DNA of 64,000 nucleotides from Pocillopora verrucosa. Taxonomy: Eukaryota > Cnidaria > Anthozoa > Scleractinia > Pocilloporidae. Position numbers and translations under genes: made by a program. The stretch lies in NCBI RefSeq assembly GCF_036669915.1, contig NC_089325.1:8943392-9007391 (forward strand), written 5' to 3'. Each line of letters starts with the position of its first letter. Position 1 is the stretch's first letter. Below are positions 1 through 64,000 of this stretch, one piece after another. The notes under the pieces were generated by a model. That model had not been told where the DNA came from, did no database searches, and saw only the letters and a program-made list of their open reading frames with translations.

Positions 1-3000
1 CATGATATACAATGAAGTGCATCAATTCCAACTGCCAAGTTGTTTCACATCAGTTTATTAAATGATTACACTTGACTTCGTCAACATTATACCCAGCAGA
101 AAAAGTGGCTTAACGACAAGCCCATTGACCTCCACCTTAAGAGGTATGAGTTCAAGACCTACCCAGGTCATCATCTTGTGCCTTAAGGCAAAACAGTCCA
201 CCCAACAGTATAACAGTGGTAGCCAACTGTCAGGTAAGCCTCACGAAATTCAGGGGGAGTACCAATACTTTCAGTTGCTTCATCCTTAATACCAGCATAA
301 GCTTAGAGAGAGCATGGACTGCCTGGATCACTTTCTGACCCTCACTTATAAATACGTTGTACCCAACCCACCAGTTGCTAGTCTCTGTTTGTTAAATGGG
401 TCCATGGCAAAATCCAGCACACCACTACCACACTGAATTACAGGCAGGCCTGAATCAGGAAGCCGACCGGGCTTATCTAACTGAAAACAGAAATTTGATC
501 ACATTGTGAGATAACTTATTATAAGTGTCTCTAATAAAAACAATAATTTAAATAACAAAGAGAATAAAAATAAGCTATAATTTATAATCAGGATAATAAT
601 AAATATCAACAAGAAGACCTCCAATGATTTGAAAATGGTCTTCAGGATGATTGCCACTGAAATAAAAAATCTAAGAAAAAAGTCAGTTTTGCTTCTCCCC
701 GACTCTGTCTTTGAAGCCACTAGCCATTATTTGCATTATATCTATAAAATTGGTTCAAAAACGGCCAGGGGTTTTCCTTCAATTGCACCTTGGTGACAGC
801 TCATCTGCAACCAAAGCCTCCCCCATGCAAAGGAATTCACTGCAATTAAATTCATAAAAAAAATTGGCTTGGACAGATACAAATGCATGTTTGATGGATT
901 ACTTACAGGGACCACAGCGATTTGGCCTCCAGGTCCTGATAAGGAAAAGCGGCAAACTTCTGATTGACTTGAAAACCATCAGAGTCTGCTAGTACTGATA
1001 TGCTCAAATTCCGTACATTGTCTATATTATTGCTTTTGTGCATGGGAGTGCCATGAAGGTGTCTGAATTTTGATGTACGTGCAGCTGTGAAAGTCTTTCG
1101 TGGCTTTGTTGAAGGTTCTGCCCAGGACCAGCAGATGATGTTAATTTGTTGACAGTTTGTTGAGTTTGTTGAGAATTAGCTTCTTCTTTTGGTGATTCTC
1201 TGGACTCACTTGTTGAATGCTTAAACACAACAATAACAAGATACCTCCTAATTACCCAATATTGCACTATGTAGGTAATCTCTTTACACTCTATTTAAGT
1301 TGTTGAATGGCAGGTCATGCCATTAAGAATCCACATACATTCCCATTGTTACAATTCTTAATGGATTAGCTAGAGGTCTTTGTTGAGTCACTTGGTAGGG
1401 ATGACACATACCCGAGTCTTTTCTCATGCAGTGTAAACATTTTATTACCTTACTACAAATTGAAATAGAATATAGTTTAATGTAATGTTAGGAAAGAACT
1501 TACAATAACTTACCTTTTCTACAGCAACACTTGGTTTCTGACTTTCTGTTGCTGGTTTTGGCTTGAGTGTGGGTTTCTGTGGTTTTTCTTGTGCTGTTGT
1601 TGTTTTTTGACATTCCATTTGTCGTTTTGATGGATCAAGAGAAACTCTCCTTAACTGTTGGGAAAAACACGCCTTTTTAGCACTGACTCCAGTCAATTAC
1701 ACACAGGAAGATTCAGATGTTTTCTTCTTTCTGTGCCTGTGACAATATAAATGACTTTGTTCCTTATTACCAAAGCAGGTCAGATTTATCATCTCTATTA
1801 AGGTAACTACAAATGAAGTATACATGAATAACACAAGGATCTGATGCTCTGTAACTTACAGGGTTATTGGATCCACTGAACCACTCTTCTGCTGTCATGG
1901 ATGCTTCTCTTGCAAAAGTATCAGGAAACAAGTCTTCATGAAAATCCCTGTAAGACTTCAATAAAAAAATTAATTGACTGAGTATCAAGTTAAATGAATG
2001 CAGACGCAGAACAAAGAAAGAAAGAAAAATAGAAAGACAAATTGGCAAAGGACCAAACCAAAAAGTGAAAAAATGAATGAGAGACATGATGCTAGAACAG
2101 TCAAACAAATACACAAACAAGGAGACAATAAAGAAATGGACAAACAAATCAGTCATGAGTTACATGATTCAATTATTTCTTTACCTTTCGTGGCACACAG
2201 TAACTGATAGGGACCACTGATGATTTTGTTAGCTGAAGAAGTCGTACCACTTCACATTTCATTACATTCATGGCAAGTTTAGGTACAATGGCCATACCTT
2301 TGTGCTGTTGGTCCATCACCTGTGATGACACTTGAAAGTAGTACAGAAAATTTTATATCAGTAGAAATTTCAATACTCTCACTGTATCATAAAGAAACAA
2401 AGGCATTAATATTGAGTTCACACTCATTACCACTGGCACAGGATCAATCAAAGCTTAAGAAGTTAGCTCACACTACAGAACAGAGTAGTGACACTGACAG
2501 TTAAGCAATGAATACTATTTTTCTAACAAATGTCACTTTATGTAATGAGCATGTTTAATTGAGATATTTATCTCAATTACCTGAAGTTACAAATGATGTG
2601 GCAGTATCAGATACCTCCAAATACTGGATTGAAGAGTCACCCTGAGAGATAAAATAAACAAATGGATTAGGTCACAATAACAAGAGTCTATTATGTACTG
2701 GATTGAAAGGGGGGAAACCACCCACAAAGCTGTGTTTACTTCATGCACGCTGCTCATTGAATCAAATATGACTACCAACTCTCTCATTTTGATTTGCGAG
2801 ATATTTTAATATAACATAAATCAGGACATAAGAATGAAAAAGAATATCAGGGGGTATCATGATTTGACACCAAATTCTCACAACTACCATTGTAGGAAAT
2901 GAATGGAGACAGCATGAAGAATTACTCTCAACTTTTTGAGATTTTGGGAGTAAAAGGGCATTAAATAAACAACGTCAAGTGCTGTTTGGAGTGTGTTAAG

Positions 3001-6000
3001 TTAGTTAGTCATGTAAATAGTTTAATGCACCCCTTGTATGTATTAGAACATGTTGTCACCAAACAAGTATTAAAATTACAATTTGGACATAAGACAATGT
3101 GGTAATAATGAATGGTAAAAACAAATACAAGAATAATAAGGTATACACAATAATACCTTCCCAGCTAAGAACAACATGTTGGTGTCTGGATCAAAAAATG
3201 GCATCAGAATTCTGCATGTACAAAAGTTATGTGGATAAAAATAGAGATGAGAGTGTTGGCCATAGAATTACACTGCTTGGATTAAATGTGGTGTGGAACG
3301 TTTGGTAATACCTAAAGTCACAGACAGTGCTTGTTCCATTTGAGTGTCACACAGAACAATGAATTATGCACAATTTTTTTAAGAAAAGTTTTACAAAAGC
3401 TGTTTGTTTAAAATAACCATTTGTTAAAGAAAGTGAAATTTAAAAACTCACTATTATCCTGTAATTGAAACTTGTGTTTTGACAGCTATATCTTTTCTTT
3501 ATCACCTTAGATTTCAAATCTGATTTTGTAAAAAAAAAGCTAGGAAAGTTAAAAATGGTAATAAACTTTGAGTTCACTTACCCAGATGATGTATCAAAGC
3601 TCATCCTCTGTAATGGACTGCATATATTTTTCACATCCCTAACAACAACTTCACGGTTGCGAGACTGTTGAAAGAGTAATTTAGAAATGTCTCATGTTTT
3701 CAAAAGACTCTTTCAGCTAAACTAAGTAATATTCTTACCTGACTGAAACCTGTGCTTATAATTTTGTCTGTGTTTCCCAGCCACAGCACTCTTGAGTCCT
3801 TGATTCCTTCCATGCCTTCACATTCCTGCAAACACAGCACACAGTCACTTAGTTTTGAAATATTTTGTTAATTCCTATCAACACTAAATTCTTCATCTTT
3901 CAAAATGAAAATATAATCATACAAATCTTCGTCTAAAACACGAAGTGAGTGAGGCCCTTGATAATGGGACTAGCTGATACATGTTATGTGCATGTACATC
4001 ATTACCATTATCAATATTATTCAATATCTATTATAACATAGCCAGCAAATTGTCTAATCAAATTCAATTGCACGAGCATGCTTCATATTCCTATTATGCA
4101 TGCTCATGACATCAGCAAACAAATCCCTCAAGAAAAAAATTTTCCACCAGGTTGAAAATATTATAAAACAATTGGTTCATACATCATCTGTGCATTCATC
4201 AATATATGAAGCACTTGGGAAGTTCGGAGAGTACTCAAGAAGCTAGAGTTACTCTCGGCTACACCTTGAGCAACTCTTATGCATCTTTTGTGCTCTCCAA
4301 ACTTCCGTGTGCTTCATATCTCAATGAACACGTGCTGATGTATGAACCAATTGTTAGTTTGTTTACTCACCGCAACAACAGAATTTCCACGTGGGTCTAG
4401 GATGCGCACCTTCTTGTCCTGAGAAAGTAAAGGTTAGAAGAATGATGTCATTGTAGAAATGTACTTTATCAGAATAAAAATTATGTGAAATTCTTATCTG
4501 GTATAAAATTAGAAATATAACACTGTCTTATAAATAGCTGACCTTGCTGGATGTAACTAATAAAGAACCATCCCCTTTCCAGCAAAAACTTTGAACCAAG
4601 TCGCGATGGTTTTCCAAATCTGTACCCAACAAGAAATGATAAAACACCCTTTGATTAATACACAACTGCAAATATATGAAAATCAATATGTACACTGCTG
4701 TTGAAGAAATGGATGTAGAAGCAATCCTCACAGTCACGAATACTACTTAACTAGTAGTGAAAATAAGGCTTGAAAAAAATTCAGGTCTGTATGGGATTTG
4801 AACTCATGACCTCTGTAATACCGGAGCAGCGCTCTACCAACTGAGCTAACAAACCAACTGGGAGCTGATCATTATGTTAGTTACAAATAAAACCTCCATG
4901 TGGTGAATACATGACTGCAAATATATGAAAATCATATATGTGCACTGCACTTATTTTCACTACTAGTTAAGTCACATTCATAACAGCAAGGATCACTTCT
5001 ACATTCAACCCTTTGATTAATTGTGTCATATGAATGCATGTAGCTCATATAGAGTATTATGAAATATTAAATATTATTTTAGTTAAATAGTAATACTACT
5101 CTTATTGCATAATATTATACTGACTGTAGTTCAGCTGCTGTTTCTGTAGATCCCAGATGGTGACAGACTTCCCACATGAACTAGCTAGTACCTATTTCCA
5201 ACAATCAGCAAAATCATAGAAAAAAATCACACAAACAGTAGAGTATTTTGTGATTTATAATCATGAATGAAATCTCATGTTTTTAAATTTATGATTCCAT
5301 ATACAGTAGGTAATAAAAAAAAGATGCAGATTTAAATAAGGTAAAATGTTTTCTTGTGCAAGTCTTTTCATTTAATATTACCAATCATACCATACCTCAC
5401 TTGCTGCAGGATGGAACAGCACATTTTCTACGCGACCCTTAGAAAGAGAGTAACAAAAAAAGTAATAAAAAAGTAAACTCATAATCACTGGGGACATTTT
5501 TGTTCACCCCATAGAATTTTTTAAAGCCATTTAGCAATTGGGTTGTTGATGTTTTCCTATACATTGTTGTTGTTGTTTTGTATCTTTTTATAATGGGAGA
5601 AGGGACTGAATTGCAGTTATAGAAATATTAAAGTTTTATTACTGATGTTGTAACTTACAGGCTGCTGTGGAAGAAGTACAAAGTGGTGCAGACAGGAGTC
5701 CCTTTTATGCCTTCCTCTGGAATTTGCCACAGTTTAATCTGCAAACCAGATAGAAAATAGAACTAGAGTTACAACAGATATTTTGAGCCTGGTCCATTTC
5801 GCCATTTGACAAGGAGGCAGTAAAAATGAAAATTTTGTAATCTTAGAATATTTTCAAACAGGTAACTGCCTTCTTCTCATCAAGTTGTCAGTTTAAGCAG
5901 CCTCTACAAGCTTGTGGTTAATAATTTCAGACACATAAGTAAAAAAAAATTAAACTTACTGAAACAGTCATAAGAGCAAGTTGTCAGAAGCCTTCCATCA

Positions 6001-7463
6001 GCGGGTGAAAAGTCCAGGTCAGACACAAAATCTGAACAGAGGAAAAGGCCAATAAAAAAACAGACTAAGTAAGAGAGATACCTTCCTCTCCAGATCAAAT
6101 GACTGTTTGAAAATGTTTAAGCAAAGCTGTACAACCGAGCAAGGAAAAATCATCTAGTAACCATAAAATTAGTAATTCTAATGATAATAATAATAAATGT
6201 CCTGCATGAGCATGGAGGAAAGGCAGTGACTGTTCCTTCCTTCCTACCTCTTCAAGAGGAAGAACACCAAGACTTCCTCCACCTGAGGGATGAATATACT
6301 CTGTAAATGGCGATTACCAAATTTGTACATTGCCCTACTTCTGCAAGGTTTGTATTCTGTACTTCTTAAGAGAAAATTTAATCACTTTACAAAAATTTTT
6401 CTACATCTTTTCTGCCTTTCCATGACTTAAAACAAAGTGGCTGGTTCTTGAATCAAGTGAAAACAAACAAGTTATAGATGCAATTTTTATCTTTGTTTTT
6501 TCAACATGCAATTTTCAATAAAGGTTAAAATAGATGGTGTGATAAGTCTACCTCCTGCATCCACATTGAATGCCATGAAGATGTCACTTGCTTTGATGTG
6601 ATTTCCATGGGAGCTCATTAGGCTTCCAACTCTTATATCAGTAATGCACTCCTAGAAAACAGGTACATTGTTTGGTCAAGTATATAATGTGTTCAAAGCA
6701 ATATTCATAGAACAACACCCTAGTGTGCTCTAATAAAAGGATCCACACTCAAACCACCAAAAGAAGTTTTGACTTGCTCTTCCCTTGAGAAAACCTCAGA
6801 TGGTGGCAATGGCCAAGTTGCGTGGCAGCAAGCCTCTGTCATCATATGATGTATTAATGAAAATCCTGGTTAAAAATCCCTATATATAATTTACGCCCCC
6901 AAAACCCCACGCTTTACTACAAATTGGAACACAAACCATTCCTCCACTCCTATCTGGCGCTGGCTTTGCATCAAAAATAAAAAAACTTTCAAATACACTG
7001 AACTGCTGTGCTGCCCACCCGCACTCCCCTCGGACCCCAGGATAATAGGGATTTGACCTTAGTTGATTCATCACTGCAGAGAGTTGAACCACAAATTAAA
7101 CAAAGCCTTCAACTGCTGAACATTTGCAGCAGAATAGATTTCCAAGGTTTACGATGATTGCAGTCAAGCATTATTTCTTGCATTTAATCTTAGATGCCAG
7201 ATAAAATGAAATTGCCTTAGTTTAGATTCATATCGGTGCTCTCAAACCCTAATATCTTAAGTAATTATACTGCTTGTCTACGAACGCAAGTAGTCTATGA
7301 AAAAAAAAAGAACTGAACATAAGTCAAAAGGTAAACTGAAATTTGCGAAGTACGTAGACTGGCAATCGTCATTGAAAAAAAGATCGTGAACAACGGTACC
7401 TACCTCTTTCTTCGGAATCTTCGGAGCTGCATTTCGATATTTGGAAGCCTTAAAACGATGCAT
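1..7463 (-). CDS. CORO7: Coronin-7 (partial; continues past the left edge)
   Basis: Coronin-7 is a double-propeller WD40 coronin of the Golgi/endosome that controls F-actin assembly and trafficking. The start is MHRFKASKYR at 7463. Exons recognised going down are 7404-7463, 6552-6651, ~6202-6282, 5960-6031, 5659-5738, 5396-5437, 5121-5191, 4543-4619, ~4372-4419, 3739-3825, ~3582-3665, ~3143-3205, 2580-2643, ~2187-2320, ~1862-1949, ~1514-1660, ~905-1225 and ~400-479. Diagnostic pieces are NHIKAS, DLDFSPADGRLL, IKLWQIPEEG, FDPDTNMLFLAGK, DFHEDLFPDT (the end of the first coronin unit) and DKPGRLPDSGLPV in the linker to the second propeller. Several exons need a 1-nt correction: exon 5 shifts frame before LLPQQP, and the exon 3 donor at about 6201 reads GA where GT is expected. 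Below position 400 the frame could not be followed. Family identity is certain; exon edges are approximate. Confidence 0.9.
4170..4353. mobile_element. Foldback (hairpin) element
   Basis: The outer 30-70 bp on each side are reverse complements. CAATTGGTTCATACATCA at the left matches TGATGTATGAACCAATTG at the right, continuing into TATGAAGCAC...AAGTTCGGAGAG against CTCTCCAAACTTCCGTGTGCTTCATA. The loop is about 50 bp. No coding potential fits. It lies in a coronin-7 intron and is probably a non-autonomous foldback/MITE-type element, although no clear target duplication was found. Confidence 0.6.
4660..5008 (-). mobile_element. tRNA-derived SINE-like insertion with 13-bp target duplication
   Basis: The direct repeats CCCTTTGATTAAT flank the insert at 4647-4659 and 5009-5021. 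Inside, on the minus strand, 4855-4784 forms a tRNA-like head: acceptor halves GGTTTGT/ACAGACC pair, the A box reads TAGCTCAGTTGGTAGAGC and the B box GAGTTCAAATCCC. The anticodon stem is imperfect, so this is a tRNA relic and not a working tRNA. The head lies between inverted arms (about 4709-4768 against 4946-5007), and a 30-bp segment beginning ACTGCAAATATATGAAAATC occurs on both sides. It sits in an intron of coronin-7. Confidence 0.65.
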
Positions 7464-8326
7464 CTTTGCAATTTATCCGATATAAACAAATAATTCACTC
7501 AGACAGCTGTTTAATGCTTTTCAGGCACGCGAGAAATCTCGTGAAATCGCCAACTTCCTCCACCGGGACAACCCCGCAATGCCATATGGGAATGGTTTTA
7601 AAAATTTCCCGCTCTGCTGGAAAATGGGAATGGTAAGGTTCACAAGAAAACAGGAATAATTTACTCAAATTAACTCAATCTTCTGCTCCTCTTACCGCAA
7701 AACATATTCCCAATGAAAGTTCCCTAAGTGTTAGCTTCCTAAGCTTCAGGAAACAGAACTCATCACCCATCAAGATGAAGATAAAATGGCTACTGTCTCG
7801 GATCAAGTGAGTAGCAAGGAAGGAGGGTTCTCCTCTCCCAAACAAGTCTTCCACGAAAAGTGCAAGTTTTCATTCACATTCATTTGATATTTATTTACAT
7901 TGATTTTTTTTACATATACTAGTTCATTTGCCCAAACATAATGTTGGGTATACAGAGCTCAATGTAAATTTGAAGTTTAAATATACTCTTTGGCTCTGAA
8001 ACCATAGAAAGCAGTCTTTGCTAATGACATTTTTCTTATGCTCCCTTTAATGTCACCTATTCTCCCACCATTTCTTGCTGGAACATTCTATCAATTCACT
8101 GAAATCTGAACAAGATACCCCATTGTATGCACTTGTGTTTTGCTTGTCATGCTTGTCAAGTATTTCATGTTTGAAACTCATGATAGGTAAAGCTTTCTTT
8201 TTCACTATTTCACCTAAGAAACAAATTTGAGTTAGATGGAGTTTCACTCTACTTGTGGTATGTACAATACAAATTGCCTAGTTTCCAGCCAAAAAAAATT
8301 CTGCTACTTATTTCCCACACAGCAAA

Positions 8327-8426
8327 GTGCAATGAAATACAAATCACATATTTCACCCATGGATTGATAGTTTTGAGTGCAATGAAATACAGATCACATA
8401 TTTCACCCATGGATTGATAGTTTTGA
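8327..8426. repeat. Two-copy 50-bp tandem repeat (left arm)
   Basis: Two adjacent units of 50 bp begin GTGCAATGAAATAC and end GATAGTTTTGA, and differ at one or two bases. The mirror copy is at 62396-62495. It lies in the 3' flank of the TFPT/HMG gene. Confidence 0.85.
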
Positions 8427-8691
8427 TGAGCTTTTAGTAAACAAACTAGAGAGTAACAACAAATATCATTTGAACTCATAAAAGTTCAGCTGAAAATATG
8501 TATTCTTTTAGCTGCAACTCCTAGCTACCAAATTAAGAAAAATAGCCTGTTTGGTAGGGAAAGAGAAAAAAAGGTAATTACATGAATCATCTTAGGGTAA
8601 AAAAATTCAGAAATTTTTTAAGTACCAACAAAAAATTATATTGAGGACACTTATTTAAAATGGCAAGAAACTGGGAAACACACTACAGAAA

Positions 8692-10738
8692 CTAAAGAAA
8701 TGAATCTTGAGGAGAAGAGTGCATCTCTTGATAGTTGTCAAAACCACCATCTTCCCCGTGAGGGAAAGAAGCTGCGGCATCGGAATGTGTGGAATATTTA
8801 GCTGCATGGAGGCAAGGCTTTGTGGAGACAGTGGGTTGTTTAGAGTTGGTGATTCCACTGAGCTTCTCTGATCAGGAGAACCCTTGTTCAAAATGACTGC
8901 TGTGGTCTTTGGGGTTGATGATGCAACCGCTTTCTGTTTTGGAGTTTTGGTCCTTGCTTTCTTTACAGGAGGTTCTTTGGGGACCTTGTCTGATGTGTAT
9001 TTTTTCATTTCTTTTTCATATCTCTCTTTATCTTTTTCATACATTTCATAGTAAACCTAAAAGATAAAAAAACAACCAATAAACAGTCTTTACATGTAAA
9101 GAAGTAGGTGATGACTTCAGAGACATTGTTGGCATTACCCGTATGTAAGAAATGCCAATATAATTCCAAGAGTCAGTTTAGCTTTTATATTGTTTTTAAC
9201 TGTTTTCCTCTTCCTGCTAGAGGACTTTCCTATAGACAATGCAGGATTGAACAACGTGTAACATTGTATAACAATGTCCTTTCTTTTCCAAACCTTTTTA
9301 TCTTCAGTGTCCAAGTTATTCCATTCCTTGGCAAGTGACTTAGTTAACTCATGGTGTCCTATATGGGGATCCTTCTGATCATCTTGCATAACAGTGCGCT
9401 GCTGTTGGCAGTACATAAAGAAAGCATTGGCTGGTTTTTTAGGTGCATTTGGATCTTTGTCTTTGTCCTTGTCCTTTGAGTTATCACGTTTCTTGTTCTT
9501 TTTCACAGGTGGTGAGTCTGGACTCATAATTCACCAGGTAAGAGGGGAGAAGGTGCAGATTTTGGAAATGCCTCTGAAACTATTTCTGAGAGTAGTTCAG
9601 CCTGGGGAGAGAAAAAAATTGCTATGTTAGATTTTTAGATTGAGATATGAAAAAAAAAAAAAAAAGCAAACAAACAAATGTAGCCATACATGTTGCATCC
9701 CAGTTAATTAAAGAGTCTTTAAAGGTAATACTTGATGATGACTCCCACACAAAAATTGGTTGGATAAATCACTTCTTTTTACAACTAAACATTCAATGAT
9801 GATGTGATATACTACAAGGTAATCAATGGAAATATAAAATTAAATTGAGCCTCACCTGAAATGGTGGCTGTGCAGCTCGATAGTCATCATTATACTCATC
9901 TAATCTGTCCTTGAGAAAGCTAAAAACATAATAGATTGAAAAACTAAGAGATATATTTATTTATCATAACATATTCACCCTTTCAACTCCAGAAGTAATC
10001 ATTAAATACTATCTTCTTAAAATTGTCGTACACTGACAACCAAACAGGTAATGAAAACTAGAAAATTATCAGATTAGACATAGCCTTGGTAAACTTCAAT
10101 TCTCTCAAACAGCCCGCAAAGAAACTTAAGGCCACCAGTTAGGGGAGTTAGCCTTTGAATCCTTTTAGTGAAATTGTTTATTTTTTTTTTTTAGCATATT
10201 CCTTAGTTATGATCACAACGATATTTTGTTGTTGCGAGACTTCTCTTTCTATCATTGCTTTTCTGTAATTTTTCCCTAGTTCTTATTACATGTCAGCAGT
10301 AGCTCTTTCGCTGAATCGTACTCTGTTCATCTCTATCAGTAACAACTTGAGATAAAAGTTTTCTTTTCAAAATTATTTTATTGCTTCCAAGTTAGGAGAC
10401 TATCGGTAAAATTCACCGAGACAGGCAAAATTCTCTTACCTTCGCTGTTTTCGATAGCGCTTTAGAAGAGTCTTAACATGGTATATACGATTGACTAATC
10501 TCTCGTTCTCCTGTGGATCAAAACAAAGTTAAGGTGATTTTCAACTTCGTCAACACTCAGTAATTAGTAGCCCTGCATTTCAAGATATGTAGTTCTCCCA
10601 AAACCGTAGCGTACATCACTGCTCGATCTGCCTGCAGTGTTTAAGTAAAGTAAAGTATTTTGTTTGCACACAGTGTCGTGATCTGTAAAAAGATCGAAAG
10701 ACACATTTTGATCTTCTTCATCCGCCATGTTAAATTCT
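8692..10738 (-). CDS. TFPT-like / HMG-box protein, left copy, frame-shifted at the 3' end
   Basis: This is the mirror copy of the gene at 60086-62130, starting at 10738 (MADEEDQNV...). The five exons are recognisable, including the HMG-box exon with DPNAPKKPANAFFMYC. One residue differs from the right copy in the box (KDPHIG here, KDPNIG there). A 1-nt loss near 8757, after LLSLTG, shifts the frame, so the acidic C-terminal tail is lost as written. The damage is of the same 1-nt-gap type seen all along this arm and may be a base-calling fault. Confidence 0.8.
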
Positions 10739-12508
10739 AGCACTACCCAGAGGCCATTGCGTTCATATTTCTTTTGACAGTTTCACGGTAGTCCCTCAGG
10801 GATTCTCGGTTTCCTCCTAATGAGAGATGCTACTGGAGACGAGGTTGCAGTCCCTAAATTTTCCTCAACGATTTTTCGTCACTTTTTCTAATGGTTTTCA
10901 CTTCATTTGAACAACTAACCATACTGTGCGTAAAAAGGAAAAAAAAAAAGCAAAAATTGAACTTGTTAATTTCATCTAGACCCACAAAAAAAATTGATAG
11001 GGTAAAAAAAAGCTGTGCCTTGCATCATACTAGAGATTTTACGTGGAGGGTGCTATCCTCTATCTCGAATCAACGCGCTTGTTGCAACAAAGCGATTCAG
11101 CTCCTCTTCTCTATCAGCGTTTATTACAAAAAGGTAAACATCAAGTCCAATTGTTAATAGGCGTGGGCGACCGACAAGAAACCCCTAGCTACTTTTGCCA
11201 TTTCAGCGATACCACGAAAATCTCAGTGTTATAGCTGCTAGTGTTAGCTGTTTGATGAATGTCTCAAAATGCAGTTAACTTCACGTAACTCACTGAAAAG
11301 AATAATGGAATTTCATTTACTCAAATACTTTTAAGTGACAAAACGGTCGCTTGAAAATTTCACTCTGTGACATCCATCTATTAGGGCCTTTCCGCACTTG
11401 CGAAAAAGTTGTTTCTTTTGAAAATTTTTCTGTCATCACCAACATTTTTCAAGTAGGGATGCTTTGTCGCGACTTGATAATTTTTGCCGAAGCGGAAAAA
11501 TCTTCAAACACGCCGCCGATAGAATTTGTCCTGGGTAAAAACTGGACAAAATCGACTGAATAAACAAAACTGTGATAAACTTGTCTATCATTTGTCGTAA
11601 TATTGATCGCGAATATTGTCTTTTATCGCTTAAGTCGGGGATTCTAAAATTTTAAAACGACTTAGGATAAATCCTTGAAATTGGAGTCGCACAGAATCCT
11701 TTGCCAAACTATGCTGGCCGGTCTTATGAACAGATCAGGCGCTGACGGAATTTGACGGCTTTGACATTATGGATGCGAATGTAACTGACGAAACCAAAAT
11801 TTGCCCTTTGATTTTATCGGGAAAATTCTAGGTTTGTCTGCTAATGCGGAAAGGCCATTACATACGAAAATTACAGAATCCTCAGATTATTTTGAGAAAC
11901 GTCGGTGTCCACGGGTTATGATACATTATGGGTACAAAATCACGTTTAACCATTCTATTCCCAGGTTTCAACTCAAATGCATTGTAAAGACAGATGCAAC
12001 ATTCTTCTGCATTCAGATGGATAACAAAAGTCACAATGTTTTCGTATTAGCCTTAGTTAGGTGGTAATTACTGAAGAAGTAATGTTTATACAGTACAATC
12101 ATTTCAACCTGAATCTTTTGTTTTAAAGTCATCTCACGATTGTTATATTAAAACAAAATGTAATGTTTCGATTAAGTGACTAACAATAGGTTCAGTTGGC
12201 TTATTAAGAATCGTTTTGCGGACTGTGCCGTTAACTACCGTAAAAGCAACGACACCTCACCGATTGTAATTTCTATTAAATGGTCAACCTACATGTGTCC
12301 AATCCACCTTCGTAGGGGAGACAATTCGTCGCCCTTTTAAATTTCTAAATCACAGGATCATCTAGCAATCATATAGGTGCACAAATGAAATCTTGAACAA
12401 AGGCTGCTTTCTGAGCCTCACAGACCCAGAAGGATTAACAGCTTCCTTGTGATAAAACAAAGCGCTGAATCAAACAACTGAAGATACAAAAACTCCTTGC
12501 TTCCTAAA
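10739..12508. other. Intergenic stretch between TFPT/HMG and the mucin-like gene (left arm; mirror 58304-60085)
   Basis: The two genes lie on the same strand, with the mucin-like gene upstream. Apart from the 473-bp MITE-like element I see only short random frames, poly-A/T runs near 10940 and 11005, and no conserved protein segment. It probably contains the TFPT/HMG promoter and the mucin 3' UTR. Confidence 0.5.
11384..11856. mobile_element. MITE-like element (left arm copy)
   Basis: The same 473-bp element seen from the other strand runs from GGGCCTTTCCGCACTTGC to CTAATGCGGAAAGGCC, with ATTA on each side. The equal length in both arms shows that it was inserted before the arms diverged. 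Confidence 0.65.
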
Positions 12509-15500
12509 TCAGCTCTGATTTTTCCTTACTTAACTCTTGCGGACCATCGCCAAAGGTAAGAACAGGATTATCATAACCTGCGCCGAATCAGCCAAGGAAC
12601 TCTCCTGACTATCTATCAAAAGTTGACGACTTCCAACCGACCCCGCTGACCTGGAAACGTCTTCTTTAGATTCAGCAACAGTCATTTGATTGTCCGACAG
12701 CCTTGGAAGGTTCCACTCTGGCATACCCAATGCGCCGACATTAAATTTATCTTGTTGATGAGCATCACCATTGGTTGTGCCAGTTAGTTTACCGCGGCCT
12801 CTAGCAGGTGACCTATTGAAAGAATACGCTCCAACTTTAAATTCATCATCAGCGTTGGGATCAGCAGCTGTCGCATCCATTTCCACAGGTTCTCCATAGT
12901 AGTTCACCCTGGAGTAGGAACTCGCACGAGGGATACCATGAAATCGCCTTAGTTCATAATGTGTGTCGTTGGTAAGGAAAAAGCTTCCCTCACGTCGATC
13001 CTTGCGACATCGGAAAATAAGCACACAGATGCCGACGAAGAAAACAACAGCCATCAAGGTACCAAATCCTATGTAAAGATAAAACGCAATTTTATTGCTC
13101 TTGGCTTCGGTTGTTGGGGCCTGTGTAACTGGTGACGTGGGACGAACCACTTCCAACTTACTCGCCTTGAACTTTTTTTCTCCCAGAGTTACACTAAAGT
13201 TTCCGCTGTCGACAATTTTCTTTAAAACTTGTACCACATTTTTTAATCCACCTGATTGGTGAATAGTCATAGGAACTCGAATTGAACCACATGCAATATT
13301 CCCCATCACAATTGCCGATCTTGGAATCCTAAGTTTACTGGATACTTCCATCCGCACCGCCTCTCGAAAATCGTTCTCCCTATCTTTGTTGCTCTTGACG
13401 TAGTTACAATCTCCATCAAACGACAACAACGGTCTCATTGTCATAAACAAGTGGTTGTTCAGTCACTACTTGTGAAGATGAAGGAGTTGGTTTTCTCGCG
13501 GTGGTCGCTGATGAGATAACGATCGATTTTGAAGCCACAGTATTTGATGTCGTTGAACTACCAAAGAGTTGTCATTGTGTTTACTGGTCCAATTTCAGAG
13601 ATCGACGCTGAAACAGTTGGACTACCTGCGAGCATTGAACGCGACGATGTTGGGGTAACTTTAAGACTTGAGCTCGAAGTTGTACTACTACCTGCAGCAC
13701 CTGAAGTTAAAGAGGCTGTGGGAGTTGCCGAGACTGATACGGAAGGTACACCACTAACAACAGGATTCGAGCTTGAAAGTGCCTCACTGACAAAAGGACT
13801 TGTACTTGAAAGTGCTGCACTAACAACAGAACTCGAGCTTGAAAGTGCTGTACTAACAATAGGACTTGTGTTTGAAAGTAAAGTAGTAGCTGTACGGCGT
13901 GAACTTGAAAGTGCTGCACTAACAACAGAACTTGTACTTGAAAGTGTAGCTATAGCTGTACGGCGTGAACTTGAAAGTGCTGCACTTTACAACAGGACTT
14001 GTGCTTGAAAGTGCTGCCGTAACTGTAGAGCGTGAGCTTGAAGGTACCACAATGCTTGAGCTTGATTTTACTTGTGTGAAAAACGGCTTGAGCTCGGAAT
14101 AACTACAGGACTTGAAGGAGCTGCACTAAAAGCACGACTTGAACTCGAAGATGCAGGTAAAGCTAAAGACCTAGACCTTGAAGACGCTGCTCCAACCACA
14201 GGACTTGAGCTTGAAGAGCTGTGCTAACTGCAAGACGTGAACTAGAAGGTACAGGTGACGCTATAGATCTGAAGCTTGAAGACGCTACACTATCTATGGG
14301 ACTTGAGCTCGAAGGTGCTGGAATAACTGAGAAACTTGAGCTTGAAGATGCTGGGATAACCATACCACTTGAGCTTGAGGGCGTCGCACTAACTAAAGGA
14401 ATTGAGCTTGAAGGCACTGCACTAACCACAGGACTTAAGCTTGAAGGCACTGCACTAACCACAGGACTTGAGCTCGAAGGCACTGCACTAACTACAGAAC
14501 TTGAACTTGAAGGCACATCACTAACTACAGGACTTGAGCTTAAAGATGCTGGAAAAACTGCTGGACTTGAGCTTGAAGATGCCATATTAATTACAGAGCT
14601 TGGGCTTGAATGGACTGGAGTAACTGCTGAAGTTGAGCTGGAAGGCATCACATTAACTGCAGGACTTGAGCTTGAAGATACAGTAGCAACTGCTGGACTT
14701 GAAGGTGCCATACTAACAGCAGGACTCAAGCTTGAAGGCGCCGAACTAACTGCTGGACTTGCGCTTGGAGATGCTGGAGTAACTACTTGACTTGAGCTTG
14801 AAGATACCGCACTAACTACACGACTTGGGCTCGGGTGTGAACTGCCCACTGCAGGTCTTGAACTTGAAAGCACTGCACTAGCTACAGGGGTTGAGCTTGA
14901 AAGCACCACACGTATTGTAGGGGCTGACATTGAAAGCAACGTACTAGCCACTGGGGATGAGCTAAAGGCACCGTACTAGTCATAGGGCTTGAGCTTGATA
15001 GCACCGTTCTAACCAGAGCAGTTGAGCTTGAAGACACTTCACAGTCATTGGGGTCGAGCTTAAAGTCGACGTACTCACAACAGCACTTGACTTTGCAAGT
15101 GCTTCACTGACAACAGTACTGGAGCTTGAGGCTGCCGGATTGACGACAGGACTTCGGCTTGAAGGTGAAGCATTAACTACTAAGCTTGAACTTGGAACTG
15201 CTGCACTAACTGTAGGGCCTGAGCTTGAAGGAGCTGGAATAGCTGAAGAAGTTACGCTGAGGGAAACTGCGGGAACTGAGGTTGGAGGTGCTGCACTTGC
15301 TATTGACTTTCTTGAGTTTAAAGATGACGAGTTTCCTATAGCTGCCCTTCTCTGTCTACTATGAACGCGGTTGTATTCTTCCCGAAACGCTTCTAGAATG
15401 ATGTTTTCAATTTTTCTTCCAGAAGAGAAAGTGATTTCTCTTGACTCTAGGCGATTTCCATTGTTTCCTGTGAAATTGAGGTCCTTAGGTCTGGGTGTTT

Positions 15501-15516
15501 TCATTGAAATCACATT
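12509..15516 (-). CDS. Mucin-like transmembrane protein, left copy, broken by many small indels
   Basis: This is the mirror of 55286-58303. Read against the right copy it has 1-2 nt changes at about ten places: GACTAGTGAAG reduced to GACTGTGAAG near 15045, a lost G near 14965, a lost T near 14216, a homopolymer 5 versus 6 near 14085, an extra base near 13987, two losses near 13560, GTGTTT reduced to GTTT near 13415, a lost C near 12577 and two bases near 12520. The longest surviving frames are therefore 12530-13450, 14163-14951 and 14980-15513. The changes are mostly deletions scattered evenly, as in uncorrected long-read sequence. A decayed allele is the alternative. Confidence 0.8.
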
Positions 15517-16260
15517 CTAGAAAGAGAAAGATAAAAAAAACCTCGATGAGTTCGAGAAAAAAGTAAGCAAGGATCGAGGATTGGGGTCAGTTAACCCACA
15601 CAAGGAACACTTAATCCGGCCACAACAAATTTTACTGACTGATATAACTATTCCAATTGAACACGATGATAGTCGCAAATAATATCATATTAATTCACAA
15701 AACTATAATTTAGTGATCAACTGAAACCACACCAAGCTTCAAAAGTGAAGGAGTCGGAGTATGGCATACAGGCTCTAAAACCTTCGCGGGGCTTATTTTA
15801 CCAATATCTACATCTAATCAAAGTTCATTACTAAAATGCACATTTTCCAAAAAGGTAAGTTGAAATCTTAATAATTTGGCGAGTTGTGAAAAACATATTC
15901 GTGGAAAAGTTAAAAATTATCCAGGTGTCATAATCTCCGTTAGAAGTGAACATTTGGAAGCAAACGGCATCATTCGGGAGATTCTATTCCAACTTAGTAG
16001 CACTTTGTTCTCAGCAAACACGAAACGTTAAAAAAGAAAAAAAAAAAAAAGAGGTCCTGGCTCTGACTTTGGTTTTCTACCGAGGACCCAAATGGCGCAA
16101 ACTTCTAAATCTTCTAACTGAAAAAGAAAATGTCTTGCCGAGAGTGACAAGTGTTGGTAATTTTCCCAGCCTTCAACCTTACTTTTCACTTGGTTTACGC
16201 ATACTAGACCACCAAAAACGTGGTCGTGAAAGCTACCTGGAGAAAACGTGACTGAAAAAA

Positions 16261-19200
16261 CTATCCTTTCCTGCAAAGCGCCACCATGCCTTCTGTGAAG
16301 GTCAGGGGTTCAACTACATCATTGGCTGGCGGTTCACAGTGGGAGCGCGATGTTGACATAATTCTTCGAGGGGGCGTGAAATGCTTCTTAACCTCTGGAA
16401 GACGAAGACTCGCAATACGATTCCACATGATGTCTCCTCTTCAAATGAATTCATAGAAATTGTGGGATTGACAGAGCGCCTTGAAATTTGGCCCAAACGT
16501 TTGCTGAACGAAGAGGAACGGAATTTTTTTTTTCCTTCCTTCCTAGTGGCCTCGAAAGGCGACACGTCTGCAAATACTCGACAGAGAAAATCGATAAATT
16601 GATAGGTACACTGAAATGTTCACACTCTTTGAGAGAATGATCTTTTATGACTGTCACTATGCAGTTACACTTCGTGATCGATCAAGTTTAATACCCGATT
16701 TATTCGCCCGATTGGCATTTCAATTCAGTTTTAAGTAAAACAGCCCTCACTACATGCCCTCTTCTCTATCAAACTAACCAACTGATGACATATTGCACTA
16801 ATATGACTCTGAATTCTCTGTAATAATACAGGATAGGATATTATAACATTTAAACAAAAATGTAGCAAGCTACCTTTTCATCAGCTGCCTTGCCACTTTC
16901 TTTGACCATCCTTATTATTAGTTTGGTTTCCAAGGGTAACAAACCTTAAAGATAAAAAAGTCATCACCTTCAGAAATGGCACAAGGTGTAATTTCTATTT
17001 AAATCACTAACAATACTTGTAATTTGAAAGAAAAAATTAATCATAATCAATTTTTAATGAAAATATCTTCCAGTATTTTTTGAAATGTGCTTTTAGTTCT
17101 GTTATTCCAAACACTGACCTTCCAACAAACTTGAAATTGAAAGAAGTGGCTCAAATCAAGTGCCACTTACTATCAGGCAACTGTGGGACAAAAATCATAC
17201 AAAAAGTTTTTTCAGTGTGAGATCCTTTGATAAGGCTGGGATGCCCTCTCCTTTAAATTGGCCACTAAATACTATTGATAGGCAACTGCGGGGACAAAAT
17301 AAAGAGTAAATCACCTTATGACACTCCCACAAACAAACAATGTATTGCCTTTGTAGTGTGAGAGCCTCTTTCCAGTAACAACTGAAATGAAGAGAAAAAA
17401 TAGTGGCTTGTTTCCTTACTATCAGGCAACTGTGGGACAAAATAACTAAAGAGTAAATTGAACAATGTATTGCCTTTGTAGTGTGAGAGCCTCTTTCCAG
17501 TAACAACTAAGACAAATATTGTTTCCTGTATCATACCTCTGTTCTGTGCTACAGTCAATATCTGTGGAACCTCTGTAGTGACTGCACACATATCAAAAAA
17601 TTTGGCTTTCTCTAACAGCCATGGAAGAAAGTTTTCTTTTCTAATGGAAATGTATTTCCTGTAATGATATCAAAAAGTTTTTCAAAATGATGTTGACAAA
17701 CCCATCATTATTAAGGTGAATTGCTGGGAAATGATGAGAAATGACATATATTACTGGAAAATTAAACTGTGTGATTAGATGGAAAGTCTAGGAATACAAA
17801 ATAAAATTTTGGTACTGATAGAAGATATGGACAAAAACCTACAACACAGACAACATGCACTGGATTAGGGTTCAGGGAACCTAATGAGCAACTGTGGCTG
17901 GAGCTGATAGCACAAGAAACATCACAATTTAACATAAAAGAGGGCAATGATAAGCTCCCATACAGCTCAAGGGTATTTTTAATGTGATGATGGCTTCAGA
18001 GGCATTATCCAAGCCGGCATAATGACTCTCTTGAGAGAAACTTTAAAAAATCCCTTTCTCTCATGAAAAATTTCCTTAGCCCTGGGAATGCCCCAGCAGG
18101 GAGCATTTAAGGCTCAGCAGAGCCTATTATCAGTGTTTTAGTCATAATCTTAAACTAGTTATAGTTCTCACTAGAGCTGCCCCCGCCCTACAGTACCATT
18201 TTCTTTTTTTTTTTTTTTTGAGTTGGGCTTGTTGTTTACAGTTGTGTAGTTATGACCATTTGCGGGAAAAACGTTGATACCTTGCGGCCGTGCAAGCGAT
18301 CAAATCGAGATTTTTTTGGTTACGATCAACCGAAAACACCTACATTCTCTCTTCTCCAGTCTTCCTCTATACTAGGACAAATCTCGTGTCAAAGACGCCG
18401 ATCCTAAAAGTCCTCGCGCGCGTGTCTTTTTACTGGCAGCCCATGACCATTTGCGGGAAAAACGTTGATACCTTGCGGCCGTGCAAGCGATCAAATCGAG
18501 ATTTTTTCTGGTTATGATCGACCGAAAATACCCACATTCCCTCTTCTCCAGTCTTCTCTATATTACGCGCGGGGAGTCCTAAGGTGCCTCCTCGGGTTTT
18601 TGGCCCTCTGGGGCCAAAAACCCTGCGGGGGCAAAGAAAAGGCTCATGAGAGAAAAGACTCGTTCATCAAACTACTTTCCCTAGACCATCAAAAGCAGTT
18701 TTGGACTAAAGAGATGTTCTGTAGTGAATAAAAAACGCAAAGAAACTCTCCGAAGAATAAATATCAACGAACATCATGGTCGCGATCAGATCACACTAAG
18801 TAAACCTACACAGCTGAAGGAACGAATATTTTTTCCCAAAACAAAAACTTCTCACCGTAGTGGTAGTGTCTTACGCATCTAAATTATTCACATTATTCTT
18901 TTAAATAATTTATCAAAACTCAAGACGGACTATCATTCTGAAATGAGAACAAAGCATATCAATTTTGTCGCGTGGCAAAATAACTAGCGGAATTCAAATA
19001 TAGTAATTTGTTTCCAGTGTGAGCGCGAACCAAATATCGGAGCAAAGTCCGCATAAGAATATACAATATAGGTGACTCTCACAATTAAGCATTTTTTCGT
19101 AAGCTGGAAAAAATAAAACACTTTGGCGTTGCTTCAATGTTTTTAGCGAAAATTGTCGCGACAGTTGAGGCGAAGGGTTTCAAGAGGGGCCAAACCTAAT

Positions 19201-20003
19201 TACGTGCCGCCGGAAAAAGACTGGCTTAATAAAATTTTTGACAGTTTCAGATCCATTCAGGTCCTTTACACGAGAAAATTTTGATGCTTGAGCGATCTAA
19301 CATCTCAGACCGCGAAAATGTACCTCAACTATTCAAGCTCGGAGACAATGGCAATTATTCGCTGCTTGAGTCTCAAAGAAGTCTTATATAATAACAAAAC
19401 ACCTCCTTAAAACAACAAGAATTAAACAAAGCGAATGATTTTACCGATCTTGTACACTAGCCAATGTCTGAAATGAGCCGTGAGATTCAAAGCCGCCATC
19501 TCGTGCTCGTTGAAGGATAACAAATTCATTCCCTAAATTGGCTTGATCTGCTCCTAGGAAAGATGTTTGCAACTTTTCAGCATCAATCATCGAAGAGCCA
19601 AGGTCTGCAATAAGTAAGATCCTTGATTTCTGCCAAACATTTGCTGTATCAGAAGCTGAAAGGTTAAAAAAATAGAATCAATGAGGCTGAATGCACAAAA
19701 GGCGATATTTCTCAATAATTACATTATTCAATATTTTTTCCATGGCACGAAACATTTCGTAGCATGCAACGTGTACATCGTAAGACCCGCGAATGAATGA
19801 GTTCATTCTATCTAATACATTGCGTAAACTATTTCTTTGCAGATGCTATGGAAAGCGATGTGATTTACTTCATTATCTATAATGTGCTTACCTCTGCTAA
19901 TGAAAGCACCAATTCCAAGATAAAGGAATATGCTGGCAAGCATCGTCGAGGTCTTGTAACTCTTAAAAATCCTTCGTTTGTAAACAAAATGAGATAATTT
20001 CAT
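16261..20003 (-). CDS. Unrecognised membrane-protein gene, left copy with rearranged middle exons
   Basis: This is the mirror of 50880-54541, starting at 20003. The last exon here has the ten-A run that keeps it in frame, but then loses one base near 16427 (ATGTGGAATCG where the right arm has ATGTGGCAATCG). Neither arm therefore holds a fully open last exon. The exon equivalent to 53475-53561 is multiplied at 17165-17515, and the exon equivalent to 53782-53833 matches only in its last part (to about 16995), after which the arms diverge. Confidence 0.5.
17165..17515. repeat. Local duplication of an exon segment (left arm only)
   Basis: The segment AATGTATTGCCTTTGTAGTG...CAGTAACAACT appears twice (from about 17338 and 17464). 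The segment ACTATCAGGCAACTGTGGGACAAAA appears twice, with a third diverged version near 17279. The right arm has one of each (53470-53575). This is an imperfect tandem expansion centred on one exon of the unrecognised gene. Confidence 0.75.
18254..18560. repeat. Tandem repeat, 191-bp period (left arm)
   Basis: GACCATTTGCGGGAAAAACG starts at 18254 and again at 18445. The shared part of each unit is about 110 bp and continues through GATACCTTGCGGCCGTGCAA and CTCTTCTCCAGTCTTC. It lies in the long intron of the unrecognised membrane gene. The mirror is 52327-52633. It is GC-richer than its surroundings, and no family is recognised. Confidence 0.8.
18594..18623. other. Perfect 13-bp hairpin next to the 191-bp repeat (mirror 52264-52293)
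   Basis: GGGTTTTTGGCCC and GGGCCAAAAACCC are separated by a 4-nt loop (TCTG). The hairpin is conserved exactly in both arms and sits 34 bp beyond the tandem repeat. Possible roles are the end of a mobile element or a structured RNA; nothing here decides between them. Confidence 0.7.
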
Positions 20004-22045
20004 TCAAATTAAAGCGATGCTTTATGAGCTCAACAAACTTGGCGTTGGCAAATATATCATAGCGTATCACTATCCCTACTGTTGATATTGTTAAAAATCT
20101 AAAGAATATAACACAAACAACAGAAGATATTAGACCTCACTACCGCTAAGAACTCGCACCCATTTGTTCAGCCAAACGTACTCGCGCATGCAGGATACTC
20201 TGTTAGAGTCCGCCGTTAATTTACAGTTACGTCACCGTGACTGAGTAATTATCAACTAACCAACAAAAATATAACCTTGGTTAATCTGGAAATTTCAGTC
20301 TCTTTCCGAACCACGGCAACGTCAAGAATGATAATGACACAATTGAAAGAGAAATTAACAATGTGGAATAATAAAATTGCGACTTCTTTTCTTGCGGCAA
20401 AAAAGGTTAAATGTTGATGAAGTTCTTGCGAAGTGTTTGGTTTATAGCGGATTTTGGGAATTTAAAGCATAAGAGCCAAAAGCTAACCCTACAGCCAATT
20501 CTCTCTCTCTGTCTCGATTTAGTGGAAAGATGAATGTTATGCTTTCGTGTCTGTAACAAATGCAACTGTTACTGATCGAGTGCAAATCTCCTTTGCATCT
20601 TTTAGGTCCCCTGCTGTCAATCCTATTCGGCAAAACTTCTAAAAGCTGTCAACAACTGTTCAGTACAACGTTAAATTTTCCAGGGCTCATCTTTATAAAA
20701 CATTTTCACTGTCACTGTTACATGTCACACAGTGTCAAGTTTATGTCACAGAATAATCTGAGTTTAGAAGTTTTTGAAAGCTTGTTTTTTTTTTCAGGCA
20801 TTTTTTAAACTTTCTCTGTCTTCTCTGTCCTATTTTTGTATTACAGCGCTACAGTCGAAATCAAAGTACAATTACTGTAATAGTCCTCAGGCAAGACATG
20901 CTAAAAATGAAGAAACAATTAAAACAAATGACAACGCGAAGTGAATCTGTTTATTCCACTAGGTCTCACTATGGCCGATTGTGAAAGGATTATAAGAAGA
21001 GGATATTGGTGTTACAATGTGAAAGCGTGCAGTCATTGTCGGTGAAAATAAGAGCTGTCGAAGAGAATGAAAGAGTTGTTAGCATTGTAGCAGGGATGAA
21101 CATCTTGAGAGAGTGGAGAGAAACACACACACATTTTGAGGTAACGGCTATCATGTGCCGACTTGTCCTGTGGACGCCGGAAATTATAAGCTTCATTTTG
21201 AACTAATGAATTTTAAACGGTCAGTTTCATTTAGGAGATTGTAAAATTCCTTTCACAGGAGGCACAAACTCATAGAAAATAATTTTCTTTTGAAAGAAAA
21301 TGGATCATTAGGAGTGGAAACTAGAGGGCTCTTGAAATGAAAAAATGTCGGGTGCGTTCTGCTGTGGCGGAAATCGCCTCAATTTTTTTTCGCTTTACGG
21401 TCTAAAGAACAAATGTAATCACGAACACGAAAGTTGATGCGCTTCTCTCGAAACAATTAAGTATGGCTGACTTCAAACCTTTCAGACGTGAGATTTCCAG
21501 CCAGGCTTTTAACATAATTATCTGCTACAAATCCAAACCTCTGGAAATTTCAACATGATACGCATGTTACATAATTTCTTCCTCCGCTTTGCCTGCCATA
21601 TTTTTTTTTCCGAGAAGTCTTTTTTCAGAACTGTAAATGTGATAAGATTTTAAAGACGCAGGTCGGATTACAAGATTAAGAACGAATAAAAAGTTGAATA
21701 ATGAATTAGCCTAAACTAAACTGACAAATTAAGAAGGCTTACTTTGTACTACCTCGCTGACACCTACATATTCTTTTTGTAAGCTAAGGGTCCCAAAGGA
21801 TAAGGCCGATTTCTCAAAAGTAAGTAGACAGTTACTGAGTAGTACATGACAGCTGATTGTTTTGTTGCTCTCAGCTGATCAAAGTACTGCATACTCAAAA
21901 TCTTTAGCCGAGCTTGATGCTTGTCCAGCTAAGCTGTGAAGAAATGTAATTTCCTTCGCTAGCTAAGTTTCTTAAGATCAGAACTTTCCCAAAAACGCGG
22001 ATAAATCATCTGAAAGTTGGTGAACGTTAAACCTGTTCGTTCAAG
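20004..22045. other. Divergent intergenic region, unrecognised gene / BBS7 (left arm; mirror 48840-50879)
   Basis: This 2-kb stretch lies between two divergently transcribed genes and so should hold both promoters. Several 60-82 codon frames on either strand are shared by the arms, but none looks like protein. A CT run near 20501 and a CA run near 21122 are the only simple repeats. A short ATG frame (MAGKAEEEIM, near 49284 on the plus strand) is followed by GTAA and could be a 5' exon, without support. Confidence 0.4.
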
Positions 22046-29372
<7,327 letters not shown>

Positions 29373-30570
29373 GCGATCACTCTTCTTTGCTTCTAAGCTT
29401 AAAATCCTGTAAGCGCACATTTCAGAAATAGGTGTACAACAGAAACAATCATCAACTTTCCCACAACTGACTACATGTACTTCAAGATTGTAACCTTAGT
29501 TCAGAATGAACCCACTTTAAATCTCCTAGATGATTTAATGCATCCTTGATTGATTGGTTTCTATTTCCCTGATTTGTATGTTTGTCAATTTTATTTCAAG
29601 ATTTTTGTTCATAAAGAGTGATTGGTCAATTCTAATAACATTCTACTACCAAATAATTCTTTTCTTGATTGTAATGATAACTTAGTCCAGGTTTTGCAAC
29701 ATCAGTCATTTAGAACCATCATTCACCTTAGTTCTTTGATTTAAGAAGCCACATCTCAATCATTGAACCATATAGCTGACTGTACACAAGACTATTTACT
29801 TCCTACAATTAACTGTGCAATTTTTTTAAGGTAATTTATTTATTTATTTGTAATTATTGTAAATAGTGATGCGGTTGGTTTGTAGTCTAACCTGCACAGC
29901 TCTAAAAATATATGATCACTTCATAAAAATGTTCATGGAAGTGATTGTAGTCGGATAAGTTGTCAACAATTACCTACCCAAGCGTTTTAATACGAGGTTT
30001 AATGACATAAGAAATGATGTGCTTCTTATATGAAAGTATACAGGTTTCCACTTCATCTTTTCAGTTCCAGCTGATAAATATAAACATTCGAAACTCATTC
30101 AGCTTATCTACCAAAATTCCTCACGAAAAGTCTCCCAGCAACAGTCGTTCCAATGACCTGGATCTACTCTTTATACCAACTCCTATTTCTCGCCACTTTC
30201 TCGATATCCTACAAACTACTTTGCGTTGCCGCAATTTCAAGTATTGTACATGAATCCATCGATACTTTTAGCAGGTGCAATCAACATTCGTGGAACTTAA
30301 AGGAAGATAAGCAGGAATAAGGTACGATCTTATTAAAATATGCGGCTAAGGTATGTCAGAGAATCTTTAGTTTAGCTGCTGCTATAACCAGCTGTCGCCG
30401 TGACTTGAAACAGGAAACTCCAATTACGTGATGTTCTCGTTGTCGCCAATTCCGCTTCATCGGTTCCATCGATTCCCAGCTGCACAGAAACCACTTTATA
30501 GACTCGAGTCAGTGTCATCACCTTCACTGTTTGCTTCTCCGCCAGTTACCCAATATCCTACAGCCCATAC
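29373..30570. other. Convergent intergenic region, BBS7 / microprotein (left arm; mirror 40416-41614)
   Basis: About 1.2 kb between two converging 3' ends. AATAAA-type motifs occur on the microprotein strand in the mirror near 41140-41156 (AAATAAATAAATAAATTACC). A 79-codon frame (30014-30253, copied at 40735-40974) is open in both arms but has no protein-like features. I see no other gene. Confidence 0.5.
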
Positions 30571-30815
30571 TTAGGGTTTCTTTTTACTTAGAGCATCTCG
30601 CACAGACTGCATGAATCTCTGACCCATCTCCTCAACGTTTGGAATTCCTTGGTAATTTTTTTGTTGTATATATGCTCCTGTTAACGTGCCAGCAACAAGT
30701 CCCAGAACCAGCGTTTTGTTAATATGAGAAAAAATAACTCCAGCGCAAAACCTTTAAGAAATGAGTAATCAAGAGGCGGTTTCTTCAGACTATCATCTCC
30801 TCCTTCGGGAGCCAT
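30571..30815 (-). CDS. SLC35A4-uORF-type microprotein, left copy, frame-shifted
   Basis: This is the mirror of 40173-40415. It lacks one C (GGTTTTGCGCTGG where the right has GGTTTTGCCGCTGG) near 30749 and has three extra A in a poly-A run near 30660, so its length is 245 and not 243 nt. The frame breaks in the middle of the hydrophobic segment. A homopolymer-type error or a dead allele would explain it. Confidence 0.75.
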
Positions 30816-30998
30816 CTTGATCGTTCCTCTAATTGAGATCCAGGCCCTCTCGAGTAATGACTCATTCCCTGTTTCTCAAGGTCAGAATTTACTGAAGAAG
30901 GAAGGGGGGGTGGGAGAGAAGACGATTTTAGTGAGGAAATTAATTACGTTGTATTTGTAAAACAGAATATGATCAACTCAGGATAACTTTATGATTAA

Positions 30999-33900
30999 TT
31001 ATGAATTTTTTTTAATTGGAACAAGTTTGATTCTCCCATTGTCTAATTCAACAGCCTCAACTCCCAGCTCTCTTAGCCGTGAAGTGTCAGCTAGCCCTTG
31101 GCAATCCATGGCTGAAACAATTCTTTGGTTTTCTTTATTATTCTCTAAGAGGTTTCTGATTGCAAAGATGGCCCACTGACAGATGACTGAACTCAAGGTC
31201 AAGGAAGAAAGAATAACAAAGATGGTCAGGAAAATATAATGAGCCAAAAAAAAAACAACCCCCCACAAATGTACAGTAGATCATAAAGTTAGAGCTCTTC
31301 TTCAAATGCCTTGCCATTCATTTTGATGTAATCCTTCTCAAAGCTGATTCTGTAGTGAGCCAAATGAAATTCTGAGTACAGTGCAAAATAATAACAATTA
31401 AAATTGGAAAGGATACAAGGATTGTGATCATCCACATTACAGTGATCCAGTAGTAATGGAATTCCTCCTAGGTCACGTACCTGCAACAATGTACACAATA
31501 ATTAAACACAATCTGTGATGAGCATTTAATAAAAATAATTCTCCTAATGATATATAATTCTTCTAAAGCTGCAAGGAAAATTTTACTACTCAAAAAAACA
31601 TCTTTACCTTGTTCTGATTGGCTGCATGTTTGTAACACATATTCCTATGACTCGCACTAGATCTCTCTGAAAGCCGTGACTAGGACTCAGTTTCCCAGAG
31701 TTTACACCTTGTGGTATGGAGTGTGCATTGCTGAAAGTTTCCTTTACCTCTGAATTAGTAGTCTCCTTTAATAAGCCTAAAACATAGTTTTTTTTGGAAA
31801 TAAAAAACTGTCATTTCCTCTCTATATACAAAACAAATATTAAGAGCTACTATATACATCAGTGTAAAAGGTAAGAGAGTACTTAAAAAACTAAAAAAAG
31901 TACATGTATTTCTCTCTGATACATGAATGTGTGGAATTTGGTAAATTAATACCAATATCCCCTCACATAATTGTCACTTATACAACTGTATTGCTTCTCC
32001 TTCATGGTCCCTCTTCCTCAAACCATGAGCAGCAACCCTCCCAAAAGTCATTTAACAGCTGAAGGCTAAGGCCTATGGTCATTTACAAAAGCATTGGCCC
32101 AGGGTCCTTTTTGACCAGACACAATAAAACTTTCAACAACCTACACAGGTGGTAAGTAATGGGGTTCTTTCTTGTAGACCAGTGAGGTTTGATTGTAGTC
32201 CTGTGCCAATGGATAATACACTTAACAGCCGCGTAATGATCAAGACCTGAAACTAAATACAGGGACAAGTGATTACCAATTTGCAAACATAATATAAGAC
32301 AAATCAAGATATACATATATAGATTTTTGCAAAAATACAAATCTAAAATTACATACAAAGTCATCAGATGATGGACTCAGCTGTTGTAGTTGTTGTATAA
32401 TGTCTTCAGCCTGCTTTTCAAACTCATCAGCAATGTAAGCTAAGGAGTCTGTATAAAAACCATGTTTCACATGTTCTTCTCTTAATTTGATACTTGGCTC
32501 ATCTAAAGCATCTGTGAAAATTCAATAACAAAAAATAACACTTGAATTGATGTACCAACTACCGGTAACCTGATAGCAAAGGGTTACCTGCTTCTAGACA
32601 AAATTAAACACTGATGTATGTCTGTAACAGACATGCAACAGGCATGGTAATTAGTGAAAGTAAAAATAGGTGGGCCATAACTCAGCCCCTACCTGAAAAA
32701 AAAAAAAAGAAAGAAAAACAAGAAGAATAAGAATAAGAAGCGACAGAATAGTTGAAGAAGTCATTATCCAGCTTACAATCAACTAACATAACAATGACAG
32801 ATGACATTTTTGCTTAATAGGAGAGTTAGCCAACATCTGTATGTTTGTACCCAGAGACTCTCTTTTGCCATGCACATGCCAAATAAAACCAAAAAACTAA
32901 ACTGCTATTATAAACAGTATGTAACTTCCTTTACCTGTTATTTTGACTTGAATCAAGTCTAGTAAGATTATCCTGAAAAGGTTAAACAACAGTTATCAAT
33001 CAAAAATACTTTTGTGATGCAAAAATTTGGAGGAAAAGTTTTTTTAGTTGGCTGTAACATTTAAACCAAAATTAATTTTGAATGTCTGCTAACATTTGCT
33101 TATCCTTATGGACTGTTACTAACTAAACAGTAAGAAAACAAAATGCTTGCATTTTCTCTTTTGCACACAATTTGAGCCATGAGGCAACTCTTTTATGTCA
33201 GACGGCTTCAGTAAATGTGCTGCTGTTACGATAATGAGAAAAAGTCTTTAATCATAGAAGGATGACTGACTGAGCCAACCATTTCAGAGAGCTGTTAATT
33301 CAGTTGTGTAATATGTCTCTATGTATCTAGATACATTCTGTTTCAAAACGTAAAGAATTATTAAATAGATTAAAGCAACCACTGGTTGGTGTAGAAAAAT
33401 ATGATCTTACCTAGCTAATGGATCAAATTCAATTCCTTTGTATATCTCAGGTAATAGTGCATTGCAGATCAAATAATCTAATATAAAATACTGAAACAAA
33501 CAAATAAAAATGTAATCAAAAGACACAGATGCAGCTCATGATATGGAATGAAGAGTTGTAAATCAGCCATGAGACATACGAACCCCCATTCAAGTTGAGA
33601 CTTTTCAGCACACAAATGTATAACATGGGTGATTATCTTGAGTCCATCATGAGCACTTACTAGCTGAATCCTGTCATTGATTGAATATTAAAATACAATA
33701 ATGAAAGACAAATCAAGTTTAAATAATTTCTTATTTATTTAAAAATGAAAACAACAGTTCTTGCTCCTAAGTTACCTGTGCTGCTCATTCAAGCAGTTGT
33801 AAATAATCATGCACAAGCAGTCCTGTATGTTGTGATTAACTGAAGACAGCACACTCCTGTGAGGTATATACATACAAATCAGCTAAAAACAAGGCCTTGA

Positions 33901-35005
33901 AATTCTTTGGTGGGGCAATTTGCAACAACTCATGAGTTTGAATCTTAAGTTACAGATAAACATTAGGATACTTACAAGAAGAAGTTTGGGAAGCACATAT
34001 TCCATACAAACTGCTGAGTAGCATCATTTTTCACCACTGTGTTTCCCAGAAGCTGAAGACTACTCTTTACAGCATCATTAACTGCATCTGATGCTAGAAG
34101 ACATTTTAAGTAAAAGTAGCAGATTTTAGCTGTAAATACATTCTCTGTCACAATGGTAACCAAACATACCCTACATATAAGGCCCAATAGTAAGCAACTC
34201 TCACAAGTTGGTAAGATGGGTAAGTCTTACATGAAAATAAAAATTTTCTTCAATCAATAAATTATCATTCAGAAAAAAAACCAACATTGTTTTATATGGT
34301 TCACCTCTTTCATTCTCTTGGAACTTGGTTTTAGCAAAAGCACATTTGTATTAAGTAGTACTTCCTCGATAACTCCTAACGATCTGTCAATAAAATCATA
34401 TATAATGCATTTAGATGTTTTTCTGGATAACGAACTTGACCTCTGTGAAAGAAACGAATGATAAAAAAAACTAGCAGGATGTACTTACACTATACTGTTC
34501 TGATTCTTGGGTGTTGCGCACAGCAGTTTCTCAGGAATCTAAAAGCTTCTGCTGAAGCTCTAAGGCAAAGGATCAGCTGATTTTCTTCTAATTCACCTGT
34601 TTGTGCACACATGCTATTTTTACAGGCCGTTATAATATCTTTCATCTGCAAAATATTCGTCTCTGATACCATACATCTATGACATGCAAACCATGAAAAA
34701 GTAAGAAATATGATATATGTTATAATATTGAACTCAGATCTTCGAATCTATCGTTTTGATTTGAAGGTACTTTCAAGCCCAAGCCGTAAGTATCAATGTA
34801 TCAAGAATTTCGACGTTATAAGAAAATCACAGAGCACGACAAATTGTGCGACAGACGGACTTTTGATCATACCTGTTTTCTTCAGCCACCGCCCATGTCT
34901 TAGTCTTTCCAACGTAGCTTTAACCTCAGTCCACGAATTTTTTGAGTAATTTAGTTTTCTCGTCAATGCTCCCAGTTCTGAAAGTGCGTTATCTCCGTCC
35001 GCCAT
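30999..35005 (-). CDS. ATXN10: Ataxin-10, left copy, frame-disrupted
   Basis: This is the mirror of 35976-39989, starting at 35005 (MADGDNALSEL). Exon 1 loses one T after ATLERL near 34911, exon 2 loses one G near 34513 (CTGTGCGCAACACC where the right has CTGTGCGGCAACACC), and a base changes the CAACACCC context. The last exons (31289-31460 and 30999-31190 regions) are intact, with ICQWAIFAIRNLLENNKENQ. The gene is head to head with its right-arm copy, with the start codons 970 bp apart. Confidence 0.85.
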
Positions 35006-35975
35006 GTTGAAAGTTGAAAAGAAGTGCGTGGTATAACAGTAGCATAATGGTCTGCTCAGAACAAGCACTCAGATAGGTCTGCATAGGCATGCAAGCAAAT
35101 CTATCAGAGTTTGAAATGTTTACCCTGGAGTAAACTTTTCAGTTTTCAAAACCAGTTGACTCTAAATCCTAATCATCTCAGACTGCTCTGATTCTATAGC
35201 CAGTCCCAGATCGAGGGGAGACTTGCATTGAATGCGGTTTTCACCGCTACAAAAACAAGTCTTTGAAGTTGTAGAGTACTCATAGGTCAAGTGATTACTC
35301 TCATTCCTCTAATTCAACTGTCTTTTATTCAATAATCAAGATAATAATATATTTAGCGTACAATACTCGAAGTCAGTTATTTTGCTTCCACTTGGGAGAG
35401 TAGATTTACGGCACGATTGGAAGTTCCTTACAGTAGTGACGCTATGTGACCCTATGTAACGCAATACACTACATAAGTAATATTCTTCTGAGAGTCGAAG
35501 GGGAGTGCAAAGATGTTTGCAAGGTAAAAACGGCTACAGACATGAGGTTTTTTTTTCTTACACGGCTCAGCTTACAAACTGACATAAAATTGTTCGCTTT
35601 CAAAATAACTGACTTCGAGTATTGTACGCTAAATATATTATCTTGATTATTGAATAAAAGACAGTTGAATTAGAGGAATGAGAGTAATCACTTGACCTAT
35701 GAGTACTCTACAACTTCAAAGACTTGTTTTTGTAGCGGTGAAAACCGCATTCATGCAAGTCTCCCCTCGATCTGGGACTGGCTATAGAATCAGAGCAGTC
35801 TGAGATGATTAGGATTTAGAGTCAACTGGTTTTGAAAACTGAAAAGTTTACTCCAGGGTAAACATTTCAAACTCTGATAGATTTGCTTGCATGCCTATGC
35901 AGACCTATCTGAGTGCTTGTTCTGAGCAGACCATTATGCTACTGTTATACCACGCACTTCTTTTCAACTTTCAAC
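35006..35975. promoter_or_regulatory. Divergent promoter region between the two ataxin-10 copies
   Basis: These 970 bp separate the two ataxin-10 start codons and consist of the inner ~380 bp of each arm plus the 216-bp spacer. The inner arm parts should each contain the native ataxin-10 5' UTR and proximal promoter. I see no TATA box at a fitting position. The assignment rests on position only. Confidence 0.45.
35385..35600. other. Non-palindromic spacer at the centre of symmetry
   Basis: These 216 bp separate the two arms and have no mirror partner in the window. The sequence contains no recognisable gene, no long self-complementarity and no obvious adapter or vector sequence. It lies between the two ataxin-10 start codons (35005 on the minus strand, 35976 on the plus strand), so in this arrangement it would be the core of a divergent promoter region. 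If the inversion is an assembly join, the spacer is probably the true upstream continuation of only one of the arms. Confidence 0.85.
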
Positions 35976-38900
35976 ATGGCGGACGGAGATAACGCACTTT
36001 CAGAACTGGGAGCATTGACGAGAAAACTAAATTACTCAAAAAATTCGTGGACTGAGGTTAAAGCTACGTTGGAAAGACTTAAGACATGGGCGGTGGCTGA
36101 AGAAAACAGGTATGATCAAAAGTCCGTCTGTCGCACAATTTGTCGTGCTCTGTGATTTTCTTATAACGTCGAAATTCTTGATACATTGATACTTACGGCT
36201 TGGGCTTGAAAGTACCTTCAAATCAAAACGATAGATTCGAAGATCTGAGTTCAATATTATAACATATATCATATTTCTTACTTTTTCATGGTTTGCATGT
36301 CATAGATGTATGGTATCAGAGACGAATATTTTGCAGATGAAAGATATTATAACGGCCTGTAAAAATAGCATGTGTGCACAAACAGGTGAATTAGAAGAAA
36401 ATCAGCTGATCCTTTGCCTTAGAGCTTCAGCAGAAGCTTTTAGATTCCTGAGAAACTGCTGTGCGGCAACACCCAAGAATCAGAACAGTATAGTGTAAGT
36501 ACATCCTGCTAGTTTTTTTTATCATTCGTTTCTTTCACAGAGGTCAAGTTCGTTATCCAGAAAAACATCTAAATGCATTATATATGATTTTATTGACAGA
36601 TCGTTAGGAGTTATCGAGGAAGTACTTAATACAAATGTGCTTTTGCTAAAACCAAAGTTCCAAGAGAATGAAAGAGGTGAACCATATAAAACAATTGTTG
36701 GTTTTTTCTGAATGATAATTTATTGATTGAAGAAAATTTTTATTTTCATGTAAGACTTACCCATCTTACCAACTTGTGAGAGTTGCTTACTATTGGGCCT
36801 TATATATGTAGGGTATGTTTGGTTACCATTGTGACAGAGAATGTATTTACAGCTAAAATCTGCTACTTTTACTTAAAATGTCTTCTAGCATCAGATGCAG
36901 TTAATGATGCTGTAAAGAGTAGTCTTCAGCTTCTGGGAAACACAGTGGTGAAAAATGATGCTACTCAGCAGTTTGTATGGAATATGTGCTTCCCAAACTT
37001 CTTCTTGTAAGTATCCTAATATGTTTATCTGTAACTTTAAGATTCAAACTCATGAGTTGTTGCAAATTGCCCCACCAAAGAATTTCAAGGCCTTGTTTTT
37101 AGCTGATTTGTATGTATATACCTCACAGGAGTGTGCTGTCTTCAGTTAATCACAACATACAGGACTGCTTGTGCATGATTATTTACAACTGCTTGAATGA
37201 GCAGCACAGGTAACTTAGGAGCAAGAACTGTTGTTTTCATTTTTAAATAAATAAGAAATTATTTAAACTTGATTTGTCTTTCATTATTGTATTTTAATAT
37301 TCAATCAATGACAGGATTCAGCTAGTAAGTGCTCATGATGGACTCAAGATAATCACCCATGTTATACATTTGTGTGCTGAAAAGTCTCAACTTGAATGGG
37401 GGTTCGTATGTCTCATGGCTGATTTACAACTCTTCATTCCATATCATGAGCTGCATCTGTGTCTTTTGATTACATTTTTAATTTGTTTGTTTCAGGTATT
37501 TTATATTAGATTATTTGATCTGCAATGCACTATTACCTGAGATATACAAAGGAATTGAATTTGATCCATTAGCTAGGTAAGATCATATTTTTCTACACCA
37601 ACCAGTGGTTGCTTTAATCTATTTAATAATTCTTTACGTTTTGAAACAGAATGTATCTAGATACATAGAGACATATTACACAACTGAATTAACAGCTCTC
37701 TGAAATGGTTGGCTCAGTCAGTCATCCTTCTATGATTAAAGACTTTTTCTCATTATCGTAACAGCAGCACATTTACTGAAGCCGTCTGACATAAAAGAGT
37801 TGCCTCATGGCTCAAATTGTGTGCAAAAGAGAAATGCAAGCATTTTGTTTTCTTACTGTTTAGTTAGTAACAGTCCATAAGGATAAGCAAATGTTAGCAG
37901 ACATTCAAAATTAATTTTGGTTTAAATGTTACAGCCAACTAAAAAAACTTTTCCTCCAAATTTTTGCATCACAAAAGTATTTTTGATTGATAACTGTTGT
38001 TTTAACCTTTTCAGGATAATCTTACTAGACTTGATTCAAGTCAAAATAACAGGTAAAGGAAGTTACATACTGTTTATAATAGCAGTTTAGTTTTTTGGTT
38101 TTATTTGGCATGTGCATGGCAAAAGAGAGTCTCTGGGTACAAACATACAGATGTTGGCTAACTCTCCTATTAAGCAAAAATGTCATCTGTCATTGTTATG
38201 TTAGTTGATTGTAAGCTGGATAATGACTTCTTCAACTATTCTGTCGCTTCTTATTCTTATTCTTCTTGTTTTTCTTTCTTTTTTTTTTTCAGGTAGGGGC
38301 TGAGTTATGGCCCACCTATTTTTACTTTCACTAATTACCATGCCTGTTGCATGTCTGTTACAGACATACATCAGTGTTTAATTTTGTCTAGAAGCAGGTA
38401 ACCCTTTGCTATCAGGTTACCGGTAGTTGGTACATCAATTCAAGTGTTATTTTTTGTTATTGAATTTTCACAGATGCTTTAGATGAGCCAAGTATCAAAT
38501 TAAGAGAAGAACATGTGAAACATGGTTTTTATACAGACTCCTTAGCTTACATTGCTGATGAGTTTGAAAAGCAGGCTGAAGACATTATACAACAACTACA
38601 ACAGCTGAGTCCATCATCTGATGACTTTGTATGTAATTTTAGATTTGTATTTTTGCAAAAATCTATATATGTATATCTTGATTTGTCTTATATTATGTTT
38701 GCAAATTGGTAATCACTTGTCCCTGTATTTAGTTTCAGGTCTTGATCATTACGCGGCTGTTAAGTGTATTATCCATTGGCACAGGACTACAATCAAACCT
38801 CACTGGTCTACAAGAAAGAACCCCATTACTTACCACCTGTGTAGGTTTGTTGAAAGTTTTATTGTGTCTGGTCAAAAAGGACCCTGGGCCAATGCTTTTG

Positions 38901-39989
38901 TAAATGACCATAGGCCTTAGCCTTCAGCTGTTAAATGACTTTTGGGAGGGTTGCTGCTCATGGTTTGAGGAAGAGGGACCATGAAGGAGAAGCAATACAG
39001 TTGTATAAGTGACAATTATGTGAGGGGATATTGGTATTAATTTACCAAATTCACACATTCATGTATCAGAGAGAAATACATGTACTTTTTTTAGTTTTTT
39101 AAAGTACTCTCTTACCTTTTACACTGATGTATATAGTAGCTCTTAATATTTGTTTTGTATATAGAGAGGAAATGACAGTTTTTTATTTCCAAAAAAAACT
39201 ATGTTTTAGGCTTATTAAAGGAGACTACTAATTCAGAGGTAAAGGAAACTTTCAGCAATGCACACTCCATACCACAAGGTGTAAACTCTGGGAAACTGAG
39301 TCCTAGTCACGGCTTTCAGAGAGATCTAGTGCGAGTCATAGGGAATATGTGTTACAAACATGCAGCCAATCAGAACAAGGTAAAGATGTTTTTTTGAGTA
39401 GTAAAATTTTCCTTGCAGCTTTAGAAGAATTATATATCATTAGGAGAATTATTTTTAATTAAATGCTCATCACAGATTGTGTTTAATTATTGTGTACATT
39501 GTTGCAGGTACGTGACCTAGGAGGAATTCCATTACTACTGGATCACTGTAATGTGGATGATCACAATCCTTGTATCCTTTCCAATTTTAATTGGTTATTA
39601 TTTTGCACTGTACTCAGAATTTCATTTGGCTCACTACAGAATCAGCTTTGAGAAGGATTACATCAAAATGAATGGCAAGGCATTTGAAGAAGAGCTCTAA
39701 CTTTATGATCTACTGTACATTTGTGGGGGGTTGTTTTTTTTGGCTCATTATATTTTCCTGACCATCTTTGTTTATTCTTTCTTCCTTGACCTTGAGTTCA
39801 GTCATCTGTCAGTGGGCCATCTTTGCAATCAGAAACCTCTTGGAGAATAATAAAGAAAACCAAAGAATTGTTTCAGCCATGGATTGCCAAGGGCTAGCTG
39901 ACACTTCACGGCTAAGAGAGCTGGGAGTTGAGGCTGTTGAATTAGACAATGGGAGAATCAAACTTGTTCCAATTAAAAAAAATTCATAA
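35976..39989 (+). CDS. ATXN10: Ataxin-10, intact copy
   Basis: Thirteen exons: 35976-36109, 36306-36494, 36600-36676, 36889-37006, 37129-37209, 37315-37401, 37496-37576, 38015-38052, 38474-38628, 38739-38844, 39210-39379, 39508-39571, 39802-39989. Phases agree and give 495 codons, close to the ~475 of the human protein. It is an all-helical armadillo-like cytoplasmic protein linked to cytokinesis, neuronal survival and the ciliary base. The conserved C-terminal ataxin-10 domain (~residues 360-480) is clear: DLVRVIGNMCYKHAANQNKV, RDLGGIPLLLDHCNVDDHNP, ICQWAIFAIRNLLENNKENQ. Exon 6 appears to use a weak GTTCGT donor; an alternative GTATGT four bases later would break the phase. The promoter must lie in the 35006-35975 divergent region. 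Confidence 0.95.
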
Positions 39990-40172
39990 TTAATCATAAA
40001 GTTATCCTGAGTTGATCATATTCTGTTTTACAAATACAACGTAATTAATTTCCTCACTAAAATCGTCTTCTCTCCCACCCCCCCTTCCTTCTTCAGTAAA
40101 TTCTGACCTTGAGAAACAGGGAATGAGTCATTACTCGAGAGGGCCTGGATCTCAATTAGAGGAACGATCAAG

Positions 40173-40415
40173 ATGGCTCCCGAAGGAGGAGATGATAGTC
40201 TGAAGAAACCGCCTCTTGATTACTCATTTCTTAAAGGTTTTGCCGCTGGAGTTATTTTTTCTCATATTAACAAAACGCTGGTTCTGGGACTTGTTGCTGG
40301 CACGTTAACAGGAGCATATATACAACAAAATTACCAAGGAATTCCAAACGTTGAGGAGATGGGTCAGAGATTCATGCAGTCTGTGCGAGATGCTCTAAGT
40401 AAAAAGAAACCCTAA
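40173..40415 (+). CDS. SLC35A4 upstream-ORF-type microprotein, 80 aa
   Basis: A single uninterrupted frame of 80 residues starts at MAPEGGDDSLKK. The core, FLKGFAAGVIFSHINKTLVL then GLVAGTLTGAYIQQ and IPNVEE, follows the same spacing as the mammalian SLC35A4 uORF microprotein (FLKGFLAGY..., GTCTGIYAAQ, VPNVE), reported to sit in the inner mitochondrial membrane. One central hydrophobic helix and a basic C-terminus (SKKKP) fit a small membrane protein. It lies 184 bp after the ataxin-10 stop, on the same strand. CTTCTTCAG at about 40088-40096 could be an acceptor in its 5' UTR. No SLC35A4 gene follows here; the next gene is BBS7 on the other strand. The assignment is by eye from motif spacing. 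Confidence 0.72.
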   Translation: MAPEGGDDSLKKPPLDYSFLKGFAAGVIFSHINKTLVLGLVAGTLTGAYIQQNYQGIPNVEEMGQRFMQSVRDALSKKKP

Positions 40416-41614
40416 GTATGGGCTGTAGGATATTGGGTAACTGGCGGAGAAGCAAACAGTGAAGGTGATGACACTGACTCGAGTCTATAACGTTGGTTTC
40501 TGTGCAGCTGGGAATCGATGGAACCGATGAAGCGGAATTGGCGACAACGAGAACATCACGTAATTGGAGTTTCCTGTTTCAAGTCACGGCGACAGCTGGT
40601 TATAGCAGCAGCTAAACTAAAGATTCTCTGACATACCTTAGCCGCATATTTTAATAAGATCGTACCTTATTCCTGCTTAATCTTCCTTTAAGTTCCACGA
40701 ATGTTGATTGCACCTGCTAAAAGTATCGATGGATTCATGTACAATACTTGAAATTGCGGCAACGCAAAGTAGTTTGTAGGATATCGAGAAAGTGGCGAGA
40801 AATAGGAGTTGGTATAAAGAGTAGATCCAGGTCATTGGAACGACTGTTGCTGGGAGACTTTTCGTGAGGAATTTTGGTAGATAAGCTGAATGAGTTTCGA
40901 ATGTTTATATTTATCAGCTGGAACTGAAAAGATGAAGTGGAAACCTGTATACTTTCATATAAGAAGCACATCATTTCTTATGTGATTAAACCTCGTATTA
41001 AAACGCTTGGGTAGGTAATTGTTGACAACTTATCCGACTACAATCACTTCCATGAACATTTTTATGAGTGATCATATATTTTTAGAGCTGTGCAGGTTAG
41101 ACTACAAACCAACCGCATCACTATTTACAATAATTACAAATAAATAAATAAATTACCTTAAAAAAATTGCACAGTTAATTGTAGGAAGTAAATAGTCTTG
41201 TGTACAGTCAGCTATATGGTTCAATGATTGAGATGTGGCTTCTTAAATCAAAGAACTAAGGTGAATGATGGTTCTAAATGACTGATGTTGCAAAACCTGG
41301 ACTAAGTTATCATTACAATCAAGAAAAGAATTATTTGGTAGTAGAATGTTATTAGAATTGACCAATCACTCTTTATGAACAAAAATCTTGAAATAAAATT
41401 GACAAACATACAAATCAGGGAAATAGAAACCAATCAATCAAGGATGCATTAAATCATCTAGGAGATTTAAAGTGGGTTCATTCTGAACTAAGGTTACAAT
41501 CTTGAAGTACATGTAGTCAGTTGTGGGAAAGTTGATGATTGTTTCTGTTGTACACCTATTTCTGAAATGTGCGCTTACAGGATTTTAAGCTTAGAAGCAA
41601 AGAAGAGTGATCGC

Positions 41615-44600
41615 TTATGCTGCTTCAAAGAATTCCACAAGATTTTGTAGATCATAATTGTCCAGCACCTCCAGAAGAATGGGAACCTTGCTTTTCACAT
41701 TCATTCCCTAGAATTAAATTATCAAGATTTATCAACATGAGATATTTCCATTGTTGATTAAAATAGTGTAACTGCAGAATCAACATGTAACACAATATGT
41801 TTATGACTGGATTATTTGTACAGAAACCCTCTGAAAACCAGAAGAGTCGCCTTTGACCAACAGGTAATGGTCAAAATAAAAGGTTTGTTTACATAAGTAT
41901 TGCAATTCTTACCTTGAACTTGAACTTGTCTATGTAGAGATCAGTAATCATACCTTAAACTTGTTAAGAAATGATACCAAACAAGAAAAGATATTTATTG
42001 TCTTTACCACAGCTCTGTGAAAGTATTACTGGTTGAGCTTCTGTTTTACTATTTCTCTTTACTGCTGATTGTTTGGCCATTTCGCATAACAGGATCATGG
42101 CATTTAGTTTTTGAAGGGTTGAACAATTTTCATCTCAAGTAAAGTGTACTTAACTCTCAAAACTTTTGGTGATAACCCTTTGGCAACCTTGATTTTTACC
42201 ATATTACCTTGAATTATTTTTGACCAGACCCTTAAAAAGCTTTTATATCCAAATAAATTATCTGAAATGTTGAGATTTAAGATTCCATGTAAGATTGTAA
42301 CAACTGAATAAATTCCTAGTAAAATGGATTTCTATGAAGGATACCATAGAGTCTTTCCAAGTGGCAGGGCTGCTTCTTGTATTCTGCTTGGAGGTTTTCT
42401 GCATCATCTTTACAGAAAATATTTATGAATTTATCAGAAATTTATGTGTATGGTTTTCTCCCAAAAAAGCATGCCTGAGAATACTGAGGATACTAAAAGT
42501 GTAGAAAATATCATTTACCTCCTATCTTTATCATTGGAAATTCCTATTTCATCCTTAAAGAGGATACCTTAGCATTTTTTGAAATGCAATAATTGCCTTT
42601 CTGAGACTTCATTACCCTTTATAATACATTTCAGTATAAATTTGTCTTACCAAGAATTTTTTGGTATTCTGGAGCAAAAAATCCAATATCACTTTCATGC
42701 ATCTGTAGTTCCTAAAAGGCAAAAGTGTCAGGTTACTCTAAGAAAAAAAGAAATCCACCATCATCAATTTTATGTTTCTGCAAGAAACAATAGCTATAAG
42801 CCATTTACGCACTGACCTTTAGTCCCTCAATGAGTTGGACTTTCTTAGCCAGCAAGAGCTGATATTCCAACTTTGGATGTATAAGGTTTAGTGTGTGGAC
42901 CACAGAATCTTCATTGAGATCTGAAATGACAAATTTCAAGTAGGTGTGATTAAGAGGTGCATCTGAAAAGAGGATGGAACCTGTAAAACTCCTGCTAATT
43001 CAAAGGCTATGGACATTTTGAAACAGAGGGGGGTCATCACACAACAAGCCAAGAGTATACTTCTGATTAAACGAAGATAAGAAAGGCAATGAAATAAATA
43101 AGGCAAGAAAATTAAGCAAACCATAAGAAATATTGAGGTTGATTTTTCGTTTAGTAGCTTCTTTGGTGAGGACATCTTTGAGGATTGATATTGTTGAGAT
43201 ATTGTCAGATTTAAAGATGGCTTCTCCTTTTCTGCAAAGAAATAAAAGACATACATAAGACTCTGACTCTACACTGAAAAACTAAGAGCACTGCACCAAC
43301 TAGAGACGTACAGAAATCTAATGTAAAGTACGTTTGATGACAGAAATTTGTTAAACAAATACATACTTGTACTGGCAGTCTAACTGTGTATCAAGGAATG
43401 TCGACAGGAAATGAAAGCTCACTTGCTCTCCAGCAGGAGTTCTGCAACAAAAACAGAGATAACATCAATGTTGTGACTTATTGATATCACAGATAGAAAA
43501 CTACAAATATAAGTTTCTGGTTAATTATCTTAAATGAATGTATTTCTGATTTTGCTATTGGCATGTTGTGATTTTTCATCATGATTGCTCAAGGAAAGGT
43601 TTAATGTATACTTACTATGGATAAATCTCTTTCTTAAGTTAACAAACCTGTCTGGCACTTCTGGGAGACAGAAACAAACCCAGGAATGAACTTCCGCAAA
43701 ACTGAAATGGCCCATTAACTTCAATGAGTTCATTGGCCTGAATGAAACACAAAGGGGAAAATTAAGTTTAAACTGGAAACTTCATAAAAACTGAAAATCA
43801 AAAGACTTCTTTTACATGTAACCTTTCAAGAAACTTTTGAAAACATAATCAGACCACAAAACTTAGGACAACTTCAGGAACTGAGATCTTGACTGCAAAA
43901 CAACAACAATCACATGATTGTCAATAATTGGAATCCAACTTTTATGAGGTCTTACTTGGACTCGTCAAACACATGAGTTCTCTGGTGCAGTGAGAGTGGT
44001 TTGATACTGTATTGTCGCACTTGGCAGGTCTTGGGCTGAATCCTGGGTGTGATATATGCCTGCAAAGTTCCATACTGTCCTTCAATTGATCTGATCTGGA
44101 ATTTAATGAAATGGAGGTGAGAAAGCTTTAATTGTAAAATGTCTGAGTGAAATTTAAAATGTGGGTTAAATGTCATCTCTCATCAGCAACTGGACGGATT
44201 CTTCTCTCAGGTTAGAAATGCCAAGAATTTTCTGAGTCCTGTCTCCTTTTCATGTAGTACAATGCTAATGTGATTTGTGTCATTAAGTTAGCACTGGTAA
44301 AAAGATTTGAAAAGTCCTTCAAACTTTTAATTCCAGCCTTGTTGTGTTTGCCTGACATCTGTAAGTTGCAAGAAGAAAGTTGCCATTCTGAAAGAAAATT
44401 GAAACACTCATCATCATAGCTGTATACAGAATTCTTCATACTGCATGTACATGCAAGGTCTTAACTTAATACTAGTCAGTGAAGTATGTGCTAAGAAAGC
44501 CATCATTTACCTCAATATCACAAGCACTGTAACTGACCACTGCAGAATTCTTGTCCACATCCAGAAGATCAATTGGTACGTCACTCTAGAGAAATAGTAA

Positions 44601-47600
44601 TAAATGTAAAACAAAAATAATTATCTTATCTAAATGGCAGACACATGTCACATTTCCCCTCAAAACATCTCAACATAATTAGTGGAAAATTACTTCAAGG
44701 TGATAAAAATTCACTCTAAGACTGAGACAGTGAGACCTTCCTGCAGTTATTGTTTCTAAACAGATTTTCAAGATGAAGTTAAGTATTAGAAAAATGCCTC
44801 TCCAAAAGATGGAGCTTACCTGTAACAAGACATTGTCAATGGGAATCTGAACTTCAATACTCAATGTATAGCTGGCATCATCCCTGTTCAGTGCAAACTT
44901 ATCATTGATTGCAAACTGAGGAATTGCGGACAGAGCAGACATGGAGTGTGCAGTTAGCTGGTATTTTTCCCGTTCCTGTAGCACCTTCTGTTGAAGAGTG
45001 TCAATTTCTACCCTGAAAAGTGATATCTCTGTTACTCACAATAATAAGAAAATGCTTGAAGTTTGAAAATGTATATGTGTTGGTGAAAATTTTGATGTAC
45101 AGAAGTGGTTTTTAATTGGTGAAAAACGCTTTCAAAAGATGAATCACTTTTTGCTGGAAAGTTACATATACCTTAATTTACATAATTAATATCAGACTGT
45201 TAATGCTCCTTGGATGGATCTGCAATTAAGGGAGTAAATCTTGAGTGACCTGCAGTATTTCTTACCTAAGATTCTCCATTTTTGCCTGTACCTCTTCACT
45301 GATTGGTTCCTGTGCAGCTGTTGTAGTGGGTCCAACTTCCTTCTGTTGAGGTTCTGTAGTAAAACCTACCACCCAACCAGCATAAGTAGCTGCTATAATC
45401 TCATCATATCCTGAGGAATTCACACAGCCACCACATACAGATGTGATGCTCTCGCTTAAAGCCTGGAAATTAAATCATTAACCTGTGTGAGTGTTTTTAT
45501 TAAACAGCTGAGATGTTATCACATCAATAATTATTTGTGACAAACATCTAATTTCTCCTCACTATATCAAACTCTAATCATTCATTAAGGTCACAAGAAT
45601 AAAAGAAATGTTCACCAACTAAAGAAGCTTGACCATTAATCAAATTATTCCAGTCAGCATGTTAGGAAATATAAAGAGATTCAAATATACCAGCATAGAT
45701 GCATACTGAAGATAAGATACGAAGGGTTAACCTGTTTAAATCTGTGAACTGGCTCATCCATCTCATCAAAACCATACACTTCAACCAAACCATCATCCCG
45801 CCCAATAAGAACATCAGGCACACCATCAGCTGTTATGTCAAAAGTTTCCAGTGCCAAGACACCTGAAAAAATGTAGAAAAAGAGAACACATTAAATCTTA
45901 ACTCAACTCCTGAAGTTGTTTCATTTCCCGAAACTTGCAACATACAAATGCATGCCAGCTGGCTGGCAGGAACAACATTAAATGCAGCTTTGACAATCAA
46001 TTCCGATCCATTATTAAATAAAAAAAATTTCCCAGGATCTTGCAGCATCTTAGTTCTATAGAAAGCCTTCTTTTAGGGTCTTTCTTTGTCAACAAATAAT
46101 TAAAATCAACTCACTCACCTCCATTCCGCTTTTCATTTGGAATTTCCCACTTGTGATTTGGTGAATGCCTGGAAATAAATATTTCAAAGTTATCATGTGA
46201 ATGACTTTAGTTTGTTAAAAAGTTGTGATTTTATCAGTCAAGAGGACTCTTCCTCTAGTTGTTTATGGGTGAATTTGTATCCTTGATGAAGATTAGTAAC
46301 ATTTAACTAAACTCAGAAAACCATGAACATATGGAATATGTCTGAACAGACAATTCCAATGTTTGGGTGAGAGCACAAAATTGTGAAAGTGTTCAGCTTG
46401 TTTCTATGTCAATTCAAATACTTTAAGTCAATATTTCATATACCTTCCTAACTGAATCATGCCCACTTTTCCATCTGATGTTCCATACAAAACTTCTTCT
46501 CCAGACAAACCTTAAGATAAGGCAAAATTAAGTATGAGAGTAACTATTACAATTATAGTAAGTCATCATACTGTGGTAATCATCTGATGCAAAGCATGAA
46601 ATGTTGACACACATAAACAATAAAAGCAGTAAACACTGTAGTGTATATATTTCTCTAGTATAAACATGCACCAGAGGCAAAACCTCATTACATATCATCT
46701 AATTAACCCTTTACACTTTAATATCATAATGAATATTCTCTATACAACTCCAAGGGTGCTTAATTTACAATCAAGAATTTCCTTAGTGCAGATCATTTCC
46801 CTTATTCTTGTGACCTTAATGTGGGATTCAGGGTATTATTGTAGGGAGAAATTAGAAGCTGGTCAATCTTAAGGGTCGAAGGGTTAATATGTGTGTAAGA
46901 CTTGTGTAAACCTTTTTTAAGGGCTCCATCGCATTATTCCTATCAGTGTTATTCCGAAAATCACCTGGGTAGATACTTTTCAAGGCTTGTTAAAAATTAC
47001 TTGTATTCCATGTTTACTACCAACCTCCATTCCCACCATGCAGAGCAAGCACCATGGGTGGTCCAGCTACTTCAACTTCATACAACAAATCAGAATCCTT
47101 GTAAAAAAAAATTATAATATTTACTTCAACATTGAGTTACATCTTGTAGTAAGATTATTCATTATTAGGAAACATCAGTCTTATGCAGTGGCCACAGCAG
47201 TTTATATTGTTCAGTATTATTTCAATCTGTCTGCCAATTGAAAATTATTAATATCACTTACCTGTAAAACCCTTAAGACTCTGTCTTCACAGGCCAGAAT
47301 AGGAACTAATGTATCTGTGTTTCTAAAATTGTCCAAAATATAATTTCTTGATGAGACACCAAAAAGTTACAGGACATGACAGGTATATAACTGCTAACCA
47401 TGTGATAAACTTTGTGTCACTCCGGCAGATAAGCCTCAGCAAAAATCTGTTGTGTTACCTGGGCTGCTGGATAACAATTATTTCTGGTAGACTGTGTCAA
47501 GAAGTATTGGGAAAGGGCATGAGAATACATTTGCATCCTACCTCTACTAAAATTGTTTTTATACAAAATTGTTGAACAAAATACCACAATAACAGTTAAC

Positions 47601-48839
47601 CAAGGTGTAATAAATTATGTGATTTTCATTTTAAACATCAAAAAATTTCTCTCACTTTCTTATTGGTAAACAAAGGACATCAGTAATCTTATCTCCGGAC
47701 AAGAAATAGTTTTCATCTTTGCAGTCACGGTAATGATTGTAAATGTAGTTTCCACAAAGGAAAAGATCAGCACCATTAACATACCTGCCAGAAATAAAAA
47801 GACAACATGCTTCTATTAATAGTAATTTATTCAACATCTTGTGAAAACCATTTTTACATCAAAAAATTTTTAGAAAAACATTACATATTTTATTATTCCA
47901 AAAGTGAAAGATAAACATTGGACCTACATGGACTGAATACTTTCGGTCAGATTGGTGTCAAATCCTAAGAACTGCTTTCCTTTCTTAGTATAGCCACGCA
48001 CTTCAGCCCCAGATGCCACAAACACCTTCTCCTGCGAAGGACCATCCAAGCCACCAAGTTGCAACTTAGAGATTGGTGATCCTGGAAGTGTTTTGAAAAC
48101 CACCTGTATTGCAGTAAGTGGGAATCAAATTAAGTACAAAAGGTATGAAATTTCAACCAAGTCTTCTTATCCCTCTCCAAACCAATCACGCCATATCGAT
48201 GCACCCAGCTTTCTAACAAAGGAATAATTACTGTGATCGATTTAATTGTTCCTGTAGTTCCTTATTTTAAATTTGAGTACTGTCTGTGCCACACAACTAA
48301 CCTGAGAAGTTTGTTTTTTCATTCCAAAACAAGTTAGTACTCCATCATGATCAGCTATTGCAATCTGGAAGTCAGTTAGAACAGGAAAATGCGGTATTAA
48401 GTAAGGAAGAAAAGGAACGTCGAGAGTGTGTATGATCTTTCGTTTCCCGAGATCGAAAACTCACTTTAAATCGCCAGCTCGCAGGCCAAACAGAAAAACT
48501 TAGTTTTTTCCATGCAAAACATACAACACCAATTCAAAATACAGATATATTTGTTTTCTTTGGAAATCAATGAAATTATTTCGAACTTAGTAACGTGAAC
48601 GAACAACTGCACTGATGATCCAAAGTATGTTTAACCTTCTGAGCGCTCCGTTTTCCGCCACTAGATAACAGTTTCATCGTCTTAGGAGACGTGACACCGA
48701 CCTGGAAAGAAAAGTTCGATCATTTCAGTTCCGATAAATTAATATCTAAAACCGAGTGCAAAGTTCGGTATCCAAGGAAGCCATAAAACATCGTCTGCAC
48801 CTGTAAGTAATCCAAGCGCGTCAGGTTCAATTCCATCAT
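41615..48839 (-). CDS. BBS7: BBS7, BBSome subunit, intact copy
   Basis: BBS7 is a core subunit of the BBSome, the coat that moves membrane proteins into and out of cilia. Twenty-three exons, listed from the start: 48801-48839, 48636-48701, 48302-48364, 47928-48103, 47656-47784, 47262-47322, 47025-47097, 46444-46510, 46119-46168, 45732-45862, 45266-45462, 44820-45012, 44511-44585, 44325-44387, 43956-44095, 43648-43737, 43367-43441, 43122-43231, 42817-42920, 42651-42711, 42345-42407, 41913-41953, 41615-41707. All phases agree and give 719 codons; human BBS7 is about 715. It has an N-terminal beta-propeller ([27 protein letters not shown]), a coiled coil at ~340-370, an appendage region ([20 protein letters not shown]) and a helical end ([19 protein letters not shown]) finishing VEFFEAA. 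The second Met (48836) could also start it. It converges on the microprotein gene. Confidence 0.96.
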
Positions 48840-50879
48840 CTTGAACGAACAGGTTTAACGTTCACCAACTTTCAGATGATTTATCCGCGTTTTTGGGAAA
48901 GTTCTGATCTTAAAGAAACTTAGCTAGCGAAGGAAATTACATTTCTTCACAGCTTAGCTGGACAAGCATCAAGCTCGGCTAAAGATTTTGAGTATGCAGT
49001 ACTTTGATCAGCTGAGAGCAACAAAACAATCAGCTGTCATGTACTACTCAGTAACTGTCTACTTACTTTTGAGAAATCGGCCTTATCCTTTGGGACCCTT
49101 AGCTTACAAAAAGAATTATGTAGGTGTCAGCGAGGTAGTAGAAAGTAAGCCTTCTTAATTTGTCAGTTTAGTTTAGGCTAATTCATTATTCAACTTTTTA
49201 TTCGTTCTTAATCTTGTAATCCGACCTGCGTCTTTAAAATCTTATCACATTTACAGTTCTGAAAAAAGACTTCTCGGAAAATATGGCAGGCAAAGCGGAG
49301 GAAGAAATTATGTAACATGCGTATCATGTTGAAATTTCCAGAGGTTTGGATTTGTAGCAGATAATTATGTTAAAAGCCTGGCTGGAAATCTCACGTCTGA
49401 AAGGTTTGAAGTCAGCCATACTTAATTGTTTCGAGAGAAGCGCATCAACTTTCGTGTTCGTGATTACATTTGTTCTTTAGACCGTAAAGCGAAAAAAAAT
49501 TGAGGCGATTTCCGCCACAGCAGAACGCACCCGACATTTTTTCATTTCAAGAGCCCTCTAGTTTCCACTCCTAATGATCCATTTTCTTTCAAAAGAAAAT
49601 TATTTTCTATGAGTTTGTGCCTCCTGTGAAAGGAATTTTACAATCTCCTAAATGAAACTGACCGTTTAAAATTCATTAGTTCAAAATGAAGCTTATAATT
49701 TCCGGCGTCCACAGGACAAGTCGGCACATGATAGCCGTTACCTCAAAATGTGTGTGTGTTTCTCTCCACTCTCTCAAGATGTTCATCCCTGCTACAATGC
49801 TAACAACTCTTTCATTCTCTTCGACAGCTCTTATTTTCACCGACAATGACTGCACGCTTTCACATTGTAACACCAATATCCTCTTCTTATAATCCTTTCA
49901 CAATCGGCCATAGTGAGACCTAGTGGAATAAACAGATTCACTTCGCGTTGTCATTTGTTTTAATTGTTTCTTCATTTTTAGCATGTCTTGCCTGAGGACT
50001 ATTACAGTAATTGTACTTTGATTTCGACTGTAGCGCTGTAATACAAAAATAGGACAGAGAAGACAGAGAAAGTTTAAAAAATGCCTGAAAAAAAAAACAA
50101 GCTTTCAAAAACTTCTAAACTCAGATTATTCTGTGACATAAACTTGACACTGTGTGACATGTAACAGTGACAGTGAAAATGTTTTATAAAGATGAGCCCT
50201 GGAAAATTTAACGTTGTACTGAACAGTTGTTGACAGCTTTTAGAAGTTTTGCCGAATAGGATTGACAGCAGGGGACCTAAAAGATGCAAAGGAGATTTGC
50301 ACTCGATCAGTAACAGTTGCATTTGTTACAGACACGAAAGCATAACATTCATCTTTCCACTAAATCGAGACAGAGGAGAGAGAATTGGCTGTAGGGTTAG
50401 CTTTTGGCTCTTATGCTTTAAATTCCCAAAATCCGCTATAAACCAAACACTTCGCAAGAACTTCATCAACATTTAACCTTTTTTGCCGCAAGAAAAGAAG
50501 TCGCAATTTTATTATTCCACATTGTTAATTTCTCTTTCAATTGTGTCATTATCATTCTTGACGTTGCCGTGGTTCGGAAAGAGACTGAAATTTCCAGATT
50601 AACCAAGGTTATATTTTTGTTGGTTAGTTGATAATTACTCAGTCACGGTGACGTAACTGTAAATTAACGGCGGACTCTAACAGAGTATCCTGCATGCGCG
50701 AGTACGTTTGGCTGAACAAATGGGTGCGAGTTCTTAGCGGTAGTGAGGTCTAATATCTTCTGTTGTTTGTGTTATATTCTTTAGATTTTTAACAATATCA
50801 ACAGTAGGGATAGTGATACGCTATGATATATTTGCCAACGCCAAGTTTGTTGAGCTCATAAAGCATCGCTTTAATTTGA

Positions 50880-53800
50880 ATGAAATTATCTCATTTTGTT
50901 TACAAACGAAGGATTTTTAAGAGTTACAAGACCTCGACGATGCTTGCCAGCATATTCCTTTATCTTGGAATTGGTGCTTTCATTAGCAGAGGTAAGCACA
51001 TTATATAGATAATGAAGTAAATCACATCGCTTTCCATAGCATCTGCAAAGAAATAGTTTACGCAATGTATTAGATAGAATGAACTCATTCATTCGCGGGT
51101 CTTACGATGTACACGTTGCATGCTACGAAATGTTTCGTGCCATGGAAAAAATATTGAATAATGTAATTATTGAGAAATATCGCCTTTTGTGCATTCAGCC
51201 TCATTGATTCTATTTTTTTAACCTTTCAGCTTCTGATACAGCAAATGTTTGGCAGAAATCAAGGATCTTACTTATTGCAGACCTTGGCTCTTCGATGATT
51301 GATGCTGAAAAGTTGCAAACATCTTTCCTAGGAGCAGATCAAGCCAATTTAGGGAATGAATTTGTTATCCTTCAACGAGCACGAGATGGCGGCTTTGAAT
51401 CTCACGGCTCATTTCAGACATTGGCTAGTGTACAAGATCGGTAAAATCATTCGCTTTGTTTAATTCTTGTTGTTTTAAGGAGGTGTTTTGTTATTATATA
51501 AGACTTCTTTGAGACTCAAGCAGCGAATAATTGCCATTGTCTCCGAGCTTGAATAGTTGAGGTACATTTTCGCGGTCTGAGATGTTAGATCGCTCAAGCA
51601 TCAAAATTTTCTCGTGTAAAGGACCTGAATGGATCTGAAACTGTCAAAAATTTTATTAAGCCAGTCTTTTTCCGGCGGCACGTAATTAGGTTTGGCCCCT
51701 CTTGAAACCCTTCGCCTCAACTGTCGCGACAATTTTCGCTAAAAACATTGAAGCAACGCCAAAGTGTTTTATTTTTTCCAGCTTACGAAAAAATGCTCTT
51801 AATTGTGAGAGTCACCTATATTGTATATTCTTATGCGGACTTTGCTCCGATATTTGGTTCGCGCTCACACTGGAAACAAATTACTATATTTGAATTCCGC
51901 TAGTTATTTTGCCACGCGACAAAATTGATATGCTTTGTTCTCATTTCAGAATGATAGTCCGTCTTGAGTTTTGATAAATTATTTAAAAGAATAATGTGAA
52001 TAATTTAGATGCGTAAGACACTACCACTACGGTGAGAAGTTTTTGTTTTGGGAAAAAATATTCGTTCCTTCAGCTGTGTAGGTTTACTTAGTGTGATCTG
52101 ATCGCGACCATGATGTTCGTTGATATTTATTCTTCGGAGAGTTTCTTTGCGTTTTTTATTCACTACAGAACATCTCTTTAGTCCAAAACTGCTTTTGATG
52201 GTCTAGGGAAAGTAGTTTGATGAACGAGTCTTTTCTCTCATGAGCCTTTTCTTTGCCCCCGCAGGGTTTTTGGCCCCAGAGGGCCAAAAACCCGAGGAGG
52301 CACCTTAGGACTCCCCGCGTAATATAGAGGAAGACTGGAGAAGAGGGAATGTGGGTATTTTCGGTCGATCATAACCAGAAAAAATCTCGATTTGATCGCT
52401 TGCACGGCCGCAAGGTATCAACGTTTTTCCCGCAAATGGTCATGGGCTGCCAGTAAAAAGACACGCGCGCGAGGACTTTTAGGATCGGCGTCTTTGACAC
52501 GAGATTTGTCCTAGTATAGAGGAAGACTGGAGAAGAGAGAATGTAGGTGTTTTCGGTTGATCGTAACCAAAAAAATCTCGATTTGATCGCTTGCACGGCC
52601 GCAAGGTATCAACGTTTTTCCCGCAAATGGTCATAACTACACAACTGTAAACAACAAGCCCAACTCAAAAAAAAAAAAGAAAATGGTACTGTAGGGCGGG
52701 GGCAGCTCTAGTGAGAACTATAACTAGTTTAAATAATTGATGAGGCTATGAGAGAATGTTTAACGTGTTAGGGTGGGTTTTGTACTTTGGCGATCATCAA
52801 AGGTCACATCCTGTTAGCTGTGATAATAGATTATGACTAAAACACTGATAATAGGCTCTGCTGAGCCTTAAATGCTCCCTGCTGGGGCATTCCCAGGGCT
52901 AAGGAAATTTTTCATGAGAGAAAGGGATTTTTTAAAGTTTCTCTCAAGAGAGTCATTATGCCGGCTTGGATAATGCCTCTGAAGCCATCATCACATTAAA
53001 AATACCCTTGAGCTGTATGGGAGCTTATCATTGCCCTCTTTTATGTTAAATTGTGATGTTTCTTGTGCTATCAGCTCCAGCCACAGTTGCTCATTAGGTT
53101 CCCTGAACCCTAATCCAGTGCATGTTGTCTGTGTTGTAGGTTTTTGTCCATATCTTCTATCAGTACCAAAATTTTATTTTGTATTCCTAGACTTTCCATC
53201 TAATCACACAGTTTAATTTTCCAGTAATATATGTCATTTCTCATCATTTCCCAGCAATTCACCTTAATAATGATGGGTTTGTCAACATCATTTTGAAAAA
53301 CTTTTTGATATCATTACAGGAAATACATTTCCATTAGAAAAGAAAACTTTCTTCCATGGCTGTTAGAGAAGAAGCCAAATTTTTTGATATGTGTGGCAGT
53401 CACTACAGAGGTTCCACAGATATTGACTGTAGCACAGAACAGAGGTATGATACAGGAAACAATATTTGTCTTAGTTGTTACTGGAAAGAGGCTCTCACAC
53501 TACAAAGGCAATACATTGTTCAATTTACTCTTTAGTTATTTTGTCCCACAGTTGCCTGATAGTAAGTGGCCATCACACTGAAACTGATGATTTGAGCCAC
53601 TTCATTTTTTCTCTTCAATTTCAAGTATTGTTCAGTGTTTGGAATAGAACTAAAAGCACATTGTTATGATTATGATTGACCGACAATTTTTGGAATGGGT
53701 AACTAACAATGTAGGATTTAAGATCTTAATTTCTGATCTGGCAAATCACTTAGTTTATATTTCTCATCTGTTATTTCCCAGCCAACTCTCCCATTCATCC

Positions 53801-54541
53801 AATACCCAATTACACCTTGTGCCATTTCTGAAGGTGATGACTTTTTTATCTTTAAGGTTTGTTACCCTTGGAAACCAAACTAATAATAAGGATGGTCAAA
53901 GAAAGTGGCAAGGCAGCTGATGAAAAGGTAGCTTGCTACATTTTTGTTTAAATGTTATAATATCCTATCCTGTATTATTTACAGAGAATTCAGAGTCATA
54001 TTAGTGCAATATGTCATCAGTTGGTTAGTTTGATAGAGAAGAGGGCATGTAGTGAGGGCTGTTTTACTTAAAACTGAATTGAAATGCCAATCGGGCGAAT
54101 AAATCGGGTATTAAACTTGATCGATCACGAAGTGTAACTGCATAGTGACAGTCATAAAAGATCATTCTCTCAAAGAGTGTGAACATTTCAGTGTACCTAT
54201 CAATTTATCGATTTTCTCTGTCGAGTATTTGCAGACGTGTCGCCTTTCGAGGCCACTAGGAAGGAAGGAAAAAAAAATTCCGTTCCTCTTCGTTCAGCAA
54301 ACGTTTGGGCCAAATTTCAAGGCGCTCTGTCAATCCCACAATTTCTATGAATTCATTTGAAGAGGAGACATCATGTGGCAATCGTATTGCGAGTCTTCGT
54401 CTTCCAGAGGTTAAGAAGCATTTCACGCCCCCTCGAAGAATTATGTCAACATCGCGCTCCCACTGTGAACCGCCAGCCAATGATGTAGTTGAACCCCTGA
54501 CCTTCACAGAAGGCATGGTGGCGCTTTGCAGGAAAGGATAG
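50880..54541 (+). CDS. Unrecognised single-pass membrane protein (type II-like), right copy
   Basis: Inferred exons are 50880-50991, 51230-51440, 53320-53444, 53475-53561, 53782-53833, 53857-53927 and 54192-54541. The start MKLSHFVYKRRIFKSYK is basic and is followed by a hydrophobic helix (MLASIFLYLGIGAFIS), suggesting a type II or signal-anchor protein. Later pieces are RILLIADLGSSMIDAEKL, ENFLPWLLEKKPNFLICVAV, PFIQYPITPCAISEGLLPLE and, in the last exon, CTYQFIDFLCRVFADVSPFE and a basic Ser/Arg-rich tail. Phases agree except at the 53561/53782 junction, which does not join in frame. The last exon needs ten A at about 54269-54278 where nine are present, so this copy is also imperfect. I do not recognise the family. 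It is divergent from BBS7. Confidence 0.5.
52327..52633. repeat. Tandem repeat, 191-bp period (right arm)
   Basis: This is the mirror copy of 18254-18560, with two units in both arms. It lies within the intron between 51440 and 53320. Confidence 0.8.
52733..52829. other. About 96-bp segment present only in the right arm
   Basis: The left arm joins the two flanks directly (near 18151-18160). The extra block runs from ATAATTGATGAGGC to GTGATAATAG. It has no terminal inverted repeat and no clear target duplication. It is best read as an allelic or post-duplication indel in an intron. Confidence 0.7.
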
Positions 54542-55285
54542 TTTTTCAGTCACGTTTTCTCCAGGTAGCTTTCACGACCACGTTTTTGGTGGTCTAGTAT
54601 GCGTAAACCAAGTGAAAAGTAAGGTTGAAGGCTGGGAAAATTACCAACACTTGTCACTCTCGGCAAGACATTTTCTTTTTCAGTTAGAAGATTTAGAAGT
54701 TTGCGCCATTTGGGTCCTCGGTAGAAAACCAAAGTCAGAGCCAGGACCTCTTTCTTTTTTTTCTTTTTTAACGTTTCGTGTTTGCTGAGAACAAAGTGCT
54801 ACTAAGTTGGAATAGAATCTCCCGAATGACGCTGTTTGCTTCCAAATGTTCACTTCTAACGGAGATTATGACACCTGGATAATTTTTAACTTTTCCACGA
54901 ATATGTTTATTCTTACAACTCGCCAAATTATTAAGATTTCAACTTACCTTTTTGGAAAATGTGCATTTTAGTAATGAACTTTGATTAGATGTAGATATTG
55001 GTAAAATAAGCCCCGCGAAGGTTTGAGAGCCTGTATGCCATACTCCGACTCCTTCACTTTTGAAGCTTGGTGTGGTTTCAGTTGATCACTAAATTATAGT
55101 TTTGTGAATTAATATGATATTATTTGCGACTATCATCGTGTTCCATTGGAATAGTTATATCAGTCAGTAAAATTTGTTGTGGCCGGATTAAGTGTTCCTT
55201 GTGTGGGTTAACTGACCCCAATCCTCGATCCTTGCTTACTTTTTTCTCGAACTCATCGAGGTTTTTTTTATCTTTCTCTTTCTAG
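54542..55285. other. Stretch upstream of the mucin-like exon (mirror 15517-16260)
   Basis: This lies between the stop of the unrecognised gene and the mucin acceptor. A minus-strand frame at 54732-54550 and a plus-strand frame over the same bases are both open, and neither matches anything I know. A short hydrophobic frame, MILFATIIVFHWNSYISQ (near 55110-55163), resembles a signal peptide, but its phase does not join the mucin exon. It probably holds 3' UTR plus promoter or intron. Confidence 0.35.
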
Positions 55286-58200
55286 AATGTGATTTCAATG
55301 AAAACACCCAGACCTAAGGACCTCAATTTCACAGGAAACAATGGAAATCGCCTAGAGTCAAGAGAAATCACTTTCTCTTCTGGAAGAAAAATTGAAAACA
55401 TCATTCTAGAAGCGTTTCGGGAAGAATACAACCGCGTTCATAGTAGACAGAGAAGGGCAGCTATAGGAAACTCGGCATCTTTAAACTCAAGAAAGTCAAT
55501 AGCAAGTGCAGCACCTCCAACCTCAGTTCCCGCAGTTTCCCTCAGCGTAACTTCTTCAGCTATTCCAGCTCCTTCAAGCTCAGGCCCTACAGTTAGTGCA
55601 GCAGTTCCAAGTTCAAGCTTAGTAGTTAATGCTTCACCTTCAAGCCGAAGTCCTGTCGTCAATCCGGTAGCCTCAAGCTCCAGTACTGTTGTCAGTGAAG
55701 CACTTGCAAAGTCAAGTGCTGTTGTGAGTACGTCGACTTTAAGCTCGACCCCAATGACTAGTGAAGTGTCTTCAAGCTCAACTGCTCTGGTTAGAACGGT
55801 GCTATCAAGCTCAAGCCCTATGACTAGTACGGTGCCTTTAGGCTCATCCCCAGTGGCTAGTACGTTGCTTTCAATGTCAGCCCCTACAATACGTGTGGTG
55901 CTTTCAAGCTCAACCCCTGTAGCTAGTGCAGTGCTTTCAAGTTCAAGACCTGCAGTGGGCAGTTCACACCCGAGCCCAAGTCGTGTAGTTAGTGCGGTAT
56001 CTTCAAGCTCAAGTCAAGTAGTTACTCCAGCATCTCCAAGCGCAAGTCCAGCAGTTAGTTCGGCGCCTTCAAGCTTGAGTCCTGCTGTTAGTATGGCACC
56101 TTCAAGTCCAGCAGTTGCTACTGTATCTTCAAGCTCAAGTCCTGCAGTTAATGTGATGCCTTCCAGCTCAACTTCAGCAGTTACTCCAGTCCATTCAAGC
56201 CCAAGCTCTGTAATTAATATGGCATCTTCAAGCTCAAGTCCAGCAGTTTTTCCAGCATCTTTAAGCTCAAGTCCTGTAGTTAGTGATGTGCCTTCAAGTT
56301 CAAGTTCTGTAGTTAGTGCAGTGCCTTCGAGCTCAAGTCCTGTGGTTAGTGCAGTGCCTTCAAGCTTAAGTCCTGTGGTTAGTGCAGTGCCTTCAAGCTC
56401 AATTCCTTTAGTTAGTGCGACGCCCTCAAGCTCAAGTGGTATGGTTATCCCAGCATCTTCAAGCTCAAGTTTCTCAGTTATTCCAGCACCTTCGAGCTCA
56501 AGTCCCATAGATAGTGTAGCGTCTTCAAGCTTCAGATCTATAGCGTCACCTGTACCTTCTAGTTCACGTCTTGCAGTTAGCACAGCTCTTTCAAGCTCAA
56601 GTCCTGTGGTTGGAGCAGCGTCTTCAAGGTCTAGGTCTTTAGCTTTACCTGCATCTTCGAGTTCAAGTCGTGCTTTTAGTGCAGCTCCTTCAAGTCCTGT
56701 AGTTATTCCGAGCTCAAGCCGTTTTTTCACACAAGTAAAATCAAGCTCAAGCATTGTGGTACCTTCAAGCTCACGCTCTACAGTTACGGCAGCACTTTCA
56801 AGCACAAGTCCTGTTGTAAATGCAGCACTTTCAAGTTCACGCCGTACAGCTATAGCTACACTTTCAAGTACAAGTTCTGTTGTTAGTGCAGCACTTTCAA
56901 GTTCACGCCGTACAGCTACTACTTTACTTTCAAACACAAGTCCTATTGTTAGTACAGCACTTTCAAGCTCGAGTTCTGTTGTTAGTGCAGCACTTTCAAG
57001 TACAAGTCCTTTTGTCAGTGAGGCACTTTCAAGCTCGAATCCTGTTGTTAGTGGTGTACCTTCCGTATCAGTCTCGGCAACTCCCACAGCCTCTTTAACT
57101 TCAGGTGCTGCAGGTAGTAGTACAACTTCGAGCTCAAGTCTTAAAGTTACCCCAACATCGTCGCGTTCAATGCTCGCAGGTAGTCCAACTGTTTCAGCGT
57201 CGATCTCTGAAATTGGACCAGTAAACACAATGACAAACTCTTTGGTTAGTTCAACGACATCAAATACTGTGGCTTCAAAATCGATCGTTATCTCATCAGC
57301 GACCACCGCGAGAAAACCAACTCCTTCATCTTCACAAGTAGTGACTGAACAACCACTTGTTTATGACAATGAGACCGTTGTTGTCGTGTTTGATGGAGAT
57401 TGTAACTACGTCAAGAGCAACAAAGATAGGGAGAACGATTTTCGAGAGGCGGTGCGGATGGAAGTATCCAGTAAACTTAGGATTCCAAGATCGGCAATTG
57501 TGATGGGGAATATTGCATGTGGTTCAATTCGAGTTCCTATGACTATTCACCAATCAGGTGGATTAAAAAATGTGGTACAAGTTTTAAAGAAAATTGTCGA
57601 CAGCGGAAACTTTAGTGTAACTCTGGGAGAAAAAAAGTTCAAGGCGAGTAAGTTGGAAGTGGTTCGTCCCACGTCACCAGTTACACAGGCCCCAACAACC
57701 GAAGCCAAGAGCAATAAAATTGCGTTTTATCTTTACATAGGATTTGGTACCTTGATGGCTGTTGTTTTCTTCGTCGGCATCTGTGTGCTTATTTTCCGAT
57801 GTCGCAAGGATCGACGTGAGGGAAGCTTTTTCCTTACCAACGACACACATTATGAACTAAGGCGATTTCATGGTATCCCTCGTGCGAGTTCCTACTCCAG
57901 GGTGAACTACTATGGAGAACCTGTGGAAATGGATGCGACAGCTGCTGATCCCAACGCTGATGATGAATTTAAAGTTGGAGCGTATTCTTTCAATAGGTCA
58001 CCTGCTAGAGGCCGCGGTAAACTAACTGGCACAACCAATGGTGATGCTCATCAACAAGATAAATTTAATGTCGGCGCATTGGGTATGCCAGAGTGGAACC
58101 TTCCAAGGCTGTCGGACAATCAAATGACTGTTGCTGAATCTAAAGAAGACGTTTCCAGGTCAGCGGGGTCGGTTGGAAGTCGTCAACTTTTGATAGATAG

Positions 58201-58303
58201 TCAGGAGAGTTCCTTGGCTGATTCGGCGCAGGCTTATGATAATCCTGTTCTTACCTTTGGCGATGGTCCGCAAGAGTTAAGTAAGGAAGAAAATCAGAGC
58301 TGA
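55286..58303 (+). CDS. Mucin-like single-pass membrane protein with SEA-like juxtamembrane domain (5' exon missing)
   Basis: One large terminal exon follows the acceptor TTTCTCTTTCTAG and is open for 1004 codons; the first ATG is at 55298. In order it has a short N-terminal region with a possible furin site (HSRQRR, ~residues 51-56); about 600 residues of Ser/Thr/Val/Pro repeats built on an 11-residue, 33-nt unit such as VVSAVPSSSSP; and a compact domain at ~690-795 (FREAVRMEVSSKL, GSIRVPMTIHQ) of SEA-like character. A membrane helix follows at ~811-836 (YIGFGTLMAVVFFVGICVLI), then a 168-residue tail with YSRVNYYGEPVE and AYDNPVLTF. It is a probable O-glycosylated type I surface protein. No signal peptide is encoded here, so an upstream exon is expected; I could not place it. 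The exact family is not recognised. Cnidarian skeletal-matrix or cell-surface mucins are the nearest idea. Confidence 0.75.
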   Translation, partial: NVISMKTPRPKDLNFTGNNGNRLESREITFSSGRKIENIILEAFREEYNRVHSRQRRAAIGNSASLNSRKSIASAAPPTSVPAVSLSVTSSAIPAPSSSGPTVSAAVPSSSLVVNASPSSRSPVVNPVASSSSTVVSEALAKSSAVVSTSTLSSTPMTSEVSSSSTALVRTVLSSSSPMTSTVPLGSSPVASTLLSMSAPTIRVVLSSSTPVASAVLSSSRPAVGSSHPSPSRVVSAVSSSSSQVVTPASPSASPAVSSAPSSLSPAVSMAPSSPAVATVSSSSSPAVNVMPSSSTSAVTPVHSSPSSVINMASSSSSPAVFPASLSSSPVVSDVPSSSSSVVSAVPSSSSPVVSAVPSSLSPVVSAVPSSSIPLVSATPSSSSGMVIPASSSSSFSVIPAPSSSSPIDSVASSSFRSIASPVPSSSRLAVSTALSSSSPVVGAASSRSRSLALPASSSSSRAFSAAPSSPVVIPSSSRFFTQVKSSSSIVVPSSSRSTVTAALSSTSPVVNAALSSSRRTAIATLSSTSSVVSAALSSSRRTATTLLSNTSPIVSTALSSSSSVVSAALSSTSPFVSEALSSSNPVVSGVPSVSVSATPTASLTSGAAGSSTTSSSSLKVTPTSSRSMLAGSPTVSASISEIGPVNTMTNSLVSSTTSNTVASKSIVISSATTARKPTPSSSQVVTEQPLVYDNETVVVVFDGDCNYVKSNKDRENDFREAVRMEVSSKLRIPRSAIVMGNIACGSIRVPMTIHQSGGLKNVVQVLKKIVDSGNFSVTLGEKKFKASKLEVVRPTSPVTQAPTTEAKSNKIAFYLYIGFGTLMAVVFFVGICVLIFRCRKDRREGSFFLTNDTHYELRRFHGIPRASSYSRVNYYGEPVEMDATAADPNADDEFKVGAYSFNRSPARGRGKLTGTTNGDAHQQDKFNVGALGMPEWNLPRLSDNQMTVAESKEDVSRSAGSVGSRQLLIDSQESSLADSAQAYDNPVLTFGDGPQELSKEENQS

Positions 58304-58957
58304 TTTAGGAAGCAAGGAGTTTTTGTATCTTCAGTTGTTTGATTCAGCGCTTTGTTTTATCACAAGGAAGCTGTTAATCCTTCTGGGTCTGTGAGGCTCA
58401 GAAAGCAGCCTTTGTTCAAGATTTCATTTGTGCACCTATATGATTGCTAGATGATCCTGTGATTTAGAAATTTAAAAGGGCGACGAATTGTCTCCCCTAC
58501 GAAGGTGGATTGGACACATGTAGGTTGACCATTCAATAGAAATTACAATCGGTGAGGTGTCGTTGCTTTTACGGTAGTTAACGGCACAGTCCGCAAAACG
58601 ATTCTTAATAAGCCAACTGAACCTATTGTTAGTCACTTAATCGAAACATTACATTTTGTTTTAATATAACAATCGTGAGATGACTTTAAAACAAAAGATT
58701 CAGGTTGAAATGATTGTACTGTATAAACATTACTTCTTCAGTAATTACCACCTAACTAAGGCTAATACGAAAACATTGTGACTTTATTGTTATCCATCTG
58801 AATGCAGAAGAATGTTGCATCTGTCTTTACAATGCATTTGAGTTGAAACCTGGGAATAGAATGGTTAAACGTGATTTTGTACCCATAATGTATCATAACC
58901 CGTGGACACCGACGTTTCTCAAAATAATCTGAGGATTCTGTAATTTTCGTATGTAAT

Positions 58958-59430
58958 GGCCTTTCCGCATTAGCAGACAAACCTAGAATTTTCCCGATAA
59001 AATCAAAGGGCAAATTTTGGTTTCGTCAGTTACATTCGCATCCATAATGTCAAAGCCGTCAAATTCCGTCAGCGCCTGATCTGTTCATAAGACCGGCCAG
59101 CATAGTTTGGCAAAGGATTCTGTGCGACTCCAATTTCAAGGATTTATCCTAAGTCGTTTTAAAATTTTAGAATCCCCGACTTAAGCGATAAAAGACAATA
59201 TTCGCGATCAATATTACGACAAATGATAGACAAGTTTATCACAGTTTTGTTTATTCAGTCGATTTTGTCCAGTTTTTACCCAGGACAAATTCTATCGGCG
59301 GCGTGTTTGAAGATTTTTCCGCTTCGGCAAAAATTATCAAGTCGCGACAAAGCATCCCTACTTGAAAAATGTTGGTGATGACAGAAAAATTTTCAAAAGA
59401 AACAACTTTTTCGCAAGTGCGGAAAGGCCC
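58958..59430. mobile_element. MITE-like element with GGCCTTTCCGCA terminal inverted repeats (right arm)
   Basis: The ends read GGCCTTTCCGCATTAGC at the left and GCAAGTGCGGAAAGGCCC at the right, a 12-bp perfect inverted terminal repeat. They are flanked by TAAT on both sides, consistent with a 4-bp target duplication. The 473-bp interior has no transposase-like reading frame, so a non-autonomous DNA element is likely. The mirror copy is 11384-11856. Confidence 0.65.
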
Positions 59431-60085
59431 TAATAGATGGATGTCACAGAGTGAAATTTTCAAGCGACCGTTTTGTCACTTAAAAGTATTTGAGTAAATG
59501 AAATTCCATTATTCTTTTCAGTGAGTTACGTGAAGTTAACTGCATTTTGAGACATTCATCAAACAGCTAACACTAGCAGCTATAACACTGAGATTTTCGT
59601 GGTATCGCTGAAATGGCAAAAGTAGCTAGGGGTTTCTTGTCGGTCGCCCACGCCTATTAACAATTGGACTTGATGTTTACCTTTTTGTAATAAACGCTGA
59701 TAGAGAAGAGGAGCTGAATCGCTTTGTTGCAACAAGCGCGTTGATTCGAGATAGAGGATAGCACCCTCCACGTAAAATCTCTAGTATGATGCAAGGCACA
59801 GCTTTTTTTTACCCTATCAATTTTTTTTGTGGGTCTAGATGAAATTAACAAGTTCAATTTTTGCTTTTTTTTTTTCCTTTTTACGCACAGTATGGTTAGT
59901 TGTTCAAATGAAGTGAAAACCATTAGAAAAAGTGACGAAAAATCGTTGAGGAAAATTTAGGGACTGCAACCTCGTCTCCAGTAGCATCTCTCATTAGGAG
60001 GAAACCGAGAATCCCTGAGGGACTACCGTGAAACTGTCAAAAGAAATATGAACGCAATGGCCTCTGGGTAGTGCTAGAATTTAAC

Positions 60086-62130
60086 ATGGCGGATGAAGAA
60101 GATCAAAATGTGTCTTTCGATCTTTTTACAGATCACGACACTGTGTGCAAACAAAAATACTTTACTTTACTTAAACACTGCAGGCAGATCGAGCAGGTGA
60201 TGTACGCTACGGTTTTGGGAGAACTAACATATCTTGAAATGCAGGGCTACTAATTACTGAGTGTTGACGAAGTTGAAAATCACCTTAACTTTGTTTTGAT
60301 CCACAGGAGAACGAGAGATTAGTCAATCGTATATACCATGTTAAGACTCTTCTAAAGCGCTATCGAAAACAGCGAAGGTAAGAGAATTTTGCCTGTCTCG
60401 GTGAATTTTACCGATAGTCTCCTAACTTGGAAGCAATAAAATAATTTTGAAAAGAAAACTTTTATCTCAAGTTGTTACTGATAGAGATGAACAGAGTACG
60501 ATTCAGCGAAAGAGCTACTGCTGACATGTAATAAGAACTAGGGAAAAATTACAGAAAAGCAATGATAGAAAGAGAAGTCTCGCAACAACAAAATATCGTT
60601 GTGATCATAACTAAGGAATATGCTAAAAAAAAAAAATAACAATTTCACTAAAAGGATTCAAAGGCTAACTCCCCTAACTGGTGGCCTTAAGTTTCTTTGC
60701 GGGCTGTTTGAGAGAATTGAAGTTATACCAAGGCTATGTCCATAATCTGATAATTTTCTTAGTTTTCATTACCTGTTTGGTTGTCAGTGTACGACAATTT
60801 TAAGAAGATAGTATTTAATGATTACTTCTGGAGTTGAAAGGGTGAATATGTTATGATAAATAAATATATCTCTTAGTTTTTCAATCTATTATGTTTTTAG
60901 CTTTCTCAAGGACAGATTAGATGAGTATAATGATGACTATCGAGCTGCACAGCCACCATTTCAGGTGAGGCTCAATTTAATTTTATATTTCCATTGATTA
61001 CCTTGTAGTATATCACATCATCATTGAAATGTTTAGTTGTAAAAAGAAGTGATTTATCCAACCAATTTTTGTGTGGGAGTCATCATCAAGTATTACCTTT
61101 AAAGACTCTTTAATTAACTGGGATGCAACATGTATGGCTACATTTGTTTGTTTGCTTGTTTTTTTTTTCATATCTCAATCTAAAAATCTAACATAGCAAT
61201 TTTTTTCTCTCCCCAGGCTGAACTACTCTCAGAAATAGTTTCAGAGGCATTTCCAAAATCTGCACCTTCTCCCCTCTTACCTGGTGAATTAATGAGTCCA
61301 GACTCACCACCTGTGAAAAAGAACAAGAAACGTGATAACTCAAAGGACAAGGACAAAGACAAAGATCCAAATGCACCTAAAAAACCAGCCAATGCTTTCT
61401 TTATGTACTGCCAACAGCAGCGCACTGTTATGCAAGATGATCAGAAGGACCCCAATATAGGACACCATGAGTTAACTAAGTCACTTGCCAAGGAATGGAA
61501 TAACTTGGACACTGAAGATAAAAAGGTTTGGAAAAGAAAGGACATTGTTATACAATGTTACACGTTGTTCAATCCTGCATTGTCTATAGGAAAGTCCTCT
61601 AGCAGGAAGAGGAAAACAGTTAAAAACAATATAAAAGCTAAACTGACTCTTGGAATTATATTGGCATTTCTTACATACGGGTAATGCCAACAATGTCTCT
61701 GAAGTCATCACCTACTTCTTTACATGTAAAGACTGTTTATTGGTTGTTTTTTATTATCTTTTAGGTTTACTATGAAATGTATGAAAAAGATAAAGAGAGA
61801 TATGAAAAAGAAATGAAAAAATACACATCAGACAAGGTCCCCAAAGAACCTCCTGTAAAGAAAGCAAGGACCAAAACTCCAAAACAGAAAGCGGTTGCAT
61901 CATCAACCCCAAAGACCACAGCAGTCATTTTGAACAAGGGTTCTCCTGATCAGAGAAGCTCAGTGGAATCACCAACTCTAAACAACCCACTGTCTCCACA
62001 AAGCCTTGCCTCCATGCAGCTAAATATTCCACACATTCCAATGCCGCAGCTTCTTTCCCTCACGGGAGAAGATGGTGGTTTTGACAACTATCAAGAGATG
62101 CACTCTTCTCCTCAAGATTCATTTCTTTAG
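60086..62130 (+). CDS. TFPT: TFPT-like INO80-complex subunit with HMG box
   Basis: The exons are 60086-60196, 60307-60377, 60901-60964, 61217-61525 and 61765-62130, giving 306 codons with all phases agreeing. Residues ~24-82 (KYFTLLKHCRQIEQENER, then FLKDRLDEYNDDYRAAQPPF) resemble the conserved helical region of TFPT, the INO80F subunit of the INO80 remodeller. A basic linker leads to an HMG box at ~132-205 (DPNAPKKPANAFFMYC, KSLAKEWNNLD, YYEMYEKDKERYEKEM). A Ser/Pro-rich tail ends in an acidic stretch. The expected role is nuclear chromatin remodelling. As recalled, human TFPT has no HMG box, whereas yeast Nhp10 has one, so this form may link the two. The symbol is given for the N-terminal homology. 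Confidence 0.82.
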
Positions 62131-63357
62131 TTTCTGTAGTGTGTTTCCCAGTTTCTTGCCATTTTAAATAAGTGTCCTCGATATAATTTTTTGTTGGTAC
62201 TTAAAAAATTTCTGAATTTTTTTACCCTAAGATGATTCATGTAATTACCTTTTTTACTCTTTCCCTACCAAACAGGCTATTTTTCTTAATTTGGTAGCTA
62301 GGAGTTGCAGCTAAAAGAATACATATTTTCAGCTGAACTTTTATGAGTTCAAATGATATTTGTTGTTACTCTCTAGTTTGTTTACTAAAAGCTCATCAAA
62401 ACTATCAATCCATGGGTGAAATATGTGATCTGTATTTCATTGCACTCAAAACTATCAATCCATGGGTGAAATATGTGATTTGTATTTCATTGCACTTTGC
62501 TGTGTGGGAAATAAGTAGCAGAATTTTTTTGGCTGGAAACTAGGCAATTTGTATTGTACATACCACAAGTAGAGTGAAACTCCATCTAACTCAAATTTGT
62601 TTCTTAGGTGAAATAGTGAAAAAGAAAGCTTTACCTATCATGAGTTTCAAACATGAAATACTTGACAAGCATGACAAGCAAAACACAAGTGCATACAATG
62701 GGGTATCTTGTTCAGATTTCAGTGAATTGATAGAATGTTCCAGCAAGAAATGGTGGGAGAATAGGTGACATTAAAGGGAGCATAAAGAAAATTGTCATTA
62801 GCAAAGACTGCTTTCTATGGTTTCAGAGCCAAAGAGTATATTTAAACTTCAAATTTACATTGAGCTCTGTATACCCAACATTATGTTTGGGCAAATGAAC
62901 TAGTATATGTAAAAAAAATAAATGTAAATAAATATCAAATGAATGTGAATGAAAACTTGCACTTTTCGTGGAAGACTTGTTTGGGAGAGGAGAACCCTCC
63001 TTCCTTGCTACTCACTTGATCCGAGACAGTAGCCATTTTATCTTCATCTTGATGGGTGATGAGTTCTGTTTCCTGAAGCTTAGGAAGCTAACACTTAGGG
63101 AACTTTCATTGAAAATATGTTTTGCGGTAAGAGGAGCAGAAGATTGAGTTAATTTGAGTAAATTATTCCTGTTTTCTTCTGAACCTTACCATTCCCATTT
63201 CCAGCAGAGCGGGAAATTTTTAAAACTATTCCCATATGGCATTGCGGGGTTGTCCCGGTGGAGGAAGTTGGCGATTTCACGAGATTTCTCGCGTGCCTGA
63301 AAAGCATTAAACAGCTGTCTGAGTGAATTATTTGTTTATATCGGATAAATTGCAAAG
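62131..63357. other. Gene-poor stretch between TFPT/HMG and coronin-7
   Basis: This holds the 50-bp tandem repeat and, at 62608-62768 (plus), an exon-like open frame after a TTTCTTAG acceptor. That frame encodes about 53 residues ending CSSKKWWENR and is intact in both arms (left 8053-8213). On the minus strand, 63036-63016 reads MATVSDQ followed by a GTGAGT donor, a possible first exon divergent from coronin-7 for which I found no partner exons. The mirror is 7464-8691. Neither candidate has a recognised family. Confidence 0.4.
62396..62495. repeat. Two-copy 50-bp tandem repeat (right arm)
   Basis: This is the mirror of 8327-8426. The units start at 62396 and 62446 with TCAAAACTATCAATCC. 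Because both arms have two copies, the duplication predates the split of the arms. Confidence 0.85.
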
Positions 63358-64000
63358 ATGCATCGTTTTAAGGCTTCCAAATATCGAAATGCAGCTCCGA
63401 AGATTCCTAAGAAAGAGGTAGGTACCGCTGTTGTTCACGATCTTTGTTTCAATGACGATTGCCAGTCTACGTACTTCGCAAATTTCAGTTTACCTTTTGA
63501 CTTATGTTCAGTTCTTTTTTTTTTCATAGACTACTTGCGTTCGTAGACAAGCAGTATAATTACTTAAGATATTAGGGTTTGAGAGCACCGATATGAATCT
63601 AAACTAAGGCAATTTCATTTTATCTGGCATCTAAGATTAAATGCAAGAAATAATGCTTGACTGCAATCATCGTAAACCTTGGAAATCTATTCTGCTGCAA
63701 ATGTTCAGCAGTTGAAGGCTTTGTTTTAAAACTTGACCATAGTGTGTTAGAGCCTTGTATGCTTATTTAAGGGCTATGTTTAATTTTGTGGTTCAACTCT
63801 GCAGTGAATCACTAAGTCAAATCCATTTCCTGGGGTCCAGGGGGGTGGGGCAGTTATTTGATGCAAGCCAGATAGGAGTGGAGATGGTGTGTTCCCAGTA
63901 AGCGTGGGGTTTGTAAATTATATATAGGGATTTTAACAGGATTTCAATTAATACATCATATATGAGAGCTTGCTGCCAGCAAACTTGGCCAATTGCCACA
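63358..64000 (+). CDS. CORO7: Coronin-7, first exon of the mirrored copy (runs off the window)
   Basis: Exon 1 is 63358-63417 and encodes MHRFKASKYRNAAPKIPKKE, followed by the donor GTAGGTAC. This is identical to the left copy (7404-7463). The N-terminal basic block matches the start of coronin-7 proteins. The rest of the window is intron 1. That intron is visibly more diverged from its left partner than the exons are, including an extra block of about 60 bp near 63725-63775. The remaining exons must lie beyond the right edge if the palindrome continues. Confidence 0.8.

Follow-up and report, generated by a model that had tools for sequence, protein, structure and literature searches.

A 57-kb palindrome on a coral chromosome is very probably one locus written twice by the assembly

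A 64,000-nucleotide stretch of a coral chromosome (C14:8943392-9007391, hereafter the window; genome of 353.4 Mb in 52 contigs) carries what appears to be a giant mirror-image duplication, a palindrome of ~57 kb in all. Does the chromosome have this structure, or was it made by the assembly? We examined the window together with 100 kb on each side of it, 264 kb in total.

The palindrome, first noted in a preliminary description, is indeed present in the sequence. Comparison of the window with itself by BLASTN confirmed an inverted repeat with arms 7098-35384 and 63726-35601, composed of collinear minus-strand blocks with identities of 98.4-99.6%: 7098-16993/63726-53808 (99.3%), 17415-18150/53566-52828 (99.6%), 18150-22637/52732-48293 (98.4%) and 22700-35384/48286-35601 (98.9%). 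In addition, 22,040 unique 40-mers were common to both arms in collinear inverted order. A chance repeat as the source of the palindrome was therefore ruled out by these two lines of evidence. The arms are separated by 216 bp at 35385-35600 (the centre), exactly the unpaired segment described earlier. The features of the window are as follows.

1..6666, minus strand: coronin-7 in the left flank; the gene runs on to the left of the window
4783-4855, minus strand: tRNA-Thr (GGT), between two coronin-7 exons
6803..7097, plus strand: outer fringe of the left arm, aligning with 63772-63999 only with many gaps
7098..35384, plus strand: left arm, with an HMG-box gene (minus), a 1004-codon ORF (minus), BBS7 (plus) and ATXN10 (minus), broken in places
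about 12520-15513, minus strand: left counterpart of the 1004-codon ORF, with 10 frame-breaking differences
22046..29369, plus strand: BBS7 of the left arm, its frame broken e.g. at 26022 and 29357
31002..35005, minus strand: ATXN10 of the left arm, its first exon among those out of frame
35385..35600, plus strand: the 216-bp centre, sequence upstream of ATXN10
35600..35601, no strand: abrupt fold-back junction, with neither N nor a shared base at the breakpoint
35601..63726, minus strand: right arm, an inverted second copy of the left arm, frames intact where tested
35976..39986, plus strand: ATXN10 of the right arm, in frame
40113-40412: small DUF4535 protein (Pfam) between ATXN10 and BBS7; left counterpart at 30574-30875
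41618..48839, minus strand: BBS7 of the right arm, 19 matches to protein P0001
55289..58303, plus strand: right-arm 1004-codon ORF, intact, Ser-rich and carrying 33-bp repeats
63727..64000, minus strand: degraded tail of the right arm, which stops at 5,339 N starting with the next base

A weak alignment of the arms extends outward to about 6803/63999. In this outer fringe (6803-7107 versus 63999-63772), 11 mismatches and 81 gap positions were found in 307 columns, and the tail 63772-63999 has 228 bases versus 305 in its left counterpart, about a quarter of the bases being absent. We read this tail as an unpolished contig end.

BBS7 was identified by a match to a solved BBS7 and by protein search, whereas ATXN10 (PF09759) and coronin-7 (PF16300) were each identified by a Pfam family and a protein match. 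With these three genes, the DNA is therefore that of an animal, and the best named matches were from stony corals. In gap-free matches, the right-arm BBS7 exons reached 84-100% with P0001, the best BBS7 match; relative to P0001, the identity of the Stylophora pistillata protein stood at 95.8% over 670 residues and that of Desmophyllum pertusum at 94.7% over 719. Linkage in other corals was judged solely from equal contig sizes. By this measure, matches to BBS7, ATXN10 and coronin-7 shared a contig size in S. pistillata (2,105,177) and D. pertusum (1,312,239), as did those to coronin-7 and ATXN10 in Oculina patagonica (33,958,336), Acropora palmata (24,502,734) and Montipora foliosa (49,316,441), and those to BBS7 and coronin-7 in Acropora cervicornis (3,334,120). 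Matches in Nematostella, and those to BBS7 and ATXN10 in Dendronephthya, were on contigs of differing size. The left flank and the arm together look like an old block in stony corals.

The left flank also contains an interspersed element of about 330 bp (4030-4356), which is partly its own inverted repeat (4167-4355 matched itself in reverse). At least 39 further copies, at 87-90%, were present among the 40 that were scored of 3,019 candidates from a first look at the genome; the element is a high-copy family, MITE-like by look. When positions 3001-6900 were used as a genome-wide probe, no second full copy was detected, and the matches comprised one interspersed element and short self-matches only.

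To learn what kind of copies the arms are, we compared them base by base. The anchored alignment had 27,763 matching columns of 28,599, and the differences fell into 122 indels, 35 isolated substitutions and 21 complex changes. Indels of 1-2 bp alone numbered 101, versus the 35 isolated substitutions in 27.8 kb. Bases were absent from the left arm in 76 of these small indels and from the right arm in 25 (binomial p = 4e-7), although in any single one of the 101 cases either arm may be the one in error. Of the 60 one-base gaps in the left arm, 49 fell within runs, the run being 2 or 3 long for 44 of them; the right arm had fewer such gaps, more often in long runs. Isolated substitutions amounted to 0.13% over the arms and were absent from five of fifteen 2-kb bins.

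The protein-coding portion of the arms was similarly skewed. In 22 coding pieces totaling 5,535 bp (15 from BBS7, 6 from ATXN10 and the 1004-codon ORF), the arms showed 16 frame-breaking differences, 2 in-frame differences and 3 substitutions. Biological decay does not yield five frame breaks per substitution. The pieces represent 15 of the 19 right-arm BBS7 matches and 6 of the 11 right-arm ATXN10 matches, the others having been dropped as they crossed introns, were weak or overlapped other matches. The dropped matches had no frame change in the right arm, including the weakest one (ATXN10 residues 230-256), and further breaks in the left arm, where ATXN10 residues 44-133 were in three frames and BBS7 residues 600-654 in two. 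The 19 right-arm BBS7 matches jointly covered residues 1-719 of P0001, one frame each, whereas left-arm BBS7 shifted frame within exons and lost residues 37-40 and 715-719; the left/right pattern of ATXN10 was like that of BBS7. The right arm is the in-frame copy relative to both P0001 and P0241 and for the 1004-codon ORF. The latter had no detectable Pfam family. By eye, it has a membrane-like segment close to its C end. On the antisense strand, frames stay open for as many as 430 codons, which its repeats probably cause. The frame of the DUF4535 protein was open in the right arm and broken in the left by a one-base difference at 30745.

One frame break was also detected in the left flank. 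In 1,464 bp of coronin-7 matches (15 gap-free matches in the window, omitting three gapped ones and cross-matches between the two halves of the protein), an exon near 1122 was out of frame relative to P0121, so low accuracy is not strictly confined to the arm. This break is probably another one-base assembly error.

The preliminary description had regarded the divergence of the arms as allele-like. We rejected this view: indels dominate over isolated substitutions, most left-arm one-base gaps are in runs and the frame breaks occur in one arm. The differences are instead error-like and lie mostly in one copy (76 of 101 small indels and the 16 frame breaks), as expected for a duplication made by assembly. 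For the most part, the arms look like a single haplotype sequence recorded twice, at two levels of base accuracy.

Several larger differences are too big for base-calling noise and may represent true variation between haplotypes. The right arm alone has a 96-bp stretch (52732-52827) and a second one of roughly 100-115 bp, and the left arm alone has about 150 bp plus some 55-60 bp. The content of 16994-17414 differs from that of 53807-53567, each arm having stretches absent from the other, possibly true haplotype sequence mixed into one arm. Exon 2 of left-arm BBS7 (about 22470-22640) is a scramble of nearby words. It is possible that the larger differences other than the tail reflect haplotype mixture or local assembly error.

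The surroundings of the palindrome were also informative. The right arm abuts a run of 5,339 N, which begins at the first base after the window, so that the arm as seen here may be cut short by it. It is the one N run in the 264 kb examined, and in principle it could stand for sequence that the data provider withheld. Immediately past it, 529 bases (69340-69868 in window-based numbering) matched 35067-35600 in direct orientation with 97.2% identity. They repeat the innermost part of the left arm together with the complete centre, after which the sequence continues into new, non-palindromic DNA. Therefore, position 35600 has a second, non-palindromic continuation, and the centre is ordinary sequence whose true neighbor lies beyond the gap. 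A direct copy at this place would follow from a locus that truly runs from left flank through arm and centre to right flank, the inverted arm being an intruder. The second copy of the centre (69655-69868, direct orientation, 97.2%) was accompanied by no further copies in the 264 kb. A comparison of the junction with the copy past the N run and with the reverse complement of the left arm revealed no base shared between the two sides of 35600/35601. As this junction contains no N, something must have joined it. Farther into the right flank, direct duplications were observed between 87064-91427 and 93082-97665 (about 89% over some 4.4 kb) and between 148202-150053 and 151484-153335 (99% over 1.85 kb; window-based numbering).

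Within the 529-base piece, 6 substitutions separated it from the left arm end and centre (Fisher p = 1e-4 versus the arm-arm rate), which is a hint only, as the sample is small and the piece, lying at the edge of a contig, may contain errors. On these figures, the rate of isolated substitutions between the arms is about a ninth of the rate to this piece.

Taken together, these data make it very probable that the palindrome is an assembly artefact in which one coral locus is represented twice; this assessment covers the artefact as a whole and includes the forms that involve a fold-back read or two haplotypes. The locus would read, in its true order, coronin-7, the HMG-box gene, the Ser-rich ORF, BBS7, ATXN10 and the sequence past the N run. 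The left arm with the centre would be this locus in correct orientation and with lower base accuracy, and the right arm a better polished second piece that was inserted backwards before the true right-hand neighbor of the locus. The likeliest route would be that scaffolding set a polished contig, about 28 kb long, between its neighbors the wrong way round, and that unpolished long-read sequence was used to fill its proper place. This sequence of events explains why the inverted copy is the better one. We assign it about half of the confidence placed in the artefact as a whole. A genome-wide search with a 1-kb arm probe (30001-31000) matched only the two arms, which on this probe speaks against another complete copy of the arm elsewhere in the genome.

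In a second route, a nanopore fold-back read, in which a molecule is read on one strand and then back on the other, might have extended a contig end. This would account for the geometry, i.e., an almost perfect palindrome that breaks at its middle. PMC12870357 documents the artefact for nanopore data: about 0.55-0.6% of the genomic reads were fold-backs, and PacBio HiFi reads were almost free of them. The preliminary description had listed a chimeric read as a third option, and this fold-back form of it is possible. However, we reasoned that such a read should leave like errors in both arms, whereas here the tested frames are unbroken in the right arm and disrupted in the left. Moreover, the second strand starts 216 bp from the end of the first, just outside the 200-bp limit used in that study. 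Because the arms are so unequal in accuracy, we rank a fold-back read below the mis-oriented contig, as a possible but tentative alternative. Neither route has a biological function.

It is rather unlikely that two haplotypes of the locus were assembled head to head. The insert-sized differences between the arms would fit this idea, and the piece past the N run looks allelic relative to the left arm end and centre. However, diverged haplotypes would predict more substitutions than the 35 isolated ones in 27.8 kb, which fall short of the allelic level suggested by 6 in 529 (a small sample that may hold errors) and leave a third of the 2-kb bins free; in addition, the differences are mainly indels, and the coding ones break frames in one arm. 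The preliminary description, which offered a join of two haplotypes by the assembler as one option, thus pointed to the right class of explanation, an assembler join, but its plain two-haplotype form is weak.

A real and very recent inverted duplication, the other option favored at that time, loses its ground along with allele-like divergence and is highly improbable. It might have arisen, for instance, if a replication fork switched template and returned beyond the second arm, leaving a short third copy. Such an event would also yield an inverted copy together with the 529-bp direct copy, and the lack of N at the fold-back junction likewise speaks for it; but the excess of indels over isolated substitutions, and of frame breaks over substitutions in coding sequence, does not fit recent neutral divergence, which should be dominated by substitutions, and instead of both arms passing without a break into unique flanks we found a joined left arm and a right arm whose degraded outer end meets N. 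Equally improbable is a variant in which a young 28-kb ATXN10-BBS7 inverted duplication formed by a double template switch and the left arm was poorly assembled, with the polishing reads drawn to the right arm.

The distinction has practical consequences. Gene counts derived from this assembly would wrongly double BBS7, ATXN10 and their neighbors, with the second copies appearing broken. The locus also provides an example of how an assembly palindrome can be separated from a true one without reads, the discriminating signs being the ratio of indels to substitutions, one-sided frame breaks and the sequence on the far side of the gap.

How does the palindrome compare with known systems? Origin-dependent inverted repeat amplification (PMC10766183) and related template-switch inverted duplications likewise place inverted copies around a short spacer; the present case is unlike them in having no shared junction base, an indel-dominated divergence and N at the outer end. 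It shares the near-perfect palindrome and central breakpoint with the long-read fold-back artefact, as defined on reads in PMC12870357, whereas the palindrome here is known from the assembly alone, its arms are strongly unequal in accuracy and its offset of 216 bp exceeds the 200-bp limit. What is observed is two inverted copies of unequal accuracy, with N at the outer end of one and an overlap across the N run. A mis-oriented or duplicated contig or haplotig at a scaffold gap is an error type of long-read assemblies. The locus departs from it in that the inner junction contains no N, which additionally requires the action of a gap filler or a chimeric read, and it resembles this error type in that the second copy meets N, the inner end of the locus recurs in the sequence past the gap and the two copies differ in base accuracy.
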